Shown here piece by piece: positions 1-64,000 of a DNA stretch of 64,000 nucleotides. The notes beneath the pieces were generated by a model. That model did not search any database. It was not told where the DNA came from and worked only from the letters and a program-made list of their open reading frames with translations. This stretch comes from Desmodesmus armatus (taxonomy: Eukaryota > Chlorophyta > Chlorophyceae > Sphaeropleales > Scenedesmaceae). Position numbers and translations under genes: made by a program. The stretch's first letter is position 1. The number at the start of each line of letters is the position of its first letter. Where the stretch lies: the NCBI GenBank assembly GCA_007449985.2, contig VIIQ02000059.1:62001-126000 (forward strand). The letters are read 5' to 3'.

Positions 1-564
1 AAGCACAGCCAGGTGCGGGCTAAGTAAGCTGAGTAAAAGATTCACTCCTGCTGTATGAGGTTGAAAGGTTCTCCGGCCAGCGTTCACCGCTGCCAGCTCA
101 CAAAAGTGATTGGCGGATGGGCAGTCCGACATAGCGACAAGGGCCCTTTGCCAAGGCCCCGAGGCTAAAGAACGCTTCCAGGGCAGCCGATCAAGAAAGG
201 AAAGCTACCAAAACACGAACGAGGGACCCACCTGTGAACGTTGTTGTGCTGCACCCCAGGCGACTCCAGGGGGCCGTGCACACGTCGGCTGATCAGGCAA
301 ATGCTGCTGTAGGGATCCCTATAGACTCTGCTGCTGCAGTTCGCGTCGCAGACATGCTGCAGCCCGCTTGAAAGGCATTTGAAGACGTTCCCGAACTCGT
401 GAGTGACAACACATGTGTGGTTGCAAAGATGTTGAATGGAGGACTCCTTCTGGAACCTGGTGCGGTGGGAGCAGCAGCCCTGATCATACTGCTGGCAGTC
501 CACGTCCATTGTGCAGACAGGGGTCGAGGGAGTGTGTTTGGAGTGTAAATGGGATGGTGTTGTT
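1..564. other. Left edge, no confident gene
   Basis: I cannot assign a gene here. On the plus strand one frame is open from about 180 to 547 except for a single TGA at 370-372. Its second half reads like protein (a hydrophobic stretch ALIILLAVHVHC follows a GLLLEPG segment). This could be the 3' end of an upstream gene or a relic, but length and composition do not exclude chance. An in-frame stop at 481-483 precedes the first ATG of the next gene. Confidence 0.2.
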
Positions 565-3500
565 ATGAGGATGATGCAGCTGAACACTTGGGCCTGGGAG
601 CTGGAGGAGGACCTGTGGCAGCAAAAGTAACAGGGTTGGGGTTCACTGGTCCCTACACAGGAGACAGTCTGGAACCAAGGGTGCTTCGAGGTTTGGTGAT
701 TCATTGCATTGTATCAGGCTGCAAGGCTAGGGGCAACACTGTGCTGAGCTGATAAAATGACATGGTCTCAGCAACTGTAACATTGGACCGTCGGATGCGT
801 TTCAGACAAAGCAGTAACCATTAATACTGTAGCTGGCCAAAACGTTCATATCACAGGACAAACGGTGTCGCAACGTTAGTCTGCTTTCTCCAGATTGATC
901 CACAGGACACCAAGGTTGTGTGCCCCTCGACGTCTGCTTGATCCCACTTGGCTTTCTATTCTGATGTTTGGTTTTCTAGGGACAACATTGACAGCGTCAA
1001 GCAAACAGCAGAGGTAGGGGGGTACCCACACTGTCCTGCTGTTGGTCGGTTGTGTCTGGGCATGGCTGATGCTGACAGTCTGTTGCAGGCCAATAACACG
1101 GGAAAGGATGAAGCAAAAGAGAAAGAGAGGTACGTGGCTGGAGCTCTGCGCATGCACCACCCTGTGGTCTTTTGGGGTGGTGGTCGTCCATGCACAACAC
1201 AGACCTCCCGTGCTTGGTGCCCTCTGCTCGCACAGTGCCTTGCCTTGTTGTGACTCTCAATCAAAACTTTGCACTTTTACCACGTCATGCTACTGCCCTG
1301 GCTTGCCTGCCCGCAGTGCTGACAGCCTGACAGCCGGCCTGCCCAGTTTTGGTGGCCTGTGGAGCGTTGCAAAGGCAGTTCAGTCAGCTGTGCAGCAGAC
1401 CACGAATGAGGTCGTGCGCAGTGTGCAACAGACGGACTGGAAAAGCGAGATTGCAGCATTCACGCAGGAAGTTGAGGCAGAGGCACAGAAAGTGTCACAC
1501 ACGGCACAGAAAGTGTCACACAAGGCAGTAGAGGTGGTGCAGCAGCTGCCAGCACAGCTGCACACCAGAACCTCCGAGGTGAGCAGCAGCCAACAGCTTA
1601 GTGTGAGCATAGCACACCGAGTGCATGCAGTTGCTGCAGGCCTGGTGCTGGCATTCATACAGCATGAACACAGCTGCCGGAGCCCTCATGCAGTACGGCA
1701 CATCTCCTTGCGCTAGCAGCAAATGCATGCGTCTGTGGTGGGGTTGAGGCAGCCTGTAAGCTTCAGCGTTACTGGAACACAGCACAACGCCACACCGTCT
1801 GCCTGCAACACTTAATGGTGGGCTGGTGTTTACCTTCTACTCAACCGCACTCAACAGAGCACAACACTAGCCATGCACTGCAGGCATGATGAAAACAGTG
1901 TCTGGCAAAGCACCACCATGCTCCTGCACCTGCAGGAGCACGTCGGGGCAGCCATGTGCTGAGCAAATGCTTTAGTCGCGTCCCACGTGTCACGACTAAG
2001 TGTCAATCCACGCGTTGCGTATATGTGTGCGCGCAGAGTGGTGCAGATGGCTCCAGTGGCGCAGGCGTCAGCCCCAGCAGCAGCAGTGGAGGGGGCAGTT
2101 CAGCGCAGCCCTTTGGCGCAGTCGGCAGCTCCCTCGCCAACTTTGGCAAGCAGCTGATCAGCGGCACCAAGGAGGTCTTCGACACAGTGAGTGACACGTC
2201 TTAGCCGGTACTGTCCTTGCAGCGTCACATGGTCCATGTCTGCATGATAGCCGGTACTGTTTTGGCAGCATCGCATGATTCACACCCGTAGTAAGGTTCA
2301 CACTGCCAGCGCACGTGCTTACACAAGCAACGTGCAGCTGCTCATGTCACTTCCGCGCCTTGGAGCCCCTCCTTTCGCGTGCCACTTGTGCCGTGGCCGG
2401 CATGTTGTCTGCTTCACCTGCAGCACACGTTCGCTAGTGTTACCACTGCCCAATGAATCAAACCGTTGACACAATGTGAAGGAGGATGGTGCAGTTGCCT
2501 TCCTCACACTTGTCACTCTACTCACACTCCTATGGCAACTGCCATCGATCATCGCCGTACCGCTGTCCTGCAGGTGACAGATCTTGTGGAGGGGAGATCG
2601 CTACAGCAGCGCGTGAGGTGCCGCGCTTCGCAGCGGGGGGCAAGGGCAGCGGCGGTGGCGGCCCTTCGGAGGTGGCGGCCCGGCTGGCCAGCAGGCAGCG
2701 GCTGGCTACGAAATACAGCAGGTTTGAGGCGGAGGTGAGCCTTGGGGCCTTGCTGCTGCTGAAGGTGTATGGTGTGTGCAACAGTCAACTGGCTAGGTTC
2801 CGTGCTAGGCTATCAGTGGTGGCGACTGTTTAGCAGGTCTTAGCAGGTTGAAATGGGGAGGGCGTGTTTGGATGAGGATGACCCTTGTGAAGATGTGAGG
2901 ACGCCACATGGCGCATCTCCATCACAGTCCTCAGGGGCATACCAGCCGTCAGTCAGAACATCACACGATTTTGTCAGTCGGCAGCAGCCAAGTCTATTGC
3001 AGGCAGCCAGCGGGTACTTGCAACTGCAGCGCACAGCAAGTCAAATAGAACGCCTTTGCCACGGTTTTGACCGGTGCATCTCCACCCAAGTCCAGATGTG
3101 TGCTGTGGGGGCGCCTGGAGCTTGGTGTGTGCATGTGTGTGCGCCCTGCCCTGCGGCCTGTCCTGCAGGTTCGTCAACACCGCGACTGCATCTGATGTGT
3201 TTGGGGTATTGTACATATACTTGCAGTCATATGTTTTGGGTGCGTGTTCCGCAGGTTGCGTCGATGCAGCGCGACAGTGCCACATATGTTGACGAGCCTG
3301 AAGATGCTGAGGACTTTGCTGCTTGGAGGGGCAGCAGCTTCAGCATGAGCAGCGCACAGCCAGAGATCAACAAGATACTGTCAGGTATGCTCAGCCAGGG
3401 GGTGTCTGTTTTTGGGGGGATGTGGATTGTTGCGCTGCTGAATAGCTGTTCTTTACAGTGCCAAGGGGCTGCTGGAGCTGATTTTTGAGGGCGGGGAGTT

Positions 3501-3899
3501 CCCGGGCCCGGGGGCGGCGCGGGGGGGGGGGGGGGGGGTCATGAGCCCAGGCTAGCGGCAGCAGCTTCAGCATGAGCAGCGCGCAGCCAGAGATCAACAA
3601 GATCCTGTCAGGTGGGACGCGAAGCCTGGGGTGTTTGCAAGCGGACGATGCTGAACGATCTGGGCTGCATTGCATTGTACTGCAGGCAGCACCTGAGCTC
3701 TGGATTGCCTATGAGGTTGTGCACCCTCACCATCTTGGCGGGACCCATGTTGTCGCCCACAGTTGGATTTCTGGCTTTCTTGCTGCTGCTGTGATCATTC
3801 CGCGCACATAAATCCTGCCTTGCATGTCGTGAGCTTACAACTGTCATGCTGCCACTGCCGCTGGCACTCCCAACCCTCCATGCAACATCTGGGGGCGCC

Positions 3900-3941
<42 letters not shown>

Positions 3942-5966
3942 CAGGCAATGCCTTCATGAGTGAGCTGCAGAGTCGTTGGTGCCGCTGCTGGTGGAGAAGG
4001 ATGAGTTCTGGGCTAGATACTTCTACAGGTCAGCAGAGGGAGGGGAGGGGGGGGGGCATATGCGGGTGAAGTGTGTCACTGAGTGTGGGGCTGAGGCAAG
4101 GGGGGCAGGATGAGAAAGGAGGACTTCTAAGCTAGATACTTTTACAGGTCAGATACTTCAATACGGGAGGACAAGGGAGGGAGAGGAAGCAGACGGGAGG
4201 GGGGTGTGCGAGGGAGGTGTGGTCAATGAGGGAGTGTGGGGTCGAGGCAAGGTGCAGGGGGGATCAAAGGTCTGGGATGGATAAGCGTTTACGGGTCAGC
4301 AGGGACGGTGCCCAATGGGGTCAATGGTAGCCGGGTGGGTGGGGGGGGGGGGGGATGAGGTGAAGGTGTTTGTGCAAGGTGAGGGGTGCGTATTTTGGAC
4401 ATGGCAGCCCTTTGTGTCACGACAGCCCTTTGTGCAAGAAGGTGAAGCTGGTTGTGAGTTGCGTGCTGGCTTCATCAGTGCCCACTAGCATCTCCCAGCT
4501 GAAGCGGCATGCTGTGCAGCAGTGCACTCATGTGTATGACATGTGCATGTTCATGCAGTTCTTGGTTGGGAGCCTTGCTTTTGTTGGTGGTTGGGTGACT
4601 CTGGAGTTTCCTGGTGTGCCACCACATGCATTCTGACACATGCTGCCCCTGCCTGCCTGCTTGACCCGCCTGCCTGCTTGCCTGCTTTCCTGCCTGCAGG
4701 CTGCACAAGCTGCAGCAGAAGGAGGAGCAGCGGCAGCAGTTGGCAGCGCGTGCAAAGCAGCTGGATGATGCGTCAGATTTGGGTGGCTGGGACGACGATG
4801 ACTCACCACACGCAGCAGCAGATGCACCAGCAGCAGCAGCAGCGGCGGCGCCATCACAAGCAGCAGCAGTAGTACCAGCAGCAGCAGTTGCTGCAGGGTT
4901 GCAGAGTCATGTGCAGGACCAGCCGGAGCAGAAGCAGCTTGAGCAGCAGGAGGAGGACTCGGAGGTTTTGGCAGCAGCAGCAGCAGAAGGTGCTCAAGCA
5001 GGCGGCAGCAGCAGCACTGCAATGCAGCAGCCTCCAGGGGAGCAGGAGGAGCCAGCAGCTGCCTCAACAGCAGCGAAAGCAGTCCCAGCGCAAGATCACA
5101 CACAAGCCACCACTGCAGCAGCAGCAGCAAGCCAGAGTGAAGATGCTGTGCTGCCACCAGCAGCAGCGGAGCCAGATGCTGCTGCTGCCAGTCAGGCTCC
5201 CGCAGAAGCCAGCACTGCTGCCACTGCTGCTGCCGGCAGCAGTGGCAGCCGCACGGCTTCGGGCAAGGCATCTGAGGATTCATCGCTGCCCAGCACCCCT
5301 GTGAAGGTGGGTGGACTGGTGTGCTGTCGGTTGGTTTCTGAGTGTTGGAGGTTGTCAATGGGGTTGTCTGTTGGTTGGCCAGGTAGATGGTGGTTGTGTG
5401 GTTGCGCATGACCGGAGACTAAAGCATTGCCAGCAACAGTATGCCAGTCTGCAGTACTTACCACCCCCACAGAACCTTGCCACTATGGCTAGTCAGGTTG
5501 GTCTTTGTGTTCGCTGACGCTGCTGCGGCTGTGTGTGTGCGTACATGCGGTGCGTGCGTGAGTGCGTGCGTTCGTGTGTTAGCATAGAGAATACATGTGT
5601 AGCTAGCATATAGTGCACATGCGAGACACCTGCCAACCGAAACCAACATCATCAGGCGCATGTGTCTGTGGTGTCGCTGCCTATGCAGGTTGGCTCTGAT
5701 GCCTCTGATGCTGCACTGGCAACAGACACAGTCAGCGAGGGCAGCGGAGCCACTGCTGCAGCAGCAGCGGCAGGGGGGCAGGCGGCACCACAGGCCCCGT
5801 GGACCCTTGTGGGCGGGTTGGGACAGCAGGCAGCACCTGCAGCAGCAGCAGCAGCGGGGGCGAAGGCAGAAGTGCCGGGCAGTCAGCAGCAAGAGCAGCA
5901 GAAGGCAGCAGCAGCTGCACCAGCGAGGTGAAGTCGGCAGCAGCAGCAGGTGTTGCGGGTGCAAAG

Positions 5967-6004
<38 letters not shown>

Positions 6005-6143
6005 TGGTGGGGATGATGACGATGATGATGATTGGGGTGATGATGCTGATGATGCAGTGGCTGCTGTCAGCAGCAAGGCAGGACCAGCAGCAGCGGCAGC
6101 AGCAGCTGGGGAGGGAGACGATGACTGGGGCAACTGGGAGTGA
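565..6143 (+). CDS. BSDC1: BSD-domain protein, BSDC1 homologue (multi-exon)
   Basis: Exons traced: 565-626, 980-1013, 1089-1129, 1317-1578, 2037-about 2190, about 2574-2734, 3255-3384, 3971-4028, 4700-5306, 5689-6143, about 650 residues. The N-terminal helical part (LWSVAKAVQSAVQQ onward) matches the BSDC1 N-terminus. Exon 7 carries RDSATYVDEPEDAEDFAAW, like the SDPATYCNEPD block of BSDC1. Exons 8-9 encode DEFWARYFYRLHKLQQKEEQ, the BSD-domain signature with its FW and YFYR. The tail is Ala/Gln-rich with an acid/Trp end (DDDDDDDWGDD, DDDWGNWE), also as in BSDC1. The family's biochemical role is poorly known; the BSD fold also occurs in TFIIH p62 and synapse-associated proteins. The start is the first ATG after an in-frame stop at 481. 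The exon 5/6 junction is uncertain. Exon 10 needs one extra base near 5925 to keep frame. Exon 8 has two possible acceptors. Confidence 0.75.
3557..3611 (+). repeat. Partial copy of BSD-gene exon 7 end inside the next intron
   Basis: A 55-nt copy of the end of exon 7 (3330-3384) including the donor GT. Only three internal substitutions are seen. A G-run at 3521-3538 lies between the two copies. Confidence 0.9.
3906..3938 (+). repeat. (CTG)n tract upstream of a 3' splice site
   Basis: About eleven GCT/CTG units end a few bases before TTTGCAG at 3944, in the place where a polypyrimidine tract would normally be. Confidence 0.85.
4036..4353 (+). repeat. Two decayed tandem copies of exon 8 end plus intron, with G-runs
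   Basis: The exon 8 end (GCTAGATACTTCTACAG then gtcag, ending 4028) recurs at 4131-4147 and, more diverged, near 4290-4300. Each copy is followed by similar G-rich intron sequence including GAGTGTGGGG-CTGAGGCAAGG-type blocks. The whole intron looks like three repeats of an exon-edge unit. Confidence 0.7.
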
Positions 6144-6232
6144 AAGACAGGGGGTGTATGAGGGTTACTGGGTGAAGCAGGTGGGGCAAGGGGGGGGCTG
6201 TACTTTTCACACATGCTGCCTGGCACTTTGGC

Positions 6233-6299
6233 CCAGCAGCAGTGGCAGCAGCGGCAGCAGCTGGGGAGGGAGACGACGATTGGGGCAACTGGGAGTGAG
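6233..6299 (+). repeat. Copy of the BSD-gene terminal coding segment with its stop codon
   Basis: This repeats 6073-6143 (GCAGCAGCTGGGGAGGGAGACGA onward, encoding GEGDDDWGNWE and TGA) with few changes. It lies about 90 bp after the real stop and is followed by a G-run at 6310-6326. It may be an alternative last exon or a duplicate in the 3' UTR. Confidence 0.85.
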
Positions 6300-6951
6300 A
6301 GGCGCGGGAGAGGGGGGGGGGGGGTAGGGGTATGGGGTGCGGGGGTGGTGCAAGGGAGAGGCTGTGGTCTTGGCACATTGTTGTTTGTCAAGACTGAAGT
6401 GTTTGTGGGCTTGGTGTCAGTGAGGTGGTTGCTGGTTGGGGAGCTTATCTGTGAGTTGACGAGCTGATTGGCTCTATACAATGTGCACAGGTCTGAGCGA
6501 TGTACAGTAACAGTGCTATGCTGACAGCACCAGCGCAGTGTGTGTTTGTTGCTGACATGTCCAGGAAGCAGCCTGCATTGTGTACCATCTGGGCTGGGGT
6601 TGGTTCTGAGCAGGGCACTACCTCGGCCTAGTGACAGGTGCAGTCAAACATGACATGCAGTGCAGTTGACAGTTGTCACCTGAGGAGAGCACACACAGGC
6701 TGGCATCATAAGCAGAGTGTGTTTGGCTCACACACTGCAAGCTCATTGACAACACAGGCTCTTTGCACACCGACCTGACAGATTGTACAGTGCCAGAGTG
6801 CCAACGACAGTGTGGCACCGGCTCTGATTCCTCAAAGGCGGTGAATTCCCCTAGTGTCAGTATGTGTTGCAGCACATCTGGTGCACCCTTGTATCGAAGC
6901 AGCCTGAGCAACGAATTGTGAGCAGCCTGACAGCAGTAGGCAGCAGGCCCA

Positions 6952-9900
6952 ATGCAGGAGCAGCAGCTGAGGCAAGCAGCAGGGCTCCTGCTGCAAGTAG
7001 GACACCAGCAAACCCTGGAAGCTTACTTGCAAGCGAGAGAGTCCTTAGGGACGAGCGTGAACGACAATGTGCATGGATCGTTCAGCCTTGGACTGCTCGC
7101 AAGCCTGATCGTGAAGCAGCCTGAACGTGAGTGATTCAGTTACACTTGATAGAGTGCAACTTAGGTTTTGATGTCGTAGGACGGCCCGTGCATTGTGAGC
7201 AATTGGATCAGCCATCAGCAGCAGCAACAGCAGGCCAAATGGAAAAACACCTGCAACGGCAGTGGAGTGTGTGTGGCAGTGCCAGGACAATCTTACCACC
7301 AGCTATGTTGTTCTGGCTTTGTTTGCAGTCACTCAGAGCTTGCTGCTTGCCACATCCGCGCGCCAGCAACACCTTGGACCAGTCTCCTCCCCCCCCCCCC
7401 CCCAAACCGCTATTATGCAGCAGCCATGCAACGAAAAACACATACAAAACTCTGCACACACCCCAGCAACAATTGATTCATACCCGTCCGCTGGCACTCA
7501 CACTGCACTCACCGGCGCACATAATGTGACCCACTGCACCGTGTGTTGTGCTGGCTGCTGCAGTGCGGCGCTTGGAGTCCCTGAAGCAGCTGGGCTGCTC
7601 CTCCATGGTCCCTGCACCAGTATCTACACTCCCCCCCCCCCCACCCCCCCAACCACCCACATACCGCTACGATGCAGCAGTCATCCAATGAACAACAAAA
7701 CACAACCCTGCATCCATACTATGAACTTTCTGAGCAGCTCACGGTCAGCTAGCACTCACACTGTCATCACCGGGCCGACATGTCACGAGTTACTGTGCCC
7801 TGTGTTGTTCTGGCTGCTGCAGTGCGGCGCCTTGAGTCTTTGAAGCAGCTGGGCTGCTCCTCAATGGTACCCGCATACCAGAACGCCACACACAACCGCC
7901 TGCAGCACTCAAGAGGTGCGCTGCCAGCATGTCAGCCCAAAGCATTGTCACAGCATGATGGTGTAAAACAGCACGATGGCAGTCTGCACGTTTCCCCTGC
8001 AGGGAACAGCTGTTCATGCCTAGGATTCCTGGCACTGTTGGCGTGGGCTGAGTGGGCGCAGGGGCTTTTGGTGCTGATATGATCGTGCACAAGAGTTTGC
8101 CAAGCTTCAAAATCGACGCAGGCTGCTTTATGGTCGCTGCCTGTGTTGATATACAGCAAGCCCCTGCCAGGGGCTTGTTGTGGCAGGAGCAGGTGGTTGG
8201 GGGATACCTGCTCCTGCATTCTGGCCCCTGCTCCTACCCTTCTTCCCCTCTCCCACTCTTGTTACCCCGCTCCAGCAAGAAACGTGCAAGTCCCTAGACT
8301 TCTGAGTCAAGTGAACATCTCGCACCAGCACCTCTCCTACCGTTTCATAGTGTTGTTGCTCACCTGGCGTTCAGGTGTAGCCTAGTGCGCACCCCCCCCC
8401 CCCCACCCACCCCCGCACCCTCCCCCCACCCCCATACCCACCCACATACCCCTCCTCCAAACCTCCTCCCCCACTTCTCTGATAGCTTCTCTGTGCGCCC
8501 TGTCTGTGTCGCCTGCAGGTGTGGCTCATCTGTCCTTCAAGTGGGGCCTTATCATAGCACAGCAGCAGCGGGCTGAGGGGCACCCCCCACACGCCTGGCT
8601 GACACCCCTGGACCTGGAGCTACTGGAGCTGGCAGGTAGGCAGGAACCTGGGGTTGTGCAAGAAGATGAAGGCTATACCCTAGATTGTGATTCTGATTTA
8701 GTGACTCTACAGTTGTGGAGGTGTACAGCATGAGCGGCACACCCACCAACGTTCCGGCCAGGTTCAACATACAGCAGCATACCCACCTGCTTCCGGCTAC
8801 ATACGAGATATTCTGTCAATCAGCCCACACAGGTATGTTGTGGACAAGTATAAGCTTACCTAACTGGTGTGATGGTGTTGATCGTTGTGCCTGCAGGACT
8901 GTGCCATGACCTGGGCCATGGTCCTTTCTCCCACGTGTTTGAGGCCTTCATCGTGCCAATGCTGGGCATCAAGGGCTGGTGAGTGGCAAGCACCCCCCCC
9001 CCCCCACACACACACACACAAACACCCCTTCGTATGCACACCCCGCAGTACCGTGCTCGTCAGACTCCCAACACATGTAGGCACTCAGACTGAGCAGAGA
9101 CTTGCTGCCTTGCACCGCATACACCAGAACGTTTTCGACTCAGCACCACTGCTTGCATGTAACGGAGGTACAGCCGTCACACCCTGTCTTGCTGCCGTTT
9201 GTGTTGCTGTCGTGTTGCTGTCGCCACCCGTGCAGGCATCATGAAACGCTGTCATCCCTGGTGCTTCACCACATGCTGCAGCGCCTGCTGACAGAGCTGG
9301 GCCTGACACAGGACAGCACACAGGGCCAGGACAGCACACAGCACAGCACACAGGGCCAGCACGGCATGCAAGACAGCATGCAGGACAGCACAAAGGGCCA
9401 GGTCAGCATGCAGGACAGCACACAGGGCGGGCAGCTGCTGCAGCGGGTGCATGGGGCAGTGACAGACCTGATCAGGGGCAAGGTCTCCACTGGCTACTGT
9501 GGTCACTGGGCGGACAAGCTGTTTGTCATGCTGGTGCGTCAATCCGAATTGACACCTGGGGTGTGGGTGGTGTGTGAGTGTGTGTGTATGGGGGGGGGGG
9601 CTTCTGATGATTGAACAAGGCTGGCGTGTGACAGGTTGAGGTGCCTGCTAGACGGCACCTGGCTGCTGGGGTGGCAGCTTCAAGCAAGCTTTGGGGGCAA
9701 GGACAGCTGCTGATATACATGGGCAATGCGACAGCTGTTGCACAAGCATGAAGAGGTGTGGCTTGTCAGGGTGTAGAAACAACTTGCAGCCTGAGCGGGC
9801 AAGCTTTTCTTCTTCATCAGCTCATCACACCATGCCATGCAGCCCAGCTTTGATACACGACTGTGTGTTCCTTGTGTGATTGTACCAAGCACCATTGCCT

Positions 9901-12900
9901 GTGTTCCCTGGCTGGCATGAGCTCTTTCAGCCACAGTCAGCAAGGTGTGACATGAAGGTCATGCTGTGAATGTCGTGCAGATTGTGGCGAGCGACCTTGA
10001 TGCTGATAAGATTGACTACTTGCTGAGGGACATGCAGATGGCAGGGGTGCAGGAGCGGCCAGAGCTGGCAGATGTGCTGGAAGGACTTGGGGGTCGGGTG
10101 CCGGACTATGTGCAGCTGATCAACAACTCCAAGGTCAGTGTTCTTTTTGTTGCTTTTTCCACAGGCCTAGGGTGTGAAACGCATGCTTTGCTGTTTCTGG
10201 ATGAGCTGCTGGAAAAAGTAGGGGGCCTGGTGCCGGACTATGTGCAGCTGATTGACAACTCCAAGGTGGGTTGTGGAGATACATACAAGAAGATATGTAC
10301 ATGAGATACTTATAGTTACATACTCATGAACACCTTGAGCGGGGGAGTTTTGTAGTGTTTGTTGTGTGCAAGGGCGTCCTCACAGCCTCCAAGGGGTGTA
10401 GTATGTTCAATCTGAAGTTGAGGTGTGTTGCAGGACGCATGCTTTTTTGGGACCGGCTGCTGCTAGCTGGCTGGGTACGCCAGGGGGCGGGGGGTAGCAT
10501 GTGTGCCGTGCCTTGCTCTAGCTATACAGTTGAGCATACAGGCTGATCCATCCTGCTGGACATGCACACCTGCTCTTTGTCACCTGCCCTCACCACTACA
10601 GCAATCAGGTGCCCTCACCACAGCACCAGGCATCAACATTGCTGTCACGCGACTGAATCCACTGCCTCACCGCAATCTGCTGCTGACTCTTGCAGCTTGT
10701 TGAAGGAGTCAAATTCTGACTCAACGGAATTCTCTGCCTCGCCGGCTGTTTGCTGGCCTATTGTTGCAGCTTGTGGACGGGGTCATATGCTTTGCCGGGG
10801 AGGACCAGCCACTGGTGCACACACTCTGCCAGCCACCCTCACAACCACAGCATCCACTTGTATTACGCTCAACTGAACTCACTGCCTCACCTGCCATTTG
10901 GTGCTTACTGTCGCAGCTTGTAGACGGGGCCAGTTGCTTCGCAAAAGAGGACCAGCCGCTGGTGCAGCAGCTGTACCGAGCCCGCTACCTCCTGCACCAA
11001 CACGTCTACCAACACTGCGCCGTGAAGGCAGTGGCCCATAGATGCAACCACTCTGCCAACCCCCCTCACAATCCCCACACCACAGCATCCACCTTCAATA
11101 TTATCCATGTCGCTGACTCAACTGTTTCACTGCCTCACCTGCTCTATATGCTGCTTGCTCTTGCCTTGCTTTTACAGCTTGTAGATGGAGCCATATGCTT
11201 TGCCAGTGAGGACCAGCCACTGGTGCAGCAGCTGTACCGGGCCCGCTACCTCATGCACCAACATGTCTACCAGCACCCAGCTGTGAAGGGCTTTGAGCTG
11301 GCAGTTGCCCACGTGCTGCAGCTCACTGCCCCATGGCTGTCGCTGGAGTGGCTTCAGGAATTCAAGGCTGTGACAGTTGACCCGGTCAACCCTGCTGACC
11401 CTGCAGCATCCAAGCGCTTGTGAGTAAAGAGACGACGGACGGGGGATGGTTTGAGTACATATCGGCATCGACCCTGATCGTGCATTGTTGCTTGGATCAG
11501 CCTGGTATCCTGCAGGCTCTCTATTGCATCATGAGCCGCTGATTGGCACTCAGCGACGGTCATGCATTGGAAAGCCTGCAGGACGCCAGGCCAAACCAAG
11601 CAAGTTTGTTTTGAAGCAGCGCACATCCTGAGGAAGTGTATCTTGACCTGACACCTTCGTTGCCAGCAAACAGCGAGGTATTGTTTGGTTTATGCTATGT
11701 TTTGTGCAGTGTGCTGCGGTTTTGCGCTCTGCGTGACTCCCTGCTTGACGAGGCTCGCCGCGTGGCGCTGCACAACGCCGACGGGCACCCCGCCCTCGCA
11801 AGGGCGCTTGCCATCCTTGACCAATTTGACGCTGGCGAGACTTACAGCTATGTGGAGGAAGAGGACGGCAAGGGCTGCATGGCGGGGCACCCTCAGCTGT
11901 GTCAGGTGGGCTGGGTTGTGGTGGTTGTGCTGGGGTGTATGGTGTTGCAGGTACACAATGGAAGAACTCAGCTGGCGGTGCATGATAAGCAGCGGCAGGT
12001 CTGGTGCTCAGGGGCTTCAATGAAAGGCTGGGCTCTATACATGAGGCAAAGCATTGTGCATGCATTGGTGTCAAGGGAGGTCCAGCCTGAAAGCTGTGGA
12101 TAGCTGAGCCAATTACTGTAACTGTAACTGTAACGGTTACTGTTATATCAAAGAATGAGCAGCCTCCTGACGTTACCCTGTCTGCTGATGTCTGCCATTT
12201 GCAGCCGGAGGCGGCAGCGCAGGCGGTCATCCAGGCCCTTGGGCGCCACAGCGGCAGCGTGTTCAGCAGCAGCAGCAGCAGCAGCGCTGTGTTGGCCCTG
12301 CAGGCGTCAGACATCAGGGTGGTGTACTGCAAGTTTGACCACTGCAAGTGAGTCAGTGGGATTAAAGTGTTTTCCCACCCTCCGCACGAACACGCCAACC
12401 TTCGCACTGCCTGTTGGTTTGGCTGTTGGTGGCAGGGCGCTTTCTTTCACTGGCATGTGCCTTTTGTGTGTTGCAGGTGTTGGGATGCAGCTCCACACAC
12501 CTTCAGCTCACACGCATGCGCGCAAAGGTTGGGGTCTGAGTGTTTTACTCACAATCGCCTTTCTCAATGGCGAAACTGTCCTGCTGCTGTGCTGTTACCC
12601 CTGCAGCAAGGACCTGGACCCCCTGCCTCTGTTGTGGCTGTGGTCCGAGGGTCATGATGGGCAGCTCACCAAGGCCACCGGCAGCTGGACCGCAGGGGAC
12701 AAGCCGCCTGTCTACAGGACACACAGGGTGAGCAACACACGACCACTGCATGCAACGTTCCTCCACCCAAAGAAGTGGGGCTCAATTATATCTGCTGTGC
12801 TGGCTGTTCAGAAACAGTGCTAGCCTTTTCTTGTCAGCACTTCTGCCAAAGGCCCTGTGTGGCAGGGCGTTTCAAACCTTCCAGTGCAGTGCCTGCACTT

Positions 12901-14382
12901 TGGAGCCACTGGCATCGAAATGCAACGCCCTGTCTGTCCGACATCGGATGGCATAGTTGCTGACGGCCTGCTTCCTGGGGGCTTACCCCTGTATGGATGA
13001 CCAACCGTGTATGCTGCAAGATGCAACACATGAACAAACTCTTACATCACTGCTGCAAGATGCAACAAGTAAAAGCACTCTTACATCACTGCGCATGGCT
13101 GTCACAATGGACTGCTGGTGTTGTGTTGGCCTGCCTCTGCTGCCTGCAATGCTGCCTGTAGGCGCGTGTGTACCTCACAAAGCTGCTGTGCAGCACACCC
13201 CTGTTGCACCAACCTTGGCTTCTGCAGTGCCTGGCACAATTCAGCATGGTAGCTTCTAATGATTTGATTGCATGTGCCTGCTGTCCTTGCCAATGCTGCC
13301 TGTAGGTGCGTGTGTACCTCACAAAGCTGTGCAGCACACCCCTGTTGCACCAACCTTGGCTTCTGCAGTGCCCGGCACAATTCAGCATGGTAGCTTCTAA
13401 TGGTTTGATTGCCTGTGCCTGCTGTCCTTGCCAATCCTGCCTGTAGGTGCGTGTGTACCTCACAAAGCTGTGCAGCACAGAGGCTGAGGAGGCAGAGCTC
13501 ACTGCTGCCCTGCAGCAGGCCCTCACGACAGTCCTGCAGGACATTGCACCAGCAGACAAGGTGGACCCTGCAGCTGCAGCAGCAGCAGCAGCAGCAAAAG
13601 AGGTGTGTGACAGTGAAGAGGGAGAGGAGCTGATGCTCACTCAGCGCCTGCCAGCAGCAGCAGAAGATGCAGGAGACGACGGTGCAGAGACTGGTCTGCC
13701 TCAGGCAATGGACTTAGACACAACAGCACCAGCAGCAGCAGCAGATGTATGCTCCACACCAACACCACCTGCAGCAGCAGCGGCAGCGGGGGATATGTAC
13801 CCTGACGATGATTACTGGCAGCAGCTGAGCAGTCAGGCAGCAGAGACTTCTCAGCTGCCGTGCACACCAGCTCCCAAAACACCAGGGGGCCCGCTGCCGC
13901 GCTGGTCGTCCCTGACACCGTGCAGTCAGCTGGGCAGCCAGGTGGCAGAGACACTGCAGCAGCAGCAGCAGCAGGAGCAGCACAGGTTGCCTTTTGGGAT
14001 GCAGACAGAGCAGCAGCAAGAGCAGCAGATGATGCCGTTTGGGGTGCAGGCAGGGCAGCAGCAGGTGTTGTCCGTAGGTCAGGATGCAGGGGAGGTTGGC
14101 AAATTGCTCCCCGGCAGCAGCTTGGAGCCTGCAGCAAGCAGCTACATCGGTGTGGCTGCTGCTGCTGCTGCTGTTGACGTTGTGGACCTTACTGAATCAG
14201 AGCCAGCGGTGCCGCCAGGTCAGCACTCACATGAGGAGGTTGTAAAGTTCTGGCAGGACAAGTTGGGTGGGGCCCAGAAGGGCAAGGAGGCAAACCCCAG
14301 CAAGCGGGCTGCAGGCAGCCGACCCCAGGTACAGCTACAGACCAGCAAGAGGCCCAAGAGCAGCAACGTGAAGCAGCACTAG
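6952..14382 (+). CDS. SAMHD1: SAMHD1-type HD-domain dNTP triphosphohydrolase homologue
   Basis: Eleven exons: 6952-7126, 7823-7915, 8519-8635, 8897-8978, 9236-9533, 9981-10133, 11178-11419, 11710-11905, 12205-12347, 12607-12727, 13447-14382. Together they give one uninterrupted frame of 851 residues, strong support for the model. SAMHD1 cleaves dNTPs to deoxynucleosides and triphosphate. HD metal ligands are visible: His in NRLQHSR (about residue 87), HD in [12 protein letters not shown] (about 130), and Asp in [11 protein letters not shown] (about 264; human D311-K312-Y315-D319 pattern). [14 protein letters not shown] and the [12 protein letters not shown] block match the human sequence in order, as does the [16 protein letters not shown] region. 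No SAM domain is seen at the N-terminus. A short-repeat insert sits in exon 5. The last exon adds about 290 low-complexity Gln/Ala residues with a [10 protein letters not shown] motif and basic SKRPK. The first exon start is tentative. Confidence 0.88.
7387..7868 (+). repeat. Tandem duplication of SAMHD1 exon 2 start with upstream intron, bounded by C-runs
   Basis: Unit 1 (about 7387-7627) and unit 2 (about 7628-7868) both begin with a long C-run. They then share CCGCTA, TATGCAGCAG/GATGCAGCAG, a CACTCACACTG block, TGTGTTGT-CTGGCTGCTGCAG and the exon start TGCGGCGC-TTGAGTC. Only the second unit continues into the full exon (7823-7915). The homopolymer marks both unit boundaries. Confidence 0.88.
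8157..8217. repeat. Two perfect hairpins in SAMHD1 intron 2
   Basis: Arms CAAGCCCCTG (8157-8166) and CAGGGGCTTG (8168-8177) flank a single C. Arms GCAGGAGCAGGT (8183-8194) and ACCTGCTCCTGC (8206-8217) flank an 11-nt loop. All pairs are perfect. Confidence 0.95.
9309..9431 (+). repeat. Minisatellite inside SAMHD1 exon 5
   Basis: About seven imperfect units of GACAGCACACAGGGCCAG type encode a run of [10 protein letters not shown] peptides. It is in frame and sits between the [18 protein letters not shown] helix and the [13 protein letters not shown] segment, where human SAMHD1 has only a short linker. Confidence 0.85.
10208..10265 (+). repeat. Partial copy of SAMHD1 exon 6 end and donor
   Basis: Repeats the exon 6 end (about 10083-10133, coding [12 protein letters not shown] then GT) as [12 protein letters not shown] followed by GTGGGT, about 130 bp downstream. 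The copy could serve as an alternative donor region or be a relic. Confidence 0.88.
10692..11035 (+). repeat. Three upstream partial copies of SAMHD1 exon 7
   Basis: Acceptor plus exon start (CAG then CTTGTxGAxGG) occurs at about 10695, 10770 and 10917 before the full exon at 11178. The copy at 10917-11030 retains most of the exon coding ([20 protein letters not shown] onward, to CAVK); the earlier ones break off sooner. The intervening intron pieces (CACTCTGCCA, CACAGCATCCAC, ACTGCCTCACCTG) are also repeated. Confidence 0.9.
13155..13480 (+). repeat. 142-bp tandem repeat carrying the start of SAMHD1 exon 11
   Basis: Units beginning near 13155 and 13298 are about 142 bp each and nearly identical. 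Each contains CCTGTAG then GTGCGTGTGTACCTCACAAA, i.e. acceptor plus first codons of the last exon. The third occurrence at 13441 runs on into the true exon at 13447. The two upstream copies keep a plausible 3' splice site. Confidence 0.92.
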
Positions 14383-16059
14383 GGAGTGTTGAAGGATTCA
14401 GGGTGCAGCAGCGCCCGGCAGGACCCTCAGACCCTACCGGTATGCTCACTTGGATGCGCAGCAAGGTCTTGCTGGTGGTTGGTTATGCTTGCACGGCGAC
14501 TGCTGTTGTCAAATGGTTCTGGTGGCGGGCCCGAACCCGGCTTAGGGAGTGACTAGGGAAGTTGATGGGTCACCACTTTCATGTTCTGCATGTGTCCATA
14601 GAGGTTCAAGTCCCATGCTGTATTTATCATTGTTGCTGCTGAGATGGCAGAGCACAGCCGCTAGGTGCTGGTTGATATTTTGTTGGTTTGGAGGTGGCAC
14701 TTGGCAGTGCCTTTCAGCTGTGTCAAAACTATCGTGCACAGAGTTTCATTGACCCCGTATGCAGGTGTTGCAGGTCACGCCCTCTACCCGTGGGCAGCTG
14801 AACTTTGCACTCATGGGATGTGTGTGGCTTGCTCGCTATTTATCAGTTATCCCAGCCTGGTATGGTACCAGAAATTAGTTATGGTTGTACAGTGGCAGCT
14901 GCGGCGGGCCTGATGTTGGTCATGCGCAATGTGCGCTTTCCAAGTTGCAGCACGTTTATGCACCACTTCTTGGCGTGGTATGTTGGCAGCAACACTCCAT
15001 GTCCAGTTGTAACCCCAGGCTGCAGGCCTCTCACGCAGGATGCAATAACGCACAGCGCTGCACAATCATCAGATGCATGTTTTGGGGTTTTGATTGCAGT
15101 GGTGTGTTTGTTGTCTGCCGCAGACAGACAGCGGCAGTGAATAAAATTCCCGCATGTCACGCAGTGACATCAGGTTGCTACCCTCATGGACCGTGAGTCG
15201 TGGTGTGGTATGTGTTGGCTGGCTTGTGGCATCTGCATCAGCTGACAGGCGGTTTGGTGGTTTTGTTCACTGCTACTGGTGGCCAGCGAGCTGCTTCACA
15301 ATATACACGGCACGAAGTGTACAGGGTTCCACATCACCGCCGTCGGCCCATGTGCAGGCAGTTGAGGGGTCGTGTCGTTGCTGTTGTGTTGCTGAGGTGA
15401 TACTGAGATGGGGCAAACGTGCTGACCGTATACAAGTATTTGTATATGTATGTATGTTTGATGATGTTCTGCCAGATTAGTATGCCATGTAATGCCAGAC
15501 GGTCTTCTGTTGTTTGCTGTGGTGGACAGCACGAGTGTGTGATGGAGCATTCGGGCAACTGTGCTCGAGCAGCTGCTGCCCTTTGTTCTGGGCCTGCGTG
15601 CTGCCCACCCCATCACATGTCACTGTGGCGGTGCAAGAGGCTTGCAACTGCTAACAGATGTGGTGACAATCAGGCATTTTTGACGCTTGGGGACCAGTCG
15701 GCCACGGTGACACTGACAGACATGCCCAACCAGACAGACTGCTGCAGTTGCTGCAGGACCTGCACCTGCTGCCTGATCAAACCGTTTCTCGGCCAGCACT
15801 TTGAGAGTTTGTGTGTTTCATACAATGTTTGTGGGCTGCTGTGCATGTTGCGGGTAAGCTGCACCTTGTGAAGTGTCCAAAACACTGCCTCCAACTGCTG
15901 CTGCTCATCAGCAGAACGACAGAACGCCCAACAGCAAATTGCTGCCAGCAATCAACGAGGCCACCACAAACGCAATCTTATCATTCTGCAACGCTCGTGA
16001 TGCTCTGCTGGTTCAGCCAGACCCAGCGCACTCAGCTTACTCAGCTTACTCAACACTCA

Positions 16060-17592
16060 GAGTTGAGTCGACTCAACTCAGGCGTCTGAGGTCGTTGTTA
16101 CGCTCAAGTCCGGGGCATAAATAGGACGGGTCGCAGCTCAATCAGCCAAAGTGTTTTCGCCACAGTCTGTGCAATAACATAAAGGTCGCAGTGGCGTTCT
16201 CTTCTCTCGGTCCTTCGCCATGGGCTGCTTGCCAAACGGCCCTGCGTGTGGACCAAGCCGTCGGAGCAATATGGAGGCAGAGTGGGCTAGCTTCCAGCTA
16301 GTGTCCATATTATCGCAGCGTCTCGAGCTTGCTGGTTCGGTGCTCGAGATGTGACGGCATCCAGCAGCACTCATGTGCTGATCGGTGTTTCCCTACGGCT
16401 AATACGCCAAGCTGTGAGGCTTCGCTGCTTCACAGCTTGGCGGTGTCTGCCGGCCGAACCGAGGGACCCCTCCGTGCTCCTTGGCAGCCTGCCACGGTAG
16501 CCCACCAACATGGTGTTGCAGCCTGATTTTTTATGAGACTGGCGTGGGCGGCCTCCTCGGGGCAGTCTCGGATAGCTGAAGCAGCTGTGCAGGATGCTTG
16601 GCGCCTGCACAGCTGCTGCAGTGAACCAACCTCAGCCCACAGCTGCTGCATGCCCTCCTGCTGACGCCGTTGTGATACTAGCGCAAACCGCAGGTCTGCT
16701 GCATGCTGCTAGCTCGGTGCGCACCGTGCATGCACGGTGCATATCACTCATGCGCTATGACCCATGAACTGCGTTGCGCCTGCTGGCATGTAGCATGCCA
16801 TGCTGCTTTGCTCAGTGTCAGGCTGACGCAGCACTCCCCAAGAATGCGGACTGCGCTGCACATGTGTAGACGTGAGGCGCTTGGCACCAGTGCTGCAGCC
16901 TGCACTGCATGATGCATGTACTAGCGTGTCAGCCTGATTGCCTGGCCCAGGCAATCAGCCTGCGGCAGGCTGTGAGATTTGAAACTATGACCAAAGCACT
17001 GATCTGAGATCTTTCGGTGGTTGGTGAGATGGCCCGGCCATCTCACCAGATGGCATCTGATCTTGAGGTTGATCAGTTGTGGCAGTGGCTGTTGATGCTG
17101 TTCCAGTCTTGCACCACAAATGCAGGTTTGCTGTGCATACTGTGTAGGATGCTGACCCGGTGCTGACATCACACACTGGCATAACGTTGTGCATCAGCAG
17201 TGCTGACAGCTCAGCAGTTGGTAACAGGGAGTGAATAACATGCCAGTGGCAATGTTTGACATCTCAGATGCCGGACTGGGCTGCCAGCACTTGCTTTTCA
17301 ATGAAGTATATGTTGTTACAAATGGATACCATATTCAGTGAAATTGACCGGTGCAACCGGTGAACTTCCAGGTCACCAGTGACCGATGACACAAGACCAA
17401 CTGGAATGATAGGGGCAGATGGGACTGCCATCTGCAACTGCAGGCTGCCTGCCAGCCAACTGCTCCCACACTGGTAAGGGAGGGGTGGCTGCTCCAGCCT
17501 TAGCCCCAACACAAGAAGCACACAGCATGCCACACTGTCTACCAGCCTACTAGGCTGTCCCACATGCCCTGAGCTTGCTTGTCAAGCAAGCT
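16060..17592. repeat. Cluster of perfect inverted repeats
   Basis: Perfect arms (bp, loop nt): 16060-16079 (10, 0); 16268-16311 (8, with an inner 5-bp stem); 16321-16349 (8, 13); 16405-16442 (13, 12); 16580-16617 (14, 10); 16715-16726 (6, 0); 16721-16740 (10, 0); 16784-16800 (7, 3); 16934-16958 (12, 1); 16956-16972 (8, 1); 17022-17048 (13, 1); 17047-17059 (6, 1); 17415-17435 (8, 5); 17543-17557 (7, 1); 17572-17592 (10, 1). Arms differ in sequence, so this is not one repeated family. Most have either a single central base or a loop of about 10-13 nt. Confidence 0.92.
16116..16354 (+). other. TATA-like site and 44-codon ORF
   Basis: A TATA-like CATAAATAGG lies at 16116-16125. About 95 bp downstream an ATG at 16220 opens a 44-codon ORF ending at TGA 16352-16354. 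The product starts MGCLPNGPACG, resembling an N-myristoylation/palmitoylation signal. It could be a small gene, a first exon, or chance; the hairpins at 16268-16349 overlap its 3' half. Confidence 0.25.
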
Positions 17593-17699
17593 TTGCACGC
17601 CGCCTGCACTGCCGGGCACTGCTTGTTAGTGACTGTCAACTACCAACAAGCAGACCAGTCCTAGCAAACAGGACAGCAAAATAAAAGCACATCCAAGCC

Positions 17700-18486
17700 T
17701 CACACCTTGGTCCTGCACCTCAGACCCACGCTGAGCACATGATTGTCACTGGCCTGACCATAGATGCCAGTGATCACCTGCCCTGATGGGCATGTCAGCT
17801 TGCGCACATCTCCGCCATCAACGGTGCTGCCGCCATAAACAGTGCCACTACCAGGCTGCAGGGACACAGCGTCAACCAGCACCCCAGTGATCAGAGTCAC
17901 GCCAGTGTAACCTTCAGCCTCCCTGTCATTGTAGGTGCGTGCATTGGGCTGCTTTGTCAGCCTCTGGTTAGCGCCAACAGTGCGCCCGTTGCTGCATGTG
18001 AGGGGCCACAGGGACGCGACCACAACTTCGGTTGTCTCAGCATCGCGGTTCAGGTTGAGCGAGCTGTCGGTATCAATTGTGAAGTCGGTGACGAAGGAGC
18101 CAAAGGGACAGTTGATCTCGTAGGCAGTCGTCGCACCGTCAGACTCGGCACTCTGGGCCGGCACAGTGGTCACAGGGCCACTCACGGCCTGGGCACCTGG
18201 GCAGCCAGACACAGCAGCACAGCAACAGCAGCAACGGCAGTTGAGAGCAGTCCATTGTGGCACGTGCTTGTTTCTCTGTGTAGGTGCGGGCTTTTGTAAG
18301 GCAATGGCCCAGCACACCAGCATCAAGGACAACCCTGTGTGACTTGCATTGCTGCGGTTGTCCAGTTGAAAGCCGTACAGGGAGCAGTTTTCCCAAATGC
18401 TGCTACTGCTTACTTGCGAATGCCACCAGACCCAGGCCACACAGGAGCAGCAGGGCCGCACTGGAGCTTGCCGCACGGTTCGACAT
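17700..18486 (-). CDS. Secreted Cys-containing beta-rich protein A (possible lectin-like fold)
   Basis: Two exons on the minus strand: 18486-18414 (signal peptide) and 18196-17700, 189 residues. Exon 1 encodes a clear signal peptide (MSNRAASSSAALLLLCGLGL then VAFA), probably cleaved before SAQA. The mature part has four spaced Cys (NCP, TCSN, TCPSG, LRC) and repeated Gly/Asp turns: GVTLITGVLVDAVSLQP, YGGS, and GQVITGIYGQASDNHVLSVG. The alternation and the G-x-x-VDAV pattern recall jacalin-type beta-prism domains, but I cannot name the family. The intron (18197-18413) ends in a CTG-rich tract before CAG. A paralogue with the same intron position and phase is at 57722-58638. Function is inferred only as secreted or cell-wall. 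Confidence 0.72.
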
Positions 18487-19416
18487 CAGGCAATCCCGAG
18501 CAAGTCAAGAGGGCGAGGGCTGCGGATGGCACGAAGTCGCGACGCGTCGCCAGGGAAGTTGTGGCTGCAATGGCTTCGATCAAAAGGCGTAAGCTGCTGC
18601 CTTGAACAGGCGACTGTGTCAGCATATATAAAGAGGCCACCACCGACCTTCAGTAGAGGGGCATTTGAAGGGCGGTCGAACACCCGAAAACCCCCGACGC
18701 ATGAGCGCCTTGGACTTGAACAGTCGGCCCGACTGCAACTGCTGCATTCCGTTACAGCAATCCAGCGACCTACATATCGCCATGCAGTGACGGGATATGC
18801 GTCGATGCCTCCGTCGCATTATTGGTCTCTGCCGATGTTTTGCTGAGCATAATCGGCTTCACCTGCCTAATGTGTGGGTTGCCTCACCCCCACACTGCCA
18901 GTGTATGGCCTAGGCAATGCTCATCCACAAGGGGTCCAAGGCCCATGGTCTGAACCACACTGACATGCCGCATCGAGGCTACCCATGCAGACACACATAT
19001 CTGTTACAACAACAGCACACACTGCATGTTTGCAGGCTATCAGCACTTCCCTACATCAAATCATGCCCCCAAAGCTCATGAAAGACAGGACCATTGAGGG
19101 AAACTGGGCCCCAAATAAAAGAAACCAACCACAGGTGGCAACAGCGACACTGTTGCCCTCAGTGAGTAACCTCCTGCTGCTTGAGCTGCTGCCAACATCG
19201 GATGGTATTCCACCTCCAACTCTGACGCCGTAGCTGCCAGCCGTTGGACGCTCTGTTTCTAACCAGCCGCTGCCTAAGCAGCTGTCCCATAGGCTGCTGC
19301 GATTACTCCCCCTGCACTGGTATGCACTGGTAGGCATCACCGCCGTACTGGCACTTTCTGGATGACACCGTGTCAAAGTTTGCCAAACTTTATGCTCAGG
19401 CGCAAGGTTCATCCCT
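18487..19416. other. Spacer between secreted protein A and ankyrin copy C
   Basis: Apart from the promoter of protein A I see no gene here. The sequence is of mixed composition, with no repeats or coding-like frame I can support. Confidence 0.5.
18622..18675 (-). promoter_or_regulatory. Promoter of secreted protein A (TATA plus shared upstream block)
   Basis: A TATATAAA/TTTATATA box lies about 140 bp upstream of the ATG. Immediately upstream (about 18640-18672) is a block that recurs in front of protein B (about 58783-58815). Its plus-strand core is ACCGACCTTCAGTAGAGGGG at A and GCCGACCTGCAGCAGATGGG at B. The same spacing to TATA supports a shared regulatory module. Confidence 0.6.
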
Positions 19417-21030
19417 TCACGCCTGCAGCTCCACAAGCAGCAACACTACCAGCAGCGCAACTGCAACGTAAAACAGCAGGCCGGGCGCCACCAGCGATGC
19501 TGCCAATGCTGCGGCCGCCGTGGAGACCACCACACATGCAGCTGTGCGCAAGGGCTGGCGTGCATGTTCCAGCGCACCCTGCTGCTGCTTGTGTGCCGCA
19601 GCCATGCTGACAATCAGGTGCTGCAGTGCTGCCTGCTGCTTGTCGAGATCCACTGCGTCACTCTCAAGCCACATGTCAATCAGTGCCCTGCACACCACAC
19701 TGCCTGCTGGCTGCATGCCATGCTTCAGAGCAGCTTTGGCAGCTGCTGCATTGCTCTTCGCAGCCGGCAGCAGCAGCCGCAGCATCAAACTCTGCTTGGT
19801 GCTGCCATGTAACCCCGGGTCTCTGCTGTCGACAGCCATACAGCTGAGCGGGCCATGTGGTCAGCACCAGCATCTGTGTCAAGCAGGCAGTGCTGCAGCA
19901 GGCACTCAATGGTGGGCATGTGGCCTGCTGCTGCAGCCATGCACAGCGCACTGTGGCCGTCCGAACCCGGTGCATAAGCTGCCGCCCCAGCGTCAAGCAG
20001 CAGTTGCACCACGGCATTGTGCTGGCCCTTGACTGCCAGGTGCAGGGGGGTGTCATCACCATCCCCCAGTGCAGCATCTAAGGGGGCGCCATGGGCAATC
20101 AGCAGCTGGGCAATCTCTATGCTGCCGCGTTCCGCTGCAACATGCAGTGCTGTGTATCCGTCTTCAGCAGCCGTGCCTGGTGTTGCTCCTGCTGCTAGAA
20201 GCATCCTGACCATGTCAGCGCGACCATCGACGGTGGCTATAATCAGGGAAGTGTCTCCTGAGACTTCCGCAGCATTGACTGCAGCACCAAGTGCCAGAAG
20301 CTTCTCCACAGCCGCTGCATTGCCATGTGTGATAGCATAGTGCAGCGGGGTCTGGTGGTTCTCTTGAACCGTGTTTGCAGATGCATGAGCTGCCATCAGC
20401 AACGCAATGCACTCAGTGCAGCCACCTACCGCTGCGTCGTGCAGTGGTGTGCAGCCCAGGCCATCTTGTGCTGACACGTCTGCCCCAGCAGCAATCAGCA
20501 CTTGCAGCACGGCTGAGTGCTTGTCTGAGGATGCTTAGTGCAGGGCTGTCTGGCCCAGACCGGCCGGGTCACCTGCGGCACGGGTGTCTGGTGCTGCTCC
20601 CGCTTTCAGCAGCATTGTCACTACTGCTGCTTCCCCAGCTTCCGCGGCGACATGCAGAGCTGTATAGCCCTTGCTGTTCAGTGCGTCCACAGCTGCCCCC
20701 TTGCTGAGCAGTAGCTCCACAATGTCTGGCTGTTCCTCTGCTGCGCAGTGCAGGGGTGTCTCACCCCACTTATTCACTGCATGTACTGATGCACCTTTGC
20801 TCAGCAGCAGCAGGGCAACGTCTGTGCGCCCCATGGTGGCTGCTGCATGCATGGCTGTTTGGCCGTTGGGGTCCAGGGTGTCTGGTGCTGCTCCTGCTTT
20901 CAGCAGGATTGTCACAACTGCTGCTTCCCCAATTTCTGCAGCTATATGCAGAGCTGTCCAGCCCTTGCTGCTCACTGCGTCCACAGCTGCCCCCTTGCTG
21001 AGCAGCAGCTCCACAATGCCTGGTTGTTTC

Positions 21031-21065
<35 letters not shown>

Positions 21066-21742
21066 GCTGCGGCTGCTGCTGCTGCTGCTGTGTGCTCGGC
21101 TGTGGCAGCATCATCAGATGTGGTGACGACACAACTGCATGCTGCTTCAGCTTCCAGCTGCTCCTGCACAGCTGCTGCATGCCCTTCTGCAACGGCGCCG
21201 TGCAAGGGTGTCCAGCCCTGTTTGTCGACTGCGTTGACTGCTGCTCCTTTGCTCAGCAGCAGCAGGGCAACATCTGTCCGCCCCATAGCGGCTGCTGCAT
21301 GCAGGGCTGTTTGACCTGCATCACCGGCTGTGTCAATGCACCCACCAGCCTTCTGCATGGCCTCTATCAAGATGCTGACTGTGCTGGTTGGCCCAACTGC
21401 AGCGGCACGGTGCAGGGGTAGTAGGCCTTCATGAAGTTCAGCCTTACAGGGGTCTGCTCCTGCTGCCAGCAGCAACTGTACTGTACTGTCTTGACAGCGA
21501 CGTACTGCTGCATACAGCGGGGTCATGTCCATGTAGTCCACTGCATTGGGGTCTGATCCAGCGTGGATGAGATCTGCGGCAATGCTGTCTTTGCCCTGCC
21601 AAGCTGCGATGTGGAGGGCTGTGGACCCGTTGTGGTCTGTTGCAGTCACTGCTGCTGCTAGGCTTGGAAACTGCCGGACGGCCTGAACGTCATCGGCTTT
21701 GATGAGTGTGATGAGTTCACTCAAACCGTGTGGTGAACTCAT
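19417..21742 (-). pseudogene. Ankyrin-repeat protein, copy C (frame broken)
   Basis: Minus-strand ankyrin family member starting at ATG 21742 (MSSPHGLSELITLIKADD). About a dozen ankyrin repeats follow (TALHIAA/TPLHxAA with LLLxxGA helices), then a tail with a likely membrane helix (FYVAVALLVVLLLVELQA). Three lesions break the frame. A GCA/CAG tract (about 21035-21065) shifts it from poly-Ala to poly-Gln. A TAA at 20535-20537 stands in TALHxA where relatives have Leu/Met. A one-base loss near 19815 moves the tail out of frame. The last lesion is shared with copy D. Without RNA data this is best called a pseudogene, or a gene split into several ORFs (20972-21742, 20535-21014, 19785-20510, 19417-19839). 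Confidence 0.75.
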
Positions 21743-22109
21743 TACTACGAATCTGACACGACCCGGCAAGGCTGCCGCAGGACACACCGACCGTTGGACG
21801 GGAATGCTCCCTGGGACACCCCGTCTGCAAAGATTAGGAAAACTGGAAAACACACACGGTGATGAATGGGGTATGTTTTATCATCAGCAGCATGCATTGA
21901 CTATGGTGCCCCAACGCTCATGAGTCTACGCCTGAGCCCGCCTGCCAGGTTTTGGCGGGAGCTTGCATGCATGGAGGTATATGCCTGCGTATCGCCCACA
22001 AAGATGCATCATATGAGTTTTACGCCCCTAAATCACTTGAAGAGGGCGTACTACCCATTGTCCTGCCCGTTCTTCGTCGGCCTGCCCGTTGGTGCTCGAC
22101 CCCACCGAT
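21743..22109. promoter_or_regulatory. Divergent promoter between ankyrin copies C and D
   Basis: 367 bp separate the head-to-head start codons of C (21742, minus) and D (22110, plus). The D-proximal part (about 21900-22105) is similar to the reversed 5' flank of the polyQ gene at 61740-61930. Shared blocks include CCTGAGCCCG, GTATATGCCT and CCCGTTGGTGCT. Confidence 0.55.
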
Positions 22110-24064
22110 ATGGCTTTTGATTTTCAAAAGTCTGTGAGCGACCTTATCGAGCTTATCAAGGCCGGTGACGTGCAGGCTGTCCAGCAGTTTCCAGCTTTGA
22201 CAGCAGTAGTTGCTGGAACTGACGACAATGGATGCACACCCCTTCACATTGCAGCTGAGTATGGCAGAGACAGCATTGCCACAGAGCTAATCGATGCTTG
22301 GGCAGACATGGACGCAGTCAACAACGAGGGTGTAACCCCTTTGCAGCTGGCAGCTGCTTATGGCAAGACCAGCACAGTGCAGCTGCTGCTGGAAGCAGGA
22401 GGGGACCCCTGCATACTTGACAAGCAGGGTACAACAGCCTTGAAACAAGCTGCTGCAGCTGGCTGCACCAGTATGGTCGGCCTCCTGATAGAGGGCGTGC
22501 AGAAGGCTGGTGTCAGCCTTGACACAGCAGACAGGGTGGGGTACACAGCCCTCCATGAAGCAGCATTCTTTGGGCGCACGGATGCTGCCGCTCTGCTGCT
22601 CAGCAAGGGAGCCTCAGTCGATCCCATCAGCAAGTCAGGCCAGACGCCCCTGTGTGAAGCTGCTCGCGGTTGGGTAGTTGGGCAGTTACTGGAGCCTGGA
22701 GCAGCATCAAGCCTTGCCAGTGCTGCTGTGCCAGCAGCAGCAACAGGCAGCCATGCAGGCATGATTGAACTCCTGCTCAGTAAGGGTGCAGCAGTGAACG
22801 CAGTCAACACTATGGGCTGGACAGCTCTGCATGCAGCCGTGGAACAAGGGAACACAGCAGCCGTTCAGGTGCTGCTGAACGCAGGAGCAGCACTTGACAT
22901 CCCCACAACCAATTTTGGGATGACAGCGCTGCACATGGCAGCCGAGAACAAGCACCCAGATGTGCTGCAGTTGCTGGTTGCTGCAGGTGCAGACGTGTCA
23001 GCAGCAGACAAGACGGGGTGCACACCACTACACTGGGCAGCACACACCGGCTGCACGGAGTGCATTGCGCTGCTGTTGGCGGCCCATGCATCTGCAGACG
23101 CAGTTGAAGACGGCCTGCAGACCCCGCTGCACTATGCTGTCATCTTTGGCAATGCAGCTGCAGTAGAGAAGCTTCTGGCGGCCGGTGCTGCAGTGAACGC
23201 TGCTGATGCAGGAGGGGCAACTCCCCTGATAGCATCAATGGTGGCGCCCTGCACTGGTCATGCTGAAATGGTCAGGATGCTGCTAGCAGCAGGAGCATCG
23301 CCAGGCACGGCTGCTGCAGACGGCTACACAGCGCTGCATGTTGCAGCAAGCAGCGGCAGTACAGAAATCACCCAGCTGCTTATCGCTCATGGCGCCCCTT
23401 TAAATGCTGCACTGGATGATGATGATACCCCCCTGCACTTGGCAGTCAAGGGCCAGCACACAGCCATGGTGCAGCTGCTGCTTGATGCTGGGGCGGCAGC
23501 TTATGAACCAGGTTCGAACGGTCACAGTGCGCTGTGCATGGCTGCAGCAGCAGGCCACATGCCCACCATTGAGTGCCTGCTGCAGCACTGCCCGCTGGGC
23601 ACAGCTGCTGGTGCTGACCACGTGGCCAGGTCAGCTGTATGGCTAGCGACAGCAGAGACCCCGGTTTGGATGCCAGCACCAAGCAGAGTGTAGTGCAGCA
23701 GCTGCTGCTGTCGGCTGTGAGGAGCGATGCAGCAGCTGCCAAAGCAGCCCTGCAGGAGGGGATAGATCCGGCAGGCAGTGCGGTGTGCGGTGTGCTGATT
23801 GACGCGTGGCTCGACACTGATGCAGTCGAAGTCGAGAAACAGCGGGCAGCAGTGCAGCACCTGATTGTCAGCATGGCTGCGGCACACAAGCAGCAGCAGG
23901 GCGCGCTGGAGCATTCACGCCTGGCGCTGCGCACAGCCGCATGTTTGGTGACAGCACTAGCAGCATCACTGGCGGTGCCATGGCTGGCATATGCTGCGGT
24001 TGCATTGCTGGTGGTGCGGCTGCTTGTGCAGTTGCATCCAAGCACAACAGATGACCATATGTAG
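22110..24064 (+). CDS. Ankyrin-repeat protein, copy D
   Basis: A single long frame from ATG 22110 (MAFDFQKSVSDLIELIKAGD) to TAG 23691-23693 encodes 527 residues with about 14 ankyrin repeats (consensus G-x-TPLHxAA-x-x-G and LLLxxGA). A GTG-led in-frame extension to 22089 is possible. After the end of the ankyrin domain a second overlapping frame (ATG 23639 to 24064) encodes the family tail (TKQSVVQQLL, coiled coil, membrane helix AYAAVALLVVRLLVQL). In copy E the two parts are in one frame, so D carries a one-base loss at about 23655, the same lesion as in C. Products may be a truncated soluble ankyrin protein, or a full protein if frame is restored. Ankyrin repeats mediate protein binding; the partner is unknown. 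Confidence 0.75.
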
Positions 24065-25466
24065 GCACAGCTGCCAGCCGGCCAGTCGCCAGTGATGGCA
24101 GAGGCTCAGGCAGCGCTGTATGCGGACCCCGGGTAGCAGCAGCAGCTACTGCAGCTGTCGAAGAGCCAAGGCATTGCTGGAGATAAACAGCAGGAAAAGC
24201 TGGCAGCAGCGGTGAGGGCACTTTGGTGTGATAATGACAGCAGCAGCATTGTTGCCGCTGTCTAGCGCTTGACCGTCAAGCGGCCAGCTAGCGGCTAGCT
24301 GGCACACTGTGGCTGGTTTTGTTCTATGTCTGGTCCCTATGGCACCCAATGGTCATGCTATTGGATTTGTCAGCTGTGCAGTGTGGTGGATGGGGGCAGG
24401 GGTGCGTTATGACCTGGCAACATTGGCAATGTGTGTTCTGCAGGTTGCAGAAGCATTTGTTTTTCCTGGGTGCCACCTGGTGAGTGTGCCCTAGGTGATT
24501 CAGCATCTCAACCTCATTTTGGCAGCTGTTCTGCCTTCCTCCCAGTAATGCAAGAGCTGCACCTGCAGCCTGCACTGGCACCTACCACTGCAACACATGC
24601 AGCTGCAGACTGTCCTGCCTATTTATCTTTGGCGGCATGGCGGCACGTGTGCTCGCGGCGAGCTGGGCATGTGTTGTGTGATGCCTTGTAGTTGCTATGG
24701 CTCCTGTTGATGCAGCACTGCCTCTTGCCTTGTGAGAGGGGTTAGCAGGCAGGGCAGGGCGAGAGAAATGGGCAGGTGACAGCACCTGCCTGTGGGTGAC
24801 AGGGCGATGGTCCATGACCAGCCAGGTGTGGGTACAGCTGTGCTTGGCGGGCTGTTGCCGACTTGCAGAGTGTGGTTTGATAGATGTCCGTAGCAGAACA
24901 GTGTTCAGTGCGGGCTGCATGGCTCTTCAAGCCTGCAGGCTGCAGTGCGGCGGTGCTTGCTAATAGATACAGAGTGGGTCCTTGTGCTGCAGCAGGTGAC
25001 AGTATGATTGTACAACCTTCAACAAATGCCCAACGCAGAGAGCACACGTTTGGATTTCTTTTTGGTGAGACAATCGGGGCTATCACCCGTAATTGAAGTG
25101 CCGGCCTCCTGCCCGCAGGCTATTGGCTTCGCGGGGGTTCAACGAGGTGGCCGCAAAACAGACATTCGGCCATTGAAAAATCATAACGAGGAATGAAGAC
25201 CCCTTAACATCAACGTGCAGTACGCATGGAGAGTCAACTTGCTTTGAGCGGGGTTTGGGGTTTGCGCGGGATCAAGCTTGAGTTGGCACGACACCATATT
25301 CACCAGCCATTCCTTTCAAGTCAGTCAGTCTAAGTTTTACCGAAGCAGGGTTACTTGCAAGCGTGGACGTACAACACGTCTGGAGGGTTCGTGAACAGAC
25401 ACGTCGTCCAGCTCATCAACCTGCGAAGCAAAGACCTTACCTCGTTGGTGACAGAAACAACATAGT
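24065..25466. other. Spacer between ankyrin copies D and F
   Basis: 24070-24220 retains coding-like, coiled-coil-like sequence with an in-frame TAG, probably a decayed extension of the family tail. Two odd palindromes lie at 24266-24303. 25240-25465 is the 5' flank of copy F and resembles the flank of copy E. I see no independent gene. Confidence 0.5.
24266..24303. repeat. Adjacent pair of 1-nt-centre palindromes
   Basis: CGCTTGAC-C-GTCAAGCG (24266-24282) is immediately followed by GCCAGCTAGC-G-GCTAGCTGGC (24283-24303). Both are perfect. Confidence 0.95.
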
Positions 25467-26171
25467 ATGGATTCTCAAGAAGCATTTCGTGACCTTCGTA
25501 AGCTCATAGAAGCCGGTGACCTGAAGGGTGTTCAGCAGTTCCCAGCCTTGGAAGCAGCAGTGACAGCAACGGACGCAAAGGGGTGCGCCCCCCTGCACAT
25601 TGCAGCTTGGCAGCACAAAGACAGAATTGTCACTGAGCTCATCCATGTTGGAGCAGACGTGCACGCAGTGGATGCCAATGGTGAAACCCCACTGCACAAA
25701 GCAGCACAGAGCAAGGTCAGCACAGTCCGCCTGCTGCTGGCCAAACGAGCAGACGCATGCAACCCCGATCACAAGGGTGACCTGCCCCTGCATAAAGCAG
25801 CAACGTCTGGCCATACCAGCATCGTCCGTGTCTTGATAGAGGCCATGCAGAAGGCTGGTGTCAGCATCAAAACAGCAAACAGAGATGGGAAGACAGCCCT
25901 GCAGGTTGCCATGGCAGCCATGGCAGCTCAGCCGTGTCCGGGACACGCAGCTACTGTCAAGGTGCTGCACGCAGCCGCTGCTCCAGCAGCAGCAGCAGCA
26001 GGAGCAGAAGCAGCAGCAGCAGCAGGCAGCACCCCCACTACAACGAGCAGAACAGCCCTTCCAGGTGACCTGACAGCCCCTCCTCACAGGGTTGGGTGCG
26101 GCTGTTCTGGGGACAAAAGAAAATGCTTGCAGGCGCAAGCAAGCAGCCTGAAACGCACTGCACGGCGCTAA
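25467..26171 (+). CDS. Short ankyrin-repeat protein, copy F
   Basis: An intact 234-codon ORF starting MDSQEAFRDLRKLIEAGD. It has the family leader (GVQQFPALEAAVTATDAKG), about four to five ankyrin repeats, then an Ala-rich linker and a basic end (QAQASSLKRTARR). The same terminal signature (QASQLKRAARR) closes copy E, so F looks like an internally deleted E-type gene. The 5' and 3' flanks (about 25320-25466 and 26172-26650) also match those of E. No membrane helix is present, so the product should be soluble. Partner and role are unknown. Confidence 0.8.
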   Translation: MDSQEAFRDLRKLIEAGDLKGVQQFPALEAAVTATDAKGCAPLHIAAWQHKDRIVTELIHVGADVHAVDANGETPLHKAAQSKVSTVRLLLAKRADACNPDHKGDLPLHKAATSGHTSIVRVLIEAMQKAGVSIKTANRDGKTALQVAMAAMAAQPCPGHAATVKVLHAAAAPAAAAAGAEAAAAAGSTPTTTSRTALPGDLTAPPHRVGCGCSGDKRKCLQAQASSLKRTARR

Positions 26172-26732
26172 ACTTCAGCGGCTGAGCGATGGCAGCAAGG
26201 TGCATTGTAGCGAAAGCAGGTGGGTGTCACCCACCAGCTTGGGCGCAGCCAAAGCAAGTGGAAGCGTGGGTGTCACCGGCAGGGGCCTAGACCCTAGCGC
26301 ATGTTGGGAGCCGCCGGCTGGCAGCGTGAATGGGCCGTTCACGGCCAAAGGGAGGCCTCCTATGGCAGGGTGGGCAGTACTGGGGCTGTGCTTTGGAGTG
26401 GAGCAAGTTATAATCTGGGGCGATGTTGTGGCAAGCCTTGTGTGGGGTGTGGTTCATTGTGATGGGTGTGATTTCAAATCCCAGTGGGCGTGGCGCATGA
26501 TGGGCTCTGAAAGCTCACCGTGACAGTTACAGACATGCAGGGGCCAGGACTCTGCCGAAGACTGCTGAACCAAGCAGGAGGGTGGATGCAGCAGTGCGTT
26601 CTGAGCATATTGCTTACTTGCCACGATTATGATGGCAGTGTGTCTGGGGACTCTCATGCCGTGCACGGCTATATGGCCACGGGGTGGGGCTTCTTTTGCT
26701 CCTTGCTCCAATTGGCTGTCATATGGGGGAGT
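26172..26732 (+). repeat. 3' flank of copy F, duplicated downstream of copy E
   Basis: Sequence from 26172 to about 26650 aligns with 35045-35590. Shared blocks include GATGGCAGCAAGGTGCAT, CACCCACCAGCTTG, CCTAGACCCTAG, AAGACTGCTGAA and AAGCAGGA. The duplication therefore included gene plus 3' flank. The LINE lies just beyond. Confidence 0.75.
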
Positions 26733-26966
26733 ATGTTACATGGACATTTTCGCCAAACAACAATGGCATTGCCCACCAGGATCGAGCCAGGTGAACCTCA
26801 TAAGTTGTCTCCCCTGCGGTGGTTTGCACCACCTACACCGGGTTGACCAAAGAAGGCAGAACCACCAGAATTGCAGCAAGTGCCAGCCATGCTAGGAACC
26901 TATTGTGTGCAGAGATGAGGGCAGGCAACTATACCAGTGTGGACACAAGAAACAGAACAAAGTCAG

Positions 26967-29900
26967 TCAAATACCCATAGTAAGGCCAAGCAAGCGTGCT
27001 CTGCGCACTTTCATTTTGTACAAAGTGTGTGCCAGGGCCGACTGTTCGGCATGTTGAAACACAGTAGCAACACAATCTTGGTCACCCAACTGGACTGAAG
27101 CCGGGTCAGCAAAGGCTGGGCAGGCGGTGCGCAGATCATCATACACGGGACATTCAAGAATGAAGTGCTTTAGATCTTCAACATTGTTGCTGGTGCCAGT
27201 ACGGGCCAGCACAGCAGCGCGGTTGGCCAGCGAAGCGTCCTGACCAGAGCACAAACGACAGATGCGATCCGCCCTTGGGACAGACTCCCTACGCTTGCGA
27301 CCCTGCTCAATTTCAAGATGTGCAGAGCCAACACGCAACTGCGCCAGGTTTTGTGCCACGTTGAAAGACAAGCACAACTTCATATGCGGGGCTGCATGGT
27401 CTCTAGAGAAAGGATCAAAGCCAGGGTCAAGAGGGTATACCCATGCATGGTGTGTAAGCCTGTGAATGCCGGCAGACGGTGCAGTGCGAGGGCTGCCTTC
27501 TGTAAGACCCTGCCACCTATCACGGAACAGGCCAGCCAAGGCAGCCTGCACAGCTGACTCCTGCCACCGCTGCTGCAACACCCACTCCAAAGGCTGCTGC
27601 CGCCAGCTACTATCAAGGAGCTGCAAGCCAGACATAGTGTGCAACACACCATACGACCAGCAACGCTGACAGCCATCCAAGGCCAACATAACGTCCTCGC
27701 GCCACACACAACTGGCCAGTGACCTGGGCTCCTCATCACGCGAATCCGACAGCTTGGTCCACCACCGCGCAGCCAGGACTACCCAGTGGTACATGACGGG
27801 AATGCGGTGCAGGTCCCGGTATAATACATCCTTGGCAACCCCTTTGATGGATCCTGTCATGATCCTCAGGAACGAGGTGTGCACACTCTCGGCTTGTGTG
27901 TCGTACGGTGCGGAGTGCAGGCGCTTCACAAACATTGCCGGGCCCCAGATATGCGACGCATATGACAACACAGGCTCGACCAAAATATCAAACATTCTGC
28001 ACTTGATGTCAAACTGGGTGAGGCAAGCCCGACGACAGCGCGTCAGCATGGCATGCATGGCTTTGCTGCCGGAAACTGCCAGCGCGTCCGACGCCCCCAG
28101 AAGCCCCCGAGTGGCATGCACACGCACGCCCAGATACACGTACTCTGATTGCAGCGCAATTTCACGGCCCCGAAACACAAGGCGAAACCCTGCAGGCACC
28201 CTCAAGTGTTGCGGGCGGAAACACACGACACAAGTCTTGTGCGGCGCAAGGTTCACCTCCATATCAAACAATGTGCAGAAGACATCAAGCACATCCACGA
28301 TCTGCTGTATCTCGCAGGCCTCGAAGCTGAGCAACCCCACGTCGTCAGCATACATCACGTCAGGCACCTTAAGTCCACTCAGCACTGGCCCTGCCCCCGG
28401 CAACTTGAGCCTGATCAGGTAATGCAGCAACTCAATAAACAGGCCGAACAAGAGGGGGCTCAGCTCACTCCCCTGCTTTGTGCCAGACACTGTGGGGAAG
28501 GCGTCCCCAAGCTCCCCATTGACTGCCACCTGACAGCACACCCGATCATACAACGCCACCAACATGTCCAGAAAGGGGCCATGCACACCCAACTGTCGAC
28601 ATCGCTCCAACAACAGGTCCCTCCTAACCTTGTCAAAAGCCTTCTTAAAGTCCACAAAGACCACATACAAGCGACGGCGGCGATGCTGCGCCACACTGAT
28701 CAGATGCTGCAGCGTGAAGATGGCATCTAGTGTGCCATGGCCCGGCCTAAAGCCACACTGGGTGGGAGCCCGAAGTGACAGGAGTGACGCCAACCGCTCA
28801 AAGCGCTGATTCAAGAAGCGATCCAACATGCGGGAAAAGACAGGTGACACAGAGATACCTCTGTACTGGTCCCGTACTGCCAGGGCAGCAGGGCTCAGCG
28901 ACTTCGGCACGGGGACCAACTTGCTGGTGCGCATAACCTCCGGGACACAAGCATTAGAGAACATGGCCTGCAGCAACCACTGTGCACACTCAACAACGAC
29001 AGGACAGGCCGGCAGAGGGTCACCACTCGAACCTGTATCACGGACAGGGGCAGCGGCCAGCCTTAAGAGCTCTCCAGTCAGCCCCTGAGCATCAGGGGCT
29101 TTGCCGGCCGGGAGCGCCATGCATTGTTCCACCTCAGCCAGGGTGACATCAGCGTTAAGTGCAGCCATGGCTGCCTCCTGACCCCGAGGGGCTGCTGCGT
29201 ACAGCTGCTGCTTGAGAGCGACCTCATCGACAGACAGGGCCTGTGGATGGGGTGCCGCCCCCAACAGGACCCTAAAATAGTCCGTCCAAGCCGCCACGTC
29301 CGACAAAGGTGTTTGCGGGCGCCTATCCCCAAAAAACACATGCCAGTAGTCCTTCTGGGTGTGCCCAAAGTAGGTGCCCAGCATATCAATCTGCACACGC
29401 ATTGCATGCTCCCGCTTTTTGCGCTTACAACAGCTCTTGTACTCACGTCGAGCCGCCTCCAAGGCATTCCGTGCAACAGGGCACCCGGCCTGAGAGCCAT
29501 ACACACCCCCTCTGCTTGCATGCCAGGCAGCCCATGCCCCATCCAATTCCCCAGAAAGCCGCCTACAGTCAGCATCATACCACGGCTGGTCCCTGCGCCC
29601 GTGGCCGGGTTGGGCAGGGGCAGGCTGCTCTCTGTCACCTCCCGCACACGAAACCAATTGATCTGAAAACTGCCGCAACGCACACTCAACACTCACACCA
29701 CCTGCCTGCCAAGACTGTAACATAGCCTGAAAACAGTCCGCTTGACGCACAAGGGCGCTAGTGTAGCCAGACCCTGAGGTGGGACGGTGCACCCTGCACC
29801 GGCCCCCCCTGCGAGGCACCTCATGACACCGCCTGGGCAGGTCGGTGAGTGACACATAGAGACCACAGTGGTCCTTGGAGGCTGACGCCTTGTAAGGCAG

Positions 29901-30740
29901 GACCCGGAAGGACTGCACATGACGATACAAGGAGGTGGAGGCACAGGCCAGATCAACCACACTGGCACCCACTGACTGCTCACCCATGGGATTGGCATAA
30001 CAGGTGAAGGCCCCTTCCACATCCCCATGGGTCCTACCATTGAGCACAACCGAGGAGACAGCAAACAGACCATTCATAAACTCCAGCGCCCGAGGGCGGC
30101 TGGGTACAGACATGTCCATAGAGCGCCTGTAGGAAGGTACACACCTCAAATGGTGTAAGGTCGGGAGAACTGACGGGTCATTGAGACCTGGGGGAACCGC
30201 AAGATTAGAGGGCACGTCACAACTCAATCTGCCAATGCGCATGTTCAGGTCCCCAAGAACCAAATGCTTGTGGCCTCTGGCCTCTGCTGCAGACAGCCCA
30301 GCAAACAAGGCAGCCATGGGGTCTGCATCCACCACCCCAGATGCATACACAGCAGAGCCAGGAGGGCTGAAGTAACACACGGCAACAGTAAGCTGAAAAC
30401 CTGGCACAACCACCCAGACGATGCCCTCCCTCGGGTCCGTGGTAACCGTCAGCCCTGAGCCCATGCTCAGTGCAGAGAACCTCTTAACAAACACAGTGAT
30501 ACCCCCATGCGGCCTGCCGCGGCTTGGCCGCGGCCGGACACAATGAAAAGCATCATAGCCAGGCAACAACCCTTGAACCTCATGCGTTGTGTCCTCCACG
30601 AGCATTGTCTCTACAAAGCCGTAAATGTCACACCCCTGCTCTTGCGCCACAACACTGGGTATCCTAGTAGCCGCCATGCCCCCCACATTCTGCACAAGGA
30701 ACCTCACATCTATTGCTGCAACACTATGCGGTGGATTCAT
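26967..30740 (-). CDS. LINE ORF2: endonuclease, reverse transcriptase, zinc finger
   Basis: A 1257-residue polyprotein. Residues about 10-300 form an APE-type endonuclease: LVQNVGG, VET (about 45), GDLNMRIG (about 165), SVVDLACAS, and KDHCGLYVSL near its end, so catalytic Glu, Asp, Asn and His are present. The reverse transcriptase follows with YRGISVSPVFSRMLDR, QCGFRPGHGTLDAIF, VFVDFKKAFDKVRRD (about 698), GTKQGSELSPLLFGL and the catalytic YADD (about 798). Near 1164 is a C-terminal zinc finger, CRLC...HFILEC, typical of zf-RVT. The protein nicks target DNA and primes cDNA synthesis on it. Its ATG overlaps the ORF1 stop as ATGA (30737-30740). No internal stop or missing catalytic residue is evident. 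Confidence 0.93.
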   Translation of the reverse strand: MNPPHSVAAIDVRFLVQNVGGMAATRIPSVVAQEQGCDIYGFVETMLVEDTTHEVQGLLPGYDAFHCVRPRPSRGRPHGGITVFVKRFSALSMGSGLTVTTDPREGIVWVVVPGFQLTVAVCYFSPPGSAVYASGVVDADPMAALFAGLSAAEARGHKHLVLGDLNMRIGRLSCDVPSNLAVPPGLNDPSVLPTLHHLRCVPSYRRSMDMSVPSRPRALEFMNGLFAVSSVVLNGRTHGDVEGAFTCYANPMGEQSVGASVVDLACASTSLYRHVQSFRVLPYKASASKDHCGLYVSLTDLPRRCHEVPRRGGRCRVHRPTSGSGYTSALVRQADCFQAMLQSWQAGGVSVECALRQFSDQLVSCAGGDREQPAPAQPGHGRRDQPWYDADCRRLSGELDGAWAAWHASRGGVYGSQAGCPVARNALEAARREYKSCCKRKKREHAMRVQIDMLGTYFGHTQKDYWHVFFGDRRPQTPLSDVAAWTDYFRVLLGAAPHPQALSVDEVALKQQLYAAAPRGQEAAMAALNADVTLAEVEQCMALPAGKAPDAQGLTGELLRLAAAPVRDTGSSGDPLPACPVVVECAQWLLQAMFSNACVPEVMRTSKLVPVPKSLSPAALAVRDQYRGISVSPVFSRMLDRFLNQRFERLASLLSLRAPTQCGFRPGHGTLDAIFTLQHLISVAQHRRRRLYVVFVDFKKAFDKVRRDLLLERCRQLGVHGPFLDMLVALYDRVCCQVAVNGELGDAFPTVSGTKQGSELSPLLFGLFIELLHYLIRLKLPGAGPVLSGLKVPDVMYADDVGLLSFEACEIQQIVDVLDVFCTLFDMEVNLAPHKTCVVCFRPQHLRVPAGFRLVFRGREIALQSEYVYLGVRVHATRGLLGASDALAVSGSKAMHAMLTRCRRACLTQFDIKCRMFDILVEPVLSYASHIWGPAMFVKRLHSAPYDTQAESVHTSFLRIMTGSIKGVAKDVLYRDLHRIPVMYHWVVLAARWWTKLSDSRDEEPRSLASCVWREDVMLALDGCQRCWSYGVLHTMSGLQLLDSSWRQQPLEWVLQQRWQESAVQAALAGLFRDRWQGLTEGSPRTAPSAGIHRLTHHAWVYPLDPGFDPFSRDHAAPHMKLCLSFNVAQNLAQLRVGSAHLEIEQGRKRRESVPRADRICRLCSGQDASLANRAAVLARTGTSNNVEDLKHFILECPVYDDLRTACPAFADPASVQLGDQDCVATVFQHAEQSALAHTLYKMKVRRARLLGLTMGI

Positions 30741-31348
30741 CGCCTGCCAGCCCCAGCCCCTGCCCCTGCCTCTGCACCTCCCTCGGCCCTAGCCCTGTGT
30801 GCGCCCCCAGAGCGATCTGTGGGGCCGCGGGGAGCCAGCTGCACCTGCTCCCACCGGGGGCGGCCACCGCCACGTGACCGCACCTGCTTCTCAAGGACAG
30901 CCCCCTTCCAGCGCACCTTCACCCCCTCAGCCCTCAGCCGGCTGGCTTCCGGCCCCAGCTCCCGGCGCTGCGCCCGCTCAGCCTCTGACAGCAGCTGCTC
31001 AACATAGACCTGATGACCCTGGCGAGCCAAGGCCATGCGGGTGCGGCCCCCCAGCACCACCTCCTCCAGCTGAGGCGAGCGCAGCAGCACACGGTAGAGG
31101 GCCATCGGCTGCCGTGCAGGCCGCCTGCTGGCTGAGTTGGGCCCACCACCAGCACCCGCCCCTGCATCAGCACCTTGCCGTGCTGTGCCGCTGCTGCCCG
31201 AGGACCCCGTCGCTGCTGCTGCCTGGTCACCTGCCTGCCCCGCACCTGCTGCACGACCGCTGCTGCTGCTAGGGCCTGCTGCATCACCACCGCCGCTGCC
31301 GCCTGCCCCACCTGCATCTCGCGGCTCAAACACCACTGTCACAGCCAA
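30737..31348 (-). CDS. LINE ORF1: Gly/Ala/Ser-rich protein with basic C-terminus
   Basis: 203 residues. The first third is low-complexity Gly/Ala/Ser. The centre (ALYRVLLRSPQLEEVVLGGR to RRELGPEASRLRAEGVKVRW) is helical and resembles the LxxxGxxxRW pattern of LINE nucleic-acid-binding ORF1 proteins. The end is Arg/Gly-rich. The likely role is RNA binding and chaperoning in the retrotransposition particle. Its TGA shares bases with the ORF2 ATG, so ORF2 is probably reached by stop-restart. Confidence 0.7.
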   Translation of the reverse strand: MAVTVVFEPRDAGGAGGSGGGDAAGPSSSSGRAAGAGQAGDQAAAATGSSGSSGTARQGADAGAGAGGGPNSASRRPARQPMALYRVLLRSPQLEEVVLGGRTRMALARQGHQVYVEQLLSEAERAQRRELGPEASRLRAEGVKVRWKGAVLEKQVRSRGGGRPRWEQVQLAPRGPTDRSGGAHRARAEGGAEAGAGAGAGRR

Positions 31349-32717
31349 GATGCTGGTACGGCTGATGGTGCGCGCGCTGAGAATGGCCTCAGCAACTGCG
31401 TCCGGGGGCGTGCCGACTGGAGCCCAGGCCCCAACTGCCCCATATGCTCCAATGGCAGTACCAGTCCTGTGGCTGTTCCCGCAGCTGCAGGCGTGAACGA
31501 CGGCAGGTGATTACATGCAGGCGCAGGTGTCCTCCAAATATTCTGGTGGGCCACCAGTGATGACAAGGTTAGGTTTGAGGGAGAAACAGCTATGGCCGCT
31601 GGCAGCAAGCCTGTGCAACAGCTGCAAAGCAAATGCTGGACATATACCATGTCTGGCATGCAATCTTTGGCGGCAGCGATGCAGGTGGTAGAGGTGTAAC
31701 TCATGAGCCGATCAGTGCACCAGCCTGGAGTTTGAAGCTGACTGTAGCTGTGGTTGTAAAGCTGACCCGGCCACCGGCTGCCGATTGAATTCTGTGTTGT
31801 GTAATACCAACAGCACTCCATGCATGGTCAAGTATGGTCAAGTCATATGGTCAAGTAACTACTTAGACAGTGGGTGGCCCAGTGTTGCTGTTGTGAAAGC
31901 TTCTCAGCAGCCTGGAGATGGTGCAAGCTTACATTGCCTGACTGTCAACTCTGCACGTACCAGACACCAATAAGGTTTGCCTAGGGAATTGGTGACCAGA
32001 CCTGCCAGTCCAAATGCTGTCTGATCCAAAGTGACACTCAGCAGACTTCTTAAATATAAGGCCACACATAGCAGCAGTTGGAGCAGCAGCTGCACAAGGT
32101 ACAAGCCAAACCAAGTCAACACAAGGCAAGCCGAGGCAGCCATTTGATTTCCTGACATTAAACCTGTTGGCGATGAAGTCAGATGCCTTAGTACCAGCTG
32201 GGCCATTGTATACACAACTGAAGGCACCAACCACAAGTCAATAGTAGCTAAAGCACACCCGCAGGTGCATTCCTTCGACACAGTTTTGGCGGTGGGCTGC
32301 AGTACTGCTCCCGAAAGGCTGCAGTGCAGCTCTGCTTACTCCTCACCTCTGCTGCAGCAATCAACTGTATGCAGGCAACCCCCTGACCTTCGGCAGATGC
32401 CTACATAAAGCAAACCCGATGGCATTCATTTCTGTGGTTTCGTTTTGGGGTGACTGTGGCTGCCACCTGTATCGACAGCAGCCACGTGGCTCACGGCGGG
32501 CTTTGGGGTTTGGCGGGCTCAACGAGGCAAGTGGCACGACGACAAACGAACACACCAGCCGGTCACCAAAACAACATACAGATGCAAAACCTCATTTCAA
32601 AGTGAGTTTACAACTCGTCTGGCGTGGTCGTGGACAGACACGTGTCGTACAACGTCGTCCAGCTCATCGCTCTGCGAAGCCAAGAGCTTGCCATTTTGGT
32701 GACAGAAACGACACATT
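31349..32717. other. LINE 5' flank and promoter region of copy E
   Basis: 31349 to about 31820 probably belongs to the LINE 5' UTR (one open minus frame, not conserved to my knowledge). About 32480-32717 is the 5' flank of copy E, similar to 25240-25466. Nothing recognisable lies between. Confidence 0.45.
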
Positions 32718-35044
32718 ATGGCTTATAATTACGAATTGCTTGACCTTATTCAGCTCATACAGGCCGGTGACCTGCGGGGCGTCCAGCAGTTCCCAGCCTT
32801 GGCAGCAGCAGTGACAGCAACGGACGACAAGGGTCCACCCCCCTGCACATTGCAGCTCGGTTTGGCAAGGACAGCGTTGTCAGTGAGCTCATCAGTGCTG
32901 GAGCAGACCTGGACGCAGTAGATGATGAGGGTGAAACCCCACTGCACCGAGCAGCATGGTGCCAGGTCAGCACAGTGCAGCTGCTGCTGGCTAAGGGAGC
33001 AGACCCCTGCAAGCCAGACAACAAGGGTGAACTGCCCCTGCAATATGCAGCAACTTCTGGCGATACCAGCATTGTCAGTGTCTTAATACAGGCTATGGAG
33101 AAGGCTGGCGTCAGCATTGACACAGCAGACAGCTATGGGGCCACGGCCCTTCATACAGCAGCGATGCGTGGGCGTACAGCTGCAGTCCAGCTGCTGCTCA
33201 GCAACAAAGCCTCAGTCAGCGCTATGGACAGATTTGGCAAGACACCCCTGCACTGGGCTGCTTTTGAGGGCCATGAAGCAGTGGTGCAGGCACTGCTGGA
33301 GGCCAAGGCAGCAACCAATGCTGCTGATGGCACTGGTGCATCAGCCCTGCACTTGGCAGCACAGCGCGATTGTGCAGTCATTGCACAGCTCCTGCTCAAC
33401 GGAGGCGCAAGTGTGGATGCAGTCGACAGCTCTGGCAAGGCGCCTCTGCACAATGCTGTGGAGGCTGGGCATGTGGCGACTGTGGAGGTGCTGGCAAGAG
33501 CAGCACCCAACACCCCAGGCAGAAACGGCAAGACAGCACTGCACCTGGCAGCTGAGCAGAAGAGGCCAGACATCACGCAGGTGCTGATTGCAGCGGGAGC
33601 AGACGTGTCAGCGCAGGATAACAAGGGCTGCACACCCCTGCACATAGCAGTAGACAGCGGCTGCAGTGCGTGCCTGGCGCTGCTGCTGGCTGCCCCCGGC
33701 TCTGCGCCTCTGAATGTGCGCGACTCAGCTTTGCAGACCCCACTGCACCATGCTGTTGAAGCGGGCAATGCAGCTGCTGTGAAGAAGCTTGTTGCTGTTG
33801 GTGCTTCAGTAAACGCTGCAGATAGCTCAGGAGCCACGCCCCTGATATTGGCAGTCAGGCTGGGGAGTGCTGACATGGTGAGGGTGCTGCTCAACAGGCC
33901 AGCATGGGCGTCACTGAGGGCTGCTGCAACAGGAGGTTGGACTGCACTGCACGAAGCAGCGAACCGCGGCTTCACTGAAGTTGCTGCGCTGCTGATTGAG
34001 CGCCGCGCCCCCTTGGATGCTGCATCCAACACAAACGACACCCCCTTGCACCTGGCAGTCAAGGGCAGGCACACCGCCATAGTGCAGCTGCTGCTGGCTG
34101 CAGGCGCAGCAATGCATGCTGTGGGATCAGACGAGCGCACTGCACTGCGCATGGCTGCAGCCACGGGCCACGTGCCTACATTTGAGTGTGTTCTGAAGTA
34201 CTGCTCCCCAGAGACAGCTGAAGGTGCTGACCACATGGCCAGGTCAGCTGTATGGCTGTCGGCAGCTAACACACCCGGCCTGGATGCTGACACCAAGCAG
34301 AGTGTGGTGCAGCAGCTGCTGCTGCCGGCGGTGAGGGGCAACACAGCAGCTGCCAAAGCAGCCCTGCAGCAGGGGATAGAGTCAGCAGGCAGTGTGGTGT
34401 GCAGTGCGCTCATTGACGCGTTGCGTGAGAGTGATGCTGTGATGGAAGACATCGACAATCAGCGCCTTGCAGTGCAAGAGCTGATTGTTGGCATGGCTTT
34501 GAGGCACCAGGAGCAGCAGGCTGAGCTTCAGGCGGAAAGGCAGCGCACAGTGGATCAGCTGCTGGCTGAAGAGCGGGCTGCGCTGCAGCAGCAGACAGAG
34601 GCCCTGCAGAGGGAGCGTGCACAGGTGGCAGCACAGCTGGCCAGCTTGCAGGTGCAGAAAAACAAGGAGGCAGCGGTGGGGCAAGCCCAGGCCCTCCTGC
34701 AGCAGCAGCTTGACAGCCAGCAACAGCAACAGCAACAGCAGCAGCAAAACGATGGGCACGTGAAGATGGAGCAGCAGTGCCAGGAGGCAGCTGATGTTCG
34801 GGTGCTGCTGGAAGAGCAGCACCAGCAGCGCATGCAGCAGCTGCCACTGAAAGCTGAGCCACAGCCACCTGCTGAGGATGTCATGGAGCAACTGACAGCA
34901 GGAGTGCAGAGGTTGGGGTTTCAGCAGCATCAGCAGCAGGGTGAGCAGCCGGTCTTCAGGGTCGGCATGTCTTTGGACACAACCCCAAGAAGGAGACACG
35001 GGCGGGCGCAAGCAAGTCAGCTGAAGCGCGCTGCGCGGCGCTGA
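32718..35044 (+). CDS. Ankyrin-repeat plus coiled-coil protein, copy E
   Basis: Starts MAYNYELLDLIQLIQAGDLR and, allowing one base inserted near 32833, runs to 35044 (about 775 residues). The lesion is in a GGTCCACCCCCC tract where copy F has GGGTGCGCCCCCC, so it is either a real 1-bp deletion or a homopolymer sequencing error. About 14-15 ankyrin repeats (residues about 35-500) are followed by TKQSVVQQLLLPAVR in the same frame. Next come a long Glu/Gln/Arg coiled coil (HQEQQAELQAERQRT onward), poly-Gln, and a basic end (RAQASQLKRAARR). Unlike C, D and the polyQ relative it has no membrane helix. It is the best preserved full-length member. Confidence 0.78.
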
Positions 35045-35200
35045 TCCTCACTGCTTAGCGGCTAAGCAATGGCAGCAAGGTGCATCGTGGCAGAAGCAGC
35101 TGGCTGCCACCCACCAGCTTGCGCGCAGCCAAGGCCAGCGGCAGCATGTGTGTCACTGGCAGTGCCCTAGACCCTAGAGCCTGTCAGGAGCCATTCTCAA

Positions 35201-35219
35201 CTTGAATGGGCCATTCAAG
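35201..35219. repeat. 1-nt-centre palindrome
   Basis: CTTGAATGG-G-CCATTCAAG, perfect 9-bp arms. The equivalent place in the F flank (about 26325) has the same palindrome with one mismatch. Confidence 0.95.
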
Positions 35220-35739
35220 GCCAAAGGGAGGGCCGCCCTTGGGCTTATGGCAGTGTGTGGGCAGTACTGAGGCTGCCCTGTGCAGGGGAGCAAACTGTTT
35301 GCATAGGCTATCATCTGAGGCAGCGTGCGTGGCGAGCCTTGTGTGGCATGGGTTTCTCTGTGATGCCACCAGTGGTGTATGTGTTTGGACGCGGCGAATG
35401 ATGGGCCGATGTCAATGTGGTCTCTGAGAGCCCATTGCGGCTACAGACGTCTGCCATGTCGACATGGCAGGGGCTAGGGTTTGGCAACAGTCGGCCAAAG
35501 ACTGCTGAATGAAGCAGGATGGAGGGTGCAGCAATGCAAGTACGGGCATTTTGCTTTGCGAGGGACAATCACGATTGCAGTGTTGTGTGGCCGCCACAGT
35601 GCTACTGTTTGCAAGTGTGACTTTGCAATTTGTTTGCACAGCATGCAAAGCAGCCTGAGGTGGCTGCACAGCCTGGGTGCAGTCTGTGACAGGCTGATTT
35701 AGAAGGGCCTTGGTACCCTATCAGGTCTGGTTCAACGTT

Positions 35740-35760
35740 GTGCTGGGTCTGACCCAGCAC
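35740..35760. repeat. 1-nt-centre palindrome
   Basis: GTGCTGGGTC-T-GACCCAGCAC, perfect 10-bp arms, in non-coding DNA. Confidence 0.95.
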
Positions 35761-36520
35761 TTGGGGTGGCAAGGCGGTGAGATCAGTGCTTTTGGTAGAA
35801 TTGGCTTGTAAGTGCCTGCATGTTCGTTTAGGACTTCAAGGACTTGTACCCTCCAGGATACCTTTGTTTCTGTGCGAACTGTGTTGTCAAGGTGCATGCA
35901 GCCAGTCCTGCCTCCCTTGGCTGTCTGGGCATGTGAGGTGCTCCTTGGCATGTGTATACCTGCGGCAGGGCAGTAAAGTGGCAACCGAAATAAATTGCAT
36001 ACCCGATCCGCTGGCTCTCACGTCAACGCCACATGCGTCGACGGTTGGTATGTGACGATGTGCATTTGGGTGTGTTGAGACTTTTGGCGACGTGGCACGT
36101 GGTGACTGCCACTGACAAGGGTTACAGCCGGTTCTCAGCTCACCCTTGCTTTCTCACACTTGTACGGCACACTGTAACAGCTTCATGAGGCCGTAGAACT
36201 GGCTCAGTATGGTACCCAGCAGGCCATCCCCAGCATCAGTCAGCAGCCAGCAGTGCCCCATGTGATACTGGCGGTTGTCCAGTGTGGCGTGCTGCCAGTC
36301 CTGGTGTACATGGCAGCTTATCCCATGTGACATGTGCTGTTGGTGAATGTTGACACCACACGCAGCCTTACAGTACCCGTGTTGGTATTGCTTTCCAAGC
36401 ATACAGTCAAATGCATACAGTCAAATGCCCCATTGTAGTGCTTGCATTGTGTGTACACAATAGTTTGACAGTAACAATTGCCAAAGAACACACAACCGCA
36501 TCGCACACACAACAGCACAG

Positions 36521-38477
36521 TCAGCCGCTGTACCTACCCACTAGCTCTGGTGGTGGCAGCTCATCCATTATATCAGGATGCTGCTGCAGGTACTGCCTGA
36601 TAGTCGTCACCCTGTCTGCTAGGTACGTATTGTCCAAAAAGCTGTCATACGCCTCAGGACAGAACCCTTTCGCGGCCAGCACACAGTGCCGCAAGTATAC
36701 TCGGCAGGGCAGCACATTGTTGCTCCATACGCTGTCAATGCCATGCACTCCCCAGCGCCGCTGCCACTCTTCTGGTGGGCAGCGAGTGGCCTTGTAGTGC
36801 TCGTCCGTGTTGGCACCACACAATACCTGTGTGAAAGACACCGCACAGCAGAGAAGCAGGCAGTCAACGTTTTCAGCACAGGCACAGACAGCAGCATGCA
36901 GACACGGCCACATGTAGCGGTGTAGTGCCCGTCAGTGTTGGCGCCACACAGCACCTGTGTACTGGACACCGCAAGAGCAGCATGTGTGGCTGCATGTGTG
37001 GCTGACAAGTGACACCATCCTGAGCTGTAGAAGGAGTAGCGCTGGCCGAGTGCACATGCTACAGCTGCTGCCCTGCAGTTTGCATGCTTCCAAGACAAAG
37101 CAGCACCCTGATGCTGGCAGCTGCTGGTTACAAGTGACAGGCAATAACCAAAGTGACACCCTGTTACAACACAAAACAGCTGCAGTAAGAGTTAAACAAG
37201 CACTCACCGCAAGCCTTTCAGCTGCTGTTTTGCCTGCCAGGTCATATGGCTGCACTGCAAGGAACCTGAACTCGTGCTCGCGTGCGATGAATGCTGTAAC
37301 ATTGTCAGGATTGAAGGGCACCTCAAACAAGCTGACAACCAAGGAGGCGTCACTGCTGCCGCCATTGCTGCCGTTGCCGCTGCCATTACCGCTGTGCTGG
37401 CTGCTATCGGGGGTGCTATCGGGGGTAGGGCTGTTGCTGTCTGAGCTGCTGCCTGGCTGCTGCTGGCTTGTTTGATCACTGCTGCTACTGGTGCTGGTGT
37501 TGGTCACTGGCTCGCAGGACAGGCTGCCAATCTCACGCTGCATGCATGGTCAATCACAACAGCAGCGGGGCACACTTCAGATACATCCAGTCATGACAGC
37601 ATTCACAAAAGCTTACTGGCATACAGTACACACACTTGCTGGTGTGCTGCTGATGTGGCAGCACACAGCTGCTGCTGCCCTGAGAAGTGACAAGTATGTG
37701 CCTCACAGCCCCATCAAGGCACAGCATGTCACTCTAGGTTGGCATGGTCTGCACAAGTGCCCCTAGCTGCTGCTGTGTACTCACAGTGGCAGCATTCGCA
37801 ATGCCTCTCTGGAAGAAGATGTCTGCAGTGTGTGCAAACACCCGCCTGAAGCCATACAGCTGCACAGCGAGCAGAACGGAGCAGGCCACACAGCTACGTA
37901 AGTTGCTGCATGTGCTGGCACCCGGCTAGTATGGTGTGCCTTGTGATGGGTGATGGGTTTTGCAGTGGTGAGGAAGCAGCAAAAATTCAACCAGCAGTAC
38001 TGTAAACACGTACAGGCTGTCCTGCCGTGTGAACTTGGCCACTGCTGTCTCATCTCATCGTACTGCTGGTGTAGTTGGTACTACTGGGCTGCTGCAACTA
38101 GTAGCTGAAGTAGCTGGTTTGGTACCTACTCACCCGCCCAGGTCTGAAGTTTTGCAGGTTGGGGAAGGTGGTTTGTGCACTGCGCTCTGCATGCAACACA
38201 CATGCACATTGCTGTGAGTGTTCCGCAGGTGCTGCACTTCGCAGTGCTGCACCCTGTTGCAATCACTCTGACACCATATGTGCTGCTACCTGCACTTACC
38301 TGATAACAAAGAGCCAAAGCCAGCAACAGTCATGAGCCCAGACCCCGCATCCAGTCCCGTGAAGTGATCGTCCAGTTCAGTCCCATGCTGCAACGAAGGA
38401 GCTGTTTGGGCATGTATTACCCTTGACTGGCTGAGAGATTGTACCCTGACCCTGTGTTGTATAGGTGAAGCCATGAT
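36521..38477 (-). CDS. Gamma-glutamylcyclotransferase-like conserved plant/algal protein
   Basis: Five minus-strand exons: 38477-38300, 38186-38134, 37859-37785, 37537-37208, 36826-36521, in continuous frame for 313 residues. Exons 1-2 join to GFGSLLSERSAQTTFPNLQ, exon 3 gives FRRVFAHTADIFFQRGIA, and exon 4 gives REIGSLSCEP and FIAREHEFRFLAVQP. Exon 5 gives GIDSVWSNNVLPCRVYLRHC, FLDNTYLADRVTTIRQYL and ELVGRYSG. The FGSLLS start resembles the substrate loop of gamma-glutamylcyclotransferase/BtrG-fold proteins, but the rest is typical of an uncharacterised plant-type family. Catalytic activity is therefore inference. A Ser/Asn/Gly-rich insert lies in exon 4. It is divergent from the methyltransferase gene, with 688 bp between start codons. 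Confidence 0.8.
36904..36960 (-). repeat. Partial copy of last exon start in the upstream intron
   Basis: On the minus strand CACAG then GTGCTGTGTGGCGCCAACAC, a copy of the start of the exon at 36826 (CACAG then GTATTGTGTGGTGCCAACAC). It codes LCGANTDGHYTAT versus LCGANTDEHYKAT, then diverges. Confidence 0.88.
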
Positions 38478-39165
38478 ACGATCAAGACAGAACGGGTTGA
38501 ATTTGGGGCGGGCCACCAGCATGTCTGCAACAGCAGACAAACCCAACCACTCACACGCTTTCGACACGACACAAGCTAAAGCAGTAGGATGACAAAAAAA
38601 TTAAATAGCAATTTTATTGCTTCCCCTCCTTAGGCAAACTTGAGACAGGCGTGAGACAACGATCTGAGATTGACTCCAAGGTTGTTGCAGCCATGTGACA
38701 TCCTGCCTACCTAGAGACTTTGGGCGTTTAATAAACGTGTATGCAATCAGTCTTATATCCTGCGTCCAACAGTGACCAAGCTAATCCGCTGCAGCAGTAT
38801 TAGCAGCAGCAGCAGCAACAGCAGTAGCTGCGTCAAGGATCAGTAGTGTTCAGCCCAAAGACACACGATTTAAGCTGGACTTCATCCAAACTACAACACG
38901 CCTATTAATCACCCACCCGTGGCAGGAATCTAGTCCCCGTGCCCTGCCAGTCTGACACCCTTCGCAGCTGTGTTTTGGCTCAAGCGGATCACCGGCAGCA
39001 AGCGGTTGGCAGCTGGTCCTTGATCCGCCAACTGACTCTGGTTTGTTTCTCTGAGGGTGCTGCAACAGCTAACAGTGGTCTCGGCACCGTAGCTGCCACA
39101 GCGTCCCGAGCAGCAAGCAGCAGCAGCAGCAGCAGGGACAGCAGCTGCTGTCAGGCAGCAGCAGC
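38478..39165. promoter_or_regulatory. Divergent intergenic region
   Basis: Separates the start codons of the cyclotransferase-like gene (minus) and the methyltransferase gene (plus), so it must hold both promoters. It includes an A/T-rich patch at 38590-38630. No clear TATA box in either direction was identified. Confidence 0.45.
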
Positions 39166-41252
39166 ATGGCTGGCATGCTCAGCCGGCCTGCGGCCTGCAG
39201 GGCTCAGCCTGTGGTAGCTGCGTGGACCAAGAACACCCTGCAGGACCACTTCTTCAAGGAGGCAAAGAAGCAGGGTGAGCCTGGCTGTGGTGACCATTGC
39301 AAGCATAGAAGCCAGCCTAGCACCAGAGTATGCCTGCCATTTGACTGTGCACACATGGAGAGCCATGGCTCTCCATGCGTGAGGGAGCGTGTTGCACAGT
39401 AGGAACTGTCTTTGGTGAGGCAGCATGAGGGGCCAAGGCAGCTGCACACAAAGTACTGCCGCACCCAGCGCTGCTGCATACGCGCATGTGTAGCCCAGCC
39501 ATCTCACTACAGCCCTTTCATTGGCCAGTTTGTATGCTTGTCCTGTGCAGGGTATGTGTCCAGAGCTGCATTCAAGCTGCTGGAAGTACAGAAGAAGCAC
39601 AAAGTCATAAAGCAAGGTGCGGCGGCAGCTTGCCAGTTCACTAGCAGCAGTGCAGGGCTGTCAGGGTTGGTGGCCAGTGCAGGCCGCAAGCAGCACGTGC
39701 AGCTCTTGAAGACACGGACAGCAGCTGTGACAGGCCAGCGCGCCCCAAACAGATAGTGCCCCGCATTTGGGTTTGCAACTGCCACTGTCACTTTCGACAC
39801 ACACAACCAAGATGGCAGCGCACAAGCATGCCGCATTGGGCAGGGGGTAAGCATGGCACACGCAGTGCCGGTGTTTGCTCACAAACCGTTTGTTCACAAG
39901 CTTCAACCTGTCATAAAGAGTGCTGGCTGCGTGTTGTCCTGTGCGGCTGCTGCAGGTGCCAAGGTGTTGGACCTGGGCTGTGTGCCGGGTGCCTGGATGC
40001 AAGTAGCCTGCAAAGAGTTGGGTCCGCATGACAGGGGAGGCCTAGTGCTGGGGATCGACATTCAGGAGGTGCGTGGCCGCCACCCTGAGTGTGCGAGGTG
40101 TGCGCACTCAGTGAGCAGATGGGTCAACCGTCTGGCTTCATGTGTGAATCGTCCCAGCTGTAGTGCGGCTGTCAAGACCCTGTGTTGGTCTGTGGTGCAG
40201 TGCAGTGCTTGCGCTACACCAGTCTAACAGGCACTGCTTGCTTCATTGCTTGCTTATGAAGACCAGCAGCTGCTGCTGTTGCGGCTTGCTGGAGGAGTCA
40301 AGCTGAGGCTGTACGTGTATTTGCGCTGCTTGTTTGTGTGTCCTGCAGCCGGTAGTGCCGCAGCGCTTCTGTGATGACCGAGTGCAAGTCCTGCAGGCAG
40401 ATGCCAGGCTGTTGACACCCGCCATCCTGGAGCGATACACCACAGACGTGAGTGGTTCAGTGTAAGCTGATGGAAACACCTTGTTCACTTGGTCGCGGAC
40501 GTACCGTGGGTTGACTACACTAGAGGTGAACAAGTGATGAGTCAGTGCTACAGTAAAGGTGTGGCGTTGTGTCCAATGCCAACCGCAGCAGCTGCACCTG
40601 CGTGTATACTTGCCATGGGCAGGGAGTTGCCGCGCCACAGCAGAAGGGAGAGAGGGATCTGCTGCGCAAATGATGACAACATAGTGGCTGCGTCTGCTGC
40701 TGCTGGTGTGGCTGCAGGGCTTTGACGTGGTGCTGTCAGACATGCTGCAGTTCACCAGTGGGGTGAATGATGTAGAGCTGTCGCTGGAGCTGGCCAGCAC
40801 AGCCATGAATGTGGCAACAGGGCACTACTATGACGAGTATGGGGAGGCATATGCACAGCAGGTTGGCTTCCGGCACACAGGCTTCCTGCGGCCAGGGGGC
40901 AACCTGGTGATGAAGGTGTATGAGGTGCGTCTGGGTCATGTCGACTGCATGAGGCTGGCTGAAGTCCATTGCATGAGGGCTGACCCAGTGCATGTGCAGC
41001 AGCTGTGTTTTCTGCCATGGCTCAAAGGCTGCATACTGCAAAGCTGGAATCAGACTGCACTTGCTGATGGGGTCAAGACTGAGGTTGGATCATGCTGCTG
41101 CTGCTGCCAACGTACAGGGGGCTGGCACTCAGGAGTTCACCAAGCTGATGCAGCGATACTTCAAGAAGGTTGCCAGGTTGAGAGTGGAAGCCTCAAGGTC
41201 CATGTCAAGGGAGTTCTACGCTATTGGCCTGGGCAGGAAGCCTCCTAGCTAG
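39166..41252 (+). CDS. FtsJ/RrmJ-type rRNA (uridine-2'-O-)-methyltransferase
   Basis: Six exons: 39166-39274, 39551-39616, 39956-40068, 40349-40447, 40718-40924, 41118-41252, a continuous frame of 242 residues (E. coli RrmJ is 209). The catalytic tetrad is intact: K45 (SRAAFKL), D137 (VVLSDM), K195 (NLVMKVYE) and E230 (SREFYAIG), matching K38-D124-K164-E199. The SAM-binding loop is GAKVLDLGCVPGAWMQVA (from about 59). The enzyme methylates the 2'-O of a uridine in large-subunit rRNA. The N-terminus (MAGMLSRPAACRAQPVVAAW) is Arg/Ala-rich without acidic residues, consistent with mitochondrial or plastid import (MRM2-like). The start is the first ATG in frame with the exon. Confidence 0.9.
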
Positions 41253-41823
41253 CCTGAGCAGCCTCCTAGCATGGTGTTGCTAGGCTGGCATGTCAGCAGC
41301 TGCATCAGCCCATACCGGTTCTTCAACCCTCTTTTCTGTTGTCAACCAGGAGGTGTGGCGCACAGACCATCAATATACTTACGTTGGTATATAGCCAGTA
41401 CCCCTGCAGACCATGTGCCAGAGGCTTCACTGACGGTTTGCACTCTTCTTCACACCATCTTGGTTCAACTGTCCATCTGAGGCCACCTGACAGGTGGCCT
41501 CGTTGTGTCGTTCCTGGCAATCACGGTCTCGTATCACTTCGAAATTGCGCAAATGCTCTGATTCATGAGCTAAGGCTTCCGTAAACTCGTTGATCTTGAC
41601 TGCTGTCTGCTTCTGCTGGTTTGGTCCCTGAAGCAGTCACTTGCCCTAAACTCAGGCTGCTGAAGGCCTTGTAGTCCCTAAAACTCAGCAGTATAGTTGT
41701 CTGTCGGTTGTGGCTGGTGCAGTCCCCAAGCCTAGCAGTGCATTACAGTGTTGATTTGAGCAGCAGCTGCTGCATTGATTTGAGCAGCAGCAGCATCCGG
41801 GAAGCAGCAGGTGCCCGGCTCCA
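41253..41823. other. Spacer between methyltransferase and AUG2 genes
   Basis: No gene is seen. A perfect odd palindrome lies at 41479-41501 and a short TTTGAGCAGCAG repeat at 41755-41790. Confidence 0.5.
41479..41501. repeat. 1-nt-centre palindrome
   Basis: GAGGCCACCTG-A-CAGGTGGCCTC, perfect 11-bp arms. It could act as a terminator-like hairpin in the RNA, but this is not a bacterial context. Confidence 0.95.
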
Positions 41824-42432
41824 ATGCCTGGGGCCTATGACGAGCTGTTGCAGGCAGCTAATAGTATAGGTTTCACGTTACCGCTCACCAGCAGCAGCAT
41901 CCCGCAGGTGGAGGGGCTGTCAAAGGCACAGCAAGTGGTGGAGCAGGGTACACAGGTACACGAGCTGGAGCTGCGCCTGTCCGCCCTGTCAGCACACTTG
42001 GCAAGCCGGACTGTCACAGACCAGCAGCAGCTAGCAGCACGTGCAGCAGGGCTCAGCACAGCAGCCAGCACACTGCAGCTGATCACCGCCAGCAAGGACG
42101 TCATAGCTGATCGCCTGCGGTCCGCCAGCCTGCGCCCCAGCGTCCCAGTGGCCCCAGACTACCAGCAGGACTTTGCAAACATGCTGCGCTCTGCTGCGAG
42201 CAACGCAGCAGTGCTGCAGAACGGCCTGCAGGTGCTGCAGTGGGCTGCTAGCCTGTCAGACAAGCCCTCGTGCTGGGAGGACCAGCTGCGGGTGATCAGA
42301 GACTCAGCACAGGCAGTCAAGGAGTACTCAACCGCCATGCATGAGTTTGACCAGCAGCTGACGCAGAGCACAGGCACAGGGGACGGGGCTGCTGGCAGGA
42401 CACTGGTGCCTGCTGGTGGCGTGACATACTGA
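41824..42432 (+). CDS. AUG2: HAUS augmin-like complex subunit 2 (AUG2) candidate
   Basis: Single-exon ORF of 202 residues, all-helical with heptad patterns. Residues 105-190 (DRLRSASLRPSVPVAPDYQQ, then FANMLRSAASNAAVLQNGLQ, then WEDQLRVIRDSAQAVKEYST) follow the plant AUG2 block in order: RLQQP..., PVEAEYQKQFSELL, AASDY, W..., W.EMLRPIP. Augmin binds microtubule walls and recruits gamma-tubulin for branching nucleation in the spindle; subunit 2 lies in the microtubule-binding module. The N-terminal part (MPGAYDELLQAANSIGFTLP) fits the family's LL..C..IG start. I rely on remembered motif order; a profile search would settle it. Confidence 0.62.
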   Translation: MPGAYDELLQAANSIGFTLPLTSSSIPQVEGLSKAQQVVEQGTQVHELELRLSALSAHLASRTVTDQQQLAARAAGLSTAASTLQLITASKDVIADRLRSASLRPSVPVAPDYQQDFANMLRSAASNAAVLQNGLQVLQWAASLSDKPSCWEDQLRVIRDSAQAVKEYSTAMHEFDQQLTQSTGTGDGAAGRTLVPAGGVTY

Positions 42433-43890
42433 CAGCAGATGGCAAGCAGTGCAACAATAGGTGGGTCGTGGGATCCTGGGCAGGGAGCCACAGCTGTGTC
42501 TGAGCGCTCAGCAGCACTGCACTGCAGCTGCAGCGGGGCATCCAGCACATGTGGCAGCTGAGCTTCTCTGCCACACACGCACTTACACATGGCATGTGGT
42601 ACTAAAGAGGCACGCAGCAGCAGTGCGCAATCGTGTCATGCCTTGAACGCCATGCTGTTATGCGTGTTTGTCGCCTCTGGCATCCGCAGGTGTCCCTCTG
42701 CCGTCGACTTTGTGTGAACCCACCTGGCGCTGCGGCTGCTGCTGGGAGGGGATGTTGCTGTCATAACCATGTTTGAAGTTTTGGCAGTTGATGCTCCTGT
42801 CATTGCAATCCTGTGCTGGCAACATTAGAAGCAGGCTAGGATGCATGGCAGCAGTGACCTGCCCGCCATGCCACTGGGGGTGAGGTAGCGGCAGGCTGGG
42901 GTCATCCACGAGCAGGAAAGTGCATCCTGTGGTGCTCGGCTGCGGCATGCAGCAGCAGCTGCCTTTGATGGTGGCGCTGTTTGACACATGCGTTGGCTAT
43001 GTATGCTGCCGTCAGATGCATGGCAGCTCCTGCCCACGCCATACGTGTGCCAACGGGGTGTGCTGTCTTGGCACAGCCTGCTGTGCTGCTGCGTGTGCTG
43101 ACAACAGTACACAGTTTGCGGACTGGTGGGTATGCAGGCTGCCGGTATGTGCATCCGCGTGTTTGGTATTTATTTTCGAGTCAAGTTGCTGGGGTTATGA
43201 GCGTGTGGTGCAGCTGTGCCAGAGTGTTGACACAAGACAGGGACCATTGGTGAGCAGTTGCAAAGCAGTAGGTAGACTGAGTCTAGGTAGACTGAGTGTG
43301 TCTACCAGATGGCTGCGTGGCATCAGGATGTTTTGAATGTTTCTTAATGGTGGATGAGCACAACTGTTGGCTGGCCTTCAATGGCAGACAGCCTGTTCTG
43401 CAACCTGTCACAGGTTGCTTGTGCACACACTGCAGCAGCACCCCCTTTCCAGGGTGTCTGTCTCCGCAAGCTGCAGCAACTGCATCAATATCTAGATGAC
43501 CTCTTGACCTCCTAAAGGTTCCAGAATTGACAGCGCGGTGCTGCGCCTGTGATTGAATGCATGTGGGATCAGTGCAATGCACCCACCCACACACTGCACC
43601 CTTGCAGATGCATTGGTAGGCAGACGCCAAGGTATGAGTATCTGTCACTGTTCCTAAGCAAATCAACACCAGCAGCGACATATCTGCGCATGTATCTGGT
43701 TTCAAGCTGGTGGTTCAACGCGGTTTACCTGTTGCATTGCAGCAATGGGCTCGAAACCTCGAAGTCAGCCTGTCACGTCGTTTGTTGCCACAGATCAGAT
43801 AATTTGAACGCTACAGCGGGCGACGGATCTCGCAGGGGTGCCCAGGTGTTCCTGGCGCAGTTCTGGTCCAAACACACGTAGTTCGTTACA
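42433..43890. other. Interval without a supported gene
   Basis: No coding exon is convincing here. An odd palindrome lies at 43400-43418. The last 150 bp upstream of 43891 must hold the promoter of the Tic62-like gene, but no TATA box is evident. Confidence 0.45.
43400..43418. repeat. 1-nt-centre palindrome
   Basis: GCAACCTGT-C-ACAGGTTGC, perfect 9-bp arms. Confidence 0.95.
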
Positions 43891-46800
43891 ATGAGACTCT
43901 CTCAGCCAACGAACGTGCGGTGCCCTGCCGGTCAGCGCCAAACAGCGGTGTTGAGGTCCTCCAGGCGAGTCAGTTCTGTGATTTTCGTCAACCACGCATT
44001 TTCGCAGCAGGCAGATGGTCTGACACATATCTTTGCTTTACTACAGGCCTGCAATTGTTAGCAGGAGGCGCGTGTGTGTCACACAAGGTGAGTAACTGAC
44101 CTAGATCTGATGGGCAGCACCACAGTCAGAGAGAATCCATGCTGATTCCCTGCTCATTGGTGCTGTGCAGCCACACTCAAGCTTGGATCAAAGCGGGGTG
44201 GTGACTCATCTGGCAGTGAGGCAGCAGGAGGCCTGAGTGGACTGCTGGGCACGATCACCAGGTCGCTGAGCAGGCAGGGCAGCAGGCCAGCACAAAAGGA
44301 TGAGAAGACGGTGAGTGGCGGTGGTGTTGGTAGTCATGGGGGGCCTTAGGGTAGTTACATCGGAAATAATGCAGGCAGATGCAACTAGATGAGCTTCCTA
44401 TGGATTTGGTGACGAGCAACAGCAGGCAGGCAGGGAGTGTTTCTGGGTTTCGAACAGGGTGCATTGTTGGGTGTGCTTGAACGACAGCAGCTCAAACCAT
44501 TAGCAAACTGTAAAAAAAACATTACGTGGCTGCTGGGACAGGCAATGCAGGCTTGCAGCTGCAGCACCGGAACACCATTGCCTGGTATCTGGTGACACGC
44601 TTGCCCGCGCAGTGCTGAAGGGTGTGCCACAGAGTGGCACAGCAGCTCTGCACCAGCTGTGGGGCGCTCGGGGCAGGGAGGTGTCGGCTGGGGCACAGTA
44701 CACAAATCACTACATTCATGTTCGTCATACCCATGTTGGCTGTTGCTGCAGGTGTTTGTTGCTGGCGCCACAGGGCGCCTTGGGGCACGCGTGCTCAGGT
44801 AATCAGCTGAGAGGCAGCTGGCAGTTGTGACGTAGGATTGTGATGCAGCCACCCAGTTTTTGCGCTGGACCTCTGTCACTGGTCAGATCATATGCAGCTG
44901 CAGCAGCCTGAGGAAGAGCACTCCTCAGTATGCAGCATTTCAGGGGCAGGTGTCGTTGCAACTGCAACGCACGGAGAATCACAGCTGCTGTGAGGCGCAG
45001 CACGCATCAGCATACATCACCAGCAACTGCAGCAGTTGCCAAGCTCGTGTTGTCCTATGCTGCGCTGTGTCGTGCTGTGCCGTGCTGTGTCCTGTTACAG
45101 GGAGCTGCTGGCAGCTGGTTTCAAGGTCCGTGCAGCAGCGAGGGATGTTGACCAGGCGGAGGCCAACACTGACATTGCTGTGCAGTTTGGCCTCATTGCA
45201 CCAGACCAGCTCAGCAGGCTGACCTGGGTGGAGATGGACCTTGACGAGCCTGACAGCATCCGGCCAGCTATCGGAGGAGCAACCAAGGTGTGTTTGTTTG
45301 GAGCAGTGGGAGGGGGGGTGTAAAAGTAATGTGTGTGAAGGGTTGGGGAAAGGGGGGGGGGGGGGGCATGTCGAGCAAGGAGGGTTCGGTGAAGGCCCAA
45401 CAGCTTGCCCATTGGGGGCAGGGGGGGGGGGGGGGGGGGGAGGGGGAGGGGGGGGCTGCCAGACCTGGGTGGAGATGGACCTTGACGAGCCTGACAGCAT
45501 CAGGCCAGCAATTGGAGGAGCAACCAAGGTGTGTGGGTGTGTGGGTGTTTTTTGGGGGGGTGATCAGTGATGGGGGAGGAGGGGTGGGATACAGGGTGGC
45601 GCGTGCAGGGGGGGGGGGGGGGGGTTGGGTCACATGGGGTCTGGCTGAGGAAGAAAGGGTCAAGGTCCAAGCTCAGCAGCTGGGCTCTTTTGGGGGGTCC
45701 CTTCAGCTAGAGGAAAGGGCCGCATCCCTGCAGCTGGTCAGTCGCTGAGGTGCACATATATCAGCTGCATGGGCGGGAGGGGATCAAGAGCATGCAAGGA
45801 GGGAGGGAAGGGTGTGTGGGCGTCAACTCAACACTCAAGGAGGCGAGAGACAATGCTGCGTTCAGGGCGGGAAAGAATGGCCAAGGATGGGGGGCAGGGG
45901 TTGAAGATCACATCAAACCCTGATCTGCAGGCAGGGAGCAGGGGAAGGGGTTTTGGGGACCTCAGGACGGAATTGAGCAAGAGAACACAGGCCACCACGG
46001 AGCCGGCATCTGCAGCTGGGTTTGATGGAAGGCGGCTGGGCGGCAACCAACTGGCAGCAGCAGCAGCAGCGTCACTAATGTTGCTGGGATGCAGGGATCA
46101 GAGGAAAAGGGATGGCAGTGGGGCTGCCACGGCAGCAACAGCAGTTGGGTCAAGTCAAACTTGTCTGCAGCTCTGCACAGCTAGGTGCAGCTGACAGCTA
46201 TGATGGGGTGTGGAGTACGCCAGTACATGCCCCCCTTGGCGAGTCAGCCACAGTGACACAATCCAACCTCCGTGATGTGTGGGTGTGTGCGCCCGTGATT
46301 TGTGGGTGTGTGCGCCACAGGTGATCAACAGTGTGGATGTCGCTGAGTCAGCCACCCTGACACACCTGAAGCCTTCTTGTAATGGTGTATGAGGCTGAGG
46401 CTAACTCGATCTCTGTGTGTGCCCCGTCGTGTGCCTTGTCATGTGTGCATGTGCCCCTCAGGTGATCAGCTGTGTTGGTGCCCCCGAGTCAGCCACCCTG
46501 GACCCCAGTGCACCCCGCCGCATCGATGGTGACGGCAGTGTCGCGCTGGTGGAGGCTGCAGCAGCAGCAGGTGCGAGGCTGGAAAGGGAGGGTGGAAAGA
46601 TGCACATTAACACATCATGCATGGGTCTACCCGCTAGATCCTGGCTTCAATCCCTTCTCAAGGGGCGATGCACCTCCGCATATCAAGTTGTGCCTGCCGT
46701 TTGATGTAGCGCGTAACCTTGCCCAGTTGCGTATTGGTTCAGCCCACCTTGAAATAGAACAGGGCCGTAAGCGAAGGGTCTCTGTGCCCCGTGCTGACCG

Positions 46801-49800
46801 CCTGTGTCGATTGTGTTGTGGAGAGGATGCTACCTTGGCCCACCGCCAAGCTGTACTGGCAAGGACAAGAACTAGTCGTAATGTGGAAGACTTGAAGCAC
46901 TTCCTGTTGGAGTGCCCTGTTTACGATGATTTGCGCGCCGCTTGCCCAGCCTTCCCCCTGTCTGATGCTGTGGTACTGGACGACCCTGAATGTGTGCGAT
47001 CAGTGTTTCAACATGGAGAGCAGTCTGCGTTGGCATACACTCTGTACAAGATGAAAGTGCGCCGGGCGCGCCTTCTTGGGCTGACTTTGGGTATCTGACC
47101 TGACAGGGGTATTTCTTGGTGCTGCTGCCCGCTGGATCCTAGCTGTTTGCTTCCCACTTCTGCACAAGGTTGTCGTGTTGCCTCAGGATGTCAATGAAGT
47201 CTCCTTTGCTGTCTTGCTTTGAATCAGGCTACTATCTGGTGTAGGTGGTGCAAACCACTGACGGGGATCGGGGTTTTTCCCCACCTTAGTGTTTCAACCG
47301 GTTCAACCCTGGCAGGCAATGCCATTGATGTGTGGCGAATGTGTCTGCGTGTAACATTTTCTTCCCCATTAATCATAATGCAGGGGGGGGCGCTAAGGTT
47401 GTTGTCGGACACTAGGCTAAGAAGTTGAAACTGGGACCCCCCGCCCACCCACCCACCCCCCACCCACCCCTAATTGTCCTCTGAACGTCTTGTAACTGGC
47501 CTATGCAAGGCCTAAGGTGTTATTATACATTTTTACATGTTTCCTGAGGTACTCTGATGGCCACAAGGGTGTTGTTGGGTTCTATCAGTCAAGATACCTG
47601 TGGAGCACGGCAGCGACGGTCAGCAACGTGATCAAAGCACTGCTGTGCAGCCCTAGAAACACACATGAAACAACACAATGCACAACCAATCAGCATGCCT
47701 GTTCAATTACATGTGCCCTCAACCCTGCTCAGAGTCTGTAGCAGGACACACCAATCCTGCTGCACCTCTGTTGTCGGCTGTGGTGGTCTGGGTGCATCTG
47801 CTGCCAGTGAGACAGCATGTGGTACTTCCCAACCACAGCTGGTGGGTCACGGTCACACAGGGGACATTTGCAGGGACCGTTGGTGCTGGGGGCTGACTTG
47901 GTGTTGGTCTGTGCACTCTTCTGACGCATGTCTGGGTACTGGCATCATGGGGGCTGACTTGGTGCCGGGCACCGTGCCACGGCTATAGTACTGGCATGGG
48001 CAGCCTCAGGGGTAAATGGTAACTAAAGATGCTCAGAACATGCTTATATCAACTCAGTTTGTCGATAGCTTTCGAATGCGCTACTTCCCAGCTTCATCCG
48101 ATGCTCCTACAAGAAGTTGACAGCATGCCAGGAAGTTACTGTAACCCAGCTTGACCCACCCACCCACCCCCCTGTTTTCAACCTGCTCAGATTGCCGTCA
48201 ATTTCTTACCATATGTTATTTATAATGTTATATGACTATTGTGAAAGTACCAAGTCAAAGTCCAGCCTAGTGTCCAAAGTTGACTGGACTGCCCCCCCCC
48301 CTGCATAATGCAACGTTTCTGACAGTTCTCAGGGTTTTTCACGCAAGCGCTGGCAGCCCATGTTGATGCCAGCCTGACTGGGCTGTGCAATCGCTGGAAG
48401 AGATGCACCTAGGTCACTTATGCAGGCCGATCTCCTGATTTTGTGCTGTTTGCCGGTTGCGTCTGGTTTTGTGCAGCCGTCTATACACCTATAGACCGCT
48501 TGACTCCACAAATCTTGGCAGTGGAGAAGGCAAGGTGTGTGACTGACGTGTATCCCGTCGCAACTTTGCTCTGCTGCAGGTGTGAAGCAGTTTGTGATGG
48601 TGACCAGCCTAGGCACCGGCAAGGTGGGATTCCCTGCTGCAGTGCTCAACCTGTTCTGGGGAGTGCTCAGCCAGAAGAGGAAGGCAGAGCAGGTGAGACA
48701 GGGGGGTGCTGTCTGTGCGTTTGTCAGCACAGGGATCACTTGTGAAGCTAGCATACTATGGACATGCAAGTCACATGCAAGCAGTCTATGAGGCACACCA
48801 ACATAGTCCGGCCTGGGGTGTGTGTGTCGACAGAGAGACTGCGTGCGTGCACATGCATGCTGGCTAGCACTCATCCGACAAGGATAGTCAGACAAACATT
48901 GTGTGTGTTGGGGGGGGGGGGTGGACAGAGAGTCACGTTCTGGGGCTTGATGTGTGCGAGAGGGAATGTCAGAGCAAGTGAGCCTTGGGTGGTGGTGTGT
49001 TGACAGGGTGGGATGTACATTGGGAAGGGGGGGGGTGCTGTGGTGGGAAGGGTATCCAAAGGCAGGGCTGGTGGGGGAAGGGGCCTGAGCTAACTCATTC
49101 TGTGTTGGACACCAGACTGACCCTACTTGTGCTATGCTGTGCTGTGCTCCAGGCCCTTGAGCGCAGTGGCATGAGCTACACCATTGTCCGTCCTGGAGGC
49201 ATGGAGCGCCCTAAGGATGACTACAAGGAGACACACAACCTGGTGATCAAGCCACGCGACACAATCTTTGGCGGACAGGTGGGGCAGCTTGAGGGGGGGG
49301 GGGCACTAAGGAGCAGAGGTGGCAACAGAGCCTGTGGTCAGGCATTGCGTCAACGATCTGGTGTTGTGACCTGCCTGCTTTTCTTATGAGTAGTGCTGCA
49401 TTCATGCAGGTGTGTATGTGACCCCCCCCCCCCCACCACCACCACCTTGGCATGAACCTTAGTTGCAGATGCCCCCATCTAAGCAGGCTCACTCAGTTGC
49501 GCTTGATAACTGATGATGTGATTTTTGATGCTGTTTGTGCTGCTGCAGGTCAGTCGGCTGCAGGTTGCTGAGCTGGTGACTGCTGCTGTGCTCAACCCGG
49601 AGCTGGCAGAGAACAAGTGTGTGGAGGTGGTGGCAGAGACCACCGCACCTGCACTGGCCCTGGAGACTCTGCTGGAGCAGGCAGCAACTGAAATCACCAA
49701 GGTAGGTCTGCGCGTTTGGGGCAGGTCCGTTTGGGGGGTGTGTGTGGAGGGGGGGGGGGACGTGTGGTGTTGAGATGAGGTTTTGGGGGTTGAAACAAGG

Positions 49801-52751
49801 GGCGTGGGTGTGTTATGATCAATTGCGTGGAGGTTGTGGCGGAGACCACCGCGCCTGCACTGGGCCTGAAGACTCTGCTGGAGAGGCAGCAACTGAGATC
49901 ACAAAAGGTGGGTGGAATGTGCTGTGTGTGGTTGGTGCGGGGGGGGGGGGGAGCTGGACGGCAGCAGATATGTTAGATTGGGGTCAACAGCAAGTGATGT
50001 CACCAAACAGCACTCTTTGTTTACTGCAACTGGCAATCACTGCTGCTGCTGCTGCTGCTGCTGTACCGTGTGTGCATGTATTTGTGTCCTGTGTTCGTGC
50101 AGGAGGATCAGGAGGAGCTTGCTGCTGTTGAGGCTGAGGCCCGCCAGGAGTTGAGGGAGGCACAGCAGGCACTGGCAGAGGCACAGGAGGCTCTGGCAGT
50201 CACCAGCGACAAGGTGAGCAGACATGGATAGCAGTGTTATGGACTTGCACCTCTTGCAACAGTCTGTGGTTGGTGTTGTTTGACGCTCCAGCAGCTGCCG
50301 GGACTCAGAGATGTGTGTGTGTGGGGGGGGGGGGGGGGTGGGGTGGGGGGGGGCAGCTGGGATGGCCGGAACCGGAGGGGGGCAGGTCGTGGAAAGTGGG
50401 GAGGGGTAAGGTGCAGACAGCACTGCAGCCATTGGCAGAGGCACAAGAGGCTCTAGCTGTCACCAGCAACAAGGTGGTACCTCTCACTCACTCAACCTCA
50501 CTCACTCCCTGCATACTGCAGGTGTCCAGCTCAATGAGTCGCTGAAGGAGGCCAAGCCACCCTCACAGCGAACACTATGTTTGGCTCACCGCTTGCCTTG
50601 CTCACCTTACTCAATCTCACTCTCCCCCCCACCCACCCACCCACCCACCCACCCACCCACCCACCCACCCACCCACTCCTCAATGACCTGCAGGTGTCTC
50701 AGCTGAATGAGTCTCTCAAGGAGGCCAAGTCGGCTGAGAAGGAGGTCAGGGCTGAGGTGGCAGGCGTGCTGAGGGAGGGACGCGCGGCACAGCAGGCACT
50801 GCAGGCAGCAGAGGCAGCAGCAGACAAGGCGGTGAGTGTGTGGGGGGTGGGTGGGTGGGGGGTGGGGAGTGATTTATCTGCATGTGTGTGGGGGGGGGGG
50901 GGAGCGTGGGCTGGACGGCACAGCAGGCACTGCGAGGAGCATAGGCAACAGCAGGGACGCCGGTCAGTCACTTTGGGGGGGGGGGTGCGGGGGCATGCTT
51001 GTGGGTGCATGGCTTGATGGGGAGGGGCCCTGTTGAGTACCTAGTTTGTAGGGCACATCACGTTTTGCTCTGCACCATCATCCAGAAAGCAGCAGCAGCG
51101 GCAGCGGTGGCGGCGGCAGCAGTGGAAGTAGGCGCACACCGCATGAAGGGTCGGCATTCACAGCCTGCTTGACTGGCTACTGCACGCTGGCTTGCGTGGG
51201 TCTCTCTCATGCTGCGCTGCTGTTGTGTTTCCATGCTGCCATTGGTCTGCCTTCATATGCCGGGATGCTGCTGCTGGTGCCGTGCTGATGCTGTTGCCGT
51301 CTGATTGTCTGCATACCGTGCTGTGCTGTGCTGTGCTACGGTGCCCGTATGTCCTCACATGCCTGTCAGGAGTCTGCTGCTCATGCTGGAGGCTGCCTGG
51401 TATGACTGCTTACTAACACACTATGCTGTGCTGCGCTACGCTGCCCCTGCTTCGCCTGTATGTCTCACAGGCCCGTCAGGAGTCTGCTGCTCGTGCTGTG
51501 TTGGAGGCTGCTAAGAAGGCAGGTGCTGCTGGTGAGCTGCTGAGTCAGCGGGACCTGCAGCAGCTCTTCCAACAGGCAATGAACCCACCAAAGGAGCAGG
51601 CAGCACCAAAGGTGGGCACAATGCACAGGGGTTGGGGGGCGGGGGGGTGGGGGTCAGAAACGTGGGGTGCCCGAGGGGTGTGGAGTGGGGGAGCATCAGG
51701 CATTTGGCAGGGGGTGAAGAATGTAAAAGGGTAGTCAACAGGCAATGAACCCACCAAAGGAGCAGGCAGCACCAAAGGTGGGCACAATGGACGGTTGACT
51801 GCATGGCTGCATCAGAGGCCCGGGGTATTGGGCAGATGGTAGGGGCTCGGGCAGCAAGGATGTTGGTCACACTTTTTGTGTGATGGTGCTTGAGCGCATG
51901 CAAGGGCACAGCAGCATCATGGCATTGGTATGTGGAACCTCAGCAGCCAGGCAGATTGCGTGTAAACGGTGGTTGGCCCGCCTTTCAATCTGTTTTGGCA
52001 ACACCCCAACCATAGTTCAAAGTCACACGAGCAATCCTCGAGCACCTTTTACCCCACCCCACCCTTTTGTGCCACCCACAGGCTGCCTCCCCGGTGCCCT
52101 TCGGTCTGTTTGGCTCCCGCCCCACCACCCCTGCTGTCCAAGAGGAGGAGGAGGAGGAGGAGGTTCAGGTGGCAGCCGCACCCGCGCTGCCATTCGCAGG
52201 ACTGTTTGGCGCCAAGCGGGCTCCTGTGCAGGTGGGTGGATTGTGCTTGCAGCCGCGTGTGTGGAGGGCAAATGTTTGTTTTTTTTGTTGGGGCTTTCGT
52301 GTGCCTGGTGGTGTCCGTGCGTGGGGGGGTGGGGAGGGGGGGGGGGGCACCCGCCCTGCCTTTTGCAGGACTGTTTGGCGCCAAGCTGGCACCCGTTCAG
52401 TGGGTGGCTTGTGCTTGCAGCTGTGTGTGTGCAGGCCGGGATGTTGGTTTCTTGTAAAGGCTGTTGTGTGCCTTGGGGGTGTCAGGGAAGGGGGGGGAGA
52501 GGCATCCACACCAGCGCTGCCTTTTGCTGGACTGTTTGGCTCCAGCGGGCACCTGTGCAGGTGGGTAGTCTTGTCATGCCAACTCCAAAATGAGAAGGTA
52601 GCTGTGCGGTTGAGCTCAAAATGTATTGCTTCACCGAGAGGAACAGCAGCAGGTCTTGAGGAATACTTAACCTGCTTCATGTGGGTGCTTAGGCGATTTA
52701 CCGCATCATATCATGCAGCTACGGCTTGCGATTGCACGCTGACTACCTGTG

Positions 52752-52794
<43 letters not shown>

Positions 52795-55700
52795 ATTGTG
52801 TAGGTTGAGGAGGAAGAGGAGGAGGAGGAGGAAGAGGAGGAGGTGGAGGTTGCCCGCCCCACATCACCCTTCGCAGCGCTGTTTGGCGGCCAGAAGGTGT
52901 GTGTAATACAGGTTCCTGACCTGATGCAGTCAGCTGCTGTCTGAGACCACACTATGAACCAGGTCACCACAAGTCATGTGCCAGCTCACAGCACGGTCAA
53001 GACATTGCCCCTGCTGCTACAGCCTACATCACTGCCACTTTGACACATAGTGTTGTAGTCTGAATACAAATGCTCAGTCCCCCCCCCCCTCGCACACATC
53101 CCCACATCCCCCCCCCCCCCAATCGCACACATCCCCACATCCTGCTCCCCCCCCTTCGCCCCCCCCCCTTCTTCCGCGTCCTTACTGCTAGGCCAAGCAG
53201 GAGGTTGTCGAGGAAGAGGAGGAGGAGGAAGAAGAGGAGGAGGTTGAGGAGGAGGCTCCTGCCCGGCCAGCGTCACCCTTTGCAGCATTCTTTGGCGCCA
53301 AGCCTGCAGCACCAGCCAAGGAGGAGAAGGCAGCAGCACCCGCAAAGCCTGCAGCAGCACCGGTGAGCACGGTTTCGCAAGTACTGCAGCAATACAGTTT
53401 GATATGCATGTTTGTGTAGGGTTATTGTAGATCCCTTGCGGGCCATCACCAAGCCTGGTGATCGATGGCTCATGCCGCTGCTTCGTTCCCCAAGCTGGCA
53501 ATACATGCAAGGGCTCATGTTTGATTCAAGCAGGTGCTGCAAAGCCCCAGGTATCAAGGCTACTGTGACTGAGAAACCAGATAGTGGTGTCACAAAGCAG
53601 CTATGACGCTATGAAGCTATGTGTGACCCCTCTCTCCTTGTGGGCTGATCACAAGTGCTTTGCAACAACAAACCGTGCATGCTTTTTTGCCTGCCTGTTC
53701 ACATACTGGTCGTTACTCTGCGCTGCTGGCTCCCTTTTTATCCCGCCCTGCTGTAGGCTGCTGAGAAGGCAGAGGCCCCTGCACGGCCTGCATCACCCTT
53801 CGCAGGACTGTTCGGTGGCTCACAAACCATCCAGGTGCGTACACAGCCACACCTAACTGTGCAAAGCGACCTTGCAAGTGATGCTTGCGTATGAACTTGT
53901 TGTCCACACATGCCTCATGTGGTCAGGCTCAGGGTCCAGGGCACCTAGTGTTTCTGCTAGGTCAAAATCCACTTGGGGTATGTACATGAGTGTATGCATG
54001 TGTGAGTGCCATCGTTGCAAGCCCCTGCAGCAACAATCACAGCAGCATGCAGAGTCAGCCACATTAGCCTGGTTGATATAATGCAAGACCAACTTCAGAT
54101 GCAAGCTTGGGTTGATCCTTCACAGTCTGTGGCCACATTGTCTGGAACCTTGCAATCCAAGCAAACCTTACCCAGCATCCACAATACCATGGCCGCTGTC
54201 ACTGCATGTGTGTGATGCTATGCAGGTGGGTGACAGCACTCGCATCTCCGTCCCTGACAAGGAGGGATCAGAGGCCCAGCCTGCACCAGCAGCCAAGAAG
54301 GCAGCAGCACCCGCAGCAGCACCCGCTGCTGCCGCAGCCGCCGCTGCAGCGACTGCTGCTGCCGCTGCTGCTGCTGAGCAGAAGAGGAAGGCAGCAGTGG
54401 AGGAGGCGAAGAAGGCCCTGCAGCAGGAGAAGGTGAGGGAACCTGTTTGACATAATATAATGCTGTTGATGCTTACACTATTCACGTCAATCCTTTGCGT
54501 CTCACAACCAATATCAAACCTTATTGCGACATAGGTCAGCAGGTGCATGTTGTCTGCCAGGAGCACCTCGACCATGCATGTGTGATGGCTTAGCGTCTCA
54601 ACCGCGTGGCCTGGTGAGGATCTCACTGGTTTACCAGCGTGTCTGAGACGGCATGCATGCACATTTTGCTGCTGTTGCCCTGCAGGAGTCTGCTGCTGCT
54701 GCTGAGGCCAAGTCCCGGCAGGATGCCGCAGCTGCTGCTCAGAAGAGGGAGCAGGAGCAGAGGGAGGCACGGGTGAGCAAGGGGGGCAAAAAAACGCAGC
54801 ACACTCAACTTTACGGCAGCTGAGGCTGTTGCCAGAACAGCCCACTTGGATGATAAAGGTATAGAGCTACTGGACTGGACTGTGTCAATGTTGGTGCACA
54901 GTCAACGTGTGGCTAGCGCCATTCTGCAGTGAGGCATTGCACACTGCGGCCCGGCTACCAGGACACTTTCCGGCATGTGTGGTTCTGTGTCAGGCTTATC
55001 TGCTCTCTGACTGTCACTGCTGCTGCTGCCGTTGCTGCAGCTGAAGGCCGAGGCTGATGCCAAGGCTGAGGCGGAGGCTCGTGAGCGTGCTGCTGCCGCA
55101 GCCGCTGAGCAGGCTGCTGCTGAGGCGTCTGCCCTGGCCCGTATCAAGGCTGAGCGTGAGGAGGAGGCACGCAAGGCGGCTGAGGCCAAGGCAAAGGCGG
55201 AGGCGGATGCAAGGGCCAAGGCGCTGGCAGCACAGAAGGTGAGGGTGAGATAGACACAAGTTGAAGTTTTGTCGTACCTCCTTGGAAATCCTGGCAAGGA
55301 TGATAACACCCATGCCGATGTGCACAGTCATGTTTGGGGCAGGGTTGCTGGCCGGGTGGTTGCCAGTGGTTGCAGAGTTCCTTTGCGGGCTTGGTGCATG
55401 CTACCTCTTGAATGCAGTGGCCAGTCACTGCTGACTGTGTTCACCTTTTTCTGACTACATCAGCTGGTGCTTGTGTGCTGGCTTGGAAGACAGGTATGCA
55501 CTCTTGGTAATTTCTACAGTGTGTGTTGGTGTCTATACCTTGCAAGATCTTGCTGAGTGTTCGTACCTGTGCCCCTGTGCAGGCTACTGCTGAGAAGGCT
55601 GAGAAGGAGAAGGCAGCAGCGGCCGCAGCAGCAGCACCAAAGCCGGCAGCACCCAAGCCTGAAGCACCCAAGCCTGAAGCACCCAAGCCCGCAGCAGCAG

Positions 55701-56385
55701 CAGCACCAGCAGCACCCAAGCCCGCCGCTGCACCAGCAGCAAAGAAGGCTGATGCAGAGGTGAGATAAGCTGGCAACCTTTGAGCTGGGTCAATTATGGG
55801 CAGTAGTTGCCACAGTTGATGCAGTCTGCAGCAGCCAACCGCAAGCAAGCAGCAACAGCATGAATGTTGGCAAAATGGCAGTGTACTGGACACCACTGAT
55901 CTGTCATAGCAGCCAACGAAAGGCCGTGACCTAATGGAGTAGGGGTACGGCAGCCTTACTGATCTGGCCACTGTGCTGACACTGTGCGTTTCCTTGTCGT
56001 CTGTGCTGTGCTGCGCCCGTAGGTGCCTGCCAACGTGGCTGAGGCCCGCCAATGGATTGCCAACTGGCGTTCAAAGCAGGGCAAGGGTGGCGCACCCCCA
56101 AGCAGTAGCAGCAGCAGCAGCAAGCCAGCCGCCGCCGCCGCCCCCGCAGCCAGCACCAGTGGCAGCAATGGTGCCCCTGTGCCACCCAATGTGCAGGAAG
56201 CCCGGGAGTGGATTGCCAAGTGGCGTGCAAGCCAGGGCAAGGGCAGCAGCAACAGCGGCAGCGGGAGTGCCAGTGAGCCAGCAGCAGTAGCAGAACAGCA
56301 GCAGGAGGATGTGCAGGTTGTGCAGGGGGAGGACCTCATGGCAAGTGTCACAAAGTTCTTCCAGGGTTTTGGAGGGCAGAAGTAA
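43891..56385 (+). CDS. Plastid Tic62/pTAC16-like NAD(P)-binding protein with coiled coil and C-terminal repeats
   Basis: Exons: 43891-43955 (donor uncertain), 44047-44087, 44171-44310, 44752-44798, 45101-45287, 46462-46570, 48580-48692, 49153-49278, 49549-49701, 50103-50213, 50694-50831, 51086-51127, 51471-51611, 52082-52231, 52804-52896, 53192-53362, 53757-53834, 54226-54432, 54686-54772, 55041-55238, 55583-55759, 56023-56385; frame continuous, about 978 residues. N-terminus: Arg/Ser-rich transit peptide ending VSRRRVCVTQA. Residues about 83-330: atypical SDR fold (VFVAGATGRLGARVL, VISCVGAPES, KQFVMVTSLGTGKVGFP, MSYTIVRPGGMERP). Then a coiled coil, acidic tracts, five PFAxLFG repeats (about 472-635), Ala/Lys/Glu-rich helices and two EAREWIAxWR repeats. 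Plant Tic62 binds ferredoxin-NADP reductase at envelope and thylakoids; pTAC16 is the nucleoid relative. Which one this is cannot be told from motifs. Confidence 0.82.
45463..45528 (+). repeat. In-frame 66-nt copy of Tic62-like exon 5 end
   Basis: CTGCCAG then a 66-nt copy of the exon end (TWVEMDLDEPDSIRPAIGGA then TK) then GTGTGT. It has its own acceptor-like AG and donor and a length divisible by three, so inclusion would duplicate 22 residues without frameshift. G-runs flank it at 45351-45367 and 45421-45455. Confidence 0.88.
46235..46376 (+). repeat. Two decayed copies of Tic62-like exon 6 start
   Basis: GAGTCAGCCACAGTGACACA at about 46240 and CCACAG then GTGATCAACAGTGTGGATGT...GAGTCAGCCACCCTGA at 46321 precede the real exon (GTGATCAGCTGTGTTGGTGC...GAGTCAGCCACCCTGG at 46462). 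The spacers (GTGTGCGCC, GTGTGTGCC) are also repeated. Confidence 0.8.
46601..47383 (+). mobile_element. 5'-truncated LINE copy in a Tic62-like intron (sense)
   Basis: Encodes the last about 165 residues of LINE ORF2 (LTHHAWVYPLDPGFNPFSRG to RRARLLGLTLGI, stop 47096-47098), including the zinc finger CRLCCGEDA...HFLLECPVYDDL. A 3' UTR sharing GGTGTAGGTGGTGCAAACCA and TGTAACAT with the full element follows. Protein similarity to the full copy is roughly three quarters, so it comes from a related subfamily. The 3' junction abuts a G-run at 47384. 5' truncation is typical of target-primed reverse transcription. Confidence 0.9.
49826..49909 (+). repeat. Copy of Tic62-like exon 9 end
   Basis: Repeats the exon end coding CVEVVAETTAPAL...LETLLE..ATEIT then AAGG and GT, about 205 bp downstream of the original (about 49617-49701). 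One small deletion shifts the frame. G-runs lie at 49751-49760 and 49940-49951. Confidence 0.9.
50434..50557 (+). repeat. Copies of Tic62-like exon 10 end and exon 11 start in one intron
   Basis: 50434-50473 repeats the exon 10 end (LAEAQEALAVTSNK) and its GT. 50518-50557 repeats the exon 11 start (CTGCAG then GTGTCCAGCTCAATGAGTCG). The two face each other as a miniature copy of the intron ends. G-runs at 50324-50351 and (CCCA)n at 50628-50675 flank them. Confidence 0.88.
51361..51399 (+). repeat. Copy of Tic62-like exon 13 start
   Basis: CCTGTCAGGAGTCTGCTGCT...GGAGGCTGC matches the exon beginning GCCCGTCAGGAGTCTGCTGC at 51471. The surrounding GCTGTGCT and CCCGTATGTC blocks are repeated too. 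Confidence 0.85.
51736..51790 (+). repeat. Copy of Tic62-like exon 13 end
   Basis: CAACAGGCAATGAACCCACC...GCACCAAAG then GTGGGCACAATG repeats 51569-51623 almost exactly, with a G-rich intron piece between them. Confidence 0.92.
52177..52575 (+). repeat. Three tandem units of exon 14 end plus donor-side intron
   Basis: Unit 1 (about 52177-52348) holds the real exon end (ALPFAGLFGAKRAPVQ then GTGGGT). Units 2 (about 52349-52507) and 3 (52508-52575) repeat it. Units 1 and 2 each end in a G-run (52326-52348 and 52492-52499), and intron text such as GTGGGTGG-TTGTGCTTGCAG is carried along. The clearest case of homopolymer-bounded exon-edge duplication. Confidence 0.92.
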
Positions 56386-57721
56386 AACCTCAATGCCTGA
56401 CAGGGTCTAGGCGGCGGCCGCAGGGGTTCTGAAGCCTTGCAACCCGAAACAGTGTGTATGGGCGGAACCCTAATACCCAGCAGAGATGTTGATGGGGTGC
56501 ACGTCCACCCAGCCCAGGGCTGTTCCGGTGTATAAGCGGCATCACAGCCCAAGTGTGCATATATGTCATTGCCACAGCAGAGCACGTCATATCCTGAGCT
56601 CTGAGCTTTTGAGGGCGCGCACATGATGCAAGCTCCTCCTGAGTCTGGTTTGTTTGGATAGGTGTGTGGCTGTGCGCGCTGGCGCTGCACAAGCTGTTTT
56701 GGGGATTGATGCTCTCGTTGCGCTCACTGGTGTACCGGGGCGTCATCCTGTGTGTGTTTTGAGTGTGTAGTCTTGCTCCATCGTGTGTGTATGTGTGCGT
56801 CGAGTGTCCTGGCAGCATTTTGGCCAGGGTGGCGCCATGTCACTCTTTTTCTCTTTTTGGCAGGGGCCACCAGCCAGTGGCAGCATCTGCTTGCGGGGCA
56901 CTTGCCTTACCGCAGTGCACGCATGTTGCAGCAGCCTGGGGATGGTGTGTATCTGCTTTCTCGGACAGCCTGCAGTGTGCTTGTCAACAGTCGCTTCTGC
57001 TGATTGATGGCTGCTCTGTTAGGCCAACCCTTGGGGTGTAGCGCTTCAAGCGCCAAGTTGGCAATGCATGTGCGCATGCCTGGGTGTGGTGTGGTGTTAC
57101 ACACTGGGTTGTCAGTGAGTTGTTCTGGCAGCCAGCATTTCTTTGGGGAGTTGACAACTTACACACAACACCAAAGCGCAGCGTGCAGGGTTCTATGTGG
57201 CATTGTGCTGCCATGCGTCAGGTTTGCCAAGAGGCATTGCAGGGTTATCAGCAGCGCATAGTTGTGGCGTGTCAGGGTCAAAGCTTGGGAAAGAACGGCT
57301 TCCAATCGGACCCTGGGTTGGTTGCAAATGCACCATGCAGTACCTGAGCAGGCTGTCAGGCCTGAGCAATGTGCTTTATTCGGATAGCGGGGATGTGGGC
57401 CAGGAGTGTGGTCGAGTCGTGAGCGGGAGAGTGTAAGAGTGACGAGTGACTCGGAGTTGGCATTTTTACGGCTGTAATTTTCTTGGTCCATGGCTTTTGA
57501 GGCAGTGTGCGTCTGTTTGAGCTGAGTTGGCGAGGCGGGGAGAATTTGCCAACCGTACTGGGACAGCACTGCAATCTTGTTGGCAACCTCGTGAGCCCAA
57601 CCTGTTCTGGTGGGGAATGTTCAGGTGCGACAACAGCCTACATAACGTGACCAGCGATTACACTATTGCCTCAGCACACTGGCAGACTTCAAATGAACCA
57701 ATTCTATCCAGCAAGAACAGC
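56386..57721. other. 3' region of the Tic62-like gene and spacer
   Basis: No gene is supported. TTACA at 57657-57661 (TGTAA on the minus strand, about 60 bp after the stop of secreted protein B) is a plausible polyadenylation signal for that gene. Confidence 0.5.
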
Positions 57722-58233
57722 TCACTTCAGGCTCCTACAGCTGAGACCCACCGTGACCACATGAGTCTCAGTGGCATATCCATGAATGCCAGTGATCACC
57801 TGCCCAGCAGGGCAGGACAGAACATGTGTGTCACCTCCCCCACTACCGCCATACTTAGTGCCCACAGGCTGCAGAGACACAGCGTCAACTAGCTCGCCAG
57901 TGTACAGGGTGACACCGCTGTAGCCGGTGGACCTCCTGCTGTTATATTTGCGGCTCTTGGGAAGCTTCTGCAACTTGTCGCTGCTGCCAACAGTCTTGCC
58001 ATTGCTGCACTTCAGAGGCCATAGGGATGCTACAAGGATGTCATTTTTCTCGCCGTCATCATCCATAGGGACTGAGCTGTCTGTTGTGACGGTGAATCCG
58101 GTAACAAATGAGTCTGCGGGGCAATTCATGCCATAGGGAGCCATGGCCTTTGGCCAATCACCACCCTTGCTGGGCACTACAGTCACTGGTCCAGACACAG
58201 ACTTTGCACCTGCTCACGACAGCAGCAGGAACA

Positions 58234-58307
<74 letters not shown>

Positions 58308-58638
58308 CAGGAGCAGGAGCAGCAGCAGCAGCAGTGGCAGCAGCATGGTGGTGGCATGATCAGCAGGGAGGCGCATCGGCTACAGGCCAGGCCAGGGCAG
58401 GCTGGTTGAGTGGAAGGGTGCAGAAAACAGCAGCATTGTTGGGCCCTTATCAGACATTCTGGCCACTACATGGCCAAATGACAAAGCATTACATGCTTGC
58501 TGTTAGCCAGAAAGACAAGGGATGTTGGGGTATGGGGATTATGTTGCTTGCTGGTATCACGCGGTGATGTCCCTGCTTACTTGCGTATGCCACCAGGCCC
58601 AGGCCACACAGCAGCAGCATGGCTATGCGCTGAGACAT
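57722..58638 (-). CDS. Secreted Cys-containing beta-rich protein B (paralogue of A)
   Basis: Two minus-strand exons: 58638-58581 and 58209-57722, 181 residues. Exon 1 is a signal peptide (MSQRIAMLLLCGLGLVAYA). It joins in the same phase as in protein A to give SAKSVSGPVTVVPSKGGDW. The mature part keeps NCPADSFVTGFTVTTDSS, VASLWPLKCSNGKTVGS, GYSGVTLYTGELVDAVSLQP, KYGGSGGG and CPAGQVITGIHGYATETHVV, so all four Cys align with A. It is a secreted, possibly carbohydrate-binding or wall protein. Its intron contains a long (CTG)n tract near the acceptor, much expanded relative to A. It lies 39 kb from A on the same strand, separated by unrelated genes. Confidence 0.72.
58234..58303. repeat. (CAG)n/(CTG)n microsatellite in the intron of protein B
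   Basis: About 23 uninterrupted GCA units followed by GGAGCA variants. On the minus strand it reads (CTG)n and ends about 20 nt before the 3' splice site. Confidence 0.97.
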
Positions 58639-58768
58639 CTTCCACCTTGACCAAAACACTGGCTCTCGGAAAGAGCGAGGCGCTCAGTCGACCAGTGCAG
58701 CCAAGCGTACCAAGTCGTAATTGCAGGGCTGTCGAAAATGAGGTTGCTTGATTGGACTGCGACGAGGT

Positions 58769-58816
58769 CCTTACATATACCCATCGCTGCCGACCTGCAG
58801 CAGATGGGCACTCGAA
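58769..58816 (-). promoter_or_regulatory. Promoter of secreted protein B
   Basis: TATA-like GGTATATGTAAG (minus sense) lies about 140 bp upstream of the ATG. The upstream block (about 58783-58815) is shared with protein A (about 18640-18672) at the same distance from the TATA box. Confidence 0.58.
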
Positions 58817-59759
58817 GGTCGCCGAAATGTCCCTGCATGCCACGCGCAAAGAACATACTATCGCTGAGTTTAATCAGCTCCGTCAGAGATACAGAGATAT
58901 ACCATGCGGTCGCATGCGCTGCAATGCCGGGCGCTGTGCGTCGGCGCCAAGCAGTCGTGCACTGACCAACAGCGCGTGGTCGCCTCGATTACCTGGCACA
59001 ATTTCTTACAAGCCGGCGTCTATCAGGTTTCGCGTTGTGAACAAACGACACCTCCATCTCTGCTGCTACGCATGATGTTCTTTGACAGTAACAAGCAGAA
59101 GCGACATGGTAAGGGATGCAAGCTTGCAAGGTCACACGTTTCGACAACGAAAGCACAGTGTGAATGCGGTGAGAGCTTCCTCTGCTGCCAAACAGTCAAG
59201 ATCATCATCAGCAGATGTGGACAAAATGTTCACAGCAGCACTGCTGGCAGCACACAGGGGCATGCCCAGACAAACCTTACGCACTCACATACAATTGTAC
59301 CACGCAGCAGCCGCCCAATGCTGAGCAAACAAATCGAAAGGCTGTACCACAAAAGCTGTCAATTAACAAGTGCACCTCTGTTGCAATCAGTCCTGCCATC
59401 CCTGACGGATTTGGGCCAACATCACACAACCACAACATCCTACCCAGGATGGTGGCTGCCGCACAGCCCCAGCATCCATCAGGTCCATCCCACCCAGCGC
59501 AAAGCAAGTGCGCCACCCCTCTCAACAGTAAACACACTTCACTGTGAGCCTGCCAGGCTTCCGGAGTGACTCGCTGCTCACTGCTACTGTTACTGTCACT
59601 GAACAAGCTGAGCTTGATCGGCAGGGGAGGGGCACTCCCTCAACTCGCGACTCAGGGCCAGCCTGCTGAATCTGACAACTGGCCCCCAGAATACTGTTTT
59701 ACCCCCACCCTACACTCTGGAAGTATACACTTTCAGAGTGCCTATATACAGGCAGTGCC

Positions 59760-59847
59760 CCGCACAGCTGCCAGCTGTGCGGCGCGTGCTGCTAGGCTGG
59801 CTAGCAGCCAATTGCAACTGAAGCTGTGCCGCCTGCTGCCAGCAGGC
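59760..59847. repeat. Two 1-nt-centre palindromes
   Basis: CCGCACAGCTG-C-CAGCTGTGCGG (59760-59782) and GCCTGCTG-C-CAGCAGGC (59831-59847), both perfect. Confidence 0.95.
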
Positions 59848-59998
59848 AGTGCCGTGCTGCGCTGTGCGGGCAGCCCTACCTGCCACCCTTCCTAACCATG
59901 TCCAGACCTTGGTGCTACGTGACCCACTGACCCTGAAAGACTGGCTACTCATCCTGCTGCTGATGCTGCTCCATGCGCACTGCACTGCAACACGGATT

Positions 59999-60389
59999 TT
60001 ACACTGCATGCTGGTGCTCCACCTCCTTCACGGCGCCTGTGCCTCTGCCGACACTGTTGAAATGCCAGGTGGCACCCCTGCCCTGCTGTGCTAAATTTGC
60101 CCTTTGCTTCTGCCGCAGAAGCAGCCACAACACCAGCAGTGCAACTGCCACATAGGATAGCCAAGGCAATGCTAGCAATGCTGCCAATGCTGGAACCATC
60201 AGCAGGCCTGCGGCGGTGTGCACACTCATGCTTGCATGCGCATGCACATGAGCATGAGCATACGCATGGGCATGAGCATGAGCATGAGCATGCTCCAGCG
60301 CACCCGGGGTCTGCTGCTCAGCAGCAGGCGGCTGCTGCTGCTGCTGCTGCTGTTGCTGCTCCTGAAGCTGCGGTTGCTGCTGAAGTTGT

Positions 60390-60421
<32 letters not shown>

Positions 60422-61606
60422 CAGCTGATGCAGCTGCTGAAGCTGCTGATGCTGGTGCTGAAGATGCTGTTGCTGGTGCTGAAGATGCTGTTGCTGCTGG
60501 TGCTGAAGCTGCTGATGCTGTTGCAGCAGCTGCTGCTGCTGGTATTGAAGCTGCTGAGACTGCTGCTGCTGCTGCTGCTGTTGCTGCTGTTGCTGCTGTT
60601 GCTGCTGTTGCTGCTGTTGCTGCTGTTGCTGCTGTTGCTGCTGTTGCTGCTGCTGTTGCAGCAGCTGCTGCTGCTGGTATTGAAGCTGCTGATCCTGCTG
60701 GTACTGAAGCTGCTGTTGCTGCTGCTGCTCTTGCAGCTGCAGCTGTAGCAGCTGCTGCTGCAGCAGCTGCTGGTGCTGAAGCTGCTGATGTTGCTGCTGC
60801 TGAAGCTGTTGATGCTGCTGCTGCTGCTGAAGCTGTTGTTGCTGCTGCTGCTGCTGAAGCTGCTGCTGCTGAAGCTGTTGCTGCATGTTGGTGTTGGTGC
60901 TGGTGATCCTGGGCATGCTGTTGCTGCTGGGCATCATGCTGCTGCTGGTACTGTTGCGGCTGCTGGGCATCATGCTCGGAGCTTGCCCCTCCCCTACCTG
61001 AACCTGCACCTGTACGCTCACTGGCAATTGCTCCCGGTGCTGCTCCTGCTGCCGGCCTCCGCTAAAGTTGTATCCCTGCTTCCAAGCTCGCGATGAAAAA
61101 GCGGACAGCAGATGCTGCTCCACTGCCAACTGCCTCTCCAATTCCTCAAGCTGCTGGTGCTGCTGGGCATTCTGTGCATTGCGCACCGAGGATCGCATGT
61201 CAACTGACAGCTGTTGCACGTACTGCCTGTTCAGCTTTTCTCTCAGCGCCTGTTCCTGCTCTGCCAGCTCTGCTGTGCTCTGCTCATCTGCCAGCTGCTG
61301 GTACCGCAGCACCCCCTGCTGCTGGAGCTTCCTTCTCAGCTCCCTGTACCTCTGCTGGCGCATTTTCTCTCTCACGGCAGCAACCAGACCCCGCTCAGCT
61401 GCCAGCTGCCTCTGCAAGTCCTCGACTTGCTGCTGGTGGTTCTTCACCTCCAGCGTATGTGGTGTTAGGGCAGCAGCTGCCCCCGTTGCCTCGCTGGACT
61501 GCCCTGCCCGTTTCTTGTGCAGCTGCTGTGCCTCTGCTGGGGGGTACTTGTCTGCCGTCAGGTGCTCTGCTGGGCGCTTCCTCGTTGACTGCAGCATTGC
61601 GGCCAT
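59999..61606 (-). CDS. PolyQ coiled-coil protein with His-Ala repeat and membrane helix
   Basis: A 535-codon minus-strand ORF. Residues 1-45 are basic (STRKRPAEHL, HKKRAG; possible nuclear signal). About 50-180 form a coiled coil (HQQQVEDLQRQLAAERGLVA onward). About 240-430 are Gln-rich with long Q runs broken by Leu/His. Then come an alternating His-Ala stretch and a hydrophobic helix (ALLALPWLSYVAVALLVLWL) followed by a basic tail. The helix corresponds to the membrane tail of ankyrin copies C and D. The 61615-61705 stretch just upstream encodes the ankyrin-family leader (ELIQQIKASSLQAVQ, TAG, FPALLQ), so this gene descends from that family with the ankyrin domain lost. Function is unknown; a tail-anchored coiled-coil protein is inferred. 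Confidence 0.65.
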
Positions 61607-61930
61607 GCTGACAACTGTTGCAGTCGCTGCTGCAGCAAGGCTGGAAACTACTGGACCGCCTGCAGGCTACTGGCCTTTATCTGCTGAATCAGCTCACTCT
61701 GAAGGCCATAAAAAGCTGTGATAAAGTGTTCACATCACGTACGGTGAGGTCCAGCACCAACGGGCGGGCCGAAGAATTATGGGCAGGACACTGAGTAGTA
61801 CTCCATTCTCAAGTTTAATATGGGCAGTAAGTGTAGCTTCTGTCTCTTTTAAGGGCGGTTCATAGGCATATACTTCCATGCGCGCAAGTTCCCGCCCGAA
61901 CCCGGGCTCAGGTCAGACTCATGGGTGTTG
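61607..61930 (-). pseudogene. Ankyrin-family leader relic and promoter upstream of the polyQ gene
   Basis: On the minus strand 61705-61615 translates to the family N-terminus with one TAG replacing the second Gln of VQQFPAL. Further upstream (61740-61930) the sequence is similar to the 5' flank of copy D (21900-22105). Confidence 0.75.
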
Positions 61931-62092
61931 GAGCACCACAGCCAATACATGCTATTGAGCATTATGTACTTGTTTCTTCACAGTTTGAGCTCCTGTGCAG
62001 AAGGGGCATACCAAGGAGCGTTTCTGTCGAATGGTCGTTGTGTCCTGCGGCAGCATTGCCGGTTCGTGCTACAGTAGGGCCGTAGTATACTA

Positions 62093-62112
62093 TACTCATT
62101 ACGTAATGAGTA
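62093..62112. repeat. Perfect 20-bp palindrome
   Basis: TACTCATTAC followed by GTAATGAGTA, no spacer. It lies just upstream of the ankyrin relic. Confidence 0.95.
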
Positions 62113-62129
62113 CGTAACACGGCTTGGGT

Positions 62130-64000
62130 GAATGCTGGCAGCGGGAGCAGACCCGTGTAAGGCTAGAATCCATGGAGGCGCATTAGCCCTGTACCGTGCT
62201 GCTGCAGTTGGGCCCATTGTCACTAGTGCTGCGGCCAGGCTCTACGTGATCGACAGAGTGCCCTGCGCTGGTGCGCAGGCCTCCAGGTCAAAGGTGCCAG
62301 ACGTGTATTGTTACAAGCGTTAAATAGTGCGGAGAGGCTTCAAACGTCTGCAGATTGGGCCAACCACACCCATTCCAAAGAAACAGCAGGAAAAGAGCCG
62401 ACGGCAACAGACCAGCAACTGGCACTAGTGAGCTGCGTGTTCTGCAAAGTCTGTCCGTCGCCAACTGACACTGACACTGATTGGGCTGCAAACTGTCCAG
62501 GCAACTGCGCACACGTCATCATCCTGCAATGGCAAACAGGCAGCACAAGCAGGGACAAGCCTACCAGCAGGACGACCCACACAGAATACGATGTCCAGTG
62601 ACAGGAAACAATGCCAAGCCACTCATTCACCCGCGTAGTAGCCCACATCCTTGCTGCAGGAGGCGTGGTGGAAGTCTAGATCTAGATCACGACTGTTGCA
62701 CCTTGCCGTAGTGACTATACCCCACAGACAGGTGCACAACCGCATCGCTGCTGCCAAAACGTTACTCGTGTGTAACAGCCACACATCCGACCCGGCGTGG
62801 TATGCCTCGATTACCTGAAACATCATGAAAGGGCAGGTGCAACCGCTACATGCTTACAACTCAGAAAAGCGATCGTGACGCAACTCGCAGACGTCACGCC
62901 AGATGTCACGTCGCAGCCTCACATGTCGCGAACAAGCTTCGCCACCCAGCTGTGGTGCACCAACTTAGTAGGCCTGAGCCTTTGGAAAGCCAAGTTACTG
63001 TTTGCTTGTTCCGTCGGTGCGTGCAAGCAAAAGTCATGGTCGGTGGTCCAACAGCCACCTCCCCATCCAAACCCTACACATCTTGTCAGCACCTTGTGTT
63101 GCCTCCAGCCAGATGGCGCCCGACAGTGCTTACATGTGCACAACCCGGACACAATGCCCTGCGCATTGTGGCTTCGTCATGTAGCGACAGTACAAGCAAG
63201 TCCAACATGGGTGACGCCAATTGTCCGGGGGCGGGGGGGGGGGGGGGAGGGGGAAAACTAGGCCCAATCCGCAAGACGCTGACTGGAACGCAGTGATCTA
63301 GTCACTAGACGCCCCGCCCCGAAAACACGAAGGGCGAGTCAGGAGCCTGGTGCAGCCTTGAGGGTGCACCAGCAGTAGCCAGAACCTAGGCAGGGTTCTG
63401 CACCCGCCTGCCCAGCACTAGTGACAAGATAACTTTGTCTACAGGCAAGCTTAGGACAAAGTTGCGATTAGCACAGTCAGCATCTTGATAGAGGCCTTGC
63501 AAAACGCTGGTGGCAGTATTGTCACGGCCGCTGAACCAGGCGACACAGCTCTGCATTCAGTAGCCAGCATGGGGACAACAGATGCTGCCCTGTTGCTGCT
63601 GATCAAAGGAGCAGCAGTTGATGCTGTGGACAAGCAGGGCTGTACACCCCTGCACTGCGCCGCTGAGAAACTGCTGCTCAGCAAGGGGGCAGCTGTGGAT
63701 GCAGTGAACAGCACAGGCTGGACGGCTCTGCATTTAGCTGCGGAAGCTGGGGAAGCAGCCGTCGCAACAATGCTGCTAAATGCAGGAGCAGCTCCAGATA
63801 CCCTTGGCCCAGACTCTGGGGGCTGACAGAGTAAGGGGGCGCTAACTCCCCCAACTCCCTGGCAGCCAGACAGGCCTGCACTTAGCAGCCCTAGACCAGC
63901 ACTCAGCTGTGCTGCTGTGCTGCAAGTGCTATTGCTGCTGGCGCAGATGTGTCAAGATGGCCTGGGCTGCACACCACTGCAAGACGCAGCGGTAGGCGGC
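62130..64000 (+). pseudogene. Ankyrin-repeat relic H, split by an insertion, running off the window
   Basis: 62132-62216 encodes MLAAGADPCKA...LYRAAAVGP, matching copy C (LLAAGADPCKAELHEG, LHRAAAVGP). The next part of the family sequence (STVSILIEALQNAGG) resumes at about 63466 and runs through several ankyrin repeats to 63826 (GWTALHLAAEAGEAAVATML, NAGAAPDT). It then continues in shifting frames to the window end. The gap is filled by about 1.2 kb of unrelated DNA. This is a decayed gene closest to copy C. Confidence 0.8.
62217..63427. mobile_element. Insertion with 12-bp terminal inverted repeats in relic H
   Basis: TTGTCACTAGTG at 62217-62228 is the exact inverse of CACTAGTGACAA at 63416-63427, and these sit near the points where ankyrin homology stops and resumes. 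The interior (1211 bp total) has no transposase-like ORF but holds hairpins (for example CTGGTGCA...TGCACCAG near 63340) and a G-run at 63229-63248. It could be a non-autonomous DNA element. No flanking target duplication is clear. About 40 bp with an AACTTTGTC/GACAAAGTT hairpin lies beyond the right end before homology resumes. Confidence 0.45.

Follow-up and report, generated by a model that had tools for sequence, protein, structure and literature searches.

Copies of exon edges in introns of Desmodesmus armatus and their possible import from a diverged homologue

How partial copies of exon edges come to lie beside their originals in the introns of Desmodesmus armatus (Scenedesmaceae), and what kind of divergence they carry, was the question raised by a stretch of 64,000 nt, hereafter the window (GCA_007449985.2, contig VIIQ02000059.1, 62,001-126,000, forward strand). 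An earlier note had described exon edges copied, splice site included, into the adjacent intron or 3′ region by short, local and direct duplications, and had supposed the phenomenon to be present elsewhere in the genome; these points were borne out. When the window was compared with itself (blastn at E≤1e-3, repeated at E≤1e-4 with other settings), all 16 named places proved to have an exon edge copied in direct orientation 100-410 bases from its original, the pairs 3997/4116 and 46301/46442 being detected at the E≤1e-3 setting only and the pair 36793/36921 at the E≤1e-4 setting only. At offsets of up to 500, the window had 24 direct and 0 inverted local pairs. The analysis covered 265 kb, and the 21 sequences sampled for pair counts had together 105 direct versus 3 inverted pairs at such offsets; one of them, the plastid stretch L009 (30% GC, with no local pair), was dropped after the count. 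The direct excess fell off beyond 1 kb, with 21 direct pairs at 500-1000 and 11 direct versus 7 inverted pairs, not inspected singly, at 1-5 kb. Exon-edge arrays outside the window were found in the CPSF73 and BMS1 genes. The copies crossed donors or acceptors, with the donor GT retained in 21 of 22 and the acceptor AG in 17 of 20, and, being direct, nearby and splice-site-spanning, they had the form of a tandem duplication across the exon-intron boundary.

The exons were set manually from open frames, splice consensus and protein comparison, and the features of the window are collected in Table 1. The label SAMHD1-like rests on similarity to SAMHD1, while BSD and cyclotransferase are names from the first reading of the sequence; no Pfam domain was found in the SAMHD1-like, BSD-like, cyclotransferase-like or RT-like pieces. 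Read without the copies, the Tic62-like exons formed one open frame of 327 aa, which aligned with the proteins of relatives, these having no additional segment at the places of the copies. The CPSF73 exons (L021) matched residues 202-396 of the solved CPSF73 at equal length (alignment by residue not shown).

Table 1. Exon edges, their copies and adjacent G-runs in the window (syn, synonymous; non-syn, non-synonymous codon differences)
Position	Strand	Feature	Basis or remark
3327..3386	+	BSD-like exon 3′ edge and donor, original	Self-comparison, frame checked
3521..3538	+	G-run preceding the BSD-like copy	Sequence
3554..3613	+	Copy of 3327-3386 with GT	2 syn, 0 non-syn
4116..4152	+	Copy of exon edge 3997-4033	Stop inside (TGG>TAA); 1 syn, 3 non-syn
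6234..6378	+	Copy of the gene's final coding stretch 6079-6214, including the stop codon	Not codon-counted
7386..7616	+	SAMHD1-like intron end, acceptor and exon 5′ edge, copy	Original 7641-7875; exon part 6 syn, 0 non-syn
10207..10267	+	Copy of exon edge and donor 10075-10135	2 syn, 4 non-syn
10652..11040	+	Upstream copies of intron end and exon 5′ edge of the 11178 exon	Part of the 10652-11289 series; two copies codon-counted, third degenerate near 10695
13147..13445	+	Two acceptor and exon-edge copies before the 13447 exon	Pair starts 13147/13291(/13432); period 141-144, ~96% identity including intron; recent
36921..36973	-	Cyclotransferase-like exon 5′ edge, copy	Original 36793-36845; self-comparison and frame check
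45221..45293	+	Tic62-like exon 3′ edge and donor, original	Self-comparison, open frame
45421..45455	+	G-runs preceding the Tic62-like copy	Sequence
45462..45534	+	Copy of 45221-45293	3 syn, 0 non-syn
46301..46359	+	Exon 5′ edge, copy	Original 46442-46500; 1 syn, 5 non-syn; decayed
49817..49913	+	Exon 3′ edge and donor, copy	Original 49611-49707; 5 syn, 3 non-syn, one indel
50420..50476	+	Exon 3′ edge and donor, copy	Original 50160-50216; 4 syn, 3 non-syn
50516..50556	+	Exon 5′ edge, copy	Original 50688-50729; 3 syn, 0 non-syn, one indel
51343..51396	+	Exon 5′ edge, copy	Original 51454-51511; acceptor AG lost; 0 syn, 2 non-syn; blastn direct pair starts 51321/51421
51736..51792	+	Exon 3′ edge and donor, copy	Original 51570-51626; identical exon part; intron likeness stops after ~12 bases
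52336..52347	+	G-run opening copy 2	Sequence
52347..52435	+	Copy 2 of exon edge 52178-52231	6 syn, 1 non-syn; donor GT lost
52490..52497	+	G-run opening copy 3	Sequence
52501..52574	+	Copy 3 of exon edge 52178-52231	5 syn, 3 non-syn, one indel

Copies and exons were compared codon by codon in 42 copies of 27 families (753 codons) under four alignment settings. The families were picked by eye for showing copies, so they are not a random sample, and the family, not the copy, was the unit of resampling. The count left out the 6234 copy (3′ end), the degenerate copies near 10,695, near L021 1,290 and near L015 6,551, L038 (frame not set), the coding repeats of the window at 20582-21316 and 56023/56179, the local pairs of L015 and L021 lacking an assigned exon edge, and all pairs of stretches L002-L020, whose exons were not annotated. 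A total of 126 synonymous and 48 non-synonymous differences were found, a synonymous share of 0.72 (family bootstrap 0.61-0.82) that varied with alignment trimming from 0.53 at the loosest to 0.78 at the strictest setting. The share expected if the copy alone evolved freely was 0.25; simulations with a constrained exon and a drifting copy gave 0.39, with a maximum of 0.497 in 1000, and the two wrong reading frames gave only 0.10 and 0.07. Substitutions at codon positions 1, 2 and 3 numbered 36, 20 and 138, and this third-position excess (138/194) means that plain tandem duplication followed by drift misfits the set. Tandem duplication with neutral decay only is thus very improbable: it suits five of the 27 families (6 synonymous, 18 non-synonymous), yet the other 22 had 78 synonymous and 14 non-synonymous differences, and for the whole set it is rejected, barring an error of alignment or selection. 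In the best-fitting model, copies were unconstrained for about 10-20% of the time since separation. Judged by their codons, most of the copies examined resemble functional protein code rather than decaying debris. The copy-versus-copy codon count (49:33) is indicative only, as several pairs run into intron.

The synonymous divergence of the nearest copy was homogeneous over the 27 families (0.163 per codon, dispersion 23.5, df 26, p 0.60), while the non-synonymous divergence was heterogeneous (p 0.0006). So small a spread arose in 0.5% of runs with uniformly distributed ages and in 0 of 5000 with exponential ages, and it also fits ages within 0.5-1.5 of the mean (P 0.16). Such evenness bears on an explanation that we consider unlikely but a serious contender, namely that ordinary intrachromosomal tandem duplications arise at G-runs and continue, in their exon parts, to exchange sequence with the functional exon by gene conversion and repeat contraction. 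Any copy with a faulty codon or splice site would be purged on recruitment, so that silent copies would remain coding-like, as donor cassettes do. Varied ages are expected from this process, however, against the homogeneity observed, and conversion by the same exon alone should leave more non-synonymous change (the simulated share of 0.39). Moreover, decay was not clearly greater in outer copies (non-synonymous share 16/58 vs. 11/59, p 0.28). Continuing exchange does agree with the kept splice sites, with a slight clustering of unchanged codons (p 0.035) and with intron parts that in some pairs align like old tandem duplications: intron likeness continued past the edge at z≥13 in 8 of 32 comparisons (69-78% identity), some CPSF73 values being inflated where the comparison window reached the exon of the next unit, and one intron comparison gave 91% over 64 columns. 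Within the 64,000-nt window, z≥13 was attained in 1 of 9 comparisons (52231, first copy). Furthermore, BMS1 units combined near-identical introns (174 matching columns, 2 substitutions, 4 gap columns) with 4 synonymous codon differences in their exons, as exchange would allow.

Coding constraint and kept splice sites would also be expected of functional alternative exons, spliced in to replace the original edge, and some copies had an upstream AG by eye. This explanation is nevertheless quite improbable. Some copies contained frame-breaking indels (49817, 50516 and CPSF73 unit 3) or a stop (4116), the Tic62-like proteins of relatives lacked an additional segment, and, since by eye no donor is present in the exon body at the boundary of the copy, the copy cannot replace the edge. 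No complete exon with both acceptor and donor, as in mutually exclusive exons, was found among the copies, which by eye are one-sided edges, with L035 as a possible exception.

Regarding the boundaries of the copies, those of exon 3′ edges (donor side) started within 20 nt of a run of at least six G in 14 of 22 cases, compared to 5.2 expected from other positions of those introns (p 5e-5, the lowest value that 20,000 draws can give), as G-run (quadruplex) induced duplication predicts. The C-run counterpart predicted for exon 5′ edges (acceptor side) was not observed, copy ends lying within 30 nt of a C-run in 7 of 20 cases (5.6 expected, p 0.29). The proposal of the earlier note that copies are bounded by poly-G and poly-C is thus borne out for G-runs at donor-side starts and not supported for C-runs at acceptor-side ends; likewise, its tandem duplications at homopolymers stand as local direct duplications with donor-side G-runs, but not as plain duplication then drift, given the third-position excess, and intron growth would be a by-product at most. 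In a coarser test at three run-rich loci (n=62), G- and C-runs were overrepresented around the pairs on more than one side; for example, a G-run preceded the second copy in 17 and followed the first in 14, and a C-run preceded the first in 14, against shifted means of ~4. The closeness to runs is therefore in part just intron context. Run density and local direct pairs per stretch were not correlated (Spearman 0.17, p 0.47, n=20).

Donor-side breakpoints at G-runs, which are difficult to sequence, would also fit a chimera of assembly or strain mixture, in which exon edges belonging to other haplotypes or strains ended up in tandem where reads fail. The divergence does look allelic and even over genes, and close relatives are present in sequence collections; we still regard a chimera as fairly improbable, although a serious contender. 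The 265 kb contained no N, contigs reached 1.6 Mb and a G-run of 41 bases was present, which suggests long reads spanning the arrays, and decayed copies exist. Haplotype duplications in assemblies are usually longer than local pairs on the 1-kb scale, and the direct excess was concentrated below 1 kb. In addition, the CPSF73 and Tic62-like exons had no further close copy among the candidates scored in the genome search, which gave a paralogue of 41% for each. Relatives dispersed over the genome, as with introners or transposable introns, were not found for the two arrays searched, whose matches among the best candidates scored lay at the array itself. A match in C267, considered as a second BMS1 copy that could be the source, belonged to another gene, LRR-like by eye, with a BMS1-like fragment, and is no homeologue.

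The observations comprise the copies and their direct orientation, the adjacency of G-runs on the donor side, a divergence of coding type, kept splice sites and even synonymous divergence over the families. The reading that we prefer, with a probability of about 0.38, is that breaks at intronic G-runs are mended with a diverged homologous chromosome as template, the conserved exon serving as anchor. The initial lesion within the intron, often at a G-run, would be a break or a stalled fork, and the broken end would invade the homologous chromosome of a diverged haplotype. With introns too dissimilar between the two haplotypes, the invasion would find its anchor in the edge of the conserved exon. 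A short stretch with the exon edge, the splice site and some intron would then be copied and the end rejoined at the G-run, so that the exon edge of the homologue would sit in tandem beside the resident one. Copies imported in this manner would be synonymously diverged on arrival, with code and splice site intact, and some would decay later. For this, we infer a correct assembly, a diverged haplotype as the source, the break and the invasion step. Two published observations touch on these steps: in hypervariable Schizophyllum, crossovers are described in PMC4209137 as enriched in exons and depleted in introns, and failed strand-annealing intermediates that are end-joined yield tandem duplications, according to PMC8654963.

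Several points count against import from a homologue. A divergence of ~0.2 per synonymous site within a species would be extreme, and no second haplotype was seen. The CPSF73 array comprised five units, each diverged from the others, and these would require more than two haplotypes; for the BMS1 units, import alone is insufficient. The dependence of the synonymous share on alignment, the choice of families by eye, the five families fitting neutral decay, the acceptor-side copies without a C-run link and the local copies without an exon edge also count against it. More specifically, and with more doubt, D. armatus may be a hypervariable alga whose haplotypes have introns diverged so far that G-run breaks invade the exon edge of the homologue, the introns thereby holding a tandem record of the exon ends of other alleles.

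No description of exon-edge copying was found in searches of open-licence PMC papers, although several known systems share parts of it. In the potato RdRp intron gain (PMC4974935), a local, direct duplicate likewise carries the end of an intron with its acceptor and the 5′ edge of the exon, but as a single case with ten nucleotide differences and the new intron found in mRNA; Desmodesmus has dozens of copies, coding-like divergence and a donor-side G-run boundary. Internal duplication, as cited in PMC3443670, provides splice sites as here, but turns the duplicated stretch into new exons or introns, whereas here the coding frame skips the copies. The polymerase-theta duplications of C. elegans helq-1, attributed to failed strand annealing in PMC8654963, where G4-induced breaks are also studied, are direct with junction microhomology; they differ in size (~100 bp to 10 kb, median ~1 kb vs. 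mostly 100-500 bp), in arising in mutants rather than a natural genome, and in being copied from the same sequence rather than diverged. The silent conversion-donor cassettes of Borrelia vls likewise form silent arrays near a functional copy, but serve antigenic variation of a protein, whereas the present copies mostly encode the same amino acids.

If import from a homologue is true, one genome would offer a view of recombination between very diverged homologues, and what passes for intron debris would preserve past alleles, as a fossil archive from which allelic diversity could be read. If the copies are real, they would show introns becoming longer and acquiring spare splice sites close to G-runs; if they are an artefact, exon-edge duplications at the G-runs of algal assemblies, together with the gene models derived from them, need checks at read level. 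Finally, local direct copies without an exon edge were observed in L021 at 2365, 2599 and 2903.

A direct repeat pair was found by self-comparison of the window at all 16 places (16/16) where the earlier note had listed exon-edge copies, in an assembly of 831 contigs and 115.8 Mb. The generality sample consisted of 21 sequences, namely the window and 20 stretches, one of these plastid; a 30% GC contig carries atpB-, tufA- and ccsA-like frames. The closest named relatives of this contig are Scenedesmaceae (66% identity for ccsA), and other database records match it at 95-96% along its full length and at 100% across 58% of it, which places the source among the chlorophyte algae, in or close to that family. 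Across these 21 sequences, local pairs were predominantly direct, with 105 direct vs. 3 inverted at offsets up to 500 and 21 vs. 2 at 500-1000, the direct excess fading beyond 1 kb. These direct pairs were not exclusively exon edges, as those of stretch L011 and of the window's ankyrin-like genes look like coding repeats, those of L016 like a repeat family and those at 2365/2599/2903 of L021 like intron-only copies. Clear exon-edge arrays were present in the window, in L021 and in L015, the latter two being the CPSF73 and BMS1 loci (identified at protein level). Within the window, the Tic62-like identity derives from Pfam NAD_binding_10 and relatives named TIC 62, and the SAMHD1-like identity from PDB sequences. 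In CPSF73, one exon 3′ edge appeared in five units and another in three, while BMS1 had several families (an exon edge and its copies), both donor-side (3′ edge with GT) and acceptor-side (5′ edge with AG). Outside this sample, eight stretches on eight contigs were selected solely by the pattern AGGTGNGT...G12 (first place listed per contig), and three of them (L034, L035 and L038) had exon-edge copies, that of L038 being judged on splice-like consensus only.

The differences between copies and exons were distributed as in coding sequence. In the 42 copies of 27 hand-picked families with a readable frame, 126 synonymous and 48 non-synonymous codon differences were counted, and third codon positions held 138 of the 194 substitutions. 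Two BMS1 copies had serine AGC vs. TCT. The synonymous share varied with trimming (0.53, 0.66, 0.72 and 0.78 under four alignment settings), compared with 0.10 and 0.07 in the two wrong frames of the same alignments, and with 0.25 (only the copy free) and 0.39 (constrained exon and free copy) in simulations on the same codons. Synonymous to non-synonymous counts were cleaner outside the window (74:17) than inside (52:31). Between copies, neither of them joined to an exon body, the count was 49:33, a share below that of copy vs. exon, as expected if both copies have drifted, some of these alignments extending into the intron. Moreover, a frame-free periodicity test had the same sign (summed statistic of 283, the highest value among 500 permutations being 228) in 98 of 111 local pairs, i.e. 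those with at least three substitutions, real coding repeats included.

The nearest-copy synonymous difference was 0.163 per codon over the 27 families, or about 0.2 per synonymous site at 0.746 synonymous sites per codon. Its spread did not exceed counting error (p 0.60), while the non-synonymous difference was strongly uneven (p 0.0006), and the synonymous level was alike in single (0.157), nearest (0.168) and outer copies (0.177). In simulations, an equally small spread arose in 0.5% of runs with uniform ages, in 0/5000 with exponential ages and in 16% with ages of 0.5-1.5 times the mean. Five families (6:18 synonymous to non-synonymous) look like plain neutral duplications, unlike the other 22 (78:14), and in the best-fitting simulated history the copy was unconstrained for about 10-20% of the time since separation. 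Given the small counts and hand-picked families, this pattern is a lead and not a proof.

Donor GT was retained in 21/22 donor-side copies and acceptor AG in 17/20 acceptor-side copies. The introns following donor-side copies were clearly alignable in 8 of 32 comparisons (z of at least 13), most of these being 69-78% identical, and were unrecognisable in 8 of 9 window comparisons. Therefore, the preserved portion is the exon part with its splice site. As for the poly-G/poly-C boundaries proposed earlier, G-runs held at donor-side starts and C-runs at acceptor-side ends did not. Using other positions within the same introns as the null, 8, 11, 14 and 15 of 22 donor-side copies started within 5, 10, 20 and 30 nt of a G6+ run (expected 2.9, 3.7, 5.2 and 6.2; p 0.004 to 5e-5), whereas acceptor-side ends near C-runs (1, 4, 5 and 7 of 20; expected 2.3, 3.1, 4.4 and 5.6) were not significant. 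At some junctions the G-run passed directly into the exon's GGG (GGGCACACTG and GGGCATGATG in CPSF73), as microhomology would. When the pairs were instead shifted inside their own locus, as a cruder test, runs were enriched on several pair sides, also beyond the junction, in three run-rich loci (62 pairs), and were rare in the remaining loci (49 pairs). The count of local pairs per stretch did not follow run density.

Ordinary duplication followed by drift should not produce such copies, which either diverged while functional elsewhere and then arrived, or stay functional in place. The best reading is that they were imported, already diverged, from another haplotype. Two points favour import: synonymous divergence is even, and there is a precedent in a hypervariable fungus, where exons have an excess of crossovers and introns a deficit (PMC4209137). 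In worms, duplication from failed strand annealing completed by end-joining has been described (PMC8654963). Against import, a second haplotype was not observed, extreme diversity is required, and the five CPSF73 units demand several haplotypes. Moreover, near-identical introns alongside synonymously different exons in one BMS1 array point to exon-limited exchange after arrival and count against import. Exon edges of another strain could instead have been set in place by the assembler, but the absence of N in 265 kb, megabase contigs and a 41-base G-run suggest an assembly built from long reads, which makes such a chimera less likely. If the copies stay functional in place, it is either through exchange with the exon or through use as exons; the latter is weakened by copies that are one-sided by eye, by indels or a stop in some of them and by the relatives' Tic62-like proteins, which are collinear without the copies. 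Import and exchange, both real biology, may act together.

Additional features of the window and of the sampled stretches (L) and their contigs (C)
Location	Observation	Reading
L015 5514-5533	Coding strand of the BMS1 exon has ..AAGGCATAAAGGG.., with a frame break; C267 fragment open there	Either a sequencing error or a broken gene
L042 2580-2868 (C267:41079-41367)	Another gene (LRR-like by eye) contains 289 bp with 78-81% similarity to a BMS1 coding exon	Dispersed coding-fragment copy; a second BMS1 at C267 was rejected
Window 46600-47100	Open frame with CxxC...HxxxxC pattern within a Tic62-like gene intron; no match in a Pfam search	Pattern resembling the terminal part of a non-LTR reverse transcriptase
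L016 2000-3500 (C250)	Dispersed repeat member; 97-99% copies on at least 12 contigs, plus older copies at 70-72%	
L021 2365-2993	Three copies in direct orientation (79-89% identity) between two CPSF73 exons; no exon edge recognised	
L034 463-942	Tandem repeat with a 60-base unit, about 8 units at 95-99% identity, separated by about 140 bases from an exon-edge copy	
Window 22140-23900, 25370-25903, 32742-34520, 63470-63792	Duplicated genes or pieces, 3-41 kb apart, 67-79% identical	Ankyrin-like by eye
Window 60331-60965	GCT-rich repeat array, 635 bases, periods of 9 and 21 bases
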